Of a stretch of DNA of 64,000 nucleotides, positions 1 through 64,000 are shown in pieces. Position 1 is the stretch's first letter. Each line of letters begins with the position of its first letter. The position numbers were made by a program, and so were the translations under genes. This DNA comes from Nocardia sp. BSTN01 (GTDB lineage: Bacteria > Actinomycetota > Actinomycetes > Mycobacteriales > Mycobacteriaceae): positions 1 through 64,000 of the forward strand of contig NZ_JADKYP010000028.1 in the NCBI RefSeq assembly GCF_015354405.1, in the 5' to 3' direction. The notes under the pieces are model-generated. The model made no database searches. It saw only the letters and a program-made list of their open reading frames with translations, and had not been told where the DNA came from.

Positions 1-150
1 AGTGTTTCGAAGTGGTGAGGGCGGGCTGGTTGGGCCGCCCGCACTGGTGTTTGAGCCATTGATTGATCGCGGCGACCTGGACCGTGGCCAGGTGGCGGAC
101 GGCGAATTTGTCGTAGCGAGTGGCTGCTGGCCTATGCACTCGGTCATCGA
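1..150 (-). mobile_element. IS5-like transposase C-terminal remnant
   Basis: Read on the minus strand, this stretch encodes the end of a DDE transposase: ATRYDKFAVRHLATVQVAAI followed by NQWL, the pattern that closes many actinobacterial IS5-type transposases. The frame stays open to the window edge, so its 3' end lies outside. Upstream, at higher coordinates, the similarity fades within about 30 residues and no catalytic DDE region follows, so this is a fragment. I saw no terminal inverted repeat. The family assignment rests on the C-terminal motif only. Confidence 0.55.
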
Positions 151-467
151 AACGAACATCCTGCCCGGTTCGAGTAACTGGGTTCCATCGGTCAGTGTCG
201 TCGGTTTCGAAGTACATACTCATTGCGGCTCCGATCTGGCCCCTCGACGTGGATCACTCCGCTGATCATTCTGCTGGCCGGTTCTCACTTGCGGCCAACA
301 GGCTCACGGCAAGCGCGTTCGATCGTCATCCAGGCAAGGCGCTGCAATCGGATGATGGTGCGTTCGGCCGACTGCAGCCTGTCGGTTCCGAACAGCCTTG
401 TAAGCGGCAGTAGCGTGCCTTCACCAGCATCAGCAGACGCTCCAGAGTCAACGGCAATCTTCCCCGG
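151..467. other. Non-coding stretch, nothing recognised
   Basis: About 300 bases between the transposase remnant and the first gene. Short frames exist on both strands, but none has a ribosome binding site plus a recognisable protein pattern. I see no promoter, repeat or hairpin I can name. It may be decayed mobile-element sequence. Confidence 0.4.
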
Positions 468-962
468 CTAGCCGTGGCAGTACACCCGCACGAGCACCGA
501 GTCGTCGGGAACCGTCAGCAAATAGCGTTCGATCCCACATGAGTCGACAGGGCATAGAGCGTCATGTTCACATGGCTCCTCGTAGTCACAACCCGCATAC
601 CTGGCAATGCCATCAGGTTCGACCCACCACCCATCGAGGGTCAAGACATCGGCCCAACCGGCAGGATTAACAGCCATATTCAGCAAAGTCTTTGGACCGC
701 CGGCACATTCGCCATGCCTGCTGGGATGTACAAAGCCGTCGTAGCGAGGCGAATCGTGAATCAACCGCGGATCGTTCTCATGACCTGGCAGCACATGGAA
801 CCCTCTGCCCTCACCGCCACCCCGGATTCGCCACGAGTCCCACATCTCGCGGTACCCATAACCGCGGTACATCTCGAACGGAGCCAGCGCCCTCCCAAGC
901 GACCCGAAAACGTCGTCTATGGCTTCGGGCGGCAGGCAAACCGTGACCCATATGTGCGCCAA
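468..962 (-). CDS. Hypothetical protein, actinobacterial/phage-type
   Basis: Predicted 164-residue soluble protein of unknown function. The start is a TTG with the purine-rich SD sequence GAGAGGAG four bases upstream; it gives an N-terminus reading AHIWVTVCLPPEAIDDVF. This style of opening, followed by a later CAGGPKTLL segment, is one I associate with uncharacterised actinobacterial and actinophage proteins. The frame is open upstream to 1346, but that part overlaps the next gene and reads like a shadow. It lies downstream of the YezG-DUF6881 gene on the same strand, with a gap of about 190 bases. No catalytic motif is visible, and the product could be another immunity-type or phage-derived protein. 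Confidence 0.5.
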   Translation of the reverse strand: MAHIWVTVCLPPEAIDDVFGSLGRALAPFEMYRGYGYREMWDSWRIRGGGEGRGFHVLPGHENDPRLIHDSPRYDGFVHPSRHGECAGGPKTLLNMAVNPAGWADVLTLDGWWVEPDGIARYAGCDYEEPCEHDALCPVDSCGIERYLLTVPDDSVLVRVYCHG

Positions 963-1153
963 GAAACTCCTCTCCGCGACGCAAGGGTATCGGCCAGGAA
1001 TGACGATGCAACAACATTTTTCGTGTCGGCTCGCCGAACCACGCTGGCCCGACAGGGCTACCGAGCCGTCCCTGCATGTGCGTGCAGACGCCGGCCGAGC
1101 CCGCTGCCTGGCTCCGAACGCCCGGGTCGCGGCAGTAGCGGACACTCGGCGGA

Positions 1154-1945
1154 CTACCAGCCTCCGACGCTCAGCCACTCCGTTTGGAACTCGACAGGTG
1201 TGATCTCCTCCGCCGACAAGTGCGGCAAGTCGGAGATCTCCGTCGCCGAAGGCATACGGCCGGACAACCGAGTGAACTCGGTGTGACCACCAGAGACCGC
1301 CGCCAGGCCGGAACCGCCGTCGCGGAACAGCTCGACCCGACGCCACTCGTGGCCCGTGCTTAGAATCTCGCTGAACGACACAGCGATATGGTCGAACTCG
1401 GAGTAATGCACGACCTTCAGGTGACGCGTCACCTCCTGCTCGGGGACGAACCCGGCCGCACGTTCGATCGCCTGGGCCCGATCGATACAGTCACAGTCGT
1501 CGTCGCTTTTGCAGCAAGCCGACCGCACCGGCTCGGCCGCGATTCCATCGATCGGCAGTCGATCGCCGAGTTCTGCGCGCATCCACTCGGATATCGAATC
1601 CCTTGGATACAAACGCAAGTCGTCGAGTAGTGGGTCCGCGAGCTGTCGACGCAGGTGAGGACGTTCACGACTGAAACGCACATTGATCTTGTGATCGGCG
1701 GTGATGCTCAGCCACATTGTGAACCACGTACCCCGGCCCGGGACATACATCGCCTGTCGCAAATCTATGACCTCGCGAGGGAACCCGACGACTGTCGAGG
1801 TTCCCGATTCCCGCTCCGCGTAGGCGAATAGATTCACAGCCGTTCCCACGATGTCGAACCTGACCTTGATCTCGGTCCAGCCGGGCTGCACGTCGGCAGT
1901 GATCTTTGCCACGATATCGTTGAGCAACTGCCGTTCCTCGATCAT
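1154..1945 (-). CDS. YezG-like immunity domain fused to DUF6881 domain
   Basis: A 263-residue protein with two parts. Residues 1 to about 90 (ERQLLNDIVAKITADVQPGW, then a VRFDIVG strand) resemble the YezG/DUF600 immunity family that protects against polymorphic toxins. The last 85 or so residues (RHLKVVHYSEFDHIAVSF, EWRRVELFRDG, a final EFQTEWL) match the DUF6881 pattern. I chose the ATG giving MIEERQLL, because residues before it in the open frame are arginine-rich and unlike the family. No toxin gene is adjacent, so this looks like an orphan immunity gene. Family assignments are by pattern recognition, and the YezG half is the less certain. Confidence 0.6.
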   Translation of the reverse strand: MIEERQLLNDIVAKITADVQPGWTEIKVRFDIVGTAVNLFAYAERESGTSTVVGFPREVIDLRQAMYVPGRGTWFTMWLSITADHKINVRFSRERPHLRRQLADPLLDDLRLYPRDSISEWMRAELGDRLPIDGIAAEPVRSACCKSDDDCDCIDRAQAIERAAGFVPEQEVTRHLKVVHYSEFDHIAVSFSEILSTGHEWRRVELFRDGGSGLAAVSGGHTEFTRLSGRMPSATEISDLPHLSAEEITPVEFQTEWLSVGGW

Positions 1946-2173
1946 CGGCGGCGAGATCGGCCCCCGGATATTCCACCAACTTGCCGCTTTCGGGCGACGC
2001 CTCCACCGGCCGATCACCGATACCGAGCACCTGATCGAAGCACACAAACCACACGACTCATCGAACCGTCCTCCACACCCATCGCCTGCACAACGATCCT
2101 CATCACCGTAATGGACCGATACGGCGATGGTCGCCGCTGATCATCCTGCAATCGGCGTGAGCGGACGTTCTGG

Positions 2174-2251
2174 ATGGCAGCATCGCTGTCGCTTCGTGAC
2201 CTCACTGCGTCGCAGTTCCAGACAGAGTGGCTGGCTGGCGGCGGCTGGTAA
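2174..2251 (+). pseudogene. DUF6881-like C-terminal remnant
   Basis: This 25-codon frame ends in QFQTEWLAGGGW and stop, which closely mirrors the EFQTEWLSVGGW end of the DUF6881 domain encoded on the opposite strand at 1154. Nothing upstream restores the rest of the domain. It is best read as the tail of a second, deleted DUF6881 gene in inverted orientation, left by recombination. Confidence 0.45.
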
Positions 2252-2379
2252 TCAGCTACTCGGCTCATTCGTGAGCCTGGAGCCGACATTCGGCAGGACA
2301 GCGCGTTGGGTCGACGCTGAGGGCGGTGGGCTCGAAATCAAAACCCTTCGGCCCCAGCGTTCTTCAGGGCCGACCGATT

Positions 2380-2409
2380 GACCGCTTCGAACCGCGCGGT
2401 ATGCGGCAT
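2380..2409 (+). repeat. 30-bp dispersed repeat, copy A
   Basis: The first of three related 30-mers (the others are at 3339 and 4063). All end in the nine bases TATGCGGCAT minus or plus one base and share a CCG-rich left half. Copy A matches copy C at about 25 of 30 positions. It lies 115 bases before the gene at 2525. Confidence 0.5.
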
Positions 2410-2524
2410 TTGTGGATATCTGCTGCTGGATTGGACATCGACCATCGGTATCGTCCAGCGGCGATGGGCTGCTTGGGTCTATGAGCCCTGCAGGCAGCAA
2501 TTTGCGAGGTCGTTGGGAGGGTCG

Positions 2525-3232
2525 ATGGCGACGGGAGCAACCCGGGCGGAGCTGGCACGGGAGCTGAAGACAGGGATGTGCACCGGCCGCGGCTTCACGA
2601 TGCACCGGGTGGATGACGGCTATGTGTTTCGCAAACCTGTTGCAGGTGAGCACTTCTCGGGGGTCTTGGAACTCTTCGCCGACCTTGTCCTGAAGTACGG
2701 AGAGCTACAAGTGACCTGCACGGGCTCACTGGCGGTACCTGCCTTGCAAACCGTTATCGACGCAGTACCGGATGCAGCGGTCAGCAATCTCGATCTGTCC
2801 GACGGCAGGCCCTACTCCACCGAACTCGCCATCGAGAGCTTCGGGCGTAACGGCAGCCTCGGAGCGGTCGCGCAGGAGATCCTGATCGAGACCGACGACG
2901 ATGTCCACGGCGCGGTCGAGGAACTCCTCGGCATGGTCGACGGGACTGTCAGCGACTGGGCCACAGCCGTGTTGGCGGTCGAGCCGCTACTCGCCACCGT
3001 GACATCGGCGGCCGGCGACAGCCACCCCTTGTTTGTCCGGCGCCTGGTCCTGTTGCTGTTGTCGCTGAATCGGGCCGAGGACGCTGTGCAGGTGATGGAT
3101 ACACACATGCGAGCGAAACTGCACTTCGGTGAGCGCGAGTCGCGCGCACCCAAATTCGAGCAGCACCTACTCGATTCCTTCCCCGCCTACCGTCTCGTCC
3201 GAGAAACCCGCCAAAAGGCTCAATCGCATTGA
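2525..3232 (+). CDS. Hypothetical protein in immunity-type locus
   Basis: A 235-residue protein that I do not recognise. The start ATG (MATGATRAELARELKTGM) has GGGAGG five bases upstream; the frame is open further upstream, but without similar support. The sequence is acidic and leucine-rich, with a pattern of short helices (VLELFADLVLKYGEL, RLVLLLLSLNRAEDAVQV), no signal peptide and no obvious catalytic motif. It sits between two copies of the 30-bp repeat and next to orphan immunity-like genes. An immunity or toxin-associated role is inferred from context only. Confidence 0.5.
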   Translation: MATGATRAELARELKTGMCTGRGFTMHRVDDGYVFRKPVAGEHFSGVLELFADLVLKYGELQVTCTGSLAVPALQTVIDAVPDAAVSNLDLSDGRPYSTELAIESFGRNGSLGAVAQEILIETDDDVHGAVEELLGMVDGTVSDWATAVLAVEPLLATVTSAAGDSHPLFVRRLVLLLLSLNRAEDAVQVMDTHMRAKLHFGERESRAPKFEQHLLDSFPAYRLVRETRQKAQSH

Positions 3233-3338
3233 GCTGACAAACCCGCAGTCTTGAGTTCAGACCGGATGGATCGTCGTGTAATCCGCAATAGCGGATGTTC
3301 TGCACCGCACCATGTTCCGGCCGCCGGCGCCCCGCGCT

Positions 3339-3368
3339 GGCCGGCTCGGTCAGCGCGGTATGCGGCAT
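3339..3368 (+). repeat. 30-bp dispersed repeat, copy B
   Basis: Second copy of the 30-mer, identical to copy C at 26 of 30 positions. It lies 50 bases upstream of the GTG start at 3419 and is followed by no further conserved sequence. Confidence 0.5.
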
Positions 3369-3418
3369 AGAGTGAATCCGCAACGCTCCAAGCCGGACCG
3401 AGTGCCACAATCGGGCAG

Positions 3419-3982
3419 GTGGAAGAGATCGAAAGGATCGCCGAGTCGATCGCCGCCAGTCCTGGCCAGGTGGTCGCGGTGGAAGTCGGTGATCGCGAGC
3501 GGGTGGCGGACCTGGTTGCTCGTCTCCAACCGATCTACGACTACGGGTACGACACCGATGACGGCGCCGACGTTCGGTTGGCGCTCGGGTCTGCCTGCTC
3601 GACGCTGGAACGTGCGCTCGCGCACTTCGCCGCCGCAATGCAGCTTCCCTACGGTGCCGCGCGAACCCTGTGGGACTTCTTCGAAGCAGTGAGCCAACGC
3701 CCTTCCGCGTACCGGAGCTGCCTTGTCGTCGCAGATGCGGCCGAACTGCTCGCCGACGAGGACGAGCTCATGTGGCGCGCACTGACCGACGAACTGGTCG
3801 GCGGACCCCGCTGCATGGGAGGTGGTTGGGACACACTCGTTCTGGTCGACGACCATACTGCTTGGGCACGTTCACGATTCGGAACGGCAGCCGATGCAGA
3901 GCTGGCTGCGAAGGCCCCACTTTCCTCCGGCGAGTACGCAGCGTTGCAGCGCGGACTGGAATCGCGATACCGAGCCGACTGA
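3419..3982 (+). CDS. Hypothetical protein in immunity-type locus
   Basis: A 187-residue acidic protein that I cannot assign. It starts with GTG (VEEIERIAESIAASPGQVVA) after a GGGCAG purine run. The N-terminal 45 residues predict as helix-strand-helix with VVAVEVGDRERVADLVARL. A later segment, LVVADAAELLADEDELMWRA, looks like an amphipathic helix. No signal peptide, metal-binding or catalytic signature is visible. It follows the gene at 2525 on the same strand and is flanked by repeat copies B and C, so the two genes may be cassettes of one recombining array. Confidence 0.5.
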   Translation: MEEIERIAESIAASPGQVVAVEVGDRERVADLVARLQPIYDYGYDTDDGADVRLALGSACSTLERALAHFAAAMQLPYGAARTLWDFFEAVSQRPSAYRSCLVVADAAELLADEDELMWRALTDELVGGPRCMGGGWDTLVLVDDHTAWARSRFGTAADAELAAKAPLSSGEYAALQRGLESRYRAD

Positions 3983-4062
3983 GTCGCCGGGAACAGACGC
4001 ACACCGAGCTCCCATCCGGTATCCGGGTGTGGGCTCAGTCGTTTCGCCCAGCGCCGTGCGAT

Positions 4063-4092
4063 GGCCGGTTCGACCAGCGCGCTATGCGGCAT
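4063..4092 (+). repeat. 30-bp dispersed repeat, copy C
   Basis: Third copy of the 30-mer, 80 bases after the stop of the gene at 3419. It marks the right edge of the immunity-like cassettes; ordinary chromosomal-looking genes begin just beyond. Confidence 0.5.
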
Positions 4093-4124
4093 TAACGTGC
4101 GTTGGAACGGATTTTCGGCTCTCC

Positions 4125-4352
4125 TCACGGATTGGTGTTCTCGGCGCTCGCTCGGCCGCGGCGGGTAAGGGGTGTCGTCCGCCGTAACCGGATATACGTG
4201 AGGACGCCCTGCACCACGACCGCGATCGCCAGCGCCGACAACACACCCTTGGGCGCTGTCCCGGCGGCGACCAGCAGACAGCAGATGACGACGCCCAGTC
4301 CCAGCGGCAGGGTCGAAGCGATTGCGACCAGCAGACGAGCGCGGCGGTTCAT
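4125..4352 (-). CDS. Small two-helix membrane protein
   Basis: A 75-residue protein starting MNRRARLLVAIASTLPLGLG. It has two hydrophobic segments, about residues 7-30 and 34-53, with positively charged ends (RLRRTTPLTRRGR), so it should sit in the cytoplasmic membrane. A GGGGAAAGG SD region precedes the ATG. It lies 44 bases downstream of the MerR-type regulator on the same strand and is probably cotranscribed. Function unknown; a role in response to the regulator's ligand is only a guess. Confidence 0.6.
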   Translation of the reverse strand: MNRRARLLVAIASTLPLGLGVVICCLLVAAGTAPKGVLSALAIAVVVQGVLTYIRLRRTTPLTRRGRASAENTNP

Positions 4353-4396
4353 GTGGATCCTTTCCCCGCAGGAGATTTCGATGGCAGTGATCGATG

Positions 4397-5185
4397 TCAG
4401 GCGGGATCGTGACGGGCGCGGTCGAGATAGTCTGCCAATGCTCGCCATTCGTCGGCAGGCGCGGCGGGATCGCCGGACATCGCCGCCGGGTCGGCACGCC
4501 AGGCGCCGCGCACTCCCGCCGAGATCCCGGCGTCATCACCGGTGAACAGCACGCTCGACTCGTCCATGCGGCGTGCCAGCTGTCGAACTCGGTCGTCGGC
4601 GGGGCCCACACCTTCTCGCCGGAGCCGATCGGCCTTGCGATAGAGCTGCGGCCACTCGATCTCGAGCAGGTAATGTTTCGCGGGCCCGAGCGCTGCCGCT
4701 GCGGAACCGAGCCGTCGTTGTTGATCGGCATCCAGATTCCGACGGAGTACCTCTTCGCCCCCGGGGCCCACCCCGCCGATCGCCCGGAGCGCTCGCAGCA
4801 GCGTTTCGGGTGTCGTGCCCTGCTCGGTCGCCAATTCGGCACCGAGCCGCACCAGTTTCTGCCGCACCCTTTCCAACGCCGCGAGGGACGCCTCGACCCC
4901 GGCCAGATGGTCGTGGACTACCCGGTCCAGATCGATACCCACATCCAGGCAGACGATGATCGACTCCAGGCTCAAGCCCAAACTACGCAACGCCAGCACC
5001 TGATACAGACGAACAAGATCGTCGTCGGTGTACTCGCGAGACCCGCTCGCCGTCCGCCGCGACGGACTCAGGACGCCGATCGCATCCCAATGATGCAACG
5101 TCCGCACGGTCACACCACTCGCCTCGGCCAGCGGTCCGACCTTCCACCCTCCGGAATTGTTCACGCTCTCACCATGCGCCCTCAC
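4397..5185 (-). CDS. MerR-family regulator with TipAS drug-binding domain
   Basis: A 262-residue transcription factor. Residues about 15-80 form the MerR winged helix-turn-helix (GPLAEASGVTVRTLHHWDAI, then SREYTDDDLVRLYQVLALRS), followed by a long coiled-coil dimer helix. The C-terminal half matches the TipAS domain, which in TipA binds thiopeptide antibiotics. Known members activate their own promoter and multidrug genes on ligand binding. The first ATG precedes the HTH by 14 residues; a GTG a few codons in is an alternative. The small membrane gene just downstream may be a target. No canonical MerR operator with 19-bp spacing was identified. Confidence 0.85.
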   Translation of the reverse strand: MRAHGESVNNSGGWKVGPLAEASGVTVRTLHHWDAIGVLSPSRRTASGSREYTDDDLVRLYQVLALRSLGLSLESIIVCLDVGIDLDRVVHDHLAGVEASLAALERVRQKLVRLGAELATEQGTTPETLLRALRAIGGVGPGGEEVLRRNLDADQQRRLGSAAAALGPAKHYLLEIEWPQLYRKADRLRREGVGPADDRVRQLARRMDESSVLFTGDDAGISAGVRGAWRADPAAMSGDPAAPADEWRALADYLDRARHDPA

Positions 5186-5333
5186 GCCACGTCAGGGTCA
5201 AGCAGCAACCAAAACGTGCGCACGTCGGCACGAGCGAACGTTCGAAAGAGCCGCGGCGTCATGCCACAGACCAGATCAGCCTCGTCGGCGCCACCTGAGG
5301 GTGCGACAACACCGCCACTTTCCGCTGCGAGTC

Positions 5334-5644
5334 ACAGCAGGTGGCGAGTGACGGTGCGTACCGAGATCATCGCGCCTACGGAATGCAGCTTGGTGGCGAT
5401 GTGTCGGGCCGACCACTCGCGCTGGCGCCGCAACTGCTCGATGCGGGCGACAGCTTCGGCCGGTGTCGCTATCGGCGACCGGTGCGGCACCGAGGAACGG
5501 TCGGGCAGGCCCAGCTAACCGAACCGGCGAAATCTGTTGAACCACTTGCTCGCACACTGCCCTGTCCGGCCCATCTCGGCGGCGACGTGCACGATCGGCC
5601 GCACCTGGCAGCGTTGCACGAGCCGGTAGCAGCCTAGGCGGAAT
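5334..5644 (-). mobile_element. IS481-family transposase remnant with in-frame stop
   Basis: Minus-strand translation gives the N-terminal HTH part of an IS481-type transposase: CYRLVQRCQVRPIVHVAAEM, then CASKWFNRFRRFG, an amber stop at 5515-5517, and LGLPDRSSVPHRSPIATPAE continuing in the same frame to HIATKLHSVGAMISVRTVTR and a TGA at 5334. The catalytic DDE half is absent and no start codon or inverted repeats are seen. This is a degraded, inactive fragment. Confidence 0.8.
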
Positions 5645-5804
5645 TCGCACCCAAATCGCCGAAGATCTGCTACTGTCCGAACCCGTTAGCAGCATCGACA
5701 GATGCGCTCAATCACGCGACCGATCCAACCGTAGCGCAGCGGGGCGACGAAATCCCCCCTCGCGCACCGTTTCCGGTCACCGGTGACACATCCGGGTGGG
5801 TGGG

Positions 5805-5824
5805 TGTTCAAGTGCACTTGAACA
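5805..5824. promoter_or_regulatory. Perfect 20-bp palindromic operator
   Basis: TGTTCAAGTGCACTTGAACA is its own reverse complement over all 20 bases. It ends two bases before a GGAGG ribosome binding site and six bases before an ATG at 5831. A dyad so close to a translation start is typical of a repressor operator. No cognate regulator can be named; the AbrB-like product downstream is one candidate for autoregulation. Confidence 0.6.
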
Positions 5825-5830
5825 CGGAGG

Positions 5831-5932
5831 ATGAGCATGGCTTTTCCCGATGGCCTGCACCGTCTTCCGGCATACGTGCCAGAAGTGACAACCTCGACCG
5901 GCGCCCCGGTGAACCGAGGATGGTGCGCGTGA
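5831..5932 (+). CDS. Possible 33-residue leader ORF
   Basis: An ATG five bases from the GGAGG after the palindrome opens a frame beginning MSMAFPDGLHRLPAYVPEVT and ending GWCA. Its stop overlaps the start of the AbrB-like gene at 5920, which would couple the two translationally. It has the better ribosome binding site of the two. It could be a leader peptide, or the true N-terminus of a longer gene interrupted by a frameshift. Confidence 0.3.
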   Translation: MSMAFPDGLHRLPAYVPEVTTSTGAPVNRGWCA

Positions 5933-6225
5933 TCTCACCGGTGATACCGCCCCAAGGCCCACTACAGGAGCTCGTCCACGGTCCGGCGCTACGACCCGCC
6001 ACCCGTCCGGCCGCCGATCCAGACCTGCGCTTCGCGATCTCGACCGTCGGCGAAGGAGGCCGAGTCGTCAGCCGGCACCTGTTCGCTGCGCTCAATTGGC
6101 AGCCGGGCCAACGGCTGCGACTTCGAGTCGACGAATCCGGATCACTGACCGTCACGTCCGATCCGGACGGCCCGATCGCGTACAGGGAACCCTCTGCGTG
6201 CCTTACCGCTGGCGCCGACGCATGA
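5920..6225 (+). CDS. AbrB/MazE-like protein (possible)
   Basis: A 101-residue product from the ATG at 5920. Its second half, RFAISTVGEGGRVVSRHLFA followed by ALNWQPGQRLRLRVDES, resembles the swapped-hairpin AbrB fold used by antitoxins and small transcription factors (strand, GRV turn, short helix, WxPGxxL strand). The N-terminal 45 residues are proline-rich and unrecognised. It overlaps the short leader frame that follows the palindromic operator. The start is uncertain, and no toxin gene follows; downstream is only decayed helicase sequence. It could be an orphan antitoxin. Confidence 0.4.
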   Translation: MVRVISPVIPPQGPLQELVHGPALRPATRPAADPDLRFAISTVGEGGRVVSRHLFAALNWQPGQRLRLRVDESGSLTVTSDPDGPIAYREPSACLTAGADA

Positions 6226-6539
6226 ATCTCACGATCGGCGAACAAGTCCTCATGGTCGCGCGGCTGGCGAAGTCGCCGCAGCACTGTCGATGCTGACCAA
6301 CGAGCAACACCCATTGCTGGCGTCAGGCAAATATGACTGAGTGACAACAGCATCCAGAATTTTCGCCCGCGCGGCCGCAAACCTCACCAGTGCAGGACTG
6401 GCTTGCGGCGCACCCCGTACGGTCGAGAGTCGGCCCTAACCAAGATTCACGGCGAAAGCAAGCCGGACAACGCGACCGGCGAGAAGGCGTCCGCTGGCAC
6501 GTCTCCTCCGGGCGGCGAAGTCGACGGCGGGGCTCACGT

Positions 6540-6800
6540 GGACAGCCGCGAGTTTGCCCGCTCATGCCGATGTGCACGTGTCATCGTTAGTGGTAGTCGG
6601 CAGGGGCTGGAGTACCTACGACTTCGCTGAGATGCTTGCATCGCACCCAAACCCGTCGCAGCTGGATGATCGCGGGATGGCTGGTTATGTGCGGGCCCGC
6701 AATCTCTTCTATGTTGCAGTGTCCCGAGCGCGACATAACCTCGCCATTCTCTTCACGCAAGAACTCGACAGCGCTTTCCCTCTCGATCCTGGCCGCGTTA
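6540..6800 (+). pseudogene. UvrD/Rep-type helicase C-terminal remnant
   Basis: The frame around 6590-6780 encodes YDFAEMLASHPNPSQLDDRG, MAGYVRARNLFYVAVSRARH and NLAILFTQEL. This is the motif VI region of superfamily 1A helicases (FYVAVSRAR is the ATPase arginine-finger motif). Just upstream, in another frame, lies SRQGLEY, which fits the motif V region, so a frameshift separates the two. Walker A and the rest of the roughly 600-residue helicase are missing. Such helicases are common partners in phage-defence systems; here only the tail remains. Confidence 0.7.
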
Positions 6801-6831
6801 ACCGACCCAAGCCGAAACCTTACAATCAGCA

Positions 6832-6864
6832 CGAACGGTCGTTCGATTCACGCACGAACGTTCG
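6832..6864. promoter_or_regulatory. Tandem dyads upstream of TetR gene
   Basis: Two inverted repeats share the half-site CGAACG: CGAACG-GT-CGTTCG at 6832-6845 and CGAACGTTCG at 6855-6864. Their centres are 21 bp apart, two helical turns, so two dimers could bind the same DNA face. They lie about 210 bases before the TetR start at 7074. Related half-sites recur at 8325. Confidence 0.45.
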
Positions 6865-7073
6865 GACTGTCAAGCGAGAACGAAGTGCCCCGGCTTCGGA
6901 CGAGCGACTACGTGGCGCCCGAATCCGCTGTGGCGCTGCACATCACGCCGTATCAAATCGTTGCGAAACGCCAGCAAGGTACTGTGAGAGCACGATCGTT
7001 CGGACTCGTTCGGCCCGTAACGCCGACCACCGAGTCTTTCGATCAGGACGGAAGACGAGGAGATAACGCGACC

Positions 7074-7712
7074 ATGACCGACGCTCGGACCGGACGCAGC
7101 GACATCCGCCCTGCGGTGCTCAAGGAAGCCATCAGCATCGGCGCCACCGAAGGCCTGGAGCGGCTCACCATCGGGCGGATGGCGACGCTGCTGGGTGCCA
7201 GTAAGAGTGGCGTTTTCGGCCTGTTCGGGTCCAAGGAACAGATGCAGCTGGCCGCGATCGAGGAAGCGCGTGCGACGTTCGTGGCGGCAGTGATCGCTCC
7301 AGCGCTCCAGGCTGCGCCCGGTCTGGTCCGGCTGCGGAGGTTGTGTGATGCATGGCTCGATCACACCAGCAATGAGCCGCAGTCCGGGGGCTGCTTCTTC
7401 TTGTCGGTGGCGGCTGAGTTCACCGCGCGTCCGGGTCCGGTGCGCGATTCCATCGTCTCGGCGTGGGATCAGTGGTACGAGTTCCACCGCCAGACCATCG
7501 CCGAGGCTGTGCGGCTCGGCGAAATGAATTCCGACACCGACCCGGGCGCGCTGACGTTCGAGCTCACCGCGCTTGGCCGCAGTGCAACATCGGATCTGGC
7601 GTTGTTCGGTGACGCCGAGGTGATCGTCTGGGCCAGGCATGCGATGCACGCAGCTTTGCGGCGGTACGCAACTGACTCCAGCCGGGTGCCGGAGCCCTCG
7701 AGCGGCCGGTAG
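7074..7712 (+). CDS. TetR-family transcriptional regulator
   Basis: A 212-residue repressor. Residues 10-60 form the TetR helix-turn-helix (AISIGATEGLERLTIGRMAT, then LLGASKSGVFGLFGSKEQMQ). The C-terminal ligand domain is of the type with a CFF motif early and a predicted nine-helix fold. The ATG is preceded by GACGAGGAGATAA. The frame is open far upstream, but that part is helicase debris. The tandem CGAACG dyads upstream are the likely operator. The nearby SGNH hydrolase gene, whose promoter region carries similar half-sites, is a possible target. The inducer is unknown. Confidence 0.85.
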   Translation: MTDARTGRSDIRPAVLKEAISIGATEGLERLTIGRMATLLGASKSGVFGLFGSKEQMQLAAIEEARATFVAAVIAPALQAAPGLVRLRRLCDAWLDHTSNEPQSGGCFFLSVAAEFTARPGPVRDSIVSAWDQWYEFHRQTIAEAVRLGEMNSDTDPGALTFELTALGRSATSDLALFGDAEVIVWARHAMHAALRRYATDSSRVPEPSSGR

Positions 7713-7769
7713 CGGTCGATCTCGCCAGCAGGCCGATACCCTAGGGCGTTCGCTGTCCTCTGTCTCGGA

Positions 7770-8210
7770 CTAACGGCCGATCACCTGGCTCACCGCCGTG
7801 GACAACTCCTGCACCGGATCATTCCCCGGTGCGAAAGCGCGCCAGGCCACGTGATGATCCGGCCGGACCAGGATTGCGCCTTGCTCGCCGATCTCGCGCA
7901 GGGCAGACCATTGGCCCTGGTCGACATAGTCGACGCCCGAACCGGGTTCGCCACCGATCCCTGCGACCTCGATAGTCACCGCCCAGCGTTGCGCGACGGT
8001 CGCCACGGCTTCTCGCCACATCCGGTTGTCGCCGCCCAGCAGCAGTACGAACCTGTCATGTCCGACCAGATCCAGCGTCGAATGCCGGTTTCCGTCGCGC
8101 TCGAGCCAGGCGTGGGGAAGGCGATGGCCCGGCCGAGTCGTCGGCTGGTAGAGGTCGCCCATTGGTCGACCTGGGGCGGGTATCGCCAGCGGATATCCTC
8201 TGCCCCCCAC
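7770..8210 (-). pseudogene. FAD monooxygenase C-terminal fragment
   Basis: The 146 residues match the C-terminal part of PheA/TfdB-type aromatic FAD monooxygenases: a segment PTTRPGHRLPHAWLERDG, then the thioredoxin-like domain ending AILVRPDHHVAWRAFAPGND. The FAD-binding GxGxxG half, normally about 350 residues, is absent; upstream sequence contains only non-matching frames before the divergent hydrolase gene. The fragment cannot bind flavin and is judged a remnant, though it could be expressed as a stand-alone domain. Confidence 0.7.
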
Positions 8211-8324
8211 GGGACTCGTGGTGGTACTGCCGGTCCACTGCGGGAACCCCTGGGCGTCCCCCTAGAACCGGGGCGCCAGGGTTGCGCGCCTTGACGCTCC
8301 CGGGCAACCATGCATTAATGTCAG

Positions 8325-8344
8325 CACGCACGTTCGTTCGCGTG
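8325..8344. promoter_or_regulatory. Imperfect dyad before SGNH hydrolase
   Basis: CACGC and GCGTG arms enclose ACGTTCGTTC, 29 bases before the ATG at 8373. The central half-site resembles those upstream of the TetR gene at 7074, suggesting a shared regulator. Confidence 0.35.
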
Positions 8345-8372
8345 ACGACTTATCGGAGGGGAGGCATCGTCG

Positions 8373-9038
8373 ATGCCAGCAGTCGTGGGGATTTACACCG
8401 AAGCGACCGATCCCGATTGCCTCGATGAAGGGACCGCCGTGAATCTGCTCGCCGGCGCGCCACGGCGCGGTTTCGGGATTATCGGGGGCAGTACCGCCAA
8501 GGGTATCGGCGAGCACTACGAAGGCTACCGGACACTCGATTGGCCGGACCGGATCGTCGAATCACTCACCAAGGCGGTCGGACCCATCGAATATCTGAAC
8601 CTGGCGCAGATCGGTGTCGTCACAAATAAGGTGATCGAGCGTCAACTCGACGCAATGAAGGAATTTGCACCGGATCTGTCGTTCTTTTCCTGCGGTGGCA
8701 ACGATCTGTTTGTCGAGACGCCCGACTACGGGGCGATCGAGTGCAATCTGACGAAAATCTTCTCCTTCGGTTCCGCCACCGGCGCCCGGCTCGCGACGAT
8801 GACTCTGGCCGATGCCATCTCCGATCCGGCGATGATGATTTTCCGGGAACGTCTGGAGCGGTTGAACAATATCGTCCGGGCGAGGGCCGCGAAATACGAC
8901 GTCATTCTCGTCGACCTGTGGAACCATTCCATCGGTCAGCGGCCGAATATCTTGAGCTCGGACAAGATTCACTTCACCATGGCCGGCAACGCGGTCCTGG
9001 GTGCCGAGGTGATCAAGGCGTTAGCGGCGGCGAAGTGA
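8373..9038 (+). CDS. SGNH/GDSL-like hydrolase
   Basis: A 221-residue soluble protein of the SGNH fold. Block I reads FGIIGGSTAKGIGE, holding the nucleophile serine (GGS in place of the usual GDS). Block III is FFSCGGNDLF (GxND), and block V is DKIHFTMAG with the catalytic Asp/His pair. There is no signal peptide, so it probably acts on a cytoplasmic ester. A GGAGGGGAGG run lies about 12 bases before the ATG. The two residues between the oxyanion blocks look intact. The substrate is unknown. The mycothiol-type gene follows 26 bases later. Confidence 0.75.
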   Translation: MPAVVGIYTEATDPDCLDEGTAVNLLAGAPRRGFGIIGGSTAKGIGEHYEGYRTLDWPDRIVESLTKAVGPIEYLNLAQIGVVTNKVIERQLDAMKEFAPDLSFFSCGGNDLFVETPDYGAIECNLTKIFSFGSATGARLATMTLADAISDPAMMIFRERLERLNNIVRARAAKYDVILVDLWNHSIGQRPNILSSDKIHFTMAGNAVLGAEVIKALAAAK

Positions 9039-9064
9039 GCCTGGAGGGTAGCTGTCACCGCCCG

Positions 9065-9838
9065 ATGCCAGCGCTCGACCTGAAGGCGCAGTGTACGGCG
9101 TTGGTGAACCAGACGAACGCGCTGGCGGATCTGACTCGCGGCGTCGATCCGTCGACACCGGTACCGACCTGCCCGGAGTGGTCGATCGCGAACCTGATGA
9201 CCCATGTAGGGCGGGGCCATCGATGGGCGGCAGCGATGATCCAAGGCCAGGCCACCGAGGAGTTGGACTGGAAGTCCGTCCCCGAGGGCAGACTTCCCAA
9301 GGATCCAGAGCAGGCCGACGAATGGCTTCGCAGGAGTGCGCGGTTGATCGTCGAAGCGGTCGATGGCACCGGAGCCGACACTCCGATCTGGTGTCATGTC
9401 GGCCCGCCGCAACCGGCGCGGTGGTGGGTGCGCCGCCGACTGCACGAGGCCACAGCGCATGGCGCCGATGCGGCTCTCGCGTTGGGCACGGGCGTCTCAC
9501 TACCCACTGAACTCGCTGCGGACGGGATCTCCGAATTCGTCGAGTTCCTGACGCTGACACTGCATGGCACGACCGCGAACGTGTTGCCGGCCGGAACCAC
9601 ACTGATTCTGCGCGCGACCGACCACCGGCTCCGAGCCGCCTATGAATGGACTCTATGCCAGTCCGCGGATGGCATAGAGTACCGTCGCAAACCTTTCGAT
9701 AACTCGACCCTTGTCAGCGGGACATGTAGCGATCTATTCCTCGTTTTGCTACGCCGAATTGCTGTGAAGGACACACGTATCGACATTATCGGCGACAGTG
9801 GCGTCTTCGAGGACTGGCTCGCGCGTACACCGTATTGA
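9065..9838 (+). CDS. Mycothiol-dependent maleylpyruvate isomerase family protein
   Basis: A 257-residue protein of the DinB-like MDMPI family, in which mycothiol serves as cofactor for isomerase or transferase reactions. The N-terminal helical bundle contains TCPEWSIANLMTHVGRGHRW, with the family's metal-binding histidine region, and RRRLHEATAHGADAAL supplies the other metal ligands. The last 80 residues match the MDMPI C-terminal domain. An in-frame ATG follows GGAGG by about 18 bases, so the start is likely but not certain. Close spacing to the SGNH hydrolase suggests cotranscription. The substrate cannot be told. Confidence 0.8.
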   Translation: MPALDLKAQCTALVNQTNALADLTRGVDPSTPVPTCPEWSIANLMTHVGRGHRWAAAMIQGQATEELDWKSVPEGRLPKDPEQADEWLRRSARLIVEAVDGTGADTPIWCHVGPPQPARWWVRRRLHEATAHGADAALALGTGVSLPTELAADGISEFVEFLTLTLHGTTANVLPAGTTLILRATDHRLRAAYEWTLCQSADGIEYRRKPFDNSTLVSGTCSDLFLVLLRRIAVKDTRIDIIGDSGVFEDWLARTPY

Positions 9839-10402
9839 TTCACGGTCGACATGACCGCGCATCAGCTGAACCGATCCCTCGGCGCGCAGCATCACATCTC
9901 TTCGATTTGACGGTTCCCATTCACTGCGTGACGATAGGTCAGGGCGGGAAATGCACTGAACAATCTACACAAAGAGGGGTGGAGAGGGTTCCGAAAATTA
10001 CAGCTAGCGTGGCGCAACACGACTTTTCGGCCGCACATCGACGAATTTGAGGATGTAAGACAGGGTTCCCGGGGTCAACCCTCGGATGGCGGACTTCCAG
10101 CACATACTTCACTCGAAGCGGCACGGAAATATCTCTATTCGAGTAGTGGATTACACCTTTGCCTCGCACAACGGCATCGCGGTCCGCGGCCGCGTCAGGC
10201 GGTGTTCGTCCGCGGCACGTCGGTGCCGTGCGGCGCGATCGGCTCCCGCCCTACAGTGCGGCGCGCTCGTTCACGCGTGCGGCACTGCCGTGGCGTTCAG
10301 CGGCGGACTCGTACACGCTCGGCCGAAACGGCCATGTCGCGTCGCGTCACCGGCAGCCCCGCCGCCGGCTCCGAGATTCGAATACGGCCACGCCCGGGAC
10401 AA
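9839..10402. other. 564-bp intergenic stretch
   Basis: The stretch between two convergent genes contains AT-richer DNA near 9900-10150 than its surroundings. No frame has both a ribosome binding site and a protein-like composition, and I see no tRNA, repeat or strong hairpin. Confidence 0.4.
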
Positions 10403-10966
10403 TCACGGTGTGTGCAGCTGACGAGCATTCCGCAATGCGTCGCGCGCGCGATCGAACACGGCCAACGGAGGTCCTGCCACGAGATTGGCCCCCCGCGACT
10501 CACCCGCGTGCGGATGCGGGCGGGTAGGTGCCATGGCTTCCGCACCTCGGACCGTGTTGGCCATGTGGGCGAGCTGGGTTCCCGAAAACGACTGGCGCAG
10601 TACGGCGAACTCTTCCTTTTCCTCGTGTTCCGCGTGCTCCAGAACGGCTCCGGCGAACGCGGAGAGTTTGGCGTCGAATTCCGGGTGATCCACGCCCAGG
10701 TCGTAGAGTTCGGCGAGGTCGTGCTTCGCCTCCTTCTCCTCTGCCAGCCTGTTCTCCACCATCGGCTTCACACCGAACTGCGCTCGCGCGGCCGCCGGAT
10801 GGACGACTTCTTCCTCGGCGGTCTCGTGCACCGCCAGCAGCCGTACCAGCTCCTCGAACAGGTTCTGCTTGTCGGCCGGTCCGGCGCGCAACTTGCCGAA
10901 GAGATCTTCGATCTGCCGATGCTGCGCCGTCAACAGGTCTACGACATCCGCTTTCTCCGCGCTCAT
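10403..10966 (-). CDS. Hemerythrin domain-containing protein
   Basis: A 187-residue cytoplasmic protein with a four-helix hemerythrin domain, which binds a di-iron centre and senses or stores oxygen or related species. Visible ligands are HRQIEDLF (first helix), HETAEEEVVHP (second), the HDLAELY helix and HAEHEEKEEF (last), the spacing expected for the family. The C-terminal 50 residues are extra and unstructured-looking. It lies 48 bases downstream of nothing on its strand other than the membrane gene at 11476, which precedes it and may be cotranscribed. Confidence 0.85.
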   Translation of the reverse strand: MSAEKADVVDLLTAQHRQIEDLFGKLRAGPADKQNLFEELVRLLAVHETAEEEVVHPAAARAQFGVKPMVENRLAEEKEAKHDLAELYDLGVDHPEFDAKLSAFAGAVLEHAEHEEKEEFAVLRQSFSGTQLAHMANTVRGAEAMAPTRPHPHAGESRGANLVAGPPLAVFDRARDALRNARQLHTP

Positions 10967-11014
10967 CTGCCAACACCTTCTTCTACCGAGAACGAATTCG
11001 CTTTCTCCATTTCC

Positions 11015-11476
11015 TCAGCGGAACTGGCTCTGCAACGTCGCAGTGGTCACCGCTCCGTAGACCAGGTGCGGCACCACGTCGCTGAGCCAGTCCGCGGTCG
11101 TCCACCTCCGCGGATCACTCACCCCGAGCACGAACATCGGCACGGCCGCGCCGACCATCGCCGCCGTCCCCGCGGCCACCGCACCGACCGGGCTCGCCGG
11201 GTGCCAGCCGAGCGAGCGAACCGCGCCGGCGGCCATACCGACACCCACCCCGGTCATGATGCCCAGAATCGATCCCGCAGCGTGAATTCGGTTGTCCCGC
11301 TGAGGTTTCGGGCCGGGTATCGAAAGGTGGGCCAGGCCGGTGAGTTTTTCGACCGTCTGTTCCGGGGTACTGCTGGGCCCGCGGCCGCGCAGCAGCATGT
11401 CCAGATAGGTGGTGGCGTTCAGGGCGGCCGTACCCGCCGCGCCGGCTGCGGCGCCACGCAGCAACGAGGTGAACAT
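11015..11476 (-). CDS. Conserved membrane protein, unknown function
   Basis: A 153-residue protein starting MFTSLLRGAAAGAAGTAALN. Three hydrophobic segments are visible: near residues 5-22, 69-92 and 96-120. A GRGPSSTPEQTVEKL linker is typical of small actinobacterial membrane proteins found near stress genes. The open frame extends further upstream, but that part is arginine-rich. It is divergent from the decarboxylase gene and lies just upstream of the hemerythrin gene. No function can be assigned. Confidence 0.6.
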   Translation of the reverse strand: MFTSLLRGAAAGAAGTAALNATTYLDMLLRGRGPSSTPEQTVEKLTGLAHLSIPGPKPQRDNRIHAAGSILGIMTGVGVGMAAGAVRSLGWHPASPVGAVAAGTAAMVGAAVPMFVLGVSDPRRWTTADWLSDVVPHLVYGAVTTATLQSQFR

Positions 11477-11603
11477 GGTCGGCGAGTGCCCGAGGCGACG
11501 GCACCGAAACGCGTGGCGTCCCGATCGCGTGGCGGTGTTGCCAGGTATAGACGGGCCCACGGGGGTAGCCGAGAGGTGGGGTGGCGAGTGGAAGGGGTTC
11601 GAC

Positions 11604-12788
11604 GTGAGTCATAGGGCGATCGCGCAGCGGCTGAGAGAGCTTCTCGACGAAAATCCGGACTTGGCCGCCGGCTTGGAGCGGTCATTGGTGCAGGCGCGGC
11701 AGGTAGCCGAAGAAGGGCTGAAGGACGAGTTGCTCGAAGCGCTGCCGTGGCCGCAGTCCGTGGCGGAGTACGTCGACTACATCGACGATTTCGCTCGTTG
11801 GGTGCCGCGGGAGACCGATTCGCCCGCATGGCGCGCCCAAGCACCGCAACATCGGTACGCCCAAGAGGTCAGCGACCGGCTCTCCCATTTCTTCTGGATC
11901 ATCGACCAGAAAGCCGACGGCCATGACACGTCTGTGGCATACGGCTCCGACACATTCCGGGAATGGGTCACCGACTTCGCCCGAGACTGGGGCAGTTTCC
12001 TCGACACTCCCGAATCCTTCGGTCCGGACGTGCTGAAATCGTTCGTCGACAACGCTCCCGAATACCACGTGGGTGACTCCATGATCGACGGCAAGCCGAA
12101 TGCACCCAGCGGCTGGATGACCTTCAACCAGTTCTTCGCCCGCGAACTGAACGGCGGCCTACGGCCGATCGCCGAACCCGGCAGCAACCTGGTGATAACC
12201 TCACCCGCCGACTGCAGCTTCCAGCACCGATACGACATCGACGACGCCTCGAACATTCCGGCGACCACGATCAAGGACACCCACAAGTACGGCAATATCT
12301 GCACGCTTCTCACCGGCAGCGAATACGCCGAGAAGTTCGCCGGCGGCACCTTCGCCCACTACATGTTGCCGACCTACGCCTATCACCGCTTCCATCTGCC
12401 GGTGGGCGGCGTGATCAAAGAGTCGTTCGTGACTCACGGACAAGCGTTCATGCAGGTCGAGCTGTCCGACCATGGTTTGAAGGGTCAGGACAACGCCGAG
12501 ACCGGCTTCGAGTTCTTCCAGACCCGGGGCGTGGTCATCATCGACACCACAGACTCCCCGTGCGGCGATATAGGAACGGTGGCGGTCGTATGCGTCGGCA
12601 TGCAGAACGTCGCATCGGTGACCCTCACCTGCACGCCCGGTAAGCACATGGCCAAGGGCGACGAATTCGGCTATTTCAGCTTCGGAGGTTCCGACATCAT
12701 CCTGCTTTTCCAAAAGCGTGTCGAAATCGACATAGATACCGCCGAGGAAACCCACCTGGTCGGTGTGCCGGTGGCGCGGTGCGGCTGA
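11604..12788 (+). CDS. Phosphatidylserine decarboxylase-family (PsiD-like) enzyme
   Basis: A 394-residue pyruvoyl-type decarboxylase. The N-terminal 150 residues (AEYVDYIDDFARWVPRET, then SDRLSHFFWIID) match the PSDC extension found in PsiD-like aromatic amino acid decarboxylases rather than classical membrane PSD. The C-terminal half carries ARELNGGLRPI, HRFHLPVGG and the self-cleavage motif FGYFSFGGSDIILLF, where the serine becomes the pyruvoyl group. The start is a GTG after GAAGGGG. No PssA gene accompanies it, which also argues against phospholipid synthesis. Substrate could be phosphatidylserine or an aromatic amino acid. Confidence 0.75.
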   Translation: MSHRAIAQRLRELLDENPDLAAGLERSLVQARQVAEEGLKDELLEALPWPQSVAEYVDYIDDFARWVPRETDSPAWRAQAPQHRYAQEVSDRLSHFFWIIDQKADGHDTSVAYGSDTFREWVTDFARDWGSFLDTPESFGPDVLKSFVDNAPEYHVGDSMIDGKPNAPSGWMTFNQFFARELNGGLRPIAEPGSNLVITSPADCSFQHRYDIDDASNIPATTIKDTHKYGNICTLLTGSEYAEKFAGGTFAHYMLPTYAYHRFHLPVGGVIKESFVTHGQAFMQVELSDHGLKGQDNAETGFEFFQTRGVVIIDTTDSPCGDIGTVAVVCVGMQNVASVTLTCTPGKHMAKGDEFGYFSFGGSDIILLFQKRVEIDIDTAEETHLVGVPVARCG

Positions 12789-12835
12789 CCGGTCCCCACC
12801 ACGCTCTCACCGTAGGCGGCGGCGCACGCGCGCGG

Positions 12836-13117
12836 TCAGTCGTAGCGAAATTGCTCTGCCCGCTGATGCAGGCGCTCGGCAAAAGTGTCCATCCACGCCG
12901 TGCTCTCGCACTCCCCGGAAGAATCAGCGCGACCGCGCCGCGGCAGCGGACCGGCGGGATCGGGACGCAGATCTCGGCGCGAGCGAGCGCTCAACGCCAC
13001 CAGCCGCACCGCCCAATCCACATAATCGGGCACGCTCATGCCCGCCTGGTCGGCGGCCTCGCACAACGCGCCCCAGTCGGTGTCGTCGAGCGACACGGTG
13101 ATCTCCCTGCTCGCCAT
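12836..13117 (-). CDS. Small hypothetical protein, possible RHH fold
   Basis: A 93-residue protein beginning MASREITVSLDDTDWGALCE. The short strand followed by two helices (EAADQAGMSVPDYVDWAVRL) resembles ribbon-helix-helix antitoxins and repressors, but the match is weak. The C-terminal half is charged and low in complexity. The longer open frame upstream lacks a ribosome binding site. It is convergent with the decarboxylase gene. Confidence 0.5.
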   Translation of the reverse strand: MASREITVSLDDTDWGALCEAADQAGMSVPDYVDWAVRLVALSARSRRDLRPDPAGPLPRRGRADSSGECESTAWMDTFAERLHQRAEQFRYD

Positions 13118-13348
13118 ACCCGTCCACGGTAGACCTGCCAGGAAAACCCGGCGAGCCACGCCTCCCTCGCCTCGCGACCCGGCCCCGTCACCGACCTCAT
13201 CGAAGGAGCATCGGCGGCGACTCGCACGCGGCGGTATGCCGTCCCAGCGCGCCCGAGTCGTCGCCGCCACGGGTACGCGAAACCACCCGAGCCTCCGGTG
13301 CCGTGGCGCCCGAGGCCGGGTGGTGGTCGACGCGATGGCCGCAGTGAC

Positions 13349-14461
13349 CTACGAGGACACGGGAATCGAGGTCGCGCGGGCGCCCTTGCTGGCGAGGGCG
13401 AACACCGGGAGATCCAGGATGGTGCGGAAACCGGACTCGGCCGCGACGACCGCGGACACCGCGTTGCAGGCCATGGCAACTGTCGACAGGAAACTCTCGT
13501 AGCCGCCCGGTGCGGTCACCTCGATCGTCTGCTCGCGGCCGACGATGGTGAGGAAGTCACCGCGGGCCACAGGGTCGTCGGCCTCGAAAATGCCGAAGTG
13601 GGTGGCGAATTCGATGACCGGCTCGCCGGCCCGGATTCCCCGCGCCCGATGGACGACGCCGGCGACCGTGCCGGCCGGGACGGCGACGTGCTCGCCCGCC
13701 CTGTCGGCGCCGGCGACGAGGTGACGCTCCACGGGGTCCACCTCGATGCTGTCGAGGGTCCACTCGAGGCCCCGTGCCAGCGCGGCGATGCTCTGGTCGA
13801 ATCCGACATGCCCCATCACCCGGCCCGACCGCTGGCGCGCGTCGAACTCGTCCGGGGTGAGCCCGAGGCCGAACTTCTGCAGAATGGCGCCGTAGCGACT
13901 CATATCCGCTGTGCGCCGCACCGCCACGCGCCGGACCTCGGTGGTCAGCCCGCTGAGCACCAGCGGCAGCGTGTCCATGAGCATGCCGGGGTTGCAGCCG
14001 GTGCCCAGTACGGAGACGCCGTGCTCCCGTGCGACCCGGTCGAGCCGAGCCACGATCTCGGGATGGCTCAGGCTCGGCTCGCGAAGCTCCTCGCAGATCG
14101 ACACCACGTTCATCCCCCGCTCGAGGAGTGCCGTGATCGTGGGCTCGATTCCCTCCAGCCACGACGACGTGGCGACGACGGCCACGTCGGCGCGCGGCAG
14201 CACGTCGGCCGACGAGACGACGGGTACCGAGGGGGCGCGCGCGACCAGCGACGCCAGATCGACCCCCAGCAGCGCCGGCCGGATGTCCAGCGCTCCCACC
14301 AGCGCGCAATCCTCACGACGGACGAGGGACTCGACGATGGCGAGACCGGTGGCGCCGAGACCGACGACCACCACCTCGAGCTTCGGTGGCACGTCCCGCG
14401 TCGCTCCCCGAGACGCGGCAGCGTAGCCGGACGCCGGGTCGAGGGTGTTCGGAGTGCGCAT
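13349..14461 (-). CDS. Diaminopentanoate/dihydrodipicolinate-type NAD(P) dehydrogenase
   Basis: A 370-residue oxidoreductase. The Rossmann segment VVVVGLGATGLAIVESLVRR at about residues 31-50, a D-I-R after strand two, and the later GTGCNPGMLMDTLPLVLSG match the 2,4-diaminopentanoate dehydrogenase branch of the dihydrodipicolinate reductase family. Such enzymes oxidise or reduce amino acids at an amine carbon. The ATG at 14461 has AAAGG eight bases upstream; an earlier ATG at 14596 overlaps the operator at 14593. It is divergent from the cluster's other genes but shares the operator motif, so it probably belongs to the same pathway. Confidence 0.7.
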   Translation of the reverse strand: MRTPNTLDPASGYAAASRGATRDVPPKLEVVVVGLGATGLAIVESLVRREDCALVGALDIRPALLGVDLASLVARAPSVPVVSSADVLPRADVAVVATSSWLEGIEPTITALLERGMNVVSICEELREPSLSHPEIVARLDRVAREHGVSVLGTGCNPGMLMDTLPLVLSGLTTEVRRVAVRRTADMSRYGAILQKFGLGLTPDEFDARQRSGRVMGHVGFDQSIAALARGLEWTLDSIEVDPVERHLVAGADRAGEHVAVPAGTVAGVVHRARGIRAGEPVIEFATHFGIFEADDPVARGDFLTIVGREQTIEVTAPGGYESFLSTVAMACNAVSAVVAAESGFRTILDLPVFALASKGARATSIPVSS

Positions 14462-14592
14462 CGCACCGCCTTTCCGATAGGGGCTGATTCGGAGGGCACG
14501 ACCGGCGGACCGCTGCTCGAGCGCATCGGCGGTCGCCTCGATCGCGGCGTCAGCGCGGTTCTGCCCTGACCTTCTGCGATCAGAAGACTTGT

Positions 14593-14616
14593 TCATATGA
14601 CTTTATCATTTGATCA
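14593..14616 (-). promoter_or_regulatory. Cluster operator, site 1
   Basis: On the minus strand this reads as TGATCAAATGATAAAGTCAT plus ATGA, one of five related 24-mers in this cluster. It matches site 2 at about 20 of 24 positions and lies upstream of the dehydrogenase gene at 14461. The binding protein is inferred to be the TetR regulator at 25483. Confidence 0.65.
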
Positions 14617-14694
14617 GCCTGGAAACATCTCCTTCCGCGACAGAACTCCCGACGGCCCGGAGTGTTGACCTGCCGCATCGCCTTGGATACGCTC

Positions 14695-14718
14695 TGATCA
14701 AATGACTTAGTCGTATGA
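14695..14718 (+). promoter_or_regulatory. Cluster operator, site 2
   Basis: Plus-strand copy of the same 24-mer (TGATCAAATGACTTAGTCGT plus ATGA). Its core ATGACTTAGTCGT is close to a perfect dyad. It faces the small genes at 14790 and 15086, 80 bp from site 1 on the other strand, forming a divergent control region. Confidence 0.65.
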
Positions 14719-14789
14719 ATTGCCCCACTCGTGGGCGAGACCGACCAAGGGCGTCATCCGCGACAGAACGATGGGCAAGGGAAGCTTCG

Positions 14790-15017
14790 ATGCACTTCGC
14801 AGATCCGCAGCCACTGGACAGGGATGTGCAGCTTCGGATTTGGCTGGGCGGCATGGCTTTCGACTTTCGCACCACCCGTACGGCAGCCCTCACGTTCTTC
14901 ACCGAATGGGGACGTCGGCGCCGGGAGGCGATCGAGCTGGTCACCGAAACACCTTCCGATACGAGCCTTCTGCCGCGTCTTCCGTGCGAGCGGTTGTTCC
15001 ACGATCCTGCGAGTTGA
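14790..15017 (+). CDS. Small hypothetical protein
   Basis: A 75-residue frame starting MHFADPQPLDRDVQLRIWLG, 71 bases after operator site 2. A GGGAAGC run lies upstream of the ATG. The central part (FDFRTTRTAALTFFTEWGRR) predicts as helix; no family is recognised. It is supported mainly by position and frame, so it may not be a real gene. Confidence 0.35.
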   Translation: MHFADPQPLDRDVQLRIWLGGMAFDFRTTRTAALTFFTEWGRRRREAIELVTETPSDTSLLPRLPCERLFHDPAS

Positions 15018-15085
15018 GCTTTCGGCCCGAGTTCGCGCGATGTGCGCAACGGTCATCGAGAACACGAACAACGAGGGATATCGAT

Positions 15086-15352
15086 ATGGAAGACCCCAGC
15101 CGGGCGGCCGGTGCAGCATCCACACTGTCGAGGCTCGTCGTACAGCAACAAACGCGGGAGGTGCTCAATCACTTCGGCTCGTGCCCCGAATGTGGTTATG
15201 CCGCAAACGCATTCATGAATGTCACCTACTATGCGGACGGCACGGCAACCGTAACCACACGCGGGACGTGCGGGCTTCCCTGTGGTTGGTCCGGCCCCAC
15301 CGAGGTCACCAAGATGACCGGACCTACCTCGCCACGAGTCGATTTCGCCTGA
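15086..15352 (+). CDS. Small zinc-ribbon-like hypothetical protein
   Basis: An 88-residue protein starting MEDPSRAAGAASTLSRLVVQ. The cysteines in CPECGY and in GTCGLPCGWSG are spaced like the two knuckles of a zinc ribbon. Between them is a beta segment (FMNVTYYADGTATVTTRG). The GAGG-containing purine run lies about ten bases before the ATG. It is the second gene after operator site 2. Its role in the cluster is unknown; nucleic-acid or protein binding is a guess from the ribbon. Confidence 0.55.
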   Translation: MEDPSRAAGAASTLSRLVVQQQTREVLNHFGSCPECGYAANAFMNVTYYADGTATVTTRGTCGLPCGWSGPTEVTKMTGPTSPRVDFA

Positions 15353-15505
15353 GCGACGCCGCGACCTCCGTGGCCTGCGGCTACACAGCGAGAAGCCGCG
15401 AGACGAGCGCCCGATCTCGAACGGCCGGATGTTGCCGGCCGGGATCGGTGCGCCCGCCCCTGCGTGCAGGAGCCGGTCTCGCCCGCTCGCCGCGGGCGAT
15501 GCGGC

Positions 15506-16462
15506 TCAGTGGGCGAAGTGCCTCCGGAGATGGTGCGCCGCGTCGGCGACAGCGCGCCTGGCCTTGTCGATAACAGCCACCTCGGTGAAAAAGCCGTGCG
15601 GGACACCGTCGTACTGGCGAATTTCCACCTCGGCGCCGGCGCGCGCCGCCGTTGCGGCGAAATGCTCGTAGTCCGACCTCAGTACGTCCACCTCGGCCGC
15701 CACCAGCAACGTCGGCGGCAGCGCGTGAAGGGTATCGGACAGGATGGGCACAGCACGCGGATCCGCTTCGCTGTCCGCGGCGTAGTTCGACCAGAACCAC
15801 AGCGCGTCGGCCTTACAGAGAACCGGCGCGTGCTCGAAGGCGTCCCAGGACGGGCCCGCGTGAGCGTTCGATGTCGCGGGATACGCCAGGACGAGCGCCC
15901 TCGGCGCGGTGCGGCGCGCTTCGGCCAGCGCGGTGCAGACCGACAGCGCGAGATTTCCACCGGCACTGTCACCGGCCAGCGCGATCCGGGACGGGTCGAC
16001 GCCGAGTGACGCCGCCTCCCGCTCGACCCAGTCGTAGGTTCGCAGACAATCGTCCGCGGCCGCGGGGAAGACGTGTTCGGGGGCGCGCCGGTATTCGACG
16101 GAGATGACGACACACTCCGCCTCGGCACACAGTGACCTACAGACGTCATCGACGCCGTTCAATGTCCCGACGACGAAACCGCCGCCGTGGATGTAGATCA
16201 CGGCGGGCAGTCCGTGTGCGGACGAAGGGCGGTAACAACGCACTCGGAGCGGACCGCCAGGACCGTCGACGGCCCGGTCCTCGACGCTGTGCACCGGGCG
16301 TATCGGCTGTCGAGCGCCGTCGGCCGTATCGAAGATCGACCGCACGCCTTCCACCCCGTACCGGGCGTACGGAGGCGGCGGCGCCTGACGGAGCAGCGCT
16401 TGCGCGAACGCGCGCGCGTCCTCGTCGAGCAGGTCGAGCATGGCGGTTTCGGACAGGCCCAT
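15506..16462 (-). CDS. HSL-family alpha/beta hydrolase
   Basis: A 318-residue esterase of the hormone-sensitive lipase type. The oxyanion motif YIHGGGF is near residue 92, the nucleophile elbow GDSAGG near 164, the acid in EVDVLRSD near 261 and the histidine in VPHGF near 290. It is cytoplasmic and would cleave short acyl esters or a lactone, which would fit action on products of the Baeyer-Villiger-type monooxygenase encoded nearby. It is divergent from the operon that begins at 16586, with operator site 3 between them. Confidence 0.85.
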   Translation of the reverse strand: MGLSETAMLDLLDEDARAFAQALLRQAPPPPYARYGVEGVRSIFDTADGARQPIRPVHSVEDRAVDGPGGPLRVRCYRPSSAHGLPAVIYIHGGGFVVGTLNGVDDVCRSLCAEAECVVISVEYRRAPEHVFPAAADDCLRTYDWVEREAASLGVDPSRIALAGDSAGGNLALSVCTALAEARRTAPRALVLAYPATSNAHAGPSWDAFEHAPVLCKADALWFWSNYAADSEADPRAVPILSDTLHALPPTLLVAAEVDVLRSDYEHFAATAARAGAEVEIRQYDGVPHGFFTEVAVIDKARRAVADAAHHLRRHFAH

Positions 16463-16539
16463 CCGAGCCTCCCTTCCAGGTCACCTATCACCTCGCGCAG
16501 GAACGAAGCGGGTCTCGGGTATTGACAGAGCACCCGATT

Positions 16540-16563
16540 AGATCACATGATTAAGTCACATGA
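16540..16563 (+). promoter_or_regulatory. Cluster operator, site 3
   Basis: AGATCACATGATTAAGTCAC plus ATGA, the third copy of the 24-mer. It ends 22 bases before the ATG at 16586, the same distance as site 5 before the PhyH gene, so both probably overlap the core promoter in the same way. It could also serve the divergent hydrolase. Confidence 0.7.
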
Positions 16564-16585
16564 CCACCGCTGCAGAGAGGCAGAC

Positions 16586-17221
16586 ATGTCCGATCCAACG
16601 AGTCACCCGGTGACAGGCACTGTGGCGGTGCCGGACCGCCCCACCCCGATGGTTCTGTCGGTGGCGCGTCGTCTTCGCGACGCGGTCGCCCGGGGTGCGA
16701 CATTCACCGCGAGCGACGACGTCCGGACGGTCCGCCTGTCTTCGACCACCGACGCCCAGAAGGCCTTCGTCACCTTCACCGGCTCGGAGATCACCGTCTC
16801 CGCCGACAGCGGCGCCGAGCCGGACCTCACCTGGGATGTGCGCTGGCCCGATCCGGTGCCGGCCGAGGTCGAGGGCGAGGCGCTGGGTGGCTTCGCGAAA
16901 GAGGTCCAGGTGTTGCTGTCCGGCCCCGACGCCGACTGGCGTTCGGCGGCGGAGACGTTCTGGGAGCGGGTGAGCGCGGTCCGGGGTATGCCGGCCGGCC
17001 TCAACCTCTACTGCTTCGATGCGAACGAATTCGCGTCGTTCGGCGACGCCGCGACCGGCTACACGTTCGTCGGTTCGTCGGCGGCGCTGGCACGCATGTT
17101 CGGCGGCCGTTCGCTGGTCATGGAAGAACTCGAGGGTGGTGAACTCGCGCTGCAGGGTTCGCTGTCCGATCTCTCGGCGCTGATCGGCGCCAACCTGAAG
17201 GTGGTGTGCGGTGAGCTCTGA
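16586..17221 (+). CDS. Hypothetical protein, first gene of the gamma-glutamyl operon
   Basis: A 211-residue protein starting MSDPTSHPVTGTVAVPDRPT after AGAGAGGCAG. I do not recognise a family with confidence; the alternating beta strands (FVTFTGSEITVSADS, LTWDVRWPDP) recall sterol-carrier-type folds, but the similarity is weak. The C-terminal portion contains GYTFVGSSAALARMFGGRSL. Its end overlaps the ligase gene by 11 bases, so the two are translated together. It may be a substrate-binding accessory protein of the pathway. Confidence 0.65.
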   Translation: MSDPTSHPVTGTVAVPDRPTPMVLSVARRLRDAVARGATFTASDDVRTVRLSSTTDAQKAFVTFTGSEITVSADSGAEPDLTWDVRWPDPVPAEVEGEALGGFAKEVQVLLSGPDADWRSAAETFWERVSAVRGMPAGLNLYCFDANEFASFGDAATGYTFVGSSAALARMFGGRSLVMEELEGGELALQGSLSDLSALIGANLKVVCGEL

Positions 17222-18578
17222 CCGTTTCGAAGAATTGACCTCGGTGACGCGCGTGCGAGTCGAGGCGACCAACCAGGACGGCGTCCTGATCGGCAAGACG
17301 CTCTCGCCGGCGAAGTACCGCTCGTGTCGTGAGAAGGGCATCGCGCTGCCCGACCTGGCCCTGGGTCTGGACCTGAACAATCAGTCCGCGCTCGGTTTCG
17401 GCTTCCCGGAGTGGCGGCGCAACGGCACGATGACCGACATCGAGTTGCGGCCCGACGAGAGCACGCTGGTCGAATGGAAGCCGGGCGTGGCTTCGGTGAT
17501 CGGCGACCTCTGGACCCTGCGGGGTGAGCCCATCGGGGCAGACCCCCGCCAGGCGCTCAAGCGCATCACGGCCGCGTACGCGGAGCGCGGTCTGAGCATC
17601 CTCGCCTCCGTCGAGATCGAAGCGACCGTCTTCCAGGAGTCGATCGATCAGGCGCGCGCCCAGCAGTACCAGAACCTCACACCGCTCGGCGGCAACGCCG
17701 GAGCCGCGCTCGTGCACGCGAAGTCTCCCGATTACGTGGAGTACGTGGAGGCCGTCGTCGCCCGGTTCGACGAGATCGGAATTCCCTGGGAGGCATATTC
17801 CGACGAGGCCGCCAGCGGTCAGATCGAATTCAACATCGCCCCCGCCGATCCGGTGACCGCCGCGGACCGGTGGGCGCGCGCACGCCAGATCATGCGCGAG
17901 GTCGCCTACTCCCTGGGCCGGTCGATCACCTTCATGTCGAAGTGGTCCGCGGCGTACGGCCAAGGCGCCCACCTCAACGTCTCGGTCAGCGACGAGCACG
18001 GCAACATCTTCTTCGACACGAACAAGCCCGGCGAGCCCAGCGAGCGCATGCTGCACTTCCTCGGTGGCGTGATGGCGACGCTCGAGGCGTCGACCAGCTT
18101 CGCGCTGCCGACCATCACCTCCTACCGGCGGCTGATGGAACTCGAAGGGCCGCCGACCACTCAGACGTGGGGCGTCGCGAACAAGTCGTGTGCCGTTCGC
18201 GCGGTGCCGGCCGACAACTCCGCGACACGTCTCGAGTACCGCCTGCCGTCCGCCGACTCCAACATGTACTGCACGCTGGCCGCGTTCCTGGCCGGCGGCT
18301 TGCTGGGACTCGACGAGAAGTCGACGCCGCCCGCGCCGTTCGAGCAGATGGCCTGGGCGCTGGTGCCCGGCAGCGTGCCCGCGGTCCCGAAGAACCTCTA
18401 CGACGCGGTCGCCGCGCTGGATGCCGACGATCAGCTGCGCCGGTACCTCGGTGACGAATTCGTCGACTACTGGGTCGGTCATCGCCGCTGGGAATGGCTG
18501 TCCTTCCACACCGAAGCCGAGCGTGACGACGCCCAGCTGTCGGTCTGGGAGTTCCTGCGTTACTTCGAACTCGCGTGA
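17211..18578 (+). CDS. Glutamine synthetase-like gamma-glutamylamide ligase
   Basis: A 455-residue member of the GlnA-like ligase family (PuuA, IpuC, GlnA3/4), which uses ATP to join the gamma-carboxyl of glutamate to an amine. Visible GS features are the metal-ligand strand ASVEIEATVF near residue 135, the EAASGQIEFN segment near 200, GQGAHLNVS near 250, TSYRRL near 305 and LEYRLPSADSNMY near 345. Start is GTG, overlapping the previous stop. With the aldehyde dehydrogenase and gamma-glutamyl hydrolase downstream it forms a gamma-glutamylation route. The amine substrate is not known. Confidence 0.85.
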   Translation: MSSDRFEELTSVTRVRVEATNQDGVLIGKTLSPAKYRSCREKGIALPDLALGLDLNNQSALGFGFPEWRRNGTMTDIELRPDESTLVEWKPGVASVIGDLWTLRGEPIGADPRQALKRITAAYAERGLSILASVEIEATVFQESIDQARAQQYQNLTPLGGNAGAALVHAKSPDYVEYVEAVVARFDEIGIPWEAYSDEAASGQIEFNIAPADPVTAADRWARARQIMREVAYSLGRSITFMSKWSAAYGQGAHLNVSVSDEHGNIFFDTNKPGEPSERMLHFLGGVMATLEASTSFALPTITSYRRLMELEGPPTTQTWGVANKSCAVRAVPADNSATRLEYRLPSADSNMYCTLAAFLAGGLLGLDEKSTPPAPFEQMAWALVPGSVPAVPKNLYDAVAALDADDQLRRYLGDEFVDYWVGHRRWEWLSFHTEAERDDAQLSVWEFLRYFELA

Positions 18579-18621
18579 CGTCCGAGGCGTCATCCGCCAT
18601 TCACAGAAGGGAGTGCACACC

Positions 18622-20112
18622 ATGACGACGTCCGACACCGAACAGCTGCGGACGCTGGCCGCCACCGTTGCGACATCGTTCGGGATGTGGGAATCCGGTG
18701 TGTGGGCCGATGCGGCCGACTCCGAGACCCTGCCGCTGCGCGATCCGTGGACGGGCGAACAGTTCACCACCGTGCCGGCGGCCGGCCCCGCAGATGTCGA
18801 TCGCATCGTCAAGAACGCCCGTGCCACGTTCGACAGTGGTGTGTGGTCGCGGATGGCCCCGACGGCACGAGGGCGCATCCTGCTCGCCTGGGCCGGCTTG
18901 ATCGAGCGCGATGCCGATCAGCTCGCCGTCCTGATCTCACGCGAGATGGGCAAGCCGGCCCACCAGGCCCGCGACTTCGAAGTCGCCTCCGCGGTGCGCA
19001 ATCTGCGCTGGTACGGCGAGCTGGCGGACAAGCTGATGGATGACTCTCCGCGTGGCCTCCAGGACGCCGTGGCGTTGGTGACGCGCGAGCCGCTGGGTGT
19101 CGTGGCAGCCATCACGCCGTGGAACTTCCCGATCAGCCTCGCCATGCTCAAGCTGGCGCCGGCGCTGACGGCCGGAAACAGCGTCGTCCTCAAGCCGGCG
19201 TTGCAGACCTCGGCCTCCTCGCTGCGGCTGGCCGAACTGAGCAGTCTCGCCGGGCTTCCCGACGGCGTGCTTCAGGTCGTCACCGGACGCGGCGCGACCG
19301 TCGGCACGGCACTGAGCCGACACCACTCCGTGGCGTGTGTGACGTTCACCGGCTCGACCGAGGTCGGCCTGCGGCTGCTCGGCGACTCCGCGGTATCCAA
19401 CGGCAAGCCGGTATCCCTCGAGCTCGGCGGAAAGTCGCCGAACATCATCTTCGCCGACGCACCCGATCTCGAGCAGGCCGTTCGCACCGCGACATGGGCG
19501 TTCACCTTCAACACCGGGCAGATGTGCACCGCCGGGTCGCGGCTGTTCGTGGAGCGGTCGGTGTACGACGAGGTGGTCGCGGGCGTATGTGATCAGATCT
19601 CCACGCTCACGATCGGGGATCCGCTCGACCCGGGTACGGTGCTCGGCCCACTGAGCAGCCGCAACCAATGCGACACCGTCCTCGAATTCGTCAAATCCGG
19701 TGTGCGCGAAGGGGCCACGCTGTTGACGGGCAGTGAGCAAGCCCTCGACGAGGAGCGCTCCCTGGTCTCGCCGACAGTGTTCGTCGACACCGACTCGTCG
19801 ATGCAGATCACCCGCGCGGAGATCTTCGGGCCGGTCGTGTGCATCCAGCCGTTCCGGGACGAGGACGAAGCGCTCCGGCTCGCCAACGACACCGATTTCG
19901 GGCTGGGCGCGTCGGTGTGGACGCGCGACGTCTCGCGAATCCACCGGATGGCCCGCGGACTCGACGCCGGCAACGTCTGGGTGAACTCGTACGAAGAAGG
20001 CGTGCCGTCGACTCCGTTCGCAGGCCGGAAGTTGTCCGGCAACGGTGCCGACAAGGGCACCTACGGGCTGGAGAAGTACACCCAGCTGAAGACGACCTGG
20101 ATCGCCCTGTAG
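18622..20112 (+). CDS. Aldehyde dehydrogenase (PuuC-like role)
   Basis: A 496-residue NAD(P)-dependent aldehyde dehydrogenase of usual family length. The general base is Glu267 in LELGGKSPN, and the nucleophile is Cys302 in NTGQMCTAGS; PWNFP and FTGSTEVG line the coenzyme site. The ATG follows GAAGGGAG. It lies 43 bases after the ligase and is likely in one operon. In the Puu pathway the equivalent enzyme oxidises a gamma-glutamylated aminoaldehyde, and the same role is inferred here. Confidence 0.9.
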   Translation: MTTSDTEQLRTLAATVATSFGMWESGVWADAADSETLPLRDPWTGEQFTTVPAAGPADVDRIVKNARATFDSGVWSRMAPTARGRILLAWAGLIERDADQLAVLISREMGKPAHQARDFEVASAVRNLRWYGELADKLMDDSPRGLQDAVALVTREPLGVVAAITPWNFPISLAMLKLAPALTAGNSVVLKPALQTSASSLRLAELSSLAGLPDGVLQVVTGRGATVGTALSRHHSVACVTFTGSTEVGLRLLGDSAVSNGKPVSLELGGKSPNIIFADAPDLEQAVRTATWAFTFNTGQMCTAGSRLFVERSVYDEVVAGVCDQISTLTIGDPLDPGTVLGPLSSRNQCDTVLEFVKSGVREGATLLTGSEQALDEERSLVSPTVFVDTDSSMQITRAEIFGPVVCIQPFRDEDEALRLANDTDFGLGASVWTRDVSRIHRMARGLDAGNVWVNSYEEGVPSTPFAGRKLSGNGADKGTYGLEKYTQLKTTWIAL

Positions 20113-20193
20113 GGCGCTCCCCGTCGGCCGCCGGCGGTGCGGGTCGAAGCCCCGAGCCTCGGCCCGCACCCGCGGCCAGATCCGAGAGACCTG

Positions 20194-21300
20194 ATGCCAA
20201 CGAATATCACTGCCGCAGTGCTCAATACGGCGCCGGGCACGCTGGAACTGGAAACGCTCGTGCTGGACGAACCCGGCCCGGACGAGGTACTCATCGACGT
20301 GCATTACGCGGGACTGTGCCGTTCGGACCTGCACGAGATCGAAGGCGTCTGGCCGGCCACCTGCCCGACCCTGCTCGGGCACGAGGCGTCCGGAGTGGTT
20401 CGGCGCGTAGGTGATCGGGTGAGCACCCTGCGCCCCGGCGACCATGTCGTGACGTGCCTGAGTATCTATTGCGGAGAATGCAGGTTCTGCCTGTCCGGCC
20501 GGATGACCCTGTGCCCCCGCCGCGGCTCGCTGGGGAGCCGGTCACGGCCGGTTCTGATCAACGCCCACGGTCGGTCGGTGCACCCGACCGCCCGGCTCGG
20601 CGCGTTCGCGGAAGCCATGGTGGTGCACGAACATTCCGCAGTGCGCATCCCCGACACCATGCCGCTGGCCACCGCCTCCGTGCTCGGCTGCGCGGTGGTG
20701 ACCGGGTTGAGTTCGGTGTTCCGCAGCGCACGGGTGGAGCCCGGGTCGACGGTCGCGGTCCTCGGCTGCGGCGGAGTGGGTATCGCGGCGATCCAAGGCG
20801 CTCGTCTCGCCGGCGCGCGCGAGATCATCGCCGTCGACGCCGCCGAGGCGCGGTTGACCGATGCCGTGAAGTTCGGCGCGACCGCGACCGTGCAGGCGGG
20901 GCGGGTCGACACGGTGGCGGCGGTGCGCGAGCTGACCGAGGGCGGTGTCGACTACTCGTTCGAGGCGGTCGGATTCGCCGCCACGGTGGAGCAGGCCTTC
21001 GCCATGTTGGGGCCGGGTGGCACCGCCACCGTCGTCGGCCTGGTGCCCGACAACCAGCCGGTATCGATTCGCGCCTCGGAGCTGTTCATGCTCGAAAAGC
21101 GACTCCAGGGAGCGTTGATGGGCTCCAACCAATTCCCGGCTGACATTCCCGGCTACGTCCGTTACTACGAGCAAGGCCGGCTGAACCTCGACGACATGAT
21201 CTCGGCGGTTGTGAGCCTGGAGCAGATCAATGAGGGATTCGAACTCATGAAGAACGCCGGGGGCACCCGGGTCGTCGTACGCATCGGAGACAACTCGTGA
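20194..21300 (+). CDS. Zinc-dependent alcohol dehydrogenase
   Basis: A 368-residue medium-chain dehydrogenase. Catalytic zinc ligands are in AGLCRSDLHE and LLGHEASG; the structural zinc site is CGECRFCLSGRMTLC. The coenzyme motif VLGCGGVGIAAI is near residue 187. It would interconvert an alcohol and an aldehyde, feeding the aldehyde dehydrogenase encoded just upstream. The ATG at 20194 gives the standard N-terminus; its stop overlaps the start of the next gene by four bases, which indicates coupled translation. Confidence 0.9.
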   Translation: MPTNITAAVLNTAPGTLELETLVLDEPGPDEVLIDVHYAGLCRSDLHEIEGVWPATCPTLLGHEASGVVRRVGDRVSTLRPGDHVVTCLSIYCGECRFCLSGRMTLCPRRGSLGSRSRPVLINAHGRSVHPTARLGAFAEAMVVHEHSAVRIPDTMPLATASVLGCAVVTGLSSVFRSARVEPGSTVAVLGCGGVGIAAIQGARLAGAREIIAVDAAEARLTDAVKFGATATVQAGRVDTVAAVRELTEGGVDYSFEAVGFAATVEQAFAMLGPGGTATVVGLVPDNQPVSIRASELFMLEKRLQGALMGSNQFPADIPGYVRYYEQGRLNLDDMISAVVSLEQINEGFELMKNAGGTRVVVRIGDNS

Positions 21301-22061
21301 AACCCCTCATCGCCATCACCGGCCGGCGGATCTCCGCCACAACGCTCATGGGCGTCGACAGCCGGTGGGCAGCGTGCCGGGCCGACATGTTCTGGGCCGA
21401 GTTCGGCATGAAGATCGCCGAGGCCGGTGGCATTCCCGTCCAACTTCCTTACGAGAGCGCGGGATCCGAGGCCATCGCCCGCGTCGACGCACTGGTGGTG
21501 ACCGGCGGCCAGGACGTCGACCCCGAACTCTGGGGCGGGCCACCTCCCACGCCCAACTCGACCGGCGGAGAAGTCCTGGCGATCGACCGGCGCCGCGACG
21601 ACTACGAGATCGCCCTGGTACGGCATGCCCTCGAGCGAGGAATACCGGTCTTGGGGATATGCCGCGGCCATCAGGTCCTCAACGTCGCGCTCGGCGGCAC
21701 CCTGGTTCCGGATCTGCCCGACCACGGAATCGAGCACTACTCCCGCGCCGTCGTCCCGGACCGCCGCCCGGACCGCGAACACCCCGTCGACTTCGTCGCG
21801 GGAACCCTTGCCGCGGAGCTCTACGGACCGCGCGGCGCGGTCAACTCGTGGCATCACCAAGCGGTCGATCGCCCGGGCGAAGGCCTCGTGGTCTCCGGAC
21901 GGGCACGCGACGGCGTGGCCGAGGCCATCGAGCTGCCCGGCCGGCCGGTGCTCGGCCTGCAGTGGCATCCCGAAGCCATTGTCGAACTGGATCCGTGCTT
22001 CCGCTGGCTTGTCGAGCAAGCGAAAGTCACCGTGGCACCCGCCACCGTCGCGGCACGCTAG
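21297..22061 (+). CDS. Class I glutamine amidotransferase-like gamma-glutamyl hydrolase (PuuD-like)
   Basis: A 254-residue protein of the peptidase C26 family, which cleaves gamma-glutamyl amides to release glutamate. The nucleophile is Cys122 in LGICRGHQ, and the His224/Glu226 pair is in LQWHPEA. GGQDVDPELWGG near residue 65 is typical of PuuD. The start GTG overlaps the dehydrogenase stop. Together with the ligase it would attach and later remove a glutamyl protecting group during amine oxidation. Confidence 0.88.
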   Translation: MKPLIAITGRRISATTLMGVDSRWAACRADMFWAEFGMKIAEAGGIPVQLPYESAGSEAIARVDALVVTGGQDVDPELWGGPPPTPNSTGGEVLAIDRRRDDYEIALVRHALERGIPVLGICRGHQVLNVALGGTLVPDLPDHGIEHYSRAVVPDRRPDREHPVDFVAGTLAAELYGPRGAVNSWHHQAVDRPGEGLVVSGRARDGVAEAIELPGRPVLGLQWHPEAIVELDPCFRWLVEQAKVTVAPATVAAR

Positions 22062-22141
22062 CGCTCGCTCGCCAGACGCTCGTCGTCGGCACCAACGACG
22101 ATCACGCGTCGCAGGCACGCTCAACGATTAGGAGATGGAAT

Positions 22142-23590
22142 GTGAACGGCCCGGCCGAAATCGACGTCGTCATCGTCGGCGGTGGTATTTCCGGAATCGC
22201 CGCAGCTGCCGAACTGCAGCGGAAATGTCCCGGCAAAAGTTTCGTGGTGCTGGAGATGCGCGAATCCCTCGGTGGCACTTGGGATCTGTTCACCTACCCG
22301 GGCATCCGCTCCGACAGCGACATGTTCACGTTGGGCTACGGCTTCAAGCCCTGGACCGAACGGGAGGCGATCGCTTCCGGCGGGGCGATCAAGAACTACC
22401 TGCAGGAGACCGCCGATCAGTTCGGCATCACCGAGAAGATCCGGTTCGGAACGCGTCTGGTCTCCGCGTCGTGGAGCAGCGCGGACGACACCTGGAGCCT
22501 CGGATTACGCGACGCGGACGGCGACACCCAGCTGCGCTGCCGGTTCCTGCATCTTGCCACCGGCTACTACAGCTACCGCGGCGGGTTCAATCCCGAACTG
22601 CCCGGCGAGGATTCGTTCGAAGGCCGGGTGGTCCATCCTCAGGAGTGGCCGGATGACCTCGACTTCCGGGACCGCAAGGTCGCGGTGATCGGCTCGGGGG
22701 CGACCGCCATCACGCTCGTTCCCAGCCTCGCGGGTGAGACGGAAAAGGTGACCATGGTCCAGCGGTCGCCCACCTACGTGTCCATCGCACCGGCCGTCGA
22801 TCCCGAAGCCGAGCGGTTGCGGGAGGAGATGGGTCCCGAGGACGCGTTCAGCCGGATCCGTCTGCGTAATCTGCACGCCCAGCAGGAGACCTACCGGTAC
22901 GCGCGGCAGCACCCGCAGGAATTCAAGAAGGCGATATTCGACGCCATCGACGACGTCGTCGGCGTCGAGGTCCGCGAAGCCCACTTCACTCCCACATACG
23001 AGCCGTGGGATCAGCGCGTATGCCTGGTGCCCGGCGCCGACCTTTTCCAGGCGATCCGCGACGGATCCGCGGACGTGGTCACCGGCCACATCGAACGGCT
23101 CACCCCGACCGGCGTGGCGATGCGGGACGGGACACATGTGGACGCCGACATCATCGTGAAGGCGACGGGACTGAACCTCGTCATGGGCGGGGAGGCGATA
23201 TTCGACGTCGACGGTGAGATCGTCGATTTCGGGCGCTGCTGGACCTACAAGGGCCTGGCGCTGTCCGGAGTGCCGAACCTGACCTACGCCTTCGGGTTCG
23301 TGAATTCGTCGTGGACGCTCCGTATCGAAGCGGTCGACGACTTCGTGTGTCGCGTTCTCGCGCATATGGACGAAGTCGGCGCACGCCGAGTCACCCCGAC
23401 GCCGGCACCGGGCGACGACGCCATGCCGCGGCTCCCCTATACCGCGGGTGTGACCTCCGGATATATGCAGCGAGCCGCCCGGCGCATGCCGGCCCAGGGC
23501 GACCACGAGCCCTGGCTCAATCCGCAGAACTATGACGAGACCATGCGACTGCTGGAGTCGGTCGACGACGGCGTCTTGCGCTATGTCTGA
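22142..23590 (+). CDS. Class B flavin-containing monooxygenase (Baeyer-Villiger type)
   Basis: A 482-residue FAD/NADPH monooxygenase. FAD binds at VIVGGGISGIAAAAEL (residues about 10-25), and NADPH at VAVIGSGATAIT near 183. Between them FEGRVVHPQEWP fits the FxGxxxHxxxW fingerprint of Baeyer-Villiger and related N-hydroxylating enzymes. The GTG start has AGGAGATGG seven bases upstream. It could insert oxygen into a ketone or hydroxylate an amine or thioether. Its place in the cluster corresponds to that of the PuuB oxidase in the putrescine pathway, though the chemistry differs. Confidence 0.88.
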   Translation: MNGPAEIDVVIVGGGISGIAAAAELQRKCPGKSFVVLEMRESLGGTWDLFTYPGIRSDSDMFTLGYGFKPWTEREAIASGGAIKNYLQETADQFGITEKIRFGTRLVSASWSSADDTWSLGLRDADGDTQLRCRFLHLATGYYSYRGGFNPELPGEDSFEGRVVHPQEWPDDLDFRDRKVAVIGSGATAITLVPSLAGETEKVTMVQRSPTYVSIAPAVDPEAERLREEMGPEDAFSRIRLRNLHAQQETYRYARQHPQEFKKAIFDAIDDVVGVEVREAHFTPTYEPWDQRVCLVPGADLFQAIRDGSADVVTGHIERLTPTGVAMRDGTHVDADIIVKATGLNLVMGGEAIFDVDGEIVDFGRCWTYKGLALSGVPNLTYAFGFVNSSWTLRIEAVDDFVCRVLAHMDEVGARRVTPTPAPGDDAMPRLPYTAGVTSGYMQRAARRMPAQGDHEPWLNPQNYDETMRLLESVDDGVLRYV

Positions 23591-25220
23591 GACGAGTATG
23601 GCCGTGGCGAATATGGCTGGTGCGAATATGACTGGGGCGCAGCACGCTTGGGCAGCGATGACGCCCACGGCGTTCCTGGATCGGGCCGTGGCCGCACGCG
23701 GATCCCGCATCGCGGTCGTCGACGGCGACCAGCGCTGGACCTACACCGAATTCCGCGATCGCTGCCGGCGGCTGGCTGGCGGGCTCCAGGAGCTCGCCGC
23801 GGGCCGGCCGGTGGCGGTCCTGGCACCCAACACCCACGAACTTCTGGAAGCCCACTACGGCGTGCCGTGGGCGGGAGTTCCCTTGGTGGCCCTCAACACT
23901 CGGCTCGGGATGCGGGAGTTGACCTACATCCTGGAGCATTCGGGTAGCGGGGTGATCGTGTGCGATGCCCGGTACGCGAGCCTGGCCCGGGAAGTCTGCG
24001 ACGCGCTGGAGAAGCCCCCGGTGGTCATCGGTTCGGGCAGTGCCGACTCCGACTACGAGAAACTGATCGCCGGCGCTGCGCCCTGCCAGGAGCAGATCAC
24101 CGACGAAAGTTCGCTGCTGGCAATCAATTACACCTCCGGTACCACGGGAGCGCCGAAGGGCGTCATGTACCACCATCGTGGTGCGTACCTGCAGTCGCTG
24201 GCCATGGCGAGTCACTTCGCGCTCGGCCCGCACTCCGTCCATCTCTGGACATTGCCCATGTTCCATTGCAACGGCTGGTGTTTCACCTGGGCCGTCACGG
24301 CGGCCGGCGGCACACATGTCTGCCTGCCCAAGGTCGAGCCCGCCGACATGTGGCGACTGATCCGGCAGCAGGGCGTCACCGGTCTCAACGGCGCTCCGGC
24401 CGTGCTCGACATGATCGCGCACGCCGACGATGCCTCGACGCTGTCGCGCGCCGTGTCGGTGGGTACCGGAGGTGCGCCTCCCGCACCGGCGGTGCTGCGC
24501 CGGATGACGCGCCTCGGATTCGACGTCACGCATCTCTACGGGCTGACCGAGAGTTTCGGCCCCGCGCTCATCTGTGAGCCGGTGCCGGAGTGGGAGGGTC
24601 TCGACGACGAGGCCGTGATCCGGCTGAAGGCGCGACAAGGCGTCGGCAATGTCGTGTCCCTGCCGCCCCGGGTGGTGGACGAGGCCGGCCACGACGTACC
24701 CGCCGATGGCAGCACGGTCGGTGAGATCGCGCTGCGCGGCAACAACGTCATGCTCGGCTACCTCGACGACGAGGTCGCCACCCGGGAGGCGATTCCGGAC
24801 GGCTGGTTCCGGACCGGCGATCTCGCGGTGCGCCATCCCGACGGGTATGTCGAGCTTCGCGATCGGAGCAAGGACATCATCATCAGCGGGGGCGAGAACA
24901 TCGCCAGCGTGGAGGTCGAGCACGTCCTCGCCGAGCACCCCGCGGTGCTCGAGGCGGCAGTCGTCGGGACCGCGGATCCCCGCTGGGGAGAGATCCCTGT
25001 CGCGTTCGTGCACCTCGCCCCCGGAGCCGGTGCCACGGCCGAGGAACTCGTGGAGCACGTCAAACGGACCCTGGCGCGCTACAAGGCTCCCCGCAAGGTT
25101 GTCTTCGGTCCCCTTCCCAAGACGTCGACGGGCAAGACGCAGAAGTACCTGCTGAGAGCCCGGGCGGCCGAAGCGCATTCCCCGGCAACGGAGGGTACGG
25201 GCGGCAACCGCGAGACCTGA
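23583..25220 (+). CDS. Acyl-CoA ligase, AMP-forming
   Basis: A 545-residue adenylate-forming enzyme that activates a carboxylic acid as its CoA thioester. The P-loop-like YTSGTTGAPKG motif is near residue 183, YGLTES near 320, WFRTGDLA near 416 and the catalytic lysine in STGKTQKY near 521. The ATG overlaps the end of the monooxygenase gene by eight bases. The medium-chain fatty acid ligase look (LPMFHCNGW) is common in FadD-type enzymes. It would take the acid product of the oxidative steps into beta-oxidation. Confidence 0.88.
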   Translation: MSETSMAVANMAGANMTGAQHAWAAMTPTAFLDRAVAARGSRIAVVDGDQRWTYTEFRDRCRRLAGGLQELAAGRPVAVLAPNTHELLEAHYGVPWAGVPLVALNTRLGMRELTYILEHSGSGVIVCDARYASLAREVCDALEKPPVVIGSGSADSDYEKLIAGAAPCQEQITDESSLLAINYTSGTTGAPKGVMYHHRGAYLQSLAMASHFALGPHSVHLWTLPMFHCNGWCFTWAVTAAGGTHVCLPKVEPADMWRLIRQQGVTGLNGAPAVLDMIAHADDASTLSRAVSVGTGGAPPAPAVLRRMTRLGFDVTHLYGLTESFGPALICEPVPEWEGLDDEAVIRLKARQGVGNVVSLPPRVVDEAGHDVPADGSTVGEIALRGNNVMLGYLDDEVATREAIPDGWFRTGDLAVRHPDGYVELRDRSKDIIISGGENIASVEVEHVLAEHPAVLEAAVVGTADPRWGEIPVAFVHLAPGAGATAEELVEHVKRTLARYKAPRKVVFGPLPKTSTGKTQKYLLRARAAEAHSPATEGTGGNRET

Positions 25221-25278
25221 ACCCCTTCGGCCGGAACGTATTCGGCACCGACTAGGAAGCCCACCGCTGTCGAACCAG

Positions 25279-25310
25279 GCCCCGGAGCTCGCATCCACGA
25301 GCGCCGGGGC
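25279..25310 (+). terminator. Hairpin terminator after CoA ligase
   Basis: GCCCCGG-A-GCTCG and CGAGC-G-CCGGGGC pair with one mismatch around a short CATCCA loop, 59 bases after the ligase stop. No T-run follows, which is usual for actinobacterial terminators. Confidence 0.5.
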
Positions 25311-25482
25311 TGGAAGACGTTGTCACCCAGCCGATTCGACAACCTCACCACGACCACACGTCCGACCGAGGGTCCTCCGGGTTGCCGAGCCACATGGATC
25401 TGTTCGACGACGGCAATGACCAGCCGTGCCGGATCCGAGCGTGTTCACACCGCCGAACGCGGCGAGATCCATCCGGCGCGAC

Positions 25483-26076
25483 CTACCCCCGAATCCCGCT
25501 GCACATCGCCGGGATTCCCGCGCAGATCACATCCGCGTAGGCATCGGCGCGCGCCCGATCCCGATCCGAGGCCCACTGCAACACAAGCCCGTCGGTGGCA
25601 CCGATCAGCACCGAGGCGAGATTCGCGATGGCCTCCGCGCGGGCGGACGGCCCGGCCGCGCGCTGCAGCACGTCGGTGACCGCCCGCAAGAAGACGTCGT
25701 AGGACTCCTTCGCGAGCGCCGGGCGGTGGCGGGTCATCCACATGTACAGGTCGACTTCCGCCAGCGCGTAGTCCGGATGGTCCATCAGCCAGCGCACCGA
25801 ACGCCGGATGACTTCTTGCGCGGTCACTTCGAGCTCGGCCGGCTCGATGGCGGTGGACTGCTTGGTGATTTCGGCGGCGAGGTGCTCGAAGACGGCGAGG
25901 AAGAGGCCGTCCTTGTCCCGGAAGCAGTAGTGCAGTGAGGCCAGGGGAGCGTTGGCCGCTTCGGCGATCCGCCGTGTCGTCGCGCTCGCGACCCCGCGGT
26001 CGGCGATCACTCGGACCGCCGCATCGATGAACTGGATCGAACGATCCTCTGTCGACACGTGGGGCAACGGATTCAC
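25483..26076 (-). CDS. TetR-family regulator of the cluster
   Basis: A 197-residue repressor. The HTH lies at residues about 17-63 (AAVRVIADRGVASATTRRIA, EAANAPLASLHYCFRDKDGL). The remainder is helical, with a WLMDHPDYALAEVDLYMWM segment in the ligand domain. It is convergent with the operon ending at 25220 and divergent from the PhyH gene. Operator site 4 lies 31 bases before its start, suggesting autoregulation, and the same motif occurs at four other promoters here. The inducer is likely the amine or acid handled by the pathway. Confidence 0.88.
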   Translation of the reverse strand: MNPLPHVSTEDRSIQFIDAAVRVIADRGVASATTRRIAEAANAPLASLHYCFRDKDGLFLAVFEHLAAEITKQSTAIEPAELEVTAQEVIRRSVRWLMDHPDYALAEVDLYMWMTRHRPALAKESYDVFLRAVTDVLQRAAGPSARAEAIANLASVLIGATDGLVLQWASDRDRARADAYADVICAGIPAMCSGIRG

Positions 26077-26107
26077 CTCATTCGCTCATCGGCGCACGTA
26101 GGCGCCC

Positions 26108-26131
26108 TGATTAATTGATTAAGTCAAGCGT
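26108..26131 (-). promoter_or_regulatory. Cluster operator, site 4
   Basis: TGATTAATTGATTAAGTCAA plus GCGT, the most diverged copy, in the TetR promoter. The right half of the motif is weaker than in the other sites, which is common for autoregulatory operators. Confidence 0.55.
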
Positions 26132-26259
26132 ACAGATCGCGAAGGCGCGGGGGCACGCGCGACCCTCGCGCAAGTGACGGCAAACACCTTTCCTCCCCGA
26201 TTATTCCGCTCGCCTCTTGACACCCGGTGTGGCGCGCCCCACAATCAGATCATTCGATC

Positions 26260-26283
26260 AGATCAAATGACTAAGGCGTTTGA
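26260..26283 (+). promoter_or_regulatory. Cluster operator, site 5
   Basis: AGATCAAATGACTAAGGCGT plus TTGA ends 22 bases before the PhyH start, matching the spacing of site 3. A second GATCA (26256) precedes it. Confidence 0.65.
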
Positions 26284-26305
26284 TCGAACGTGGAAATGGA
26301 GAGTT

Positions 26306-27169
26306 ATGACTACCGAAGCCAAGGCCGCTCTACGATCCGTCGCGACAACGACCCCCCTCGCCGAGATCCTCGACATCGTCGCGAAGGACGGCGGCGTGGT
26401 CATCGAGAACTTCCTGTCGGCGGACCAGATCGCGCGGTTCAACGCCGAGGTCGAGCAGCCCATGGCAGCGCTGGCTCCCGGCTCGACCCATGAGAACGAG
26501 ATCGTCGCCGAGTTCCACGGGGCCAACACCAAGCGACTGACGAACTTGGTGACGCACAGCAAGACCTTCCGCGAAGAGGTCCTCGAGCAGGACCTGATCC
26601 ACGAACTCTGCGACGCGGTGTTCCTCGAGGAGTCCGGTACCTACTGGCTGACCACCGCGCAGCTTATCGAGATCGGCCCCGGAAACCGGGCTCAGTTCCT
26701 GCACCGGGACCTGGAGAACTGGTACCCGTTCATCGGCATGGGCCCGCAGGGCCCCGAGGTGTGCGTGAACTTCATGATCGCGTTCACCGACTTCACCGAG
26801 GAGAACGGCGCCACGCGGGTCATCCCGGGCAGCCACCTCTGGGACGACTTCCACAACCGCGGAACTCCCGAAGACACCATTCCCGCGACCATGAAGGCCG
26901 GAGACGTCTTCTTCTACAGCGGCAAGACCGTGCATGGCGGCGGCGCGAACCTGACGACCGACCAGTTCCGCCGTGGTCTGGCCTTCGCCCTCAACCCGGG
27001 TTTCCTGACCGGCGAGGAAGCGTACCCGTTCCTCGTCGACCGGGACATCGCGAAGCAGCTCTCACCGCGCGTCCAGCGATTGCTCGGCTTCCGTTCCCAG
27101 TACCCCACGGGCTCGCCCGGCCTCTGGCAGGTGGACTACAGCGAGCTCGGGGACTACCTGAAGCTCTGA
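26306..27169 (+). CDS. Phytanoyl-CoA dioxygenase family protein
   Basis: A 287-residue Fe(II)/2-oxoglutarate oxygenase. The iron ligands are His133 and Asp135 in FLHRDLENW and His210 in TVHGGGANL, and an RRGLAF arginine binds 2-oxoglutarate. The family hydroxylates aliphatic carbons. The ATG has GGAGAG five bases upstream; an upstream ATG at 26267 lies inside the operator and is not favoured. A hairpin separates it from the aminotransferase gene. It probably hydroxylates an intermediate or the starting compound of the cluster. Confidence 0.88.
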   Translation: MTTEAKAALRSVATTTPLAEILDIVAKDGGVVIENFLSADQIARFNAEVEQPMAALAPGSTHENEIVAEFHGANTKRLTNLVTHSKTFREEVLEQDLIHELCDAVFLEESGTYWLTTAQLIEIGPGNRAQFLHRDLENWYPFIGMGPQGPEVCVNFMIAFTDFTEENGATRVIPGSHLWDDFHNRGTPEDTIPATMKAGDVFFYSGKTVHGGGANLTTDQFRRGLAFALNPGFLTGEEAYPFLVDRDIAKQLSPRVQRLLGFRSQYPTGSPGLWQVDYSELGDYLKL

Positions 27170-27200
27170 GGTGCCGGTCGGCACGTCTCTCGCCTCGCGA

Positions 27201-27233
27201 CCTGCCGGAGAGGCGACGAGTCTCTCCGGCAGG
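27201..27233 (+). terminator. Hairpin between phyH and aminotransferase genes
   Basis: CCTGCCGGAGAG and CTCTCCGGCAGG form a perfect 12-bp stem with a nine-base loop, 31 bases after the PhyH stop and 26 before the next start. It may terminate part of the transcripts or stabilise the upstream mRNA. Confidence 0.6.
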
Positions 27234-27259
27234 CCCGCTCGCAGCCCTCAAGGATATGT

Positions 27260-28531
27260 ATGGGAATCGACTCCTCCAGAACCGCATTCGAGCGGACCCG
27301 TCGCAGCGTCGGCGGTGGCGTCAGCTCGGGCCTTCGTGCCACGATGCGGCCGGTTCCGCTCTTCGTCGAGCGCGGCCACGGAGCTCACCTCTGGGACCTC
27401 GACGGCGACCGCTACCTCGACTACGTGATGGCCTGGGGGCCGTTGGTCCATGGACACAGTCACCCGCAGGTCGTCGACGCAGTGGCGCGAGTCGCGACCT
27501 CGATGCAGGTCGTGGGAATGGGTCATCGGCTCGAATACGAAGCCGCCGAGGCGGTCCTCGCATCCGTGCCGGGCGCTCAGCGCCTCGTGTGGACGAATAC
27601 CGGAACCGAGGCCGTGCAGGTCGCGCTGAGATTCGCACGAGCGGCGACCGGCCGGCACCGCATCGTCAAGTTCGCGAAGGCTTACCACGGCTGGCACGAC
27701 AGCGTGTACGCGAGCATGAGCGCGGACGACACGGGTGAGTCACCCGTCCCCGCCGCCCTCGGGCAGAGCCCCAATGCCCACGCCGATCTGATCATCAGCC
27801 GGTTCAACGACACCGCCGCTATCGCCGAACTGCTGGCCCAAGCCGAGGAACGCCGGATCGCCGCCGTGCTCATCGACCCGATCATGAGCAACGCCGGCGT
27901 GCTCACACCGGAACCCGGGTTTCTTGAAACGCTCCGCAGCCTGTGCGACCGGCACGGCGTCGTGCTGATCTTCGACGAGGTCATCACCGGATTCCGGATA
28001 GCCCGTGGCGGCGCGGCCGAGAGATTCGGTGTCCGCCCGGATCTTTCGGTGTTCGGCAAGGCGATCGCGGGCGGGTTCACGCAGAGCGCGGTCGTCGGAC
28101 GCGCGGACATCATCGATCTGGTGGAGCACGGCCTCACCCATGCCGGAACGTTCAACGGCAACCCCGTAGCGCTCGCGGCGGTGCAGGCCGCGATGGAGTT
28201 GTCCGCTACGCCAGGCGTATTCGACAAGCTGGAAGATCTGGGCGACGCCTTCGAGCAGGCGATCACCGACGTGCTGGTCTCGACCGGCGCGCCCGGCAGC
28301 CTCCGGCGCGTCGGGTCGCTCGCGCAGTTCGTGCCGCGCGATCAGGCGACGAGTCTGCACGGCACGGACGGACTGTGGGCAGAGATCGCGGCCGGGATGC
28401 TCGAATCGGGTGTCGTGTTCATGCCGTCCGGAAAGATCTTCCTCAGCACCGCGCACACGCTCGCCGACATCCAGGAAACGGCCGCTCGCCTCGAGCGGGT
28501 CCTGCAGCAGGTGTCTGCCCGTTCCGCCTAG
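27260..28531 (+). CDS. Class III aminotransferase (glutamate-1-semialdehyde aminomutase-like)
   Basis: A 423-residue PLP enzyme. The cofactor lysine is Lys267 in VFGKAIAGGF; LIFDEVITGFR holds the PLP-ring aspartate, and TNTGTEAVQVALRFAR binds phosphate. The sequence is closest in style to the HemL branch, but such proteins outside haem loci act as omega- or beta-amino-acid aminotransferases. No hemL neighbours are present. In the Puu analogy it fills the place of PuuE, removing the amino group after the gamma-glutamyl group has been cleaved. Confidence 0.85.
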   Translation: MGIDSSRTAFERTRRSVGGGVSSGLRATMRPVPLFVERGHGAHLWDLDGDRYLDYVMAWGPLVHGHSHPQVVDAVARVATSMQVVGMGHRLEYEAAEAVLASVPGAQRLVWTNTGTEAVQVALRFARAATGRHRIVKFAKAYHGWHDSVYASMSADDTGESPVPAALGQSPNAHADLIISRFNDTAAIAELLAQAEERRIAAVLIDPIMSNAGVLTPEPGFLETLRSLCDRHGVVLIFDEVITGFRIARGGAAERFGVRPDLSVFGKAIAGGFTQSAVVGRADIIDLVEHGLTHAGTFNGNPVALAAVQAAMELSATPGVFDKLEDLGDAFEQAITDVLVSTGAPGSLRRVGSLAQFVPRDQATSLHGTDGLWAEIAAGMLESGVVFMPSGKIFLSTAHTLADIQETAARLERVLQQVSARSA

Positions 28532-28713
28532 CGCTAACAGCAACGATCCGATCCCCCAGCCGCGACGCGGACGGGTCTATCGACCGGACGGGTGGTCGCT
28601 GTGCCGCCCGTCCACCACGCCCCGTCACCCGTTCCGAGTCACGACTCTGCTCGATGCGGTTGGGCGAGTGCGGCGTACCTGTACCGAATTCTGTTGATTC
28701 GAAGGAATTCTCG

Positions 28714-29178
28714 ATGAATACGCTCGCAATGTTGTTGCTGTTGGCCGCCGATTTGTGGATGGCAGCGGCCGGCCTCTACTACGGGGTGCGAATAATTCGC
28801 CGCTACCGCAACTATCTGCTCGGTCTCGAGTGGCTGGTGATCGGGGTATCGGGGACGAACGTTCTGTTCCTGGCCGCCACCGGGATCGATCATTCGAGCG
28901 TGAGCTACCACCTGATGGTGTTCTTCGACGCGTTCTCGCGTTCGTTCGGCATGACGCTGGTGTTCGTGCTCGGCATGATGGCGGTGACGCGCGGCTACCG
29001 CGCCTCGCCGCTGGTCGAGGCCGCCGCGTTCGGGGCGGCGACCGTGGTCGGGCTGTGGCGAACGATCGACGTACGGCCCGTCAGCCCGCCATGGTCGATG
29101 TTCTACCTCGCGCTGAATCTCGCCGTGGCAGTGTTCATGGTGACCGTCGCCGGTCGGCTGCGGCGGATCGGTGAATGA
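28714..29178 (+). CDS. Integral membrane protein, N-terminal part
   Basis: A 154-residue membrane protein starting MNTLAMLLLLAADLWMAAAG after GAAGGA. Four hydrophobic segments are visible at about residues 3-23, 37-55, 69-91 and 103-118 or 127-147. It stops at TGA (29176), but the same frame continues without another stop for 86 codons and again encodes membrane-like sequence, so this is probably the first part of a longer protein of about 240 residues. It lies between the aminotransferase and the MFS transporter. Function unknown. Confidence 0.6.
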   Translation: MNTLAMLLLLAADLWMAAAGLYYGVRIIRRYRNYLLGLEWLVIGVSGTNVLFLAATGIDHSSVSYHLMVFFDAFSRSFGMTLVFVLGMMAVTRGYRASPLVEAAAFGAATVVGLWRTIDVRPVSPPWSMFYLALNLAVAVFMVTVAGRLRRIGE

Positions 29179-29208
29179 CGGTGCGCGACAGGCGTTTTCA
29201 TCGCAACG

Positions 29209-29436
29209 ATGCTCGGGGCGATCGTCGCGTCGGCCTATGACTTCGTCCATATTCCGGGCGATGACGCCGACCACACACTGTTCTACATTCCGGCATGCGC
29301 GATCTGGGCGCTCATGGTCACGACCTATTACCACGGCTACCGGGCACTCGCTGAGCACAATCGGGGACTCGCCCGCAGCGGCTCGCGAGACAGCAATTCG
29401 GAGCCTTCGTCAGTCCACGGTCGAATCCTCGACTGA
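29209..29436 (+). pseudogene. Membrane protein, C-terminal part after in-frame TGA
   Basis: A 75-codon frame starting MLGAIVASAYDFVHIPGDDA, in the same frame as the gene ending at 29178. The codons between the two (reading RCATGVFIAT) extend the first hydrophobic helix, so they look like protein-coding sequence. ACAIWALMVTTYYHGYRALA is a second helix. Either one TGA mutation split a single gene, or this part is translated separately; I saw no clear ribosome binding site for it. Confidence 0.5.
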
Positions 29437-29582
29437 ACCCACCCGCGAACGGTCCGGACGGCTGCGGCCACTGTTTCCGCATTGCCGGAACAACGCACGC
29501 CGACATCCATCTACGGCTGCGTGAGCATGCATCACCGCGCAACGACGCGCACATTCTCGATTCGAAAAGTTCGGAAACCACT

Positions 29583-30887
29583 ATGACAGCTCAAGATTCG
29601 CCCACGCCCGCGACAGATACAGAAACCGGTTCCGCGGTCTCCAGCGACGCTTCGCCCACGGCTATCACTCTCAATCACGCCGGAAATGCATTCATCTGGA
29701 CGTATGTCCTGGCGATCTTCGGTGTATGGACGGCCGTTCTGACCCCGACCATGATCACTTTAGCACTCCGCGTCGCGCAGGCCGTCCCGGCCCATGCCTC
29801 CGTAGCCTATTCGGCGATCGCGGCCACGGGCGCTCTCATCTCACTGCCCGCGGGCCCGTTCTTCGGGCGCCTGGCCGATATCACCATGTCGCGCTTCGGC
29901 CGACGACGGCCATGGCTGGTGGTCGCAGCCACCACCATCGTGGCGGGCAACGCGATCGTCGCCGTGTCCGGCACCATCGCCGGACTCATCGTCGGATGGA
30001 TCATCGTCTCGGTGGCCGGCACCATCGGACTGACGGTCTTGTGGTCCATGCTCGCGGATTCCATTCCGCCGGAGCGCGCGGGTTTCGTCGCCGGACTCGC
30101 CGGTGCGGCGCAGGGCGTGGGGCTCATCGCGGGGACATTCATCGTCCGCATCACTCCGGGAATGACCGCACGCCTTCTCATTCCGGCCGCTCTCGGCGCC
30201 GGTCTCGTCCTGATATTCGTCGCCATTCTGCGGGAAACCGATTTCGCGGGACATGTCCGGCCGGTCTTCAATGTCCGCGACTTCGCCCGGACCTTGTATT
30301 TCGATCCGCGAAAGGCACCCGATTTCGCCTGGTGCCTGGCCTCCATCTTCGGTATCACGGTCGGCGCCGCCGTCGTAGCGACCTTCCTGGTCTACTTTCT
30401 GCAGAATGCGTTGAAGCTCGATGACGCCGCCCTGGTTCCCACCGTCTTCGAGGCGACGCTGATCATCAACGGTACGGCGTCGATCATCAGTCCCCTGGGC
30501 GGCCGGCTCGCCGACCGGATCGGCAGGCGCAAACCCTTGTTCGCCGCCGCGGGCCTGCTCGTCGCCGTCGGATGCACCGTGATGGATGTCGTCGGCACCG
30601 TTCCCGAATTCCTCACCGGCTGTGTGTTCTTCGGCATCGGATACGGCCTGCTGCTCGGGCAGATGCTGGCCTTGGCGGCATCGACGATGACCTCGTGGGA
30701 GAACGCGGCCCGCGACCTCGGCCTGGTCGTGCTGACCCAGTCGGCGGCATTGATGGTCGCACCGCTCGTGGCCCCCGCACTCCTCGCCATCGACGGCCCG
30801 AACAACTACCGCCTGCTGTACGCGTTCGGCGCGGCCGCCGCCCTGCTGGCGGTGCCGGCGCTACTCGGCATCCGGCGCCGGTGCTGA
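29583..30887 (+). CDS. MFS transporter
   Basis: A 434-residue major facilitator with about twelve hydrophobic helices. The loop 2-3 motif GRLADITMSRFGRRRPWLV and its repeat GRLADRIGRRKPLF after helix 8 are clear. The N-terminal 35 residues are polar and threonine-rich. The family look is that of the sugar/cation-type MFS. It ends the run of co-oriented catabolic genes and is the best candidate for uptake of the cluster's substrate, or export of a product. Confidence 0.85.
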   Translation: MTAQDSPTPATDTETGSAVSSDASPTAITLNHAGNAFIWTYVLAIFGVWTAVLTPTMITLALRVAQAVPAHASVAYSAIAATGALISLPAGPFFGRLADITMSRFGRRRPWLVVAATTIVAGNAIVAVSGTIAGLIVGWIIVSVAGTIGLTVLWSMLADSIPPERAGFVAGLAGAAQGVGLIAGTFIVRITPGMTARLLIPAALGAGLVLIFVAILRETDFAGHVRPVFNVRDFARTLYFDPRKAPDFAWCLASIFGITVGAAVVATFLVYFLQNALKLDDAALVPTVFEATLIINGTASIISPLGGRLADRIGRRKPLFAAAGLLVAVGCTVMDVVGTVPEFLTGCVFFGIGYGLLLGQMLALAASTMTSWENAARDLGLVVLTQSAALMVAPLVAPALLAIDGPNNYRLLYAFGAAAALLAVPALLGIRRRC

Positions 30888-30935
30888 CCCGACAGATCCT
30901 CGAAAGAACGATCCGCACAACAGAAATCGGATGAC

Positions 30936-31658
30936 ATGAAGATCACCAACCTGGTCGCGACCACCTGCCTCACCGCACTCACCGTCAGCCTGACCACCGC
31001 GGTCGCCTGCGCCGACCCCGCACCCGCGAACCCGGCCACTCCCCCGAATTCGAGTATCCGCACGACCGTCCTTCCCGGTATCCACTACACCTCGAGCATC
31101 GTCGACGGATCGGTGCGGATCAGCACCGACAGCGGCTCACTCACGGTGCGCGGCAATCAGTTTCAGGTCCTCGACGGACAGGGCAACCTCGCCGCCGGGT
31201 TCCCGCTCACCTACCGCAAGGACGACAAGGACTGGCCGATCGCGGCACGGATCGACGGCAACACCGCGATCCTGACCCCCGGTACCGATCCCGCCTCGGC
31301 CCGGCCCGCCACTCCGGTGGAGCTTCCGCGTCCGGTCGCGTCCGAAGCGCAGTTCCAGAATGCGATGGCCACGGCCGCAACGGAATTCGGTTTGGCGATC
31401 AGCGTCGGCACCTTGATCGGCACACTCATCGGCCTTCCGCTGGGCTGTATCGCGGGCGCGCTGACCGTGGGAACCATCACCTTCCCGGTCTTCTTCGCCG
31501 GTGCGCTCGGCGGATGTCTGGCCGGCGCCGCGGTCGGCGTCGCGTTGGGGAGCGCCGCCGGAATCATCCTGGTCGGCGTGCCCGTCGGCATCGCCGCCCT
31601 GATCGACTTCACCAACCAGGTCACCGCCCCCGACCCGGCGACCACACCCGCCCCATAG
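30936..31658 (+). CDS. Secreted or cell-envelope protein, Nocardia-type
   Basis: A 240-residue protein with a signal peptide (MKITNLVATTCLTALTVSLT, cleavage likely after ACA-D). A beta-rich domain follows (VDGSVRISTDSGSLTVRGNQ, then VLDGQGNLAAGFPLTYR). The C-terminal 90 residues are glycine- and alanine-rich and hydrophobic (LIGTLIGLPLGCIAGAL), like channel- or membrane-inserting glycine-zipper segments. I associate this layout with the DUF8020-type proteins that are numerous in Nocardia. Function unknown. A strong hairpin follows its stop. Confidence 0.7.
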   Translation: MKITNLVATTCLTALTVSLTTAVACADPAPANPATPPNSSIRTTVLPGIHYTSSIVDGSVRISTDSGSLTVRGNQFQVLDGQGNLAAGFPLTYRKDDKDWPIAARIDGNTAILTPGTDPASARPATPVELPRPVASEAQFQNAMATAATEFGLAISVGTLIGTLIGLPLGCIAGALTVGTITFPVFFAGALGGCLAGAAVGVALGSAAGIILVGVPVGIAALIDFTNQVTAPDPATTPAP

Positions 31659-31678
31659 AAACAGCGACAGACACAACC

Positions 31679-31716
31679 CGATTGCCGTTGCGGCCGCGCT
31701 CGCAACGGCAATCGGC
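31679..31716 (+). terminator. Strong hairpin terminator
   Basis: CCGATTGCCGTTGCG and CGCAACGGCAATCGG form a perfect 15-bp stem with an eight-base loop, 20 bases after the stop at 31658 and followed by CATTATT. Confidence 0.75.
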
Positions 31717-31765
31717 ATTATTCCTGCCCGCCCCGGCGGCGGGCCAGTCGAGAGGTGACGGTCCG

Positions 31766-32330
31766 GTGGGCCACTACACGAGCAGCGTTCGCGATATCGA
31801 ATTCAACCTGTTCGAGGTCTACCGCCTGGGCGCGGTCCTCGATTCCGGAGCCTTCGGCGATCTGGACGGCGACACCGCACGCACCATGATCGCCGAGGCC
31901 GCCCGCCTGGCCGAAGGGCCGGTAGCCGAGTCGTACGCCGAAACCGACCGCCACCCACCGGTTTTCGACAGCGACTCGCACTCGGTACGGATCCCGGAGC
32001 CGTTCAAGCGGTCCGTTCGCGCATGGCAGGACGCGCAGTGGTGGCGGGTGGCCAAGAGCGAGGCGATCGGCGGCGTGCCCGCGCCGTCGATGCTCGGCTG
32101 GGCGATCAACGAACTGGTCCTCGGCGCCCAGCCCGCGGACTACATGTACCTGAGCGGCCCGCTGATGGCGGACGTCCTCGCCGGCATCGGCACCGAACAG
32201 CAGCGGCGATGGGTCGCGCAAGCGGTCGAGCGCAACTGGGGCGCGACGATGGTGCTGACCGAACCGGACGCCGGCTCCGACGTCGGAGCCGGCCGCACCA
32301 CAGCGACCGAACAGCGCGACGGGTGTCGTG
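31766..32330 (+). pseudogene. Acyl-CoA dehydrogenase, N-terminal fragment
   Basis: From a GTG start the frame reads VGHYTSSVRDIEFNLFEVYR and continues through [14 protein letters not shown] and [16 protein letters not shown], typical of the N-terminal and middle domains of a long-chain acyl-CoA dehydrogenase with extra N-terminal residues (about 600 aa family). After about 188 codons the similarity stops in EQRDG, where the reading frame passes into an inverted sequence. The FAD-binding C-terminal domain and catalytic base are absent, so no active enzyme can be made. Confidence 0.85.
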
Positions 32331-32430
32331 GTCGATGTGGAATTTGGGGACGATGAACAGGCTCAGCCCCTTGGTGCCGGGCCCGGCGCCGGCGGGGCGG
32401 GCCAGCACCAGATGCATGATGTTCTCTCCG
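32315..32430 (-). pseudogene. Acyl-CoA dehydrogenase internal fragment, inverted
   Basis: Minus-strand translation gives [20 protein letters not shown] and [15 protein letters not shown], the part that should follow the N-terminal fragment about 30 residues later. It is thus the next portion of the same kind of gene, lying in the opposite direction between two breakpoints near 32330 and 32430. Confidence 0.8.
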
Positions 32431-32659
32431 TGAAGCCGCGGTGCTCGGCGTGCCGCACTCGACCCACGGCGAGGAAGTAGCCGCCGTGGTCGCACTCGCA
32501 CCGGGTGCCGAAGCGACCGCCGACGACTTGCGCGACTACGTCAAGGCCCGCGTGGCGGCCTACAAGTATCCACGCCAGGTGTGGCTGGTCGACGCCCTGC
32601 CCAAGGGGCCGACCGGCAAGATCCTCAAACGCGAAATCGTTGTCCCGCAGGGTTCGTGA
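32431..32659 (+). pseudogene. Acyl-CoA ligase, C-terminal fragment
   Basis: The frame begins abruptly with [20 protein letters not shown] and ends [11 protein letters not shown]. This is the small C-terminal domain of a FadD-type ligase, including the lysine in GPTGKIL. The first 400 or so residues, with the AMP-binding motifs, are missing. The fusion to acyl-CoA dehydrogenase debris marks a deletion or inversion scar. Confidence 0.85.
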
Positions 32660-32694
32660 CGGACGAACTCGACGGCCCGAGCCGCTGAAGACTC

Positions 32695-33822
32695 CTAGCT
32701 CAGGGTCGTCAGCGCCGCCGCGTCGTAGGCCTTCAGTTCGTCGATCCGGCCGCCCAGCACCTTGGCTGCCCATTCCGGGTCCTGCAGGAGGGCGCGGCCG
32801 ACGGCGACCAGGTCGAACTCGTCGCGTTCCATGCGGTCGAGCAGGTTGTCGAGGCTGCCGAGTTCGGCGCCGCGGCCCGTGAAGGCGTGGAGGAAGTCGC
32901 CGTCGAGGCCGACCGAGCCGACGGTGATGGTGGGTTTGCCGGTGAGCTTCTTGGTCCACCCGGCCAGGTTCAGGTCCGAGCCCTCGAACTCCGGGAGCCA
33001 GTACCGGCGGGTGGAGGCGTGGAAGGCATCGACACCGGCGGCAGCCAGCGGCGCCAGGATCGCATCGAGCTCCTGCGGGGTCTCGGCGAGCCGCGCGTCG
33101 TAGGCCTCCATCTTCCACTGCGAGAAGCGGAAGATCACCGGGAAGCCGGGCGACACGGCCGCGCGCACCGCGGCGACGATCTCGGTCGCGAACCTGGTGC
33201 GCGCCGAAGGATCTCCACCGTAGGCATCGGTGCGGCGGTTGGTGCGCGCCCACAGGAACTGGTCGATGAGGTAGCCGTGGGCGCCGTGCAGCTCGACCCC
33301 GTCGAAACCGATGCGCTCGGCGGCCGCCGCGGCCTCGGCGAAGGCGGCGACGACGTCGTCCAGGTCGCGCTGCGTCATCGCCTCACCGGTCCCCTCGGTA
33401 CCGTCGACGCGGATGCCGGAGGGACCGACGGCCGGGGCCTCGGGGTAGGGCTGTTCGCCATGGTTGCGGACCATGCCGATATGCCACAGTTGCGGCACGA
33501 TCGCGCCGCCCGCCGCGTGCACGTCCTCGGCGACCTTCGCCCAGCCTGCCAACTGCTCGGCACCGTGGAATCGCGGTACCCGATCGCTCTGACCGGCCGA
33601 CCCGTGGCCGACATAGGTCCCCTCGGTAACGATCAGGCCGACACCGGCGCCAGCCCGGCGGGCGTAGTAGGACCGCACGTCGTCACCGGGGATACCTCCC
33701 GGGGAGAACATGCGTGTCATCGGCGCCATCACGATGCGGTTGGGGATGGTGAGGCCGTTCAGGGAAACGGGCCGGGACAGGATCTCCGCTGCGCGGGAGA
33801 CGTCGGACGCGGTGACGGACAC
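32695..33822 (-). CDS. Old yellow enzyme-family NADH:flavin oxidoreductase
   Basis: A 375-residue FMN-dependent TIM-barrel reductase, the normal length of the OYE family without an iron-sulfur extension. NRIVMAPMTRMFSPGG opens the barrel; the substrate-binding pair is in ELHGAHGYLIDQFLW, with NRRTDAYGG after it and the FMN phosphate site near DLVAVGRALLQDP. It reduces activated C=C bonds, often of xenobiotics. The GTG at 33822 follows GAGGAG by six bases. It is divergent from a MarR regulator that probably represses it. Confidence 0.88.
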   Translation of the reverse strand: MSVTASDVSRAAEILSRPVSLNGLTIPNRIVMAPMTRMFSPGGIPGDDVRSYYARRAGAGVGLIVTEGTYVGHGSAGQSDRVPRFHGAEQLAGWAKVAEDVHAAGGAIVPQLWHIGMVRNHGEQPYPEAPAVGPSGIRVDGTEGTGEAMTQRDLDDVVAAFAEAAAAAERIGFDGVELHGAHGYLIDQFLWARTNRRTDAYGGDPSARTRFATEIVAAVRAAVSPGFPVIFRFSQWKMEAYDARLAETPQELDAILAPLAAAGVDAFHASTRRYWLPEFEGSDLNLAGWTKKLTGKPTITVGSVGLDGDFLHAFTGRGAELGSLDNLLDRMERDEFDLVAVGRALLQDPEWAAKVLGGRIDELKAYDAAALTTLS

Positions 33823-33834
33823 GGGATGCTCCTC

Positions 33835-33911
33835 GTAGAAACTTGACAACTTTGATGGTTGATAACCTCAAGCATTTTCCACGGTAGGGTGAATAGTTGA
33901 GATGGTCAAGT
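33835..33911. promoter_or_regulatory. OYE/MarR divergent control region
   Basis: Two AT-rich blocks with TTGA/TCAA half-sites lie here: CTTGACAACTTTGATGGTTG through ATAACCTCAAG (33842-33871) and TTGAGATGGTCAA (33897-33909). Such repeated half-sites around a divergent promoter are typical MarR operators. Confidence 0.45.
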
Positions 33912-33933
33912 TTCGGGACGTAGGATGAATTGC

Positions 33934-34359
33934 ATGGCAGAGGTCCCGCACATCGACACCGCCCAGCTCATGGAGCTGCTCTCGGTGTCGCTGGGCGTCT
34001 ACTACAGCGACTTCACGGTCGCCGCTGCGAGTGAGAACCTCACCGCGAGTCAGGGCAAGACATTGACCGTGCTGCGCCGGGGCCCCGCCGCGATGCGCAC
34101 CCTGGCCGAGATATTGGCTTGCGACGCGTCCAACGTCACCGGGATCATCGACCGGCTGGAGAAGCGGGGTCTCGTCCGACGGGAGGCCAGCTCAACCGAC
34201 CGCCGCGTGACCAATCTGGTCATCACCCCCGAGGGTGAGCGTGCCGTCGACGCGATCCGCGCGAAAATGCACCAGACCCGAGAAGGACTGAGCAGGCTTC
34301 GCGACGAGGACCGAGCCCGTCTGTACACGCTCCTGGAACGGGCTTTCGTCCAGCCCTGA
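33934..34359 (+). CDS. MarR-family regulator
   Basis: A 141-residue repressor. The winged HTH spans about residues 50-100 (LAEILACDASNVTGIIDRLE, KRGLVRREASSTDRRVTNLV), with a helical dimer interface at both ends. Of two ATGs, the second (33934) has the purine run TAGGA at the better distance. It is divergent from the old yellow enzyme gene and likely responds to electrophilic or phenolic compounds. Confidence 0.88.
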   Translation: MAEVPHIDTAQLMELLSVSLGVYYSDFTVAAASENLTASQGKTLTVLRRGPAAMRTLAEILACDASNVTGIIDRLEKRGLVRREASSTDRRVTNLVITPEGERAVDAIRAKMHQTREGLSRLRDEDRARLYTLLERAFVQP

Positions 34360-34674
34360 CGCCCGACGGAACCGGCCTTCTTGCCAGAATGCGCCATCAA
34401 CTTGCCAGAAATCGGAAGTGTTGGCGTCTAACGTTTTTCGTGCGCCCAGGGGTGGACGCGGCGGTCAGCGACGACCGCCGCCCCGGCCTTCGCGACGACC
34501 CACGCGGCATACTGCCGAGCGGATTTCGGGATGGTTTCGACATGCTGCGAGCCGATTGGGCAGCCTGTTCCGGCCACTGATCGCGGATCCGCAAGCAGGA
34601 GGGGAGATCCGCGCTCAGGCCGGAGCTGTAGCTTGAAGCCGTTCTTCGGCTGGGAGCGCGAAAGGGAACTTCTC

Positions 34675-35634
34675 GTGGATTCGGAGTATCAGTGGGAGGA
34701 GGAATCGTCGGCATCCGCTGAGACACTCGCCGAGCGGATGGAGTACTGGCACCATTATCTGCGGAGTCGGCAAGGGTCGGTGGGATTGGCGTTCGGCGAC
34801 GACGTCGACGACTTCACCTGGTCGACCATCGCGCAGCGAGTCGGCCGGATGCAGATCGTGCGCTTCGATTCCGATCCCGTGCACTACCGCCGCACCGGAC
34901 GAGATGTGCGCAGCGACGGCGACGACAGCTACCGGTTGCTGCTACCGCTGCGCGGGGAATTCAAGTTCGCACAGGGTGATTCCACCGAAGTCGTCGCTCC
35001 CGGCACACCGGCATTCTTTCAGTGGGGAGCGCCGCTGGTGATGCGTCAGGACGAGCCGCTGCGAGCGCTGATCATGACCGTCCCGGAGACGTCGGTGGAT
35101 CTCTCCCGCGCCGGGAACGCTCCCCTCGCACTCGACGGACGGCGGCCCTTGGTGCGATCGCTGGTGCGCCAGATCGGTGAGCTTCACGCCGGACACGGAC
35201 ACTGGACCGCAGTGGATTTCGCGGTCGCGTATTCCAGTGCCCTCGTACTGCTCGACGGTGTGCTCAACCACGATCACACCCACGTCGCGGTGGGCGGCAA
35301 ATACGCGAATCTGGCTGCCCGCGCACGCGAGATCATGGAAATACACTGCGGTGACAGCAGACTGACCCCCGACGCTGTCGCCGGCATGTGCGGGTGCTCG
35401 CGACGAACGCTGCACAGCGCCCTCACCGAGGCGACAGGTCTGGCCCCCGCGGCACTGCTGCGCACGATTCGTCTCGACCGTGCGCGGCAGCGCTTGTCGT
35501 CTCCCCTGCCGGTGGACATGGACACGGTCGCGCACCGAACGGGATTCACCACCACACGCCGGTTCCGCGAAGCCTTCCAGCGCCGATTCGGCCGGAGCCC
35601 GGAGCAGATGCGCGCCGAACTGTACGGGTCGTAG
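34675..35634 (+). CDS. AraC-family regulator
   Basis: A 319-residue activator with an N-terminal ligand domain of the AraC-binding-like type (about residues 30-190, with LLLPLRGEFKFAQG and PGTPAFFQWGAPL) and a C-terminal double HTH (TPDAVAGMCGCSRRTLHSAL, then TVAHRTGFTTTRRFREAFQR RFGRSP split at the usual position). The GTG at 34675 follows AAAGGGA; a TTG at 34633 is an alternative. Neither neighbour suggests a target, so its regulon is probably elsewhere or itself. Confidence 0.85.
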   Translation: MDSEYQWEEESSASAETLAERMEYWHHYLRSRQGSVGLAFGDDVDDFTWSTIAQRVGRMQIVRFDSDPVHYRRTGRDVRSDGDDSYRLLLPLRGEFKFAQGDSTEVVAPGTPAFFQWGAPLVMRQDEPLRALIMTVPETSVDLSRAGNAPLALDGRRPLVRSLVRQIGELHAGHGHWTAVDFAVAYSSALVLLDGVLNHDHTHVAVGGKYANLAARAREIMEIHCGDSRLTPDAVAGMCGCSRRTLHSALTEATGLAPAALLRTIRLDRARQRLSSPLPVDMDTVAHRTGFTTTRRFREAFQRRFGRSPEQMRAELYGS

Positions 35635-35713
35635 CGGAGTCCCGCCGGCGCAAAGCCGTGTCGTCGCCCGAAACCCTTGACCTGCAGCAGGGTTCAGGTA
35701 CCACACTGGTGCG

Positions 35714-36127
35714 GTGACCGACTACCTGCTGCGCCCGATCGGATCCGTCGAATCCGAGCTCACGGACCTCGCTACCGCACCGCGCCAGGCCGACGAGGGC
35801 GCCCCACCGGCGTGGGTGGTGCTCGACGATCGTTACGCCGAAGCGCTGGAAGGCCTCGCGCCGGGTATGGATCTGGTGCTGCTGACCTGGCTCGACCGCG
35901 CCGACCGGGACACCCTGGCGGTCCATCCCCGGGGTGATACGAGCCGACCGCTCAGCGGTGTCTTCAGCACGCGCGCACCACACCGTCCCAACCCGATCGG
36001 GCTGCACGAGGTACGGATCCTGTCCATCGCCGGCACCCGGATCCGCGTGGCCCACCTGGAAGCCTTGGACGGGACTCCGGTTCTCGACATCAAGCCCGTT
36101 CTGTCCGCGTCCGCGGCGAACCGGTGA
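35714..36127 (+). CDS. trmO: tRNA N6-threonylcarbamoyladenosine methyltransferase-like protein
   Basis: A 137-residue protein of the TsaA/TrmO beta-barrel family, which uses S-adenosylmethionine to methylate t6A37 of tRNA. LRPIGSVESELTD opens the fold; GVFSTRAPHRPNPIGLHEVR is the family signature, and LEALDGTPVLDIKPVL closes the barrel. The GTG start comes 13 bases after a CAGGTACC run with no strong SD. Convergent with the NDH-2 gene. Members this short lack the C-terminal extension seen in E. coli TrmO, so tRNA specificity is less certain. Confidence 0.8.
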   Translation: MTDYLLRPIGSVESELTDLATAPRQADEGAPPAWVVLDDRYAEALEGLAPGMDLVLLTWLDRADRDTLAVHPRGDTSRPLSGVFSTRAPHRPNPIGLHEVRILSIAGTRIRVAHLEALDGTPVLDIKPVLSASAANR

Positions 36128-36178
36128 GATGAGGTCGTCCGCCGCGGTCGCCGGCCGGTCGGTGGCGGGGCGCCGCGG

Positions 36179-37540
36179 TCAGTCGGTGTCGCAGAGCGCT
36201 TTCAGGGTCCGCGGGACCTCTTCGGCCGGCAGATAGCATCCGGTCTGCTCGAAACCGCCGATGGTGTGGGTGGTGTAGTCGCCGTAGCCGATGCGAAGGA
36301 AGTCGTCGCCGCTGAGGCCGTGCACGGTCCAGTCGAAGGCCACCCGGGCGCGAGCGACGAGCGTGCGCAACGCCATCAGGTGATAGCCGCGCGTGACGAA
36401 TTGTGCTGGGATACCGCGCAATCCGATCTTCAGCGGGCGCGCCACCGCATCGGCGCCGCCGAGATCGACCACCATGCCGAGGTCCTGGTGCCGGTACGGC
36501 GTCGGCCGCCCGCCACGCAGCGCGGCCACCAGATTCCTGCCGAGGTGGCGGCCCTGGCGCATAGCGTGCTGCGCGGTGGGAGCGCACAGCGTGCCGGCAT
36601 CGGCGGTCAGATCGGGGACCGCCGCCGCATCGCCGCAGGCCCACACACCGGTGAGTCCCGGAACGGTGAAATCGGCTTCGGCGACGATGCGGCCCTTCGT
36701 CGTCGCCGCGCCCAGATGTCCGGCGAGGGGGCTGGGGACGACACCTGCGGTCCACAGCACCGTCCGCGTCGGGATGAAGCGGCCGTTGGTGAGCTGAACA
36801 CCATGGGCGGTAACCTCTTTCGCCGACGCGCCGGTGATCAGTTCGATACCGCGGTCGGCCAGATTCCGCTTGGTCTGTTCCCCGAGTCGCTGTCCGAGTT
36901 CGGGCATGATCCGGTCGCCGTGCGTGACCAGATGCCAGCGCACCATGCCGGATTCCAGCTTCGGGAAATACCGGCGGGCGGCGGCCCGGGTGACCTTGTT
37001 GAGCACCGCCGCGGTCTCGGTGCCGGCGTAACCGGCGCCGATGGTGACGAAGTTCAGGCGCTCGCGATCTTCTTCCTCACCGCCGCGCACGGCCGCGATA
37101 TCCAACTGCTGCAGGACGTGGTCCCGCAGGAACATGGCCTCGGCGAGCGTCTTCATCCCGAATCCGTACTCGTCGAGTCCGGGCACGTCGAGGACGCGGG
37201 TGATGCTGCCCGGAACGAGCACCAGATGGTCGTAGTCGAGGGCACTTTCGACGCCGGCGGATCCGCGGACCACGACCTGCCGGGTATCCGGATGCACCCC
37301 GATCGCCATGCCCGGAACCACCTCGGTGCGGCGCAGCACCCGCCGCAGCGACACCGTGATCGACCGCGGATTCAGCACACCCGAGGCGACCTGCGGCAGC
37401 AGCGGCAGATAGAGCAGCCCCGCATCCGGTGTCACGAGTTGGATGAACGCTTCGTCGGCGCCGAGATGACGTTCCAGGTAGCGGGCACATTCGACGCCGG
37501 AGAAACCACCGCCGATGATCACGATCTTCGCGGGACTCAC
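36179..37540 (-). CDS. NAD(P)/FAD-dependent oxidoreductase, type II NADH dehydrogenase
   Basis: A 453-residue respiratory-type dehydrogenase. FAD motif IVIIGGGFSGVECARYL is at the N-terminus, NADH motif FVTIGAGYAGTETAAVL near residue 168 and VWACGDAAAVPD near 307. Such enzymes pass electrons from NADH to menaquinone at the membrane without pumping protons. The C-terminal 60 residues contain hydrophobic patches for membrane attachment. It stands alone, convergent with trmO. Confidence 0.85.
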   Translation of the reverse strand: MSPAKIVIIGGGFSGVECARYLERHLGADEAFIQLVTPDAGLLYLPLLPQVASGVLNPRSITVSLRRVLRRTEVVPGMAIGVHPDTRQVVVRGSAGVESALDYDHLVLVPGSITRVLDVPGLDEYGFGMKTLAEAMFLRDHVLQQLDIAAVRGGEEEDRERLNFVTIGAGYAGTETAAVLNKVTRAAARRYFPKLESGMVRWHLVTHGDRIMPELGQRLGEQTKRNLADRGIELITGASAKEVTAHGVQLTNGRFIPTRTVLWTAGVVPSPLAGHLGAATTKGRIVAEADFTVPGLTGVWACGDAAAVPDLTADAGTLCAPTAQHAMRQGRHLGRNLVAALRGGRPTPYRHQDLGMVVDLGGADAVARPLKIGLRGIPAQFVTRGYHLMALRTLVARARVAFDWTVHGLSGDDFLRIGYGDYTTHTIGGFEQTGCYLPAEEVPRTLKALCDTD

Positions 37541-37673
37541 GAATTCACTCTACTGATCGCACAGAAGACAGGTCCGAGTTCTTCGGCCGGGCCGGGTTGT
37601 GCTCGTCACGGCGAAAGTCGAATCGGCTCAATACATCACCGGCGACCATCGATCGCCGGAGCGGATCCCCCCG

Positions 37674-38297
37674 CTACGGCGTGGCGTCCGGGACCGGGCG
37701 GGCCGGGGGCTGCGGCGCCAGCTGGATACCGGCCAGACCGGTCCAGCACAGGCTGGCGGTCGTGGCGACGGCCTCGTGTTTGGGCAGGGGTTTGCCGGTG
37801 GCGACCCAGTCCCGCGCACACGACTGAGCGATCGCGACCAACTCGGCCGTGATCAGCCAGCCGTGTTCGGCGCGCGGCAGTGGATGCGGTGCCAGCGCCC
37901 GGGCGAGCGTGTCGATGCAGATGGTGGCGGCCCGATGCGCGATGCGCTGCGCCGACGGTTCGTCGGCCACCGCGGCGCCGGCCAGCAGGGCGGCGCTGCG
38001 TGGCCGGATGTCGGCGAAGTCGAACACCGCCGCTACCGAGGCCTCCACGATCGATCGCATGCCCTCGGCGGGTTCGAGTGCGGCGGTGAGCGTCGCCTCC
38101 AGTTCCTGCATCGCCTCGTGCAGCACGGCCAGATACAGTTCCAGCTTGCTCGAGAACGACTTGTACAGGACGGGCTTGCTGATCCCGGCCCGGCAGGCGA
38201 TCTCCTCCATGCCCGCGGCCCGATACCCGCACGCGGCGAACAAACCCGCCGCCGCGGCCAGGATCACCCGCCGGCGTTGTTGCCTGGCCTGCGTCAT
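37674..38297 (-). CDS. TetR-family regulator
   Basis: A 207-residue repressor starting MTQARQQRRRVILAAAAGLF. The HTH is at about residues 8-54 (GMEEIACRAGISKPVLYKSF). The C-terminal domain matches the TetR_C type with GLAGIQLAPQ near the end. The open frame extends far upstream, but the usual family start and the arginine-rich lead-in favour 38297. It sits between the NDH-2 and quinone oxidoreductase genes; no operator was identified. Confidence 0.82.
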   Translation of the reverse strand: MTQARQQRRRVILAAAAGLFAACGYRAAGMEEIACRAGISKPVLYKSFSSKLELYLAVLHEAMQELEATLTAALEPAEGMRSIVEASVAAVFDFADIRPRSAALLAGAAVADEPSAQRIAHRAATICIDTLARALAPHPLPRAEHGWLITAELVAIAQSCARDWVATGKPLPKHEAVATTASLCWTGLAGIQLAPQPPARPVPDATP

Positions 38298-38451
38298 CTG
38301 TCTGTCCACCACCTGGCACCTCCTGCGCCCACGGTACCGACGCCCCGGTTCGGCACAACCGCGGCCCGCACGATCACGCCGGTTTCGCCCTGTCGCGCCG
38401 CGAGGAGGCAGTCGCTCCGGGACACGCGAAGCGACACCCGTCCGGCCGCGC

Positions 38452-39414
38452 CTACGGAGCGAGGACGATTCGCCCGAACACTTCGCCCGTGTCCATCTTC
38501 CGGTGCGCGAGAACGGCATCGTCCAACGGGAGGATCTCGTGGACCACCGTGCGGAGTTCGCCGCGCCCGGCGGCGGCGAACTGTTCCGTGCGTACGGCGC
38601 GGCGATCGGGTTCGGAGACGGTGTCCGCACTGAAAGTGGCGAAGGACAACGACTTTCGGAACGCGGCCATCATCTGCATGCCGAAATCCGCCGGTGGGTG
38701 GCCGCCCACGACACCGACCGCCACCATGCGGCCGTTCGGCTTCAGATGGGCGAAGAACGAGGGCAGGTCCGCACCGGCTATGACATCGATGATCACGTCG
38801 TAGCCCACCGGAGCGTCCGCACCTCCCTTTCCAGAACGGTCCAGGACGTGGGTCGCGCCGAGTCCGCGCAAACGGTCGCCGCGGTCGGCCGACGAGGTCG
38901 TCACCGCCACCGCGCCGGCGCCGCCGCGGGCAGCGAGTTGAACGGCGGTGACCCCGATACTGCCGGCCGCACCGCGGATCAGGACCGACTCACCGGGTGA
39001 GAAACGGGCGTGGGCCAGGGCGAAATGGGCGACCACTCCGGAACTCCCGAGCGCTACGGCATCGACCGCGGACAAATCCGGCGGCAGCGGGAGGACGTCC
39101 TCGACGCGGACGCTCGCCTGTTCGGCGTACCCGCCGCCGAAGCCGGTGAAGGCCCACACCCGGCGGCCGATCCACGATGGGTCCACATCGTCGCCGACCG
39201 CGGTGACGATGCCCGCCACTTCGCTCCCGGGAACGTGGCCGGCTTCGAAGCCGTAGCCGCCGATCGTGCCTCGGCGAATCACGGCGTCCACGCCGCCGAC
39301 GCCGATCGCCTCGGTGGTGATCAGCACGTGCCCGGCGGCCGGCACCGGTGCCGGGAGGTCGACCACGGCCAGTCCCTCGGCCGGTCCGAATGTCTGGATG
39401 ACTACTGCCTTCAC
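38452..39414 (-). CDS. MDR-type zinc-independent quinone oxidoreductase
   Basis: A 320-residue medium-chain reductase without the structural zinc cysteines, so of the QOR type. MKAVVIQTFGPAEGLAVVDL is the standard opening, RGAAGSIGVTAVQLA near residue 150 is the NADPH loop and VGVVGGHPP follows later. It reduces quinones or enones. It is divergent from the TetR gene at 39514 across the dyad at 39477, which should control it. Confidence 0.87.
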   Translation of the reverse strand: MKAVVIQTFGPAEGLAVVDLPAPVPAAGHVLITTEAIGVGGVDAVIRRGTIGGYGFEAGHVPGSEVAGIVTAVGDDVDPSWIGRRVWAFTGFGGGYAEQASVRVEDVLPLPPDLSAVDAVALGSSGVVAHFALAHARFSPGESVLIRGAAGSIGVTAVQLAARGGAGAVAVTTSSADRGDRLRGLGATHVLDRSGKGGADAPVGYDVIIDVIAGADLPSFFAHLKPNGRMVAVGVVGGHPPADFGMQMMAAFRKSLSFATFSADTVSEPDRRAVRTEQFAAAGRGELRTVVHEILPLDDAVLAHRKMDTGEVFGRIVLAP

Positions 39415-39476
39415 TCGTCTTTCCTCGCTTCGAGCGATTCCGGACCGGTCGAGCCGTCCGGGCTGGGCTCGACGCT

Positions 39477-39496
39477 AACGGACGCCCCCGTCCGTT
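39477..39496. promoter_or_regulatory. TetR operator between MDR and TetR genes
   Basis: AACGGACG-CCCC-CGTCCGTT is an inverted repeat with perfect 8-bp arms. It sits 17 bases before the TetR GTG and 62 before the divergent reductase start, the expected place for a shared repressor site. Confidence 0.7.
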
Positions 39497-39513
39497 TAGC
39501 TAAAGTGAGAGTG

Positions 39514-40137
39514 GTGCCCGACGATTTGCCTCATCCCCTGCGCTCGGATGCCCGCGACAACCGCGAACGCATCCTCGAGGCGGCTCGCGCCCTGTTCGCG
39601 ACCGAAGGCTTGGACGTGCCGATGCGCGAGGTCGCCCGGCGTGCGGGAGTCGGCCCGGCCACGCTGTACCGGCGCTTCCCCACCAAGCAGATCCTGGCCA
39701 CCGAGGCGTTCGCGGAACAGATGCACGCCTGCCGGGCCGTGGTGGACGAGGGACTCGCGGAGCCGGACGCGTGGCGGGGCTTCTGCGTCGTGATCGAGAA
39801 ACTCTTCGCGCTGCACGCTCGCAGCCGAGGCTTCACCGAAGCCTTCACGGCCACCTACCCGCACGCGCTGGATTTCACCACCGAACGCGAGTACGCCCTG
39901 AAAGCCGTTGCCACGCTGGCACACCGAGCCAAGGACGCAGGTCGGCTCCGACCCGACTTCGTCGTCGACGACCTGATCCTCATGCTCCTGGCCAACCGAG
40001 GCATCCACATCGGCCCGCCGGCCGCCCGGCTCGCCGCCTCCCGCCGCTTCGCCGCCTTCGTGATCCGAGCCTTCGCCACCACCACCGACACCACACCACT
40101 TCCCCCTGTCGCCCGCGTAGCACCGGCGATCCTCTGA
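39514..40137 (+). CDS. TetR-family regulator of the adjacent MDR gene
   Basis: A 207-residue repressor. The HTH is at residues about 12-58 (REVARRAGVGPATLYRRFPT), with a conserved TYPHALDF helix in the ligand domain. GTG codons at 39505, 39511 and 39514 are all in frame; the last leaves most space to the dyad. Divergent placement with the reductase and the dyad between them point to a local repressor. Confidence 0.85.
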   Translation: MPDDLPHPLRSDARDNRERILEAARALFATEGLDVPMREVARRAGVGPATLYRRFPTKQILATEAFAEQMHACRAVVDEGLAEPDAWRGFCVVIEKLFALHARSRGFTEAFTATYPHALDFTTEREYALKAVATLAHRAKDAGRLRPDFVVDDLILMLLANRGIHIGPPAARLAASRRFAAFVIRAFATTTDTTPLPPVARVAPAIL

Positions 40138-40159
40138 CGCACGCCGATACTGTGGGCGC

Positions 40160-40369
40160 GTGGGAGACAACGAGTACGTGCCGGGCGACGTCGTTCACTT
40201 TCCGGAGGGGCCGTTCAGCGGCGTCTGTGGCGTCGTACGGGAGGTCGACGCAACGCGTGGCCGGTTGCGGATCGATATCAGCGAGGGGGCGGTACATCGG
40301 GAGGGGAACGTGTTGCGGGAGCGGCGGCACAGCATGAATGTCGCGATCGAGGAGATCGAGTTGATGTGA
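40160..40369 (+). CDS. Small KOW-like hypothetical protein
   Basis: A 69-residue protein from a GTG start. VHFPEGPFSGVCGVVREVDA followed by GRLRIDIS resembles the KOW/NusG-C beta-barrel, in which a glycine-rich turn follows FxGxxG. Such proteins bind RNA or ribosomal protein. The rest is charged. Conserved-looking but not identified further. Confidence 0.55.
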   Translation: MGDNEYVPGDVVHFPEGPFSGVCGVVREVDATRGRLRIDISEGAVHREGNVLRERRHSMNVAIEEIELM

Positions 40370-40520
40370 CGGCGCGGCGAGCGGTGGCGCGGGTCACTGG
40401 TTTCCGGTCGCTCACCGGCCGATTGCCGGGTGGGCGGGCGGCGCATGTAACCTTTCCTCCCAGGAACTCGCACCTGAGGCGGGTTCACCCCAGCCTGGTG
40501 TGGTGAGAAGGGAGATACCG

Positions 40521-40595
40521 ATGGGTAAGCGTGGGCGTAAGAAGCGCAGCCGCCGTAAGAATGCGGCCAACCACGGCAAGCGGCCCAACTCCTGA
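40521..40595 (+). CDS. Ribosomal protein bS22 (AURKAIP1/COX24 domain)
   Basis: A 24-residue peptide, MGKRGRKKRSRRKNAANHGK then RPNS, too short for most gene callers. It matches the tiny basic protein found on the 30S subunit of mycobacteria and relatives. AGAAGGGAGAT gives a strong ribosome binding site six bases before the ATG. The hairpin at 40655 ends its transcript. Confidence 0.88.
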   Translation: MGKRGRKKRSRRKNAANHGKRPNS

Positions 40596-40654
40596 GCCGT
40601 CGCGCCGTGCGCCCCGGGACCGCCCAGCGGACTCGGTGCACTGCTGAAAACGAC

Positions 40655-40689
40655 AATGCGGCACGCCATCATGGATGGCGTGCCGCATT
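40655..40689. terminator. Bidirectional hairpin terminator
   Basis: AATGCGGCACGCCAT and ATGGCGTGCCGCATT form a perfect 15-bp stem with a five-base loop, between the bS22 gene and the convergent rshA gene. It can serve both strands. Confidence 0.85.
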
Positions 40690-40700
40690 CGTCTGTGCGG

Positions 40701-41015
40701 TCAGGACTCGCGGTCGACCCGGGTTTCGGTGATGGTGATCGACCGCCGGATGTCGAGAGTGAGCCGCTCGCGCAGCGATTCGGGGGCCCGATCCCCACCG
40801 CATTTACGGCTCAGCAGGCGCTTGAGCTTCTCTTCCAGACCGTATGCCTCGATACACGGCGAGCAATGGTCCATGTGGTGCTGCAATCGCGCCCGCGTGG
40901 CCTCGTCGCATTCGCCGTCGAGAATCAGCCAGACGTCGGTGAGTACCGCCGAACAGTCCAGTTCCATCTCGTCGCCGGCACCCCGATCGTCGTGCTCGTG
41001 CCCACTCGTGCTCAC
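40701..41015 (-). CDS. rshA: Zinc-binding anti-sigma factor RshA/RsrA
   Basis: A 104-residue redox-sensing anti-sigma factor. The ZAS motif reads HHMDHCSPC (His-x3-Cys-x2-Cys), with an earlier Cys in the first helix and another (RKCGG) after it. In relatives, zinc loss under disulfide stress releases the sigma factor. The start overlaps the sigH stop by four bases (coupled translation). It ends just before the terminator. Confidence 0.92.
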
Positions 41016-41941
41016 TGGGTTACCTCCTGACGCGCCCCGTTGCCCGTTCGGTTCCGGTCGAACCCCCGCTCGTGCGCGACATCGGCCAACAGCCCCTTGA
41101 GCTGTTTGCGCCCGCGGTGCAGCCGGGACATGACGGTGCCGATCGGAGTCCCCATGATGTCGGCAATCTCCTTGTAGGGGAAGCCCTCCACGTCGGCGTA
41201 GTACACCGCCATCCGGAATTCCTCCGGCAGCGACTGCAGTGCCGCCTTGATGTCGTCGTCGGGCAGCGCCTCCAGCGCCTCCATCTCCGCCGAGCGCAGA
41301 CCGGTGGAGGTGTGCTCGGCCGTGGCGGCGAGCTGCCAGTCGGTGATCTCGTCGGTGGGGTACTGCGCGGGCTGGCGCTGCTTCTTGCGATAGGAGTTGA
41401 TGTAGGTGTTGGTGAGGATCCGGTACAGCCAGGCCCGCAGGTTGGTGCCCTCCCGGAAGGACCGGAAGCCCTGGTATGCCTTGGCGAAGGTCTCCTGCAC
41501 CAGATCCTCGGCGTCGGCCGGGTTGCGGGTCATCCGCAGGGCCGCACCGTAGAGCTGATCCAGCAGCGGCAGCGCGTCACGCTCGAAGCGCCGCGCGAGT
41601 TCGGCCTCGTCGGCCGTGGAGCGCACGGTCGAATCGCCGTCGATCTCCGCGTCCTCGCGAGCCTCGGCGTCCTCGGACGCCGGGTCGTCATCCACCGGGT
41701 CGTCGGGGATCTCGATATCCTCCGGTCGGGAACCGCCCGCGGTGTCACCGCGGGGGCGATCGGCCGCCAGTTCGTCGTCGCTCGTCACGAAAGTCCCTTC
41801 GGTCGCCGTAGCATCTGAATCTACCGCGCGCGAGGGTCGCCGATCGAACCCGGTGTCCGGGACGATGATGTCGATCAGCGGGTACGACAGCGAGTCGCCG
41901 GTCGTTACCGGGCGTTCGTCGACGAGGACGGTCACCGGCAT
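41012..41941 (-). CDS. sigH: ECF RNA polymerase sigma factor SigH/SigR
   Basis: An alternative sigma factor of about 308 residues. The N-terminal 110 residues are acidic and variable; region 2 ([40 protein letters not shown]) and region 4 ([40 protein letters not shown]) are clear. It directs the thiol-oxidative stress regulon. The ATG at 41941 touches the SD sequence GAAGGAG, so the GTG six bases downstream may be the real start. A matching SigH-type promoter lies upstream. Confidence 0.92.
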
Positions 41942-42007
41942 CTCCTTCGAACTTTTCCGATCTCGAGCGGCTGCGAAGGCAGCTGCGCTGTGCTGGCGGA
42001 ACAGTGC

Positions 42008-42033
42008 AACATGCACGACCCCCACTGTGTTCC
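42008..42033 (-). promoter_or_regulatory. SigH-type autoregulatory promoter
   Basis: On the minus strand GGAAC, exactly 18 bases, then GTT match the SigR/SigH consensus (GGAAT-18-GTT). The predicted transcript would start near 42000, about 60 bases before sigH, implying autoregulation as in relatives. Confidence 0.7.
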
Positions 42034-42102
42034 CGCCGGACGCGTCACACCGGGCACACACGCGATTGCCGGGTGTGAACCGGCGCCGCTAGGGTGACCG
42101 GC

Positions 42103-42591
42103 ATGGCCGCATCGACACCCGCGATCCGGGCGCTGACCCAGGCGAAGGTGCCCCATGTGGTGCATTCCTATCCGCACGATCCGCGCAGCGATTCCTATGG
42201 CGACGAGGCCGTCACCGCCCTGTCCGAGCGGGTGGGTGTGACGGCCGCCCAGATCTTCAAGACGCTGATCATCGAACTGTCGTCCGGCACGCCCGCGGTC
42301 GCGGTGCTCCCGGTTCCGCAGTCGCTGTCACTCAAGGCGGCGGCCGCGGCGCTGGGCGCGCCGAAGGCGACCATGGCCGACAAGGCGAGGGCCCAGCGCA
42401 TCACCGGTTACGTCCTGGGCGGAGTGTCGCCGCTCGGGCAGAAGCGCGCACTGCCCACCGTGGTGGACGAATCCGCCCTGAGCTGGGATCGCATCCTTTT
42501 CAGCGCCGGCAAGCGCGGGCTCGAGATCGAACTCGCCCCCGCCGAGTTGATCCGGCTGACCGGCGCGGTCACAGCGTCCGTCGTCGCCTGA
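42103..42591 (+). CDS. ybaK: Cys-tRNA(Pro)/Cys-tRNA(Cys) deacylase
   Basis: A 162-residue YbaK-type editing enzyme, which hydrolyses mischarged Cys-tRNA(Pro). IFKTLII, LKAAAAALGAPKATMADKAR, TGYVLGGVSPLGQKRALPTV and FSAGKRGLEIELAP are its characteristic blocks. A GTG at 42094 and the ATG at 42103 are both possible starts. It is divergent from sigH but has no visible stress promoter of its own. Confidence 0.9.
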   Translation: MAASTPAIRALTQAKVPHVVHSYPHDPRSDSYGDEAVTALSERVGVTAAQIFKTLIIELSSGTPAVAVLPVPQSLSLKAAAAALGAPKATMADKARAQRITGYVLGGVSPLGQKRALPTVVDESALSWDRILFSAGKRGLEIELAPAELIRLTGAVTASVVA

Positions 42592-42640
42592 TTTCTCGCC
42601 GCCCGCGGGATCGGACCGGCGTGATCGGAAATATTTGCAT

Positions 42641-42690
42641 ACAACAACTAGTTGGTGTATACAAATAGTTGATTGATACAAGTAGTTTTC
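42641..42690. promoter_or_regulatory. MarR operator region
   Basis: CAACTAGTTG (42645-42654) is a perfect 10-bp dyad. Further GTATAC and AGTTGATTGATACAAGTAGT half-sites follow, in an AT-rich stretch 44 bases before the MarR start. Likely autoregulatory sites. Confidence 0.5.
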
Positions 42691-42733
42691 GGCCGAGACC
42701 CGGTCGAGCAGGCGAAAGCGGGAGGTCCGATAT

Positions 42734-43234
42734 ATGGACAGCGAGCAGGTGATCGATCAGATCGCCCAGCAGCTGATTCGCCTGGGGCGGATCCGGGAGC
42801 GGACGAACGCCCAGGTGGCGGCGGCCTCGCACGGCGACGTCGACCTCTCGGCCTACCGCATCATCTTCCGCCTGCTCTGGGACGGACCGATGCGCTCCGG
42901 CGCGCTGGCCGAGGCCATGTACTCCGACGCTTCCACCATCAGCCGCCAGGTGGCGGCCTTGGTCAAGCGCGGCCTGTTGCGACGCGAGGCCGATCCCAGC
43001 GACGGTCGCGCCAGCGTCCTGATCGTCACCGACGCCGGCAAGGAGATGGCCGCCCAGCTGCGCGCGCGCCGCAACGAGATGATCGGCCGCATCCTGACCG
43101 ACTGGAACGACCCCGACCGCGAGCAATTCGCGGTTCTGCTGCACCGCTTCGTCGACGACTACGAATCCGCGCGGCCGGCGATGCTCACCCTCCCCTCCCC
43201 CACGGAAGGCTCTGCGACGGAGAAGAATTCGTGA
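42734..43234 (+). CDS. MarR-family regulator
   Basis: A 166-residue repressor with the winged HTH at about residues 55-105 (LAEAMYSDASTISRQVAALV, KRGLLRREADPSDGRASVLI). The start ATG follows GGGAGGTC. Its stop overlaps the GTG of the next gene by four bases, the usual arrangement for a MarR-regulated drug efflux pump, but that pump gene is broken here. The regulator itself looks intact. Confidence 0.88.
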   Translation: MDSEQVIDQIAQQLIRLGRIRERTNAQVAAASHGDVDLSAYRIIFRLLWDGPMRSGALAEAMYSDASTISRQVAALVKRGLLRREADPSDGRASVLIVTDAGKEMAAQLRARRNEMIGRILTDWNDPDREQFAVLLHRFVDDYESARPAMLTLPSPTEGSATEKNS

Positions 43235-43852
43235 CCACGACCGCCACCCCGGCCACAGCCGGCACTCGGCGTTCTCGGCTGCCGTGGCGATCGAGGCGAA
43301 ACTCGGCGATCTGGCCCTGATTCCGCCTTCTTCCGGCAGATCGGCGGCACCCTGGGCGTGGCGGTCTTCCTGTCCATTCTGTTCGCACAGCTGACACCGC
43401 ATATCAGCGACGAATTGCACAGTGCTGCCACGCAACCGGCCTACCAGCAGGCGGTGATCGACGGTGCGCACAGCGGCAATCCGGCCGACGCGGCACTGTC
43501 GAAAGGCTTACTGTCCCACGATGTTTCGGCGGCCGGCCAGGTGATAAGCGACAGTTCGGTGATCCAGCAGTTGAATCCGACGCCGGCCCGCCCGTTCCAG
43601 GTCGGTTTCGCCGATTCGATGGACACCGTCTTCCTGGCCGTCACCGCCATCGCCGGGATCGCGCTGCCGCTGGTGGTGTTCTGGAAGGAAGTGCCGCTAC
43701 GCACGGCGGGCGGATTGCAGGCCAGGGCGGAGACCAGCGGGCCGCGTGTCCTGGTCGATGCCGACTCCGCTCCGGTGGGCGGCGAGAAGGCGGAACCGAA
43801 CGCGACAGCGGTGCGGGCGGAGCCGGATCCGGCGGCGACTCCACACAGGTGA
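43231..43852 (+). pseudogene. MFS drug efflux pump, internally deleted
   Basis: A GTG coupled to the MarR stop opens 29 codons (VTTTATPATAGTRRSRLP) and then hits a stop. From about 43325, in another frame, the sequence resumes as FFRQIGGTLGVAVFLSILFA, followed by one more hydrophobic helix (TVFLAVTAIAGIALPLVVFW) and a polar tail. This is the last quarter of a 14-helix EmrB/QacA-type transporter. Most helices are missing, so no pump is made. Confidence 0.8.
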
Positions 43853-43999
43853 TCCGGCGCGGGCGGCAACACTCCGCCGGACACGCTGCGCCACACCCAC
43901 GACTCCCGCGAATTACCCGAAGCTCACCTGTCTCTGTGCGTTACTGGTCGAGCAGTTCGTTCTCCCCCGATTCGTTCCGAACCGAGGATGTGATGCGAA

Positions 44000-44338
44000 A
44001 TGATCCATCGTCCGCGCGTACGTAGCCTGCTCGCCGCGACCGCCGGCGCCGCACTGCTCGCTCTGGGATCCGGCCTGCTGACGGCAGCGCCCGCCGGCGC
44101 CGCCCCGAATGCGCCGGTCCCCGTCCACGATCCGAACTATCCGCTCGGCGGCGACGCCCAACATCCGGGCACGCCGGAGCAGGACCCACAGGCGGAGAAG
44201 GCCGAGAAGCTGGGCGGCCACGCCACCACCGACATCATCGAACTGGCCACCGACACCACCACGAAGATCGTCGAGATGGGCGCCGACGTCCTGAAATGTG
44301 GACTGAATATCGCGATGCCATCCGTGAAATGTGACTAG
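44000..44338 (+). CDS. Small secreted protein
   Basis: A 112-residue protein with a signal peptide (MIHRPRVRSLLAATAGAALL, cleavage after AGA-A near residue 35). The mature part is proline-rich at first (VPVHDPNYPLGGDAQHPGTP), then helical (TTDIIELATDTTTKIVEMGA), and ends with two cysteines (LKCGL, VKCD) that could form a disulfide. Such small secreted proteins are common in Nocardia. Function unknown. Confidence 0.7.
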   Translation: MIHRPRVRSLLAATAGAALLALGSGLLTAAPAGAAPNAPVPVHDPNYPLGGDAQHPGTPEQDPQAEKAEKLGGHATTDIIELATDTTTKIVEMGADVLKCGLNIAMPSVKCD

Positions 44339-44340
44339 TG

Positions 44341-44403
44341 GCAGGCGAACAGCGCCGGGCCGGGTTCAGATCAGGCTGATCTGCCCGGCCTGTTCGCTGC
44401 CCG
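44341..44403. terminator. Nested hairpin between secreted protein and SRAP genes
   Basis: GCGAACAG pairs with CTGTTCGC, enclosing CCGGGC/GCCCGG and CAGATCA/TGATCTG arms. The structure straddles the 3' end of the convergent SRAP gene, so it may terminate both transcripts. Confidence 0.6.
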
Positions 44404-45199
44404 CGCCCGGTACCGGATCCAGCAGCTGCGGACCGTTGTTGCGCACCGAATTCACCAGCGGCGAGACCGGCCGCGCGACGATCGACGAAATCACCTGCGG
44501 CTTCGGGGTTTCCAGCAGTTCGTGCGGCGCCGGATGGTCGGGGTCGAGCCAGGCGTCCCAGTGTTCGCGCGGCATCATCAGCGGCATCCGATCATGGATG
44601 CGGGTCAGATCGCCCACCGCGTCGGTGGTGAGGATCGTGCAGGACATCAGCGGGGCCATATCCCGCTGCGCCGGATCCCGCCACACCGACCACAGGCCGG
44701 CCATGTACAACCGGTTCCCCTCCGCATCCGACATGTAGTACGGCTGCTTCACGGCCTTGCCGGACCCGGTGGGGTGCGGTTCGGTGAGCCACTCGTACCA
44801 GCCGTCCATCGGAACCAGACAGCGGCGCTTCTTCACCGAATCCCGGAACGAGGGTGCGGTGGCGGCGCGATCGGCACGGGCATTGAACAGCGGCTTGCCC
44901 TTGGCCGGAACCCCCGGTTCGGCAGCCTTGGTCCAGACCGGGATCAGACCCCAGCGCATGCGACGGATACGCAGTGCCGGGTCGTCGTCGGGGTGGTCGT
45001 GGTCGTGGCGGCGCACGACGGTGAGGATGTGATTCGTCGGGGCGACGTTGTAGTTGGCGCCGTTTCCGGATTCGCCGCCGGGCGCCGGCTTTCCCGCGGC
45101 GGCGTTGTCGTTCGGCGCCCCCTCGACGGTTTCGTCGAGGGCGTCGAGTTCGACCGCCAGCCTGGCGGGATTCGCCGTGGTCGCATATCTGCCGCACAT
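44366..45199 (-). CDS. SOS response-associated peptidase (SRAP, YedK/HMCES-type)
   Basis: A 277-residue SRAP protein, which forms a covalent link with abasic sites in single-stranded DNA. The start gives MCGRY, so that after Met removal Cys2 is the N-terminal nucleophile. NARAD (FNARADRAATAP), the glutamate in DGWYEW and the histidine in TRIHDRMP complete the active site. The open frame extends 24 residues upstream, but only this ATG gives a functional N-terminus. Its place near aroA and rsgA is as in mycobacteria. Confidence 0.92.
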   Translation of the reverse strand: MCGRYATTANPARLAVELDALDETVEGAPNDNAAAGKPAPGGESGNGANYNVAPTNHILTVVRRHDHDHPDDDPALRIRRMRWGLIPVWTKAAEPGVPAKGKPLFNARADRAATAPSFRDSVKKRRCLVPMDGWYEWLTEPHPTGSGKAVKQPYYMSDAEGNRLYMAGLWSVWRDPAQRDMAPLMSCTILTTDAVGDLTRIHDRMPLMMPREHWDAWLDPDHPAPHELLETPKPQVISSIVARPVSPLVNSVRNNGPQLLDPVPGAGSEQAGQISLI

Positions 45200-45282
45200 A
45201 TCTCCATGCTGCCATTCGGGACCGACAGAATCCGTAGGCTCGGACATACCCGCACAACGAGAAGAATCCAACTGAAGGCGAT

Positions 45283-45303
45283 TGACATCACATCTCGGAT
45301 GTG
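45283..45303 (+). promoter_or_regulatory. Possible promoter and dyad before ALDH gene
   Basis: TTGACA is followed by the inverted repeat CACAT-CTCGG-ATGTG (45289-45303), 42 bases before the ATG at 45346. The pairing of a -35-like box with a dyad suggests control by a repressor that I cannot name. Confidence 0.35.
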
Positions 45304-45345
45304 AGAACTTTTTGCCATAACTCTCTCATTAGGGGTCGCCGAATC

Positions 45346-46881
45346 ATGTCCACCACCGAGTCCACCGCCGCCACCGAGTCGGCACAGGCAGCCGAAACCG
45401 CTCTGCCCACCGAGCTCTCCTCACTGAATCCGGCCACGGGCGAGATCATTGCCACGCACCCCATCGCCGACGACGATGCGGTGCGCGCGGCCGTCGCCAA
45501 GGCCCGCGCGGCCGCCGCGACCTGGGGCGGCCTCGGTTTCGCCGACCGCAAGCGGGCGCTGCTGCGCTGGTCCAGCCGCCTCGTCGCCCGTGCCGACGAA
45601 TTCTGCGATCTGATCCACGCCGAGAACGGCAAACCGCGCGACGACGCGTACCTGGAATTGATGCTGACCCTCGAACACATCGCCTGGGCCGCCAAGAACG
45701 CCGAGAAGGTCCTCAAACCGAAGAAGGTCTCGCCCGGTGCCCTGATGTCGAACTTCGCGGCGTCGATCGAGCAGCGGCCGCTCGGCGTGGTCGGAGTGAT
45801 CGGCCCGTGGAACTACCCCGTCTACACCCCGAACGGCTCGCTCGCCTACGCGCTGGCCGCCGGCAACACCGTGGTGTTCAAGCCGAGTGAATACTCCACC
45901 GCGATCGGCAATTTCGTCGGAAAGGCCTTCGTGGACGCCAACCCCGACCTGCCCGAGGGCGTTTTCGTCACGATCAACGGCTTCGGCGCGACCGGTGCCG
46001 CGCTGGTGCGTGCGGGCGTCGACAAGATCGCCTTCACCGGCTCCACCGCGACCGGTAAGAAGATCATGGCCGCCGCGGCCGAAACACTGACTCCGGTACT
46101 GCTGGAATGCGGCGGCAAGGACGCGGTGATCGTCGCCGCCGATGCCGATATCGCCGCGGCAGCCGACGCCGTGGCCTACGGCGCGACGATGAACAGCGGC
46201 CAGACCTGCGCCGGCGTCGAACGCGTCTACGTCGACAAGTCGATTCGCGAGCCGTTCCTGGCCGAGGTGAAGAAGATCCTGTCGGACGTGCACTCCGGAT
46301 CCGACGACAAGGCCTCCTACGGTCCGATGACCATGCCGTCGCAGGTCGACATCGTGCGCCGGCACATCGAATCGGCTCTGGCCAACGGCGGCACCGCGGT
46401 GCTGGGCGGCCCGGAATCGGTGCACGCGCCGTATATCGAGCCGGTGGTGCTGGTCGATGTCGACGAGAGCTCGGACGCCGTCTGCGAGGAGACCTTCGGC
46501 CCGACCGTCACCATCCGCACCGTCGACACCATCGACGAGGCGGTCGACCTGGCGAACAACTCCAAGTACAGCCTGGGTTCGGCGGTGTACTCGCGCAAGC
46601 ACGGCCTGGAGATCGCCCGCCGCCTGCGCGCCGGCGCGACCTCGGTCAACTCGGTGCTCGGCTTCGCCGCCATCGCGTCGCTGCCCTTCGGCGGCGTCGG
46701 CGACTCCGGTATCGGCCGCATCCACGGTGCGCCCGGTCTGCTGGAGTTCACCAGCCCGCATTCGATCGCGGTGCAGCGCTTCGCCATTCCGGGTATGGCG
46801 CTGCTGAGCTACAAGCGCACCGACAGCACGATGAAGCTGCTGCGCAAGGTGGTTCCGCTGCTGCACGGACGCAACAAGTAG
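45346..46881 (+). CDS. Aldehyde dehydrogenase family protein
   Basis: A 511-residue NAD(P)-dependent dehydrogenase. [20 protein letters not shown] is the coenzyme loop; the base is in [10 protein letters not shown] and the nucleophile in [15 protein letters not shown]-terminal extension ([20 protein letters not shown]) ends in basic residues, as in membrane-associated fatty aldehyde dehydrogenases. The ATG at 45346 follows a run of purines at GGGGTCG; an upstream ATG at 45301 overlaps the dyad. A strong terminator follows. Confidence 0.88.
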
Positions 46882-46898
46882 TTCACTGTCTCTCGATC

Positions 46899-46927
46899 GG
46901 GCCCGCACCCAACGGTGCGGGCCCTTT
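46899..46927 (+). terminator. Intrinsic terminator after ALDH gene
   Basis: GGGCCCGCACC and GGTGCGGGCCC form a perfect 11-bp stem with a four-base loop, followed by TTT, 18 bases after the stop. Confidence 0.85.
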
Positions 46928-47056
46928 CGCGTGCCGAAATCGGCCGTGGCTACCGGTGAGATCCCGCATGAGGCCGCTAATGTCCGAATCCAGCAAATAA
47001 ACGAGCATACGTCGGAGATCACAAAACCGCGCTCCCTGCACACGGGGTCAGCTCTC

Positions 47057-48376
47057 ATGCGCGAAGATGGTCCGGTGAGTTTCTGGCCCGCGCCCCACAT
47101 CGACCATGCCGTGCACGCGACCGTCACCCTGCCCGGGTCCAAATCGATCACCAACCGGGCATTGATTCTGGCCGCGCTCGCCGACCGCCCCTCGACGATC
47201 ACCGGCGCCCTGCGCAGCCGGGACACCGAGCTGATGATCGCGGGCTTGCGCGCGATGGGCACCGCAATCACCGGTGACGGCGACACCCTCGCCGTCACCC
47301 CGCCGACGCACTTGCACAACGCCACCGTCGATTGCGGACTGGCCGGCACCGTGATGCGGTTCCTGCCGCCGGTGGCCGCGCTCGCGCACGGCGATGTCGC
47401 GTTCTTCGGTGACGAACAGGCGCGGCTGCGTCCGCTGCACACGATTCTCGACGCGCTGCGCAGCCTCGGCGTCGACATCGACGGCAACACCCTGCCCTTC
47501 GTCGTCCACGGTGCCGGGACGCTGCGCGGCGGGTCGGTCACCATCGACGCCTCCGGTTCCTCGCAGTTCGTCTCGGGGCTGCTGTTGTCGGCGGCGGGTT
47601 TCGAGACCGGGGTCACCGTGCAGCACGAGGGCGCACCGCTGCCGTCCATGCCGCATATCGAGATGACGGTGCAGATGCTGCGGCAGGCCGGGGTGCGGGT
47701 GCAGGCGCCGGCCGATCCGCGCAAGGAACAGGTCTGGACCGTCGAGCCCGGGCCGATCCACGCCGTCGACTGGGACGTCGAACCGGATCTGTCGAACGCC
47801 ACTCCCTTCTTGGCCGCGGCGGCGGTCACCGGTGGTGAGGTGACGATTCCGCACTGGCCGCAGCTGACCGCCCAGGCCGGTGACGTGATCCGCGAAATCC
47901 TGGTCCGGATGGGCGCCGAGGCGCGGCGCTTCGACGGCAAACTGACCGTGCGTGGCCCGCAGTCCCTCGCCGGTATCGATATCGACCTGCACGATGTGGG
48001 CGAACTGACGCCGACCGTGGCCGCCCTGGCCGCCCTGGCCGACTCCCCGTCGCGGCTGCGCGGCATCGCCCATCTGCGCGGGCACGAAACCGATCGGCTG
48101 GCCGCGCTGACCACCGAGATCAACCGCCTCGGCGGCAATGTCACCCAAACCGAGGACGGGCTGAGCATCGAGCCGGCCCCGCTGAAGGGCGGCGAGTGGC
48201 ATTCCTACGCCGATCACCGGATGGCGACGGCGGGAGCGATTCTCGGCCTGCGCGTACCCGGCGTGAGCATCGAGGACATCGGCACCACCGCCAAGACACT
48301 GCCCGAATTCGTCACCCTGTGGGAGTCGATGCTGGCGGGCGCCGGCGCCTTATCGGGTGAGGGAGCGGCCCACTGA
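47057..48376 (+). CDS. aroA: 3-phosphoshikimate 1-carboxyvinyltransferase (EPSP synthase)
   Basis: A 439-residue enzyme of the shikimate pathway, joining phosphoenolpyruvate to shikimate 3-phosphate. [20 protein letters not shown] binds phosphate near residue 25; [51 protein letters not shown] and [16 protein letters not shown] are its other signatures. The ATG at 47057 gives the short actinobacterial N-terminus; a GTG six codons later is possible. Its stop overlaps the predicted rsgA start, so the two are translated together. Confidence 0.94.
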
Positions 48377-49374
48377 GGCGCCGGGAGTACGACGAATCCG
48401 ATGTCCGGGTCCGCCCGGGCAGGGGTTCGCGTCCCCGCACCAAGACCCGGCCGGAACATCGAGACGCGGTGTCGGCCATGGTGGTTTCGGTGGATCGGGG
48501 ACGCTGGGGGTGCGTGCTCGGCGACGATCCGGATCGCCGCGTGGTCGCGATGCGGGCGCGGGAACTGGGCCGCACGCCGATCGTGGTGGGCGATCAGGTG
48601 GATGTGGTCGGCGACCTGTCCGGCCGGCCCGACACCCTGGCGCGGATCGTGCGAGTCGCCGATCGCCGAACGGTGTTGCGCCGCACCGCCGACGACACCG
48701 ACCCTTTCGAACGCATCGTGGTGTCCAACGCCGAGCAGTTGTTCATCGTCGTCGCGCTGGCCGATCCGCCGCCGCGCACCGGCTTCGTCGAACGGGCCAT
48801 GGTGGCCGCGTATGCCGGTGGGCTGCAACCGATTCTGTGCCTCACCAAACACGACCTCGCCGCCGATTCCGAATTCGCCTCGGAATTCGCGGATCTGGAT
48901 CTGACCATCGTCTACGGCGGCCGCGACGATCCGCTGGAAACCGTTCGCGACCTCCTGCGGAATTCGCTGACCTGCCTGCTCGGCCACTCCGGCGTCGGCA
49001 AGTCGACGCTGGTGAATCGCGTTGTCCCCGAAGCGGAACGAGCCGTGGGGACGGTCTCCGGCGTCGGCAAGGGCCGCCACACCTCGACCCAGTCCGTAGC
49101 CCTGCCCCTGGAGGGCGGCGGCTGGGTCATCGACACCCCGGGCATCCGCTCCTTCGGCCTCGCCCACATCTCGCCCGACGACGTGATCGCCGCCTTCCCC
49201 GACCTGTCCGAGGCCATCGAGAACTGCCCCCGCGGCTGCACCCACCTCGGCCCACCCGCCGACCCGGAATGCGCGCTCGATGAACTACCCGGCAAACAAC
49301 GGCGGGTCGCGGCGATCCGACTGCTGCTGACGGCACTGAATTCCAACGATCCGTGGGTGGTCGGCAACGGCTGA
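48373..49374 (+). CDS. rsgA: Ribosome small subunit-dependent GTPase A
   Basis: A circularly permuted GTPase that helps mature the 30S subunit. LCLTKHD (G4), [10 protein letters not shown] (P-loop, G1), DTPGIRSFG (G3) and the zinc knuckle [16 protein letters not shown] appear in the permuted order. The conserved N-terminus [20 protein letters not shown] is encoded in frame only upstream of the first GTG (48469), and the only start-like codon is a CTG at 48373 overlapping the aroA stop. That start gives 333 residues, close to the mycobacterial length; from 48469 it would be 301. Confidence 0.9.
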
Positions 49375-49384
49375 GGTGAGGGGC

Positions 49385-50071
49385 TCACTCGGCACGTTCC
49401 GGGCGCGGAGTCGCCGCCAGGCTCGCCTGCCCGATCCAGTGCGGTACCTGCCGCCGAATCGACGCGGGGCCCACGATCTCGGTCGTTTCGTCCCGTAGCG
49501 CCGCCGCCCAGCTCCGGTCGCCCCGCCAGATCTCGGTGAGCCGGCGCAACGTGCTGCGCACGGTCGCCGCGACCTCGAATCCTGGGTCGTAGTCGCAGAT
49601 CGCCGCCGTACCGCGCTCGACCAGCAGCCACCAGTGCGCCTCCTTGCCGGGGACGTCGGTGAACTCGACCGCCAGAACCGTCCGCTCGTCGGGCCACGCC
49701 CGGATCGGTATCGTGCGACGGATATCCCACAGCAACAGGTGCGGATCCAGATCCCTGTCGCCGAGATCGCCGATCCAGCGCACCCCCCACGCGCCGAGCG
49801 CCTGTACGACGGTCGACAGCTCTCGTCCGGCCTCGGTCAGGATGTAGGCGGCGCGGCCGTCCACCCCGATCTCGCGGCGCAGCACGCCGGACCGCTCCAG
49901 CGAGCGCAGCCGCCGGGAGAGCAAAGCGGGCGACATCTTCGGATTGCCGCGCCGCAGTTCGTTGAAATGCGTGCTGCCCAAGAGTAATTCGCGCACGACC
50001 AGCAAGGTCCACCGCTCGTCGAGGACATCCATTGCCTTGGCGATCGGGCAGAACTCCCCGTAGCCGGACAC
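49385..50071 (-). CDS. HxlR-family regulator with C-terminal extension
   Basis: A 228-residue regulator. The HxlR winged HTH occupies residues about 8-100 (CPIAKAMDVLDERWTLLVVR, SPALLSRRLRSLERSGVLRR). The last 110 residues form an SCP2-like domain (LAVEFTDVPGKEAHWWLLVE). The N-terminal Cys (FCPIAK) is often a redox or ligand sensor in the family. It is divergent from the methyltransferase gene, with two direct repeats between them. Confidence 0.85.
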   Translation of the reverse strand: MSGYGEFCPIAKAMDVLDERWTLLVVRELLLGSTHFNELRRGNPKMSPALLSRRLRSLERSGVLRREIGVDGRAAYILTEAGRELSTVVQALGAWGVRWIGDLGDRDLDPHLLLWDIRRTIPIRAWPDERTVLAVEFTDVPGKEAHWWLLVERGTAAICDYDPGFEVAATVRSTLRRLTEIWRGDRSWAAALRDETTEIVGPASIRRQVPHWIGQASLAATPRPERAE

Positions 50072-50099
50072 ACAACCAGTAGACCACTCGGCGCGGGCT

Positions 50100-50125
50100 G
50101 GGTACAGATCGCGCGGGGTACAGAT
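50100..50125. promoter_or_regulatory. Direct repeats upstream of HxlR and methyltransferase
   Basis: GGGTACAGAT occurs at 50100-50109 and again at 50116-50125, 16 bp apart. Direct repeats of this size in a divergent promoter are a plausible HxlR binding site. Confidence 0.45.
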
Positions 50126-50168
50126 GTTGAACTGGCCGGTGCCACCACCGCCGCCGGATGCTAGCGAT

Positions 50169-50999
50169 ATGACAGCTATCCATCACACCCAGCAATCACC
50201 CGCCGACCTCACCGAACGCACACACGCACTCTGGGCCCTCGGCGACTATCCCCGCGTCGCGGACACCGTCATCCCCGGCCTCGGCCGGCGCCTGGTTCGA
50301 GCCTGCGATATCCGTCCCGGCCAACGAGTGCTCGATATCGCCGCCGGAGCGGGGAATGCGGCCATTCCGGCGGCCGAAGCCGGCGCGGACGTCATCGCCA
50401 GTGACCTGACGCCGGAAATGTTCGACGCGGGCCGGGCCGCGGCGGCCGCCCGCGGTGTCCACCTCGCCTGGGAGACCGCCGACGCCCAGGCGCTGCCGTA
50501 CGACGATGGTCGATTCGACGTCGCCCTGTCGTGCGTGGGCATCATGTTCGCGCCGTCGCATCGGGCGGCGGCCGACGAACTGCTCCGAGTGACCGCGCCG
50601 AATGCGACGATCGGGCTGATCAACTGGACGCCGGAGGGATTCATCGGCGAAATGTTCGCCATCGCGAAGCGGTTCGCGCCGCCACCGCCGCCCGGTGCGC
50701 AATCGCCGCTGCTCTGGGGCACCGCCGACCACCTCCGGGAACTGCTCGGCGACCGCGTCACCGACCTGCACATCGAGCGCGAATTCGCGACGGTGGAATG
50801 TTTCGCCGACGGGGACCGCTTCCGTGACTTCTTCAAGGCCCATTACGGTCCCACGGTCGCCGTGTACAAAGCCCTGGCCGGCGACTCGGACCGCATCGCC
50901 GAACTGGACTGCGCCCTCGCCGACCTGGCCGCTCGCCACAACCTCGGCGGCGGGCGGATGCGCTGGGAGTACCTTCTGGTCACCGCCCGGCGGGCGTAA
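50169..50999 (+). CDS. Class I SAM-dependent methyltransferase
   Basis: A 276-residue methyltransferase. Motif I is VLDIAAGAGNAAIPAAEAGA near residue 57, motif II SDLTPEMFDAG, motif III near DAQALPYDDGRFDVALSCVG and motif IV before INWTPEGF. The opening (HALWALGDYPRVADTVIPGL) is like UbiE/Coq5-related enzymes of small-molecule methylation. Likely repressed by the divergent HxlR. Substrate unknown. Confidence 0.87.
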   Translation: MTAIHHTQQSPADLTERTHALWALGDYPRVADTVIPGLGRRLVRACDIRPGQRVLDIAAGAGNAAIPAAEAGADVIASDLTPEMFDAGRAAAAARGVHLAWETADAQALPYDDGRFDVALSCVGIMFAPSHRAAADELLRVTAPNATIGLINWTPEGFIGEMFAIAKRFAPPPPPGAQSPLLWGTADHLRELLGDRVTDLHIEREFATVECFADGDRFRDFFKAHYGPTVAVYKALAGDSDRIAELDCALADLAARHNLGGGRMRWEYLLVTARRA

Positions 51000-51068
51000 C
51001 ACGGTTCGCCGCGCGGGCGGACCGATGCTCGATGAGGCGGCCCGGCCGAGTGCGAAGACCTGCCGCGT

Positions 51069-51623
51069 TCACGCCGAGGTCGGCAGCCGGCGCTCGCCGT
51101 GCGTGATCGCCGCGACCAGATCGTCGTAGCCGTTGACCAGTTCTGCCACCCGGAACCATGCCGCGTGCACTGCCAGATCGTCGGTGGCGGTTTCCAGCAG
51201 GTGTGCGGCGCGGGCGTATGCCGCCATGAGCCGATCGATCACGGAACCGACGGTTTCGGTATGGATCGCGGTGCCGTTCCGATGCTGTGGCACGTGGGCT
51301 TCGATCCATCGGTCGATCACGCGCACGGTCTCGCGGCGCGATGCCTCGGCCGCGCGGCGATACTCGGCATCGTGCGACTGGGCCGCACCGGTGTGCAGTT
51401 CCGCGAGTTGCCGCGCGAGCGGGTCCAGGGGATGCGCGGCCGGGCGCGAATCCCGCACCATCCGCACCAGCATCTCGGCGGTGGGCAGGCCACCGATCAC
51501 CTCGGCGCCGCCTCCCTCGAGCACCAGCAGCGGCGATACCGTGGACACCCGGGCGCCCTCGGTATCTGTGAGGTCACCGGTCACCGCGAGCACCGCCTCC
51601 GGGTGCGGCGGTGAGTACCGCAC
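51069..51623 (-). CDS. DUF4254 domain-containing protein
   Basis: A 184-residue protein. RQLAELHTGAAQSHD, RRETVRVIDRWIEAHVP, THTE-like IHTETVGSVIDRLMAAYARA and LAELVNGYDDL-like VAELVNGYDDLVAAI are the pattern of DUF4254, a helical family frequent in Nocardia and Rhodococcus. The N-terminal 40 residues are not part of the domain, and the true start may be one of the internal GTG codons. Function unknown. Confidence 0.75.
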   Translation of the reverse strand: MRYSPPHPEAVLAVTGDLTDTEGARVSTVSPLLVLEGGGAEVIGGLPTAEMLVRMVRDSRPAAHPLDPLARQLAELHTGAAQSHDAEYRRAAEASRRETVRVIDRWIEAHVPQHRNGTAIHTETVGSVIDRLMAAYARAAHLLETATDDLAVHAAWFRVAELVNGYDDLVAAITHGERRLPTSA

Positions 51624-51833
51624 CGGAGGCCGCCGTCACGGCGGTCTCGGTGACGCGGTGCGGTGAGAATTGCGGCGTCGAACACATGGGCAGCTCCTGG
51701 TCGGTGTCGGCCTTTCGATGAAACCGACCGTATGCCCCGTATTAGCTGTTCGCCCGCCTCTCGGTTGCCGCTATTGAGAAGTCACAGACGAGATCGCCGC
51801 GGTGTGCTGACGAAGCACATAACCAGCGGGTGA

Positions 51834-52250
51834 CTACGGCGTGAGCACCAGCCGTCCGCGCAATCCACCGGCGGACAACCGCTGGTGCGCCTCGGCCGCG
51901 CGCTCGAGCGGAAGGACATCGGCGACCCGCAAGGTCAGGCCGAGCGCCGCGAGTTCGGCCAGCGCGACGCCGTCGGCCCTGATCCATTCCTGATGAATAC
52001 TCATGCCGCGCAACGGAACAGGGGCGGGACCACCGGCGACCCCGGCGTACGCGCCGCCGTTGCGGACCGCCGCCGCGGCACGCACACCCACTCCCGCGCC
52101 GTCCAGCGCGCCACCCACACCTCCCGGAATCAGCGCACGTATCGCTTCGGCCAGGTCGGCGCACGCGCGAGGCACGGTCCATTCGGCGCCGAGTCCGCGC
52201 ACGAACGCCACATCCTCGTCGGCGACAGTGGCCGGTCCTCTGGTTACGCC
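51834..52250 (-). pseudogene. MDR-type oxidoreductase, C-terminal fragment
   Basis: The frame from about 52250 gives EDVAFVRGLGAEWTVPRACA, ALDGAGVGVRAAAAVRNGGA and HQRLSAGGLRGRLVLTP, the last third of a quinone-oxidoreductase-type protein. The catalytic domain and the AGGVG coenzyme loop are missing; upstream residues do not match. A truncated remnant. Confidence 0.75.
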
Positions 52251-52358
52251 CGCAGCTGAGCGGCACCCGTCTGCGTCTCGGTGATGCCCGATGCGCTGCA
52301 CGGATGCAATACTTGACAACGCCCCGCCACCGGCCGGATCCAGGAAGGAGGGAAACCG

Positions 52359-52937
52359 ATGACCGCAGATCCACTGCCTTCGTGGGCCGTCCCCCCGACT
52401 GCTGGTTATACCAGCGATGACCTGGATCGTTTGCCAGGTCTACCGCCGCATACCGAGCTGATCGATGGGAGCCTCGTCTTCGTGAGCCCGCAGATGAGGT
52501 TCCATGCGCTGATCATCGATCTCTTGGGATTCACACTGCGAACCTTCGCACCGCCGACACTTCGGGTACGCCGGGAAATGACGGTCACACTGGACCCCCG
52601 GCAACGCCCCGAACCGGATCTCATCGTCGTGCACGCATCGGCGGATCGGGGCCCCGACCAGACCACCTACCATCCCGAGGATGTCGTACTGGCGGTCGAG
52701 GTGGTCTCCCCCGATTCCGTTGTGCGCGACCGCGAGCGGAAACCGCAGTTGTATGCCCGGGCCGGAATTACCCATTTCTGGCGGGTGGAGTACGACGACG
52801 GCCGCGCGGTCGTCTACGTCTACGAGCTCGATCCCGCCACCGGCCAGTACACACCGACCGGCATCCAGCACGATCGGCTGACCTTGTCCGTGCCGTTCGA
52901 CCTGGATATCGATCTCACCGAGTATCAGCGGATGTGA
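52359..52937 (+). CDS. Uma2-family endonuclease
   Basis: A 192-residue protein of the Uma2 (DUF820) PD-(D/E)xK nuclease superfamily. Catalytic elements are PEPDLIVVHA, AVEVVSPDS and the lysine in RERKPQLYARAG; the C-terminal FWRVEYDDGRAVVYVYELD closes the fold. Such genes are abundant and mobile in actinobacteria, and their physiological role is unknown. The ATG follows GGAGGGAAAC. It marks the left edge of the defence-type island. Confidence 0.88.
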   Translation: MTADPLPSWAVPPTAGYTSDDLDRLPGLPPHTELIDGSLVFVSPQMRFHALIIDLLGFTLRTFAPPTLRVRREMTVTLDPRQRPEPDLIVVHASADRGPDQTTYHPEDVVLAVEVVSPDSVVRDRERKPQLYARAGITHFWRVEYDDGRAVVYVYELDPATGQYTPTGIQHDRLTLSVPFDLDIDLTEYQRM

Positions 52938-53252
52938 TCAGGCTGCCCGGCCCCGGCCGCGGAGTCGTGACGGGAGTACCTCATCACTGCCCGGAAGACA
53001 TGATTCCCCTGGAGACACCCACAACTAAAGACTCGGACCGAGCACGTTCCGAATCGCACTCTGGTCACTTTCCTCGGCTGCCGGACCGTCACGCGGCCGG
53101 TATTCCCGACATGGATTATTCGTGTTACACCAGTGTGGGTAGCCGCCACTCCCTGTGCACAGTCGCCGGCGCGAGCGGACCAAGCCGCGCACCACGAGCC
53201 CAGCTGCGTGAAATTAGCACGCACAGCCGCCTCGAAACCGCCGCTGCAGAAC
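52938..53252. other. 315-bp intergenic stretch
   Basis: The stretch lies between the Uma2 gene and the convergent methyltransferase gene of the restriction system. No frame with a ribosome binding site and protein-like composition, repeat or clear hairpin was seen. Confidence 0.4.
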
Positions 53253-55961
53253 CTACACCTCGAAGACCTTCATGACCTCATCGCCGTAGTCGTTGATGAC
53301 CTTGACGGCGATGCGCCCACTCTCCGGCTTGGGGAACGGGCGAGAGATGGTCTGGTACAGCGATTCCCAGGCCTCGGGGTCGATATCTGCCTTCAGCGCC
53401 GCCCTGAGGCGCTTGTACGGGTCGGCACCGCCGGTGAAGTAGCAGTGGCGGACGAAGAACGCCTCGCCGTTGTACTCGGTGTCGATCATCCACAGCGCGA
53501 TCTGACCGGTGTCGTTGGACCGAATCTCGCCGGTGGTCGGGTCGTAGATGTCGACGCCACGCAGGTCGACGAGGAGTTTTCCGCCGTCGGTCTCCCGCAG
53601 TTCGATATCGGGTTCGCCGAAGACGGTGAAAAGGTTTCCGGCGCCTGTCTTTTTGAGCTCCTCGCCCATCAGCAGATCGGAGTTCATGCGGACCAGTAGT
53701 ACCGGAACCCTGCCGAGGCGACGCTCGCCCGCCACATTGGCAAAGCCCTCGTCGCTGACGGTCACGGTGAGACCGTCCTCCTCGGTGACGCCGGTTGCGA
53801 GCGGGTCGAAGGCGAAGGCGAGGATGCAGAGCAGGTCGATGTCCTTCGCACGGTTCGCCTCGCGAGCAGCGTCCTTGATGAACGACGGCCCGACCGTGCC
53901 GTACTGCGGACCGAGCGCCAGGCCGATGCGCGACGCGGGCGCGTCAGCCTCGGATCGGCGTTCGCCGATGGCCTGGATGAACTCGCCCGCATAGGAATCG
54001 ACGGAGGCGAACTCGATGCGCTCCTTGCGGGCGCCGTTCTGGATGCCGGCGCGGGCGAGATTGTCGAGGATCGACTGCTCGAAGGTCGCGCTATCCACGT
54101 CTTGGGCGCCGACGACTTCGCTGATCGTTTCGCGGTTCGCGTCGGCGACCTCGCCGGCGAAGGCGACCGCACGGTAGGGAGAAATGCTCTCGACTGTGAA
54201 CGGACCGGCAACGCGGACCTTCTTTTTGTCCTCGAAAGGCTTGTCGTACAGATACTCGAAGTCGGCGTGACGCTTGATCGCCGCATCGATCTCCGCCCGC
54301 GTCATCCCCTCTTTGATGTCGGGATTGTTCGCGATCGACTTGAGCGTGATGTGCTGGACGCGTTCGTAGACGAATCCGTGCCGAATGTCGTTGGTGACGG
54401 CGCCGGGCGGCGCGGGCTTCCCGCTGGCCTCGGCCTCTTTAGCCTTGCCCCCGACCGTATCGGCGATCAGGTAGTAGGGGAACTTGGCGCCCATCAGGCG
54501 CTGCCGAGCCAGCGCGAGCGCCACGCGCGAGGTATCGATGGTGATCCAGCGACGGCCCCACTGCTCCGCGACGAAAGCCGTTGTGCCGGAACCACAGGTG
54601 GGGTCAAGAACGAGGTCGCCGGGATCGGTGCTCATGAGCATGCAGCGTTCAACGACCTTGGCGTGTGTTTGCACGACGTAGACCTTGGGATCGGCAAAGC
54701 CTGAGGTAACGGTGTCTTCCCATGCGTTCGTGTACGGGAATGCGGGAAAGTCACTTAGGTATCTGACATAGCGTAGCGTCTTCCCAATGCCCATCAGTCG
54801 TCGCGCGTCGACCAACCTCTTCATGCCGTCGCGATTTGTCTTCCAGCCACCCTTGGAAGGGGTGTAGATGACGCCTTCGACCTCGACGGGAAAGACCGTG
54901 GTTTGACCGATGCGTGTGGTCTGGGACGTCATTGCAGTCGGCTGAAAGATCCGATCGGTGTCGGATGCGCTTGACAGTGACGAGAGAGACCTACGGCTTC
55001 CATCTTCGCCTTCGGCCCAGGTGTATTGGCCAGCGCCCTGGCCGCCGAGTTCCTTCGCCCGGAACAACTGGCGGTACTTTACGAATTGGATGTCACGTCC
55101 ATACCAGAGAATATAGTCATTCACTGAGGACAACACGTTCGTTCCACCGGCGAAACTTCCTGCACCGCTTGTCGTGCGGAACGAGATGAGAGAAACGAAA
55201 TTCTCACTCCCGAACACCTCATCCATCAGACTCCGCACGAGATGGACGTTCTCGTCGCCGATCTGGACAAAGCACGAACCGCTCTCCGTCAAAAGATCCC
55301 GCGCAGCCATCAACCGATCGCGCAAATACGACAGATAAGAGTGGATACCCAGCTCCCAGGTATCCCGAAAAGCCTTGATCTGCTCCACTTCTCGCGCGGC
55401 ATCGTCGAGCTTGCCGTCCTTGACGTCACGCTTGCGCGCCGAAACCTGCCAGTTGGACCCGAATTTGATGCCGTACGGCGGGTCGACGTAGACCATCTGG
55501 ACCTTGCCGCGCAGCTCCTCCCGCTCGGCGAGCGACGCCATAACCTGCAGCGAGTCACCGAGGATCATGCGATTCGACCAGTTCGCCTGGTGCCGATAGA
55601 ACTCGATCTGTGCCAGCTCGTCCAGACCGTCGAAAGTGTCGAAGAGCGTGTACTCGGGCTCGTCCTCGGGGCGCGCGGCGGTATCCCGCAGATTCTCGAT
55701 CAGCACCCGCGGGTCGATCTTTTCCTGGATGTAGATCGGCGGCGCGTCCGCGACGAGGTCACTGCTGTCCTGCTCGTCCTTGCCGCGCCAGACCAGCTGC
55801 GGATCGAGGCTCGGATCGCGTGGGTAATGAACCTGCTGGGGCACCTGCGTCTGCGGGTCGATGAAATCCTGCGCGTCGGCGGTCGGGATGTTCGTCCTCT
55901 TGTCACGGTGGTTGATGGACTCCACAGGAGTCGGCCCAGCCGGCTTCGCCTTACGCGCCAC
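53253..55961 (-). CDS. DNA methyltransferase of a type III-like restriction system
   Basis: A 902-residue N6-adenine or N4-cytosine methyltransferase. Motif IV (VYVDPPYGIKFGSNW) comes near residue 160, and motif I (DPTCGSGTTAFVAEQWGRRW) near 465, the beta-class order of type III Mod subunits. The long stretches before, between and after these hold the target-recognition region. The GTG at 55961 overlaps the end of the helicase-nuclease gene by eight bases; an ATG four codons earlier is possible. Modification would protect host DNA from the partner. Confidence 0.9.
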   Translation of the reverse strand: MARKAKPAGPTPVESINHRDKRTNIPTADAQDFIDPQTQVPQQVHYPRDPSLDPQLVWRGKDEQDSSDLVADAPPIYIQEKIDPRVLIENLRDTAARPEDEPEYTLFDTFDGLDELAQIEFYRHQANWSNRMILGDSLQVMASLAEREELRGKVQMVYVDPPYGIKFGSNWQVSARKRDVKDGKLDDAAREVEQIKAFRDTWELGIHSYLSYLRDRLMAARDLLTESGSCFVQIGDENVHLVRSLMDEVFGSENFVSLISFRTTSGAGSFAGGTNVLSSVNDYILWYGRDIQFVKYRQLFRAKELGGQGAGQYTWAEGEDGSRRSLSSLSSASDTDRIFQPTAMTSQTTRIGQTTVFPVEVEGVIYTPSKGGWKTNRDGMKRLVDARRLMGIGKTLRYVRYLSDFPAFPYTNAWEDTVTSGFADPKVYVVQTHAKVVERCMLMSTDPGDLVLDPTCGSGTTAFVAEQWGRRWITIDTSRVALALARQRLMGAKFPYYLIADTVGGKAKEAEASGKPAPPGAVTNDIRHGFVYERVQHITLKSIANNPDIKEGMTRAEIDAAIKRHADFEYLYDKPFEDKKKVRVAGPFTVESISPYRAVAFAGEVADANRETISEVVGAQDVDSATFEQSILDNLARAGIQNGARKERIEFASVDSYAGEFIQAIGERRSEADAPASRIGLALGPQYGTVGPSFIKDAAREANRAKDIDLLCILAFAFDPLATGVTEEDGLTVTVSDEGFANVAGERRLGRVPVLLVRMNSDLLMGEELKKTGAGNLFTVFGEPDIELRETDGGKLLVDLRGVDIYDPTTGEIRSNDTGQIALWMIDTEYNGEAFFVRHCYFTGGADPYKRLRAALKADIDPEAWESLYQTISRPFPKPESGRIAVKVINDYGDEVMKVFEV

Positions 55962-58900
55962 GTCGCACCTCATCGAAATCGAGCAGATCCGGATCGCCGA
56001 TGATCGGCGCGTCCGCGTACAACAGATCGATTGCCTTGTTCAAAACCTCACGGACACTGAACATCTGGTTGATTTCGAGGTAGCCCCACCGGCCGAAACC
56101 GCCGTGATTGTTGACCGCGGGGCACCAGCTGTCGCGCGCGGTGCGCGCCTTCTCGGTGGTCGGTCCGGGGCTCTTCTGTCCGCCGGACACCTCCACGATC
56201 AACGTGCGGTCGAAGTCCTCACCTTCAGGGCGCACGAGTCGCAACAAGAAGTCCGGCACGTAGAAATGGCTACGGCCCTTGTGGACGTACGGGATGGTGA
56301 ACCCCAGGCGGTCATTCTTCACATAGGCGGCGACTTTCGGATTCAGCTCGCACTCGAGTGCCAGGATCTGTTCCCAGGTGTTGCCGCCGCCCGCGCCGTC
56401 AAGGACGACGTGGCTGACCTCCGATTTTTCCGTCCCGATCGTCTGCTTGTGGGTCAGGAACTGGACGTTGGCCGTCGAACCCACGGGGTCGAAGGCACGC
56501 AGCATCGGACGTAGCCGCCGACGACCACCACCCTCCTGCGCGGCGATCCCGGCATAAATGTCTTCCGCCGCCCGCGAGCGCAATTCGTCGATGGTCTTCA
56601 GGCTCCCGACACTGCGGCCGTCGCGCTCGATTACGCAGTCCTCGATCCACTTGGCGCAAATCTGCACCAACTGAGGGAACAACCAGGGCCGCCGATTCTC
56701 GCCGTACTGGAGATGCCGCTCGAGGACGCGCCGCGCGAGTTCGAAAGCGACCTCCTGCTTGCGGAACAAGGAAGGGTCGCAGTCCTCGATCCGTTCGGAT
56801 TCGCCGACCACTGCCGCACTCTCCGTCCACGTCGGCACCTCGCCGGCGCCGATGACGAATTGCCGTAGGCCTTCTGTCTCGAACATCAGCGGCGCGTCCG
56901 GTACCTCGAGGCGATAACCGTCCAGCTTCGGGAATGCGATCCGAAGGTGTTCCCGCCCCGGCACCGAATACACCTCTACCGCAGGCGGTCTCGGCAACGG
57001 CTCCTTGGTGGTCCGATCGGAGGGTATGAACGCGAAGGGTATGCCGTAGATATTGGCGTACTCCGGGTTGAAGAGTCCTTGTTCGTTCGGGGTGTACGAG
57101 CGTCGCCGGAGACCGCGCCCGACGACCTGTTCACAGAGCAACTGACTGCCGAATGCGCGAACGCCGAGGATGTGAGTGACCGTGTTCGCGTCCCAGCCCT
57201 CGGTGAGCATCGAAACACTGACCACACATCGCACACCGGCACCGAGCATTCCCGGCTTGCCGACGGTGTTCATCACCTCGCGCAGGATGTCCTCGTCGGT
57301 GATCTTCTCAGCGTCCGCGCCAGGATGCGCGAGCCGGTACTGCGCCTTGAACGCCTCGATTTCGGCCGATGCGGCTTGGCGAAAGTCGGGTTTGAGTGCA
57401 TCGCCGGATTCGAGCTGCGCGGAGTCGACGAGAATCGTGCGTGGTCGAGCGAGGGACTTACCGTCGACGATATTGCTGAACAGCGGCAGCTTGCCAGGGC
57501 GAGGAATCGGCGTGTCCGCCTGCTCGTAGCCGGCGATCCAGTCGTAGACCAGCTTGGAGACGATCGTGTTGGGACACACGACGATGAACACCGGTGGGGT
57601 CTCACCGAGGGGCTCGAGCTTTTCCTGCCAGTACGCATACGACTTCTGGTAGCTCGCGTAGAGGCTGCGCAAGGCGGCTTCGAGCACCTCGGGCGGAATC
57701 CAGTCGGAGAAGTCCGCGTTCTTCGACGATTTGCGCTTGGGTAGCTTGTCTCCGATGTGCTCCCAGAGATTGAGGTACGTGACCAGCTCGCCGGCCGCAT
57801 CGTCGTCCACCGGCGTACGGGGAACCTTCACGATGCCCGACTCGATCGCATCCATGAGCGAGAAATCGCTTGCAGTCCAAGGGAAGATGTAGCCCTCGTT
57901 GTACCCGGACCCCGAAAGGTAGAACGGGGTGGCCGAGAGGTCGTAGATCTGCTTGATGCCTACCCGCCGGGCGATGGCCTGGATTCCCTTGAACCAGACC
58001 CGGGCCTCCTCGTTGGCGTCGTCTTCTTCCTTCGACAGCTTGCCCGTGACGATAGGGCGGTCGCGGTAGCAGTGGTGAGCCTCGTCGTTGAGGACCATGA
58101 TCTGCTGCTTGCCCGAACCGGCGAAGTCGCGTAGTACACGCGCGACCATCGCGTCCGGCGTCTCCACGAATGGATCGGTGTCCTTGCCCGCCAACAGCAT
58201 CTTGCGTGTGGTGGTCGCGACGCCCTTGATCTCCTTCGAATCGCGCGGCAGGAACGCGTGGTAATTGGTGATGATGATCTGTGCCTGCCCCAGCGCGCCC
58301 TTCAGATCGGGCGGGATGAGTTCGCGCTTGTCGTAGTAGTTGTCCGCGTCGCCGGGCTGCAGCACACGCAGCCGGTCGCGGATGGTGATGCCGGGTGTGA
58401 TCACCAGGAACTGCTTGGTGAAGCGGGCGTCACGCGGAGTTATGACCTTGTTGAGCGTCTGCCAGGCGATGAGCATCGCCATGACCACCGTCTTGCCGGA
58501 GCCGGTAGCCATCTTGAGGGCCACGCGCGGAAGCCCTGCATTGTGCTCCTCATTGGCCTTCGTGAACTCCACTCGCCAGTCGCCGTAGGTTTCACGGCCG
58601 GCAACCTCGGCGAGGAAAATGGCCGTTTCCGCCGCCTCGCGCTGACAGAAGAGCACACGGTTCTCACGGAGCGGATCGGCCCAGTGCTGCAGCAGCTTCC
58701 GGCTGACCGGCGTCACACGCTCGTAGCCGCGCTGCCGCCAGAGATCGACGTCGCGTCGAAGTTTATTGATGAGCGAGTTGACGGTGCGGCGTTCGCCGGT
58801 GAGATCGAAGTCGACCTCTTCCTGAACGGCCTTCGTCGACCCCTTCCGCGTCTGGGCGATGGGAATCAGCGACTCGCTCGGGCGCCGCCCCTCCTTGACG

Positions 58901-58995
58901 ACACCGGTGGGGCCATGATGCCCGATCTCGAAGTATCGGGCAGGAGGTTCGTACGGCGAGTTCAAGATCGGATTGTCGATCGACTCAGCCACCAC
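55951..58995 (-). CDS. DEAD/DEAH helicase-nuclease restriction subunit (BPTD_3080-like)
   Basis: A 1014-residue restriction subunit. The superfamily 2 helicase core has Walker A ATGSGKT (residues 163-169), VLNDEAHH near 305, SATPFYLSGSG and VGRGLRRRSY. The C-terminal 110 residues contain VPDFLLRL and LIVEVSG, a PD-(D/E)xK nuclease pattern. This size and layout resembles the BPTD_3080 family, which pairs with a beta-class methylase. The start is a GTG pair at 58992/58995. Its promoter lies in the palindromic region shared with the divergent HTH gene. Confidence 0.88.
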   Translation of the reverse strand: MVAESIDNPILNSPYEPPARYFEIGHHGPTGVVKEGRRPSESLIPIAQTRKGSTKAVQEEVDFDLTGERRTVNSLINKLRRDVDLWRQRGYERVTPVSRKLLQHWADPLRENRVLFCQREAAETAIFLAEVAGRETYGDWRVEFTKANEEHNAGLPRVALKMATGSGKTVVMAMLIAWQTLNKVITPRDARFTKQFLVITPGITIRDRLRVLQPGDADNYYDKRELIPPDLKGALGQAQIIITNYHAFLPRDSKEIKGVATTTRKMLLAGKDTDPFVETPDAMVARVLRDFAGSGKQQIMVLNDEAHHCYRDRPIVTGKLSKEEDDANEEARVWFKGIQAIARRVGIKQIYDLSATPFYLSGSGYNEGYIFPWTASDFSLMDAIESGIVKVPRTPVDDDAAGELVTYLNLWEHIGDKLPKRKSSKNADFSDWIPPEVLEAALRSLYASYQKSYAYWQEKLEPLGETPPVFIVVCPNTIVSKLVYDWIAGYEQADTPIPRPGKLPLFSNIVDGKSLARPRTILVDSAQLESGDALKPDFRQAASAEIEAFKAQYRLAHPGADAEKITDEDILREVMNTVGKPGMLGAGVRCVVSVSMLTEGWDANTVTHILGVRAFGSQLLCEQVVGRGLRRRSYTPNEQGLFNPEYANIYGIPFAFIPSDRTTKEPLPRPPAVEVYSVPGREHLRIAFPKLDGYRLEVPDAPLMFETEGLRQFVIGAGEVPTWTESAAVVGESERIEDCDPSLFRKQEVAFELARRVLERHLQYGENRRPWLFPQLVQICAKWIEDCVIERDGRSVGSLKTIDELRSRAAEDIYAGIAAQEGGGRRRLRPMLRAFDPVGSTANVQFLTHKQTIGTEKSEVSHVVLDGAGGGNTWEQILALECELNPKVAAYVKNDRLGFTIPYVHKGRSHFYVPDFLLRLVRPEGEDFDRTLIVEVSGGQKSPGPTTEKARTARDSWCPAVNNHGGFGRWGYLEINQMFSVREVLNKAIDLLYADAPIIGDPDLLDFDEVRRGA

Positions 58996-59016
58996 TCACC
59001 TTCACCTATTCGCGGG

Positions 59017-59068
59017 CCATCTATAGATGGCTGAACACATGCGCGCACATCATGCCATCTATAGATGG
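59017..59068. promoter_or_regulatory. Duplicated palindromic operators of the restriction system
   Basis: CCATCTATAGATGG, a perfect 14-bp dyad, occurs at 59017-59030 and at 59055-59068, 38 bp centre to centre. Both lie between the restriction operon (minus) and the HTH gene (plus). Paired dyads are the hallmark of controller-protein (C-box-type) regulation. Confidence 0.75.
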
Positions 59069-59104
59069 TCGACGCGAGCGCAGTGCCTCGGAAATCTCCT
59101 AAAG

Positions 59105-59377
59105 GTGTCCGAGTCAGCCGTCGAGAAGCACCTCGCGCTGATCTTGGGACAACGCCTGGCCACCTTGCGGGAGGCCCGGGGGCTCACTCAGGAAGAAGTC
59201 GCTCTCGCCGCGGGCATCAGCCGCAACCACTACCAGCTACTCGAAAACGGGTTGGGCGTGCGCAAGACGAAGGCTCCGGCAAACCCGAGATTGTCGACGC
59301 TTATCGCGTTGAGCGAGGTGCTGGGCACGACGGTGCCCGACCTGGTCGACGAGATGTTCGGCCGGACGGCGAGTTGA
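59105..59377 (+). CDS. XRE-family HTH regulator, controller-type
   Basis: A 90-residue DNA-binding protein starting at GTG (VSESAVEKHLALILGQRLAT). The Cro/C1 HTH is RLATLREARGLTQEEVALAA followed by GISRNHYQLLENG and TLIALSEVLGTTVPDLVDEM. The size and position match C proteins that delay restriction until DNA is modified. ATGs at 59027 and 59039 are in frame but would overlap the operators. It faces away from the restriction genes. Confidence 0.8.
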   Translation: MSESAVEKHLALILGQRLATLREARGLTQEEVALAAGISRNHYQLLENGLGVRKTKAPANPRLSTLIALSEVLGTTVPDLVDEMFGRTAS

Positions 59378-59413
59378 CGGCACGAGCGAGCAAGCCTCGA
59401 CCCCGCGCAGCAT

Positions 59414-59433
59414 CTATCGCGCCGGCGCGATAG
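59414..59433. promoter_or_regulatory. Perfect 20-bp palindrome after HTH gene
   Basis: CTATCGCGCCGGCGCGATAG is a full dyad, 37 bases after the HTH stop. Its right arm can also pair with GCTAT at 59437 (GATAGC-TTC-GCTATT), so two alternative hairpins are possible before the antitoxin gene. It may be a terminator, or an operator. Confidence 0.5.
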
Positions 59434-59443
59434 CTTCGCTATT

Positions 59444-59459
59444 GTAGGTATGTACCTAC
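59444..59459. promoter_or_regulatory. VapBC operator
   Basis: GTAGGTA-TG-TACCTAC has perfect 7-bp arms, 15 bases before the antitoxin ATG. Toxin-antitoxin complexes commonly bind such a site to repress their own operon. Confidence 0.6.
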
Positions 59460-59474
59460 TTAGGGGTGACATAC

Positions 59475-59717
59475 ATGGCCACGATGAGCGCGCGTGAGTT
59501 CAATCGCGATGTGAGCGCCGCCAAGCGCGCCGCCACCGAGGGGCCGGTCGTGATCACCGATCGCGGGGAGGAGGCGTACGTGTTGCTTTCGATCGAGGAC
59601 TACCGACGGCTCCGCGCGGACAGTCAGGACATTCTCGAGCGGTTGAGTATGGACGATGACGACATCGACTTCGATCCGCCCACACTCGATATCCAGCTCC
59701 GCCTTCCACCGCTGTGA
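59475..59717 (+). CDS. Phd/YefM-type antitoxin
   Basis: An 80-residue antitoxin. SAREFNRDVSAAKRAATEGP, VVITDRGEEAYVLLSIEDYR is the Phd/YefM DNA-binding fold; the acidic C-terminus (SMDDDDIDFDPPTLDIQL) would wrap the toxin. The ATG at 59475 follows GGGGTGAC; ATGs just before and after are in frame. Its stop overlaps the toxin start by four bases. Confidence 0.88.
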   Translation: MATMSAREFNRDVSAAKRAATEGPVVITDRGEEAYVLLSIEDYRRLRADSQDILERLSMDDDDIDFDPPTLDIQLRLPPL

Positions 59718-60136
59718 CATTCCTACTCGATACAAATGTCGTCAGCGAGTTGCGGAAATCGGCACGCAGTGTTGACCCAGCCGTTCGAGCTTGGATCGCA
59801 GGACGCAGGCCGTCGGAGTTGTATCTGAGCGTCGTGACGGTAATGGAGCTCGAGCTGGCTGTCGCGAGGGTCGAGAGGCGTGACGCCGCACAGGGCAAAA
59901 AGTTACGAATGTGGCTCGAGGAGGATGTTCTCGACGTATTCGCGGGACGCATTCTGGCACTGGACTTGACGAGCGCACGGCGCGCCGGACGGCTGCACGT
60001 GCCGGATCCCCGGCCAGAGCGTGACGCGATGATAGGCGCGACAGCAAGTGAGCACGGGATGACACTGGTGACACGCAATCTGCGAGACTTCGAGCCGATG
60101 GGTGTGCCGACAATCGATCCCTGGCAACCGTTCTGA
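59714..60136 (+). CDS. VapC-type PIN-domain toxin
   Basis: A 140-residue ribonuclease toxin. PIN-domain acidic residues are in FLLDTNVVSELRK (Asp6), TVMELELAVARVE, RDAMIGATA and VTRNLRDFE; together they bind Mg2+ and cleave tRNA or rRNA in the family. The start GTG overlaps the antitoxin stop. It is intact and would need the antitoxin for cell survival. Confidence 0.9.
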   Translation: MTFLLDTNVVSELRKSARSVDPAVRAWIAGRRPSELYLSVVTVMELELAVARVERRDAAQGKKLRMWLEEDVLDVFAGRILALDLTSARRAGRLHVPDPRPERDAMIGATASEHGMTLVTRNLRDFEPMGVPTIDPWQPF

Positions 60137-60313
60137 CGGGAATGTGAACCCGCCGCCGCTCGAGTGATCGGACCGACCCGGCGGGTGAGTCCCAACAGCA
60201 GCTTTCGATGGAACCGAACACGCATCGGGGACGTCTACACTTTCGAACGACTGTCGAGACCCGACGACCGGTGACACGTTCGCGGGTTGTCGGCGGGTGA
60301 GGGAGTGTGTTGG

Positions 60314-60643
60314 GTGGCCGGCTTTCTACAGGTTGATATCGAGGCGCTGGGCAGGGCAGCGCAGCTTCTGCGCAATTCGGAACAAGTGCTGAACGATGCG
60401 ATGAAGGCGATGGCTCAGGGCGGCCACGGCGATATCGGCACCAAGGAGCTCAACGACGCCGCTGACAGTTTCCAGCGCCGCTGGCATTTCGGAATCCAGC
60501 GCATCGGCGCGGCGGCCGGGACCACGGCGGAGGGCATCTCCCAATGTCACGACGTCTATCAACAGGTCGACAGCCAGTTTGCGCAGGTGATCGCACAGGC
60601 GAATACCGCGGTTGCGGAACCGAACCCGGCGGTCGAGGCATGA
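60314..60643 (+). CDS. WXG100-type ESX-like protein
   Basis: A 109-residue helical protein starting VAGFLQVDIEALGRAAQLLR. Two helices flank FQRRWHFGI, a variant of the central WXG turn, and the pattern ELNDAADSFQRRW is typical of EspC/WXG100 proteins exported by type VII secretion. It is the first gene of a four-gene operon whose second start overlaps its stop (ATGA). Confidence 0.75.
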   Translation: MAGFLQVDIEALGRAAQLLRNSEQVLNDAMKAMAQGGHGDIGTKELNDAADSFQRRWHFGIQRIGAAAGTTAEGISQCHDVYQQVDSQFAQVIAQANTAVAEPNPAVEA

Positions 60644-61890
60644 GCGCGGTCGCGAAGCCCTACCCCAACCTGGGTTTCGACCCCGTCCCGGGTGCGCCGG
60701 ACAATGTGGCCGGATTGCGCGGTCAGATCAATTCGGCGGCCGACGCCGTCAAGGAAACGAACGGCCTGCTGACTCGGTTGCGCAACAGCAACGACAGCGT
60801 GTGGCTCGGTGACGGCGGCGATGCCTTCCGCTCGTCCTTCGACGCGAATCTGGCTCAAGACCTCGGCTATGCCCAGAACTCACTCGAGCGCGCCGTCGGG
60901 CTACTCGACGAGTGGCATACCGCCCTTGTGGGTTATCAGGAGACGGCCAAGGGTCTCGAGGGCGAGGCCGCGACGGCGCGCGGCGAATGCGCCAAGGCCC
61001 AGACCACACTTCAACAGGCGCAGTCGAATCCCGATTTCGGCCTGGCGAATATGCAGTTCTCGGACCAAGGTCAACTCGCCGAGGCGCAACGACGTCTGGA
61101 CGCCGCTGCGGCACAGGTCCGTTCGGCGAGCACCGCCGTCGACACCGCACAGGGCGCTTTCGACGCGATCATCAAGCGAGCCCACGACTTGGAGACCGAA
61201 CACAACAATCTCGCCAAGCGCATCGCCGCCGAACTCGACGCAGCCGCAAAAGATTTCGCCCCCAGCCCACCCGACAAAAGCATCTGGGACAAGATCACCG
61301 ACGCGGTGAAGGGGGTCTGTCAGTGGATCAGTGACCACCGAAAGCAGATCCATGACATTTTGTCCGGAATATCAGCCGTCACCGGTTTGCTGGCGCTGGT
61401 CACCCCTCCGCCGGCAGACGCGATCTTCGGTGCGATAGCTTTGGTTTCGGGCGCTGGTGCGCTCGCATTGGACTTCATGGATCCGGAGGTCCGCAGCGCC
61501 TTCGGCGGTGTTCTGCACGGTGACTTCAGCAAAGACAATCTCACCAAGATCGGCACGAGCGTGGGTTTGGATTCGCTGGCTGTCATTCCGGGCGCGGGAG
61601 GGGTTCTCAAAGGGACCGGGGCCGCCCTCAAGGGCGCCGGAGAGTCGGGGGCTGTTTTCAAAGCGTTCGCCGAGGGAGCGCAATCGCCCACCATCATGTC
61701 TAAAGCATTGAAGAAGATCCCCCGGCCCGAAGGGATGACGAACTGGTTGCAAGACATGAGCAAAGGCAATGGCTACGGGCCTGGGGTCGGAACCCCGCTG
61801 TCCGGTATCGAACTCGTCACACGTGCGGCCAAAGCCGGCATCGGTGGCGGCAAGATCACAACTGGCGTGTGGGAACTGACGCATGACTGA
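60640..61890 (+). CDS. Putative T7SS-secreted protein with WXG-like N-terminus
   Basis: A 416-residue protein. Residues 1-100 resemble a WXG100 unit (VWLGDGGDAFRSSFDANLAQ) in a bundle of helices. A coiled coil follows (RRLDAAAAQVRSASTAVDTA, then HDLETEHNNLAKRI); next is a hydrophobic segment (DAIFGAIALVSGAGALALDF), and the C-terminus is glycine-rich and ends without a recognised enzymatic fold. Layout matches polymorphic-toxin-like T7SS substrates; the final 110 residues (SPTIMSKALKKIPRPEGM onward) could be a short unknown toxin domain. It overlaps the next gene by eight bases. Confidence 0.7.
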   Translation: MSAVAKPYPNLGFDPVPGAPDNVAGLRGQINSAADAVKETNGLLTRLRNSNDSVWLGDGGDAFRSSFDANLAQDLGYAQNSLERAVGLLDEWHTALVGYQETAKGLEGEAATARGECAKAQTTLQQAQSNPDFGLANMQFSDQGQLAEAQRRLDAAAAQVRSASTAVDTAQGAFDAIIKRAHDLETEHNNLAKRIAAELDAAAKDFAPSPPDKSIWDKITDAVKGVCQWISDHRKQIHDILSGISAVTGLLALVTPPPADAIFGAIALVSGAGALALDFMDPEVRSAFGGVLHGDFSKDNLTKIGTSVGLDSLAVIPGAGGVLKGTGAALKGAGESGAVFKAFAEGAQSPTIMSKALKKIPRPEGMTNWLQDMSKGNGYGPGVGTPLSGIELVTRAAKAGIGGGKITTGVWELTHD

Positions 61891-62521
61891 CGTCACCGTG
61901 GACATCTGGATACCCGACGGCTTCGCCGAACTGCCACTGACCGACATCGATCGGCACCTCGGCGTGGTCGGCGACTTGGCGAGCGAGCTTCCGGAATCGC
62001 GGGTCAGGAATATGACCGCCGGAGTTCTCCCGATGATCTCGATCTTGCTGAAAGGTCTTGTCCAGCGGGATGCGCGCTACTGCGGCATCGGACGCCATCT
62101 GACGTCCACAGGCGCCCTGATCACCTCGTGTGTGACCGTATGCGTCTACGAGACAGGCGGGGAGAAGCTCAACCCTCGGCTGGTATTGAAGGACCTCGTG
62201 AAGTCCAGGATCGCCGCCGGTGACGAGCTGGGTGAGATCGAGTTCGTAGACATCGACGCGCGGCCGGTCCTGTTCTCGGAGCGGATCAGCACGCTTCCAG
62301 CTCCCCAATTTCCCGGTTCTCCGTACGTAACCGAGACAGCCTCGACGTACCAGCTCGAAGCCGTGGTGCCTGCCGAATCAGGGACGGCAATCGCGGCGAT
62401 CGAGTTGTCGACCGCCCGGTTGGACGACGGGCCGGAATTTCGGCGGATGATCTTCGATATGGCGCGCTCGATCGCGTTCCGCGCCGACTTTTCGGACGCG
62501 ACATCGTCGTTGAATTGGTGA
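61883..62521 (+). CDS. Hypothetical protein coupled to T7SS-type gene
   Basis: A 212-residue soluble protein starting MTDVTVDIWIPDGFAELPLT, overlapping the preceding gene by eight bases. It alternates strands and helices (ALITSCVTVCVYETGGEKLN, TYQLEAVVPAESGTAIAAIE) without a known motif or membrane segment. Position directly after a putative secreted effector suggests an immunity or chaperone role, by inference only. Confidence 0.6.
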   Translation: MTDVTVDIWIPDGFAELPLTDIDRHLGVVGDLASELPESRVRNMTAGVLPMISILLKGLVQRDARYCGIGRHLTSTGALITSCVTVCVYETGGEKLNPRLVLKDLVKSRIAAGDELGEIEFVDIDARPVLFSERISTLPAPQFPGSPYVTETASTYQLEAVVPAESGTAIAAIELSTARLDDGPEFRRMIFDMARSIAFRADFSDATSSLNW

Positions 62522-62531
62522 GGAATACGTC

Positions 62532-63554
62532 ATCGTTACTACGTCTCTGCCACCGGCGGTCATCCATCCTGCTACGCGAGCCGCTCTTCGGAAGGGTGGG
62601 ACCTGGCCCTGGGTTGCGCTGATCCTCGGGGTTGCTGCCATTCCCGTCTGGGTGATCGTCGTGAATTTCGGTGACTCACACCGAGGCACCGCCGTCAGTG
62701 CCACCGTTTCCGTCGTCACGCTGGCGGCCGCGGTACTGTTCTGCGGCGGGATACTCGGTGCGACCATGTTGTGGATCCGGCGGCGCAAAGTGCGAAGCCT
62801 GAAGCGGTTTCCTTGGTATTCGTACCGGATCCGATATCTACAAAACGGGCGCTACGAGTATGTGCAACTGCTGGGCGGGCAGGGGGAAACGCTGTCCACT
62901 CTGCTGCTGAGTACCTGGTCGACGCAGGTCGGCAAGGTGGTCAACGCTCAGACGTCGGAGATCTGGTTCGCCGGCGACCCGCACCGCTACGGCGTCGTAT
63001 CCAGTCCAGGTGGCGGCGACATCTGCTACGCGTACCGCACTCAAGCGCCAGCGGAGAAGATAGCCACGCCAAGCCATTCCGCCGTGGACGCGGAGGGAAA
63101 AACCGTCCGTTGCGGGAGCTTGAAGGACACGGCATTTTCGTCGCCGCGCCTATTGCGCCGCGTCTGCGGATTCGTGCTCGATGTGGTTGTCCATGCCGCC
63201 GGAGGTGCCGCCATCGCGCTCGCACTAGCTCCCGGCTTCTCGCCGGAAGCCTTGCGCGCCGGGGATTTTCAGCAGATGGGCTTCAATCCCTTCATCGCGC
63301 TGTGCTGCTTCGCGGGCCCGTCCTTTGTCGACCGAGTGCTGCTTCAGGCCGTCGTGCACACCACTGTCGGTAAGGCCGTCTTCGGGCTCGTCGCTATCCA
63401 ACCCGACACCGGCCGGTACCCGACCTTCCGGCGGCTGATGGCCACCTGGTGGTTCCACGCATACCTGCCGCTGGCACTTTTCGGCGACGGCGCCGGACCC
63501 GACCGGTTGGGCAACTACTTCATGACCGCCGTGCGGTGGCGCGATATCCGATAG
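62532..63554 (+). CDS. RDD-like membrane protein with possible AUC start
   Basis: A 340-residue membrane protein if started at the ATC at 62532, which has GAGGAA six bases upstream and gives (M)VTTSLPPAVIHPATRAALR. The first normal start, GTG at 62652, would lose the first membrane helix (WPWVALILGVAAIPVWVIVV). Further helices lie near SVVTLAAAVLFCGGILGATM and in the C-terminal RDD-like part (VCGFVLDVVVHAAGGAAIAL, TTVGKAVFGLVAIQP, RLMATWWFHAYLP). It closes the T7SS-type operon. Function unknown. Confidence 0.6.
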   Translation: MVTTSLPPAVIHPATRAALRKGGTWPWVALILGVAAIPVWVIVVNFGDSHRGTAVSATVSVVTLAAAVLFCGGILGATMLWIRRRKVRSLKRFPWYSYRIRYLQNGRYEYVQLLGGQGETLSTLLLSTWSTQVGKVVNAQTSEIWFAGDPHRYGVVSSPGGGDICYAYRTQAPAEKIATPSHSAVDAEGKTVRCGSLKDTAFSSPRLLRRVCGFVLDVVVHAAGGAAIALALAPGFSPEALRAGDFQQMGFNPFIALCCFAGPSFVDRVLLQAVVHTTVGKAVFGLVAIQPDTGRYPTFRRLMATWWFHAYLPLALFGDGAGPDRLGNYFMTAVRWRDIR

Positions 63555-63559
63555 CCGGA

Positions 63560-63895
63560 TCAGGGACGATCGAATTGGCCGTCGGCGACGCCCTTGACGA
63601 AAGCGTCCCATTCGTCGGCGTTGTAGGCCAATTCGATGCCGTCTCGAGCGAGTAGGGCGCTGCCGTCGGCCTGGACCTGAAGGATAAGGTTGTCGGCCAG
63701 ATGGCCGGAGATGTTCGTGAGGACCAGGTCGAGGAGGGCCTGCCACTGGTCGCGAGCTACCGTGATGATCGGCTGATCCTGTTCGGGGCCAACGTATTTG
63801 CTGTCGCGGAGGAGCACTGATGCACTCGTGTGGGCGACCTCCACACAGGTCTTCTCACCACCGCTGAACGTCGACTTGAACCAGTTGGTGCTCAT
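63560..63895 (-). CDS. DUF397 domain-containing protein
   Basis: A 111-residue protein. STNWFKSTFSGGEKTCVEVA, then SVLLRDSKY is the DUF397 signature, present in many actinobacterial genes next to XRE regulators, often behaving like a toxin-antitoxin or signalling pair. A second, less conserved half follows. It starts 41 bases after the HTH gene that runs off the window. Confidence 0.9.
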   Translation of the reverse strand: MSTNWFKSTFSGGEKTCVEVAHTSASVLLRDSKYVGPEQDQPIITVARDQWQALLDLVLTNISGHLADNLILQVQADGSALLARDGIELAYNADEWDAFVKGVADGQFDRP

Positions 63896-63936
63896 GCAGC
63901 AACCCTACCCAGCCCGTCAAAGCTTGTTTCGAGCGT

Positions 63937-64000
63937 TCAGGCCGAACGGTTGGAGAGTGAATCGATCAGCTTCAAGGATTCGTCCCGGTCCAGGACGGCG
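63937..64000 (-). CDS. XRE-family regulator, C-terminal end (partial)
   Basis: Only the final codons are in the window: AVLDRDESLKLIDSLSNRSA and TGA. The ending and its place before the DUF397 gene fit the XRE/DUF5753 regulators that form pairs with DUF397. The rest lies beyond the right edge. Confidence 0.65.
   Translation of the reverse strand, partial: AVLDRDESLKLIDSLSNRSA

Follow-up and report, generated by a model that had tools for sequence, protein, structure and literature searches.

What unites the genes at positions 13349..28531 of the window (the whole analyzed stretch of 64,000 nucleotides from Nocardia sp. BSTN01), and on what type of substrate would their products act? A sequence-only reading had seen here one functional unit with a gamma-glutamylation logic. 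In profile searches, the genes it named are present where it placed them, with Pfam matches for the DAPDH-like, HSL, GS-like, ALDH, ADH, C26, AMP-binding, PhyH, and Aminotran_3 proteins; two further cluster genes, P1 and a TetR regulator, had been overlooked. The gene cluster is real and conserved, and it is probably a single regulon of the Nocardia genome. Its parts are as follows.

13349..14464, minus strand: DAPDH-like/amine dehydrogenase-like protein (PF19328, 2.3e-36; start codon uncertain)
15506..16462, minus strand: HSL-family alpha/beta hydrolase, proposed ester hydrolase (PF07859, Abhydrolase_3, 4.6e-65)
16536..16558, plus strand: candidate regulator sites GATTAGATCA and TGATTAAGTCA, between HSL and P1
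16586..17221, plus strand: P1, 211 aa, no Pfam match; ligase partner
17211..18578, plus strand: putative glutamine-synthetase-like amine ligase (PF00120, Gln-synt_C, 2.6e-74)
18622..20112, plus strand: PuuC-like aldehyde dehydrogenase (PF00171, Aldedh, 2e-163; start inferred)
20194..21300, plus strand: zinc alcohol dehydrogenase (PF08240 and PF00107, ADH_zinc_N, 3.6e-29; start inferred)
21297..22061, plus strand: gamma-glutamyl hydrolase, class I amidotransferase fold, C26 (PF07722, Peptidase_C26, 9.5e-53)
22085..23590, plus strand: predicted Type I Baeyer-Villiger monooxygenase (both fingerprints; start uncertain)
23583..25220, plus strand: acyl-CoA ligase (PF00501, AMP-binding, 4e-78)
25483..26076, minus strand: TetR-family regulator (PF00440, 8.1e-12)
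26116-26126 and 26256-26265, plus strand: candidate regulator sites TGATTAAGTCA and GATCAGATCA, respectively, between TetR and PhyH
26267..27169, plus strand: PhyH-family Fe/2-oxoglutarate oxygenase (PF05721, 2e-39)
27260..28531, plus strand: class III aminotransferase, GSA-aminomutase-like (PF00202, Aminotran_3, 1e-75)
29583..30887, plus strand: MFS transporter, possible member of the unit (PF07690, 4.3e-29)

No convincing gene was found at 14600-15505. The MFS transporter adjoins the cluster also in L132 (97%) and L133 (99%). The motif patterns searched in the cluster proteins were matched throughout with the exception of the PLP-lysine pattern of the aminotransferase.

Conservation and regulation

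Forty loci, picked by ligase similarity alone, were set against 20 controls taken from the surroundings of other glutamine-synthetase genes. P1, the gamma-Glu (C26) hydrolase, and the zinc ADH are found in 40/40 of the related loci (controls, 0/20, 4/20, and 2/20, respectively), the ALDH in 39/40 (4/20), the BVMO-type flavoprotein in 37/40 (2/20), the alpha/beta hydrolase in 36/40 (0/20), and the CoA ligase in 35/40 (5/20). Thus, apart from the GS-like gene itself, every conserved partner occurs in at most five of the 20 controls; this comparison rules out a chance neighborhood and supports the proposed functional unit. The set recurs together in other genomes, of Nocardia and of some related genera, which speaks against genes scattered elsewhere.

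The CoA ligase is absent from five loci, one of which keeps a 47-residue remnant, so that the funneling of the masked compound to CoA in the sequence-only reading is at most a possibility. L059 is without a match for the BVMO, the hydrolase, or the CoA ligase, and L048, L060, and L063 are without one for the alpha/beta hydrolase or the CoA ligase. Within the stretch read, L025 has no BVMO and L026 nothing beyond a 42-residue fragment at its edge. The DAPDH-like protein has no match in L005 and matches at 45-46% in L006/L007.

The genes are apparently co-regulated. The 11-mer TGATTAAGTCA has just two occurrences in the 7.8-Mb genome, one in each divergent promoter region of the cluster. The pattern GATYARRTCA, derived from the very sites that it matches, has four matches in the window, all within the two divergent intergenic regions. 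A comparison of 16-mers between those regions is moderately unusual (3/100 shuffles were as good); the genome-wide count of TGATTAAGTCA is the stronger evidence.

The ligase and its partner P1

In the alignment, the flap Glu of glutamine synthetase (Glu327) is replaced by Gly in 40/40 ligases; the position is Trp in IpuC and Glu in 11/22 comparison GS proteins. The DGS motif is absent in 40/40, and the seven metal and glutamate positions are identical in 40/40. The position aligned with the ammonium-site Asp50' is Pro, Ala, or Ser in 40/40 and Asp in 11/22 comparison proteins, but this apparent loss depends on the alignment because each of the 40 carries Asp at the very next position. GoaS proteins (glutamyl organic-amine ligases) also have an extra N-terminal motif by the amine pocket; what the alignment shows in the ligase is an inserted segment following the DGS position, which it has in common with IpuC and some comparison GS proteins and which may or may not correspond to that motif. 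With the flap residue changed and the DGS motif missing, the ligase looks like the organic-amine ligases. In the published description of GoaS ligases, the flap glutamate is numbered Glu357 and its loss marks the group (PMC11335346). Among these, AtdA1 and NpaA1, which act on aromatic amines, have likewise lost the flap glutamate and have a changed ammonium-site loop; theirs is an aromatic-ring route, and the likeness to NpaA1 is by description (PMC11335346).

Could the gene encode an ordinary glutamine synthetase, with neighbors forming a separate degradation set? Its membership in Gln-synt_C and the Asp near the ammonium-site position would agree. However, the protein scores 163 bits, far under the GlnA cut-off of 429 (NCBIfam), the flap carries Gly, the partner genes are conserved with it, and promoter sites are shared, so that we reject this explanation as very improbable.

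The P1 gene and the beginning of the ligase gene share 11 bases, and P1 is distributed as the ligase is (13 genomes with 15 copies, among 397 genomes of the order). P1 has no Pfam match, and the window protein gives none with SCP2 (PF02036) at E<=1; 7/15 family members do at that threshold (best E 0.015), and hhalign gives probability 27 and E 6.5e-4 over 47 columns. The C-terminal part thus appears weakly SCP2-like, too weakly for P1 to be called an SCP2 protein.

The oxidative enzymes

Type I BVMOs carry the fingerprints FxGxxxHxxxWP and [AG]GxWxxxx[FY]P[GM]xxxD. Both are present in the window protein (FEGRVVHPQEWP and GGTWDLFTYPGIRSD), in keeping with the Baeyer-Villiger/class B monooxygenase of the sequence-only reading, and the step itself is probable. 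In the PDB, the protein matches PAMO (1w4x, 5.9e-33) and CHMO (5m0z, 2.3e-32). The BVMO genes of the related loci fall into two groups with 24-33% identity between them, which alternate on the ligase tree (three changes counted, at least two forced by supported branches); the BVMO has thus been exchanged and yet kept. In the BVMO-like protein of L024, a type present in 11/37, Ser takes the place of the His of the first fingerprint, so that the Baeyer-Villiger reaction is not certain there. The HSL hydrolase has the HGGG and GDSAG motifs, and the hydrolases of the related loci come from two Pfam families, PF07859 and, in L029 and L047, PF00561.

The ligase, aldehyde dehydrogenase, and hydrolase had been equated with PuuA, PuuC, and PuuD. 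They are homologous, but all score below the equivalog cut-offs (in bits, PuuA 170/650, PuuC 495/850, PuuD 75/266), with PuuC the best NCBIfam model for the ALDH. The equation of the class III aminotransferase with PuuE is doubtful and is rejected here: It scores best as glutamate-1-semialdehyde aminomutase-like (PRK00062, 354.5 bits, cut-off 398) and not as PuuE/GabT. Its PLP-lysine pattern is unmatched, yet the sequence contains FGKAIAGG. The diaminopentanoate-type dehydrogenase (PF19328, DAP_DH_C) scores 254.9 bits, below the NF040740 cut-off of 400 for 2,4-diaminopentanoate dehydrogenase (DAPDH); it is a relative, and its identity with that enzyme is unsupported. Its PDB matches are 6g1m (1.7e-51, AmDH4, listed as dihydrodipicolinate reductase) and 6iau (3.5e-12, listed as amine dehydrogenase); the motif check covered the Rossmann motif alone. 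No separate DAO-family (PuuB-like) oxidase is found among the cluster genes scanned, and the DAO match inside the BVMO frame covers only 39 residues of FAD-binding fold. The absence of a PuuB-type oxidase holds for the cluster in the window, but MAO-type and DAO-type oxidases do occur in related clusters.

The zinc ADH has the structural zinc motif, the C26 hydrolase has GICRG and WHPE, and the CoA ligase scores 620 bits with PRK08162 (cut-off 677). The PhyH protein has the HxD and distal His motifs, with DhiD (8zyb, 2.2e-59) as its nearest PDB entry. We found no publication on DhiD or strain DND3, and none joining Nocardia, SCP2, and amine.

Proposed pathway, alternatives, and known systems

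The observed gene set, its conservation, and the shared sites are best explained by a single inducible regulon for the catabolism of an amine, with a probability of about 0.55, and we infer its chemistry as follows. The GS-like enzyme would form a gamma-glutamyl amide; P1 might assist it as a carrier or subunit. A ketone would arise upstream by oxidation beside the nitrogen or by hydroxylation (PhyH, DAPDH-like enzyme). The BVMO would convert the ketone into an ester, which the HSL enzyme would then hydrolyze. The freed gamma-glutamyl amino alcohol may become a gamma-glutamyl amino acid via the zinc ADH and PuuC-like ALDH, although these two could act in a different branch. The C26 hydrolase would free glutamate, and the aminotransferase and CoA ligase would channel the amino acid, together with the remaining acid fragment, into central metabolism. 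Amine-related genes that recur in the related loci favor this reading: the oxidase of MAO/putrescine/cyclohexylamine type in L029, RedAm-like enzymes in L048 and L030, and APC permeases in 11/40; so do GabT/SSADH in L046 and the aminotransferase next to CoA-transferase genes in L060.

Tentatively, the substrate could be a 2-substituted cyclic amine whose oxidation gives a cyclic imine that equilibrates with an open omega-aminoketone; ligase and P1 would cap the amine, block ring closure, and expose the ketone to the BVMO. The oxidation would fall to PhyH and the DAPDH-like enzyme here and, in relatives, to an imine-reductase-like enzyme or a flavin amine oxidase. P1 would then be a new obligate ligase partner, and the capping a general strategy for cyclic amines and alkaloids.

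Should masking come first, as the sequence-only reading suggested, an alkyl or cycloalkyl amine would be glutamylated, hydroxylated by PhyH, and oxidized by the zinc ADH to the ketone before cleavage by BVMO and HSL. Isopropylamine degradation, which reportedly proceeds via N-glutamylated intermediates, offers a precedent, and PhyH is present in 12/40 loci. It is not found in the other 28, however, and 18 of these (21 with truncated matches) have flavin amine oxidases, expected on a free amine, which leaves this order doubtful. PhyH and a flavin amine oxidase never share a locus (0/40; Fisher 9e-6, from a hand-made list of 12 PhyH and 21 oxidase loci that counts truncated matches); this means little, since the ligase tree is consistent with one switch, and a pair of independent alternatives is thereby weakened.

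With a diamine, Puu logic would mask one nitrogen and an amine dehydrogenase or oxidase would remove the other, leaving a ketone in need of BVMO and hydrolase. Besides the PuuC-like ALDH, the C26 hydrolase, and the DAPDH-like enzyme of the window, a MAO/putrescine/cyclohexylamine-oxidase type enzyme in L029 and GabT and SSADH in L046 are compatible with such a substrate. It is nonetheless unlikely: No gene indicates a natural diamine in which one amino group sits on a secondary carbon, and the weak likeness of P1 to SCP2 would rather suit a more hydrophobic ligand. Antibiotic biosynthesis uses glutamyl protecting groups, tailoring enzymes are often of the PhyH or BVMO type, and the nearest PhyH structures are biosynthetic enzymes, so glutamate could serve for protection in a biosynthesis instead of catabolism. 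Among the genes scanned in and around the cluster, however, there are no assembly-line genes, and relatives have APC permeases (11/40 loci), the GabT/SSADH pair, an aminotransferase adjoining CoA-transferase genes (L060), and plasmid copies in Rhodococcus and Tsukamurella; a biosynthetic role is distinctly improbable.

The catabolic regulon shares parts with several known systems. In common with E. coli PuuA-PuuE are the GS-like ligase, PuuC-like ALDH, and C26 gamma-glutamyl hydrolase; PuuB is not seen here, the aminotransferase is GSA-aminomutase-like, and BVMO, ester-hydrolase-like enzyme, zinc ADH, CoA ligase, PhyH, and P1 are extra. In a plasmid search, the closest relative of the ligase with a named function was IpuC of pTC1, from the isopropylamine pathway, at only 33% identity; the 17-kb stretch of pTC1 contains genes for P450, ferredoxin, and SDR, and none annotated as a BVMO. 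The cyclohexanone (chn) pathway (BVMO, lactone hydrolase, ADH, ALDH) has, by description, the identical reaction order after the ketone, without glutamylation. The mymA operon of Mycobacterium tuberculosis (BVMO, LipR, AdhD, FadD13), also compared by description, joins BVMO, HSL hydrolase, zinc ADH, and CoA ligase as the cluster does; it is not known to have a ligase/C26 pair. GlnA4 of Streptomyces coelicolor occurs with a short-chain dehydrogenase, ALDH, and amidohydrolase or amidotransferase, and its ethanolamine pathway likewise has ligase, dehydrogenase, ALDH, and amidohydrolase proposed on a gamma-glutamyl amide; the dehydrogenase is short-chain where the cluster has a zinc ADH, and the passages on it describe no BVMO or ester hydrolase (PMC6529630). 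The earlier statement that no described pathway has this set stands uncontradicted, though this much of the set is described: A full-text literature search (titles and abstract openings, among the matches listed) found no published pathway combining these steps.

If the main reading is true, gamma-glutamylation would be part of a carbon–carbon cleavage route, beyond the masking of simple amines, and the Baeyer-Villiger step would have been retained despite a swap of enzyme. A sparse, wide-ranging actinobacterial gene set would gain a substrate class and the undescribed protein family P1 a function, and the cluster would supply enzymes worth trying on cyclic amines, alkaloids, and amine drugs.

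Organization of the cluster and its promoter sites

In the window (contig C128 of the 7.79-Mb host genome), domain scans agree with the genes named in the sequence-only reading, that of a gamma-glutamylation cluster with oxidative enzymes, and motif checks back the enzyme families, with exceptions. That gene list stands as far as it goes and left out P1, a protein of 211 residues.

15506..16462 (−), alpha/beta hydrolase (HSL)
16586..17221 (+), P1
17211..18578 (+), ligase, a glutamine-synthetase-like predicted amine ligase
16586..25220 (+), co-directional run of seven genes: P1, ligase, ALDH, zinc ADH, gamma-glutamyl hydrolase (C26), Baeyer–Villiger-type flavoprotein (BVMO), CoA ligase

Within the run, intergenic gaps are short or the genes overlap. 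The HSL gene is divergent on the left of the run, with the gene for a 2,4-diaminopentanoate dehydrogenase-like (DAPDH-like) protein further left; on the right side of the cluster, the TetR gene is divergent from the PhyH and aminotransferase genes. The same gene set recurs in six named Nocardia loci, with the exception of L005 (without a DAPDH-like match). The ligase is 98%–99% identical to that of the nearest named relatives, Nocardia cerradoensis, N. nova, and N. kruczakiae. In N. amikacinitolerans and N. neocaledoniensis, the PhyH, aminotransferase, and DAPDH-like genes are relocated and inverted, yet still within the cluster.

The intergenic regions HSL–P1 and TetR–PhyH have TGATTAAGTCA in common, and these are the only two exact occurrences genome-wide. 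The pattern TGATYAAGTCA occurs four times genome-wide (vs. two for a reversed control pattern). In the simplest reading, the TGATTAAGTCA sites would be a candidate operator of the cluster's TetR. A pattern search of the window gives no such site near the DAPDH-like gene, which is thus at most a candidate member of the regulon.

The frame at 14720–15352 has a CPEC...C pattern in its C-terminal part, like a small zinc-ribbon protein, and no Pfam match at E ≤ 1. OYE–MarR genes lie at 32695–36127; in two other Nocardia genomes (L025, L026, L135), an amine-oxidase-type cluster adjoins the same genes (OYE 93% identical), and thus one chromosomal neighborhood hosts either cluster type. After the cluster (29583–31658) come an MFS transporter and a 240-residue protein with a signal-like start, kept adjacent in two relatives (97%–99%); relatives of the latter protein at ∼40% occur near the other cluster type (L026 and L027).

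Gene content of related loci and the partner of the ligase

Loci were gathered by similarity to the ligase alone, which is found in 16/99 genomes of the genus (E ≤ 1e-60), 13/397 of the order (E ≤ 1e-110), 7/394 of the class (E ≤ 1e-100), and in 16 plasmid records. Forty loci (∼20–25 kb each) were read: the window, four named Nocardia (L002–L005), 12 + 14 + 5 further stretches, and the best 4 of the 16 plasmid matches (11 weaker ones left out), with the IpuC locus as outgroup. For four of the 20 places from the genus search, the reading covers just 4.3 kb, with matches to HSL, P1, ligase, C26 hydrolase, and TetR; one further place was left out. As controls serve 20 of the 76 places that a general search for Gln-synt_C gave across 20 genomes within the genus (one control shortened to 10.7 kb).

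Gene counts in 40 related loci and 20 controls (E ≤ 1e-10, coverage ≥45%). Reference proteins come from the test loci, a bias in their favor, and Nocardia loci that are nearly identical do not count as independent.
P1: 40/40, 0/20
C26 hydrolase: 40/40, 4/20
ADH: 40/40, 2/20
ALDH: 39/40, 4/20
BVMO-type protein: 37/40, 2/20
Alpha/beta hydrolase: 36/40, 0/20
TetR: 36/40, 0/20
CoA ligase: 35/40, 5/20
Enoyl-CoA hydratase: 27/40, 0/20
Flavin amine oxidase: 18/40, 0/20
Amine dehydrogenase or imine-reductase type: 13/40, 0/20
PhyH: 12/40, 0/20
APC permease: 11/40, 0/20
Aminotransferase: 9/40, 1/20

Some controls are probably amine ligases as well, since the flap Glu is absent in 11 of 22 comparison proteins and ALDH and C26 hydrolase accompany four control loci. 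Around another GS-like ligase of the genus (L104–L107), the neighbors are ALDH and C26 hydrolase, with no BVMO or P1 match; these loci perhaps encode a simpler gamma-glutamyl pathway. Alpha/beta hydrolase matches are missing from the clusters of L048 and L063, each of which contains an amidase gene.

An overlap of 11 or 8 bases between P1 and the start of the ligase gene is detected computationally in 36 of 40 loci; the other four (L054, L056, L057, L120) have the same ATGTCTGA stretch. A P1 profile (E ≤ 1e-12) finds 15 copies in 13/397 genomes of the order, identical to the genomes with the ligase, and the P1 places adjoin it. In a Pfam scan, P1 of the window has no match; a weak likeness to SCP2 appears in 7 of the 15 family members (best E 0.015), and when profiles are compared, 47 columns of the C-terminal part align to SCP2-like proteins with a probability of 27%. 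By inference, P1 might carry a hydrophobic substrate or serve as a second subunit.

Ligase residues and a probable Baeyer–Villiger step

In the alignment, all 40 ligases have Gly for the flap glutamate, miss the DGS motif, and retain the seven metal and glutamate positions. An Asp stands one residue past the ammonium-site position in 40/40, so that the loss of the ammonium-site Asp depends on the alignment. Organic-amine ligases are described as having lost both the flap Glu and Asp50′ (PMC11335346); these features do not predict the substrate.

The window BVMO has both fingerprints and matches the PAMO and CHMO structures. Related clusters contain two groups of BVMO-type proteins (24%–33% identity between groups), which alternate along the ligase tree; of the three changes counted, supported branches force two or more (the tree carries a long-branch warning). 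The hydrolase likewise belongs to two Pfam families. Because the enzyme is swapped yet the function retained, the Baeyer–Villiger step is likely central. Against this counts the BVMO-like protein of the L024 type (L024, 17288–18946), with Ser for the first-fingerprint His; its activity may differ. Among the full-text matches listed, with most subscription journals outside this scope, no publication joins by title or abstract start a gamma-glutamyl ligase and a BVMO in one pathway.

Proposed source of the ketone and fate of the product

Related clusters contain enzymes like MAO, putrescine oxidase, or cyclohexylamine oxidase, DAO-family oxidases with a weak likeness to pipecolate oxidase (136 bits vs. 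a cut-off of 600), RedAm-like enzymes, and a saccharopine-dehydrogenase-like protein; the window cluster has instead PhyH and the DAPDH-like protein. Every one of these enzyme types could oxidize the carbon adjacent to nitrogen, and for this reason the preferred source of the ketone is a cyclic or secondary amine, which would open to an aminoketone. Two less favored alternatives are glutamylation before oxidation and a diamine following the Puu logic. A glutamine synthetase gene is overexpressed together with cyclic-amine degradation genes in PMC9477822 and is discussed there as nitrogen assimilation.

An enoyl-CoA hydratase, fused to the CoA ligase or elsewhere in the stretch, is present in 27 of the 40 loci, the window being without. 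The 805-residue CoA ligase of L047 (14156–16573) has a C-terminal part matching the separate enoyl-CoA hydratase gene of other loci, as in L024; from length and alignment it is a putative fusion. In L060, two CoA-transferase genes adjoin the aminotransferase. L046, the plasmid copy of R. gordoniae (pDND3A), has GabT, SSADH, and PucR along with a pair of PhyH genes; its CoA ligase is a remnant of 47 residues (scored absent under the coverage rule). The aminotransferase and CoA-transferases of L060, with GabT and SSADH on the R. gordoniae plasmid, point to omega-amino acids as products.
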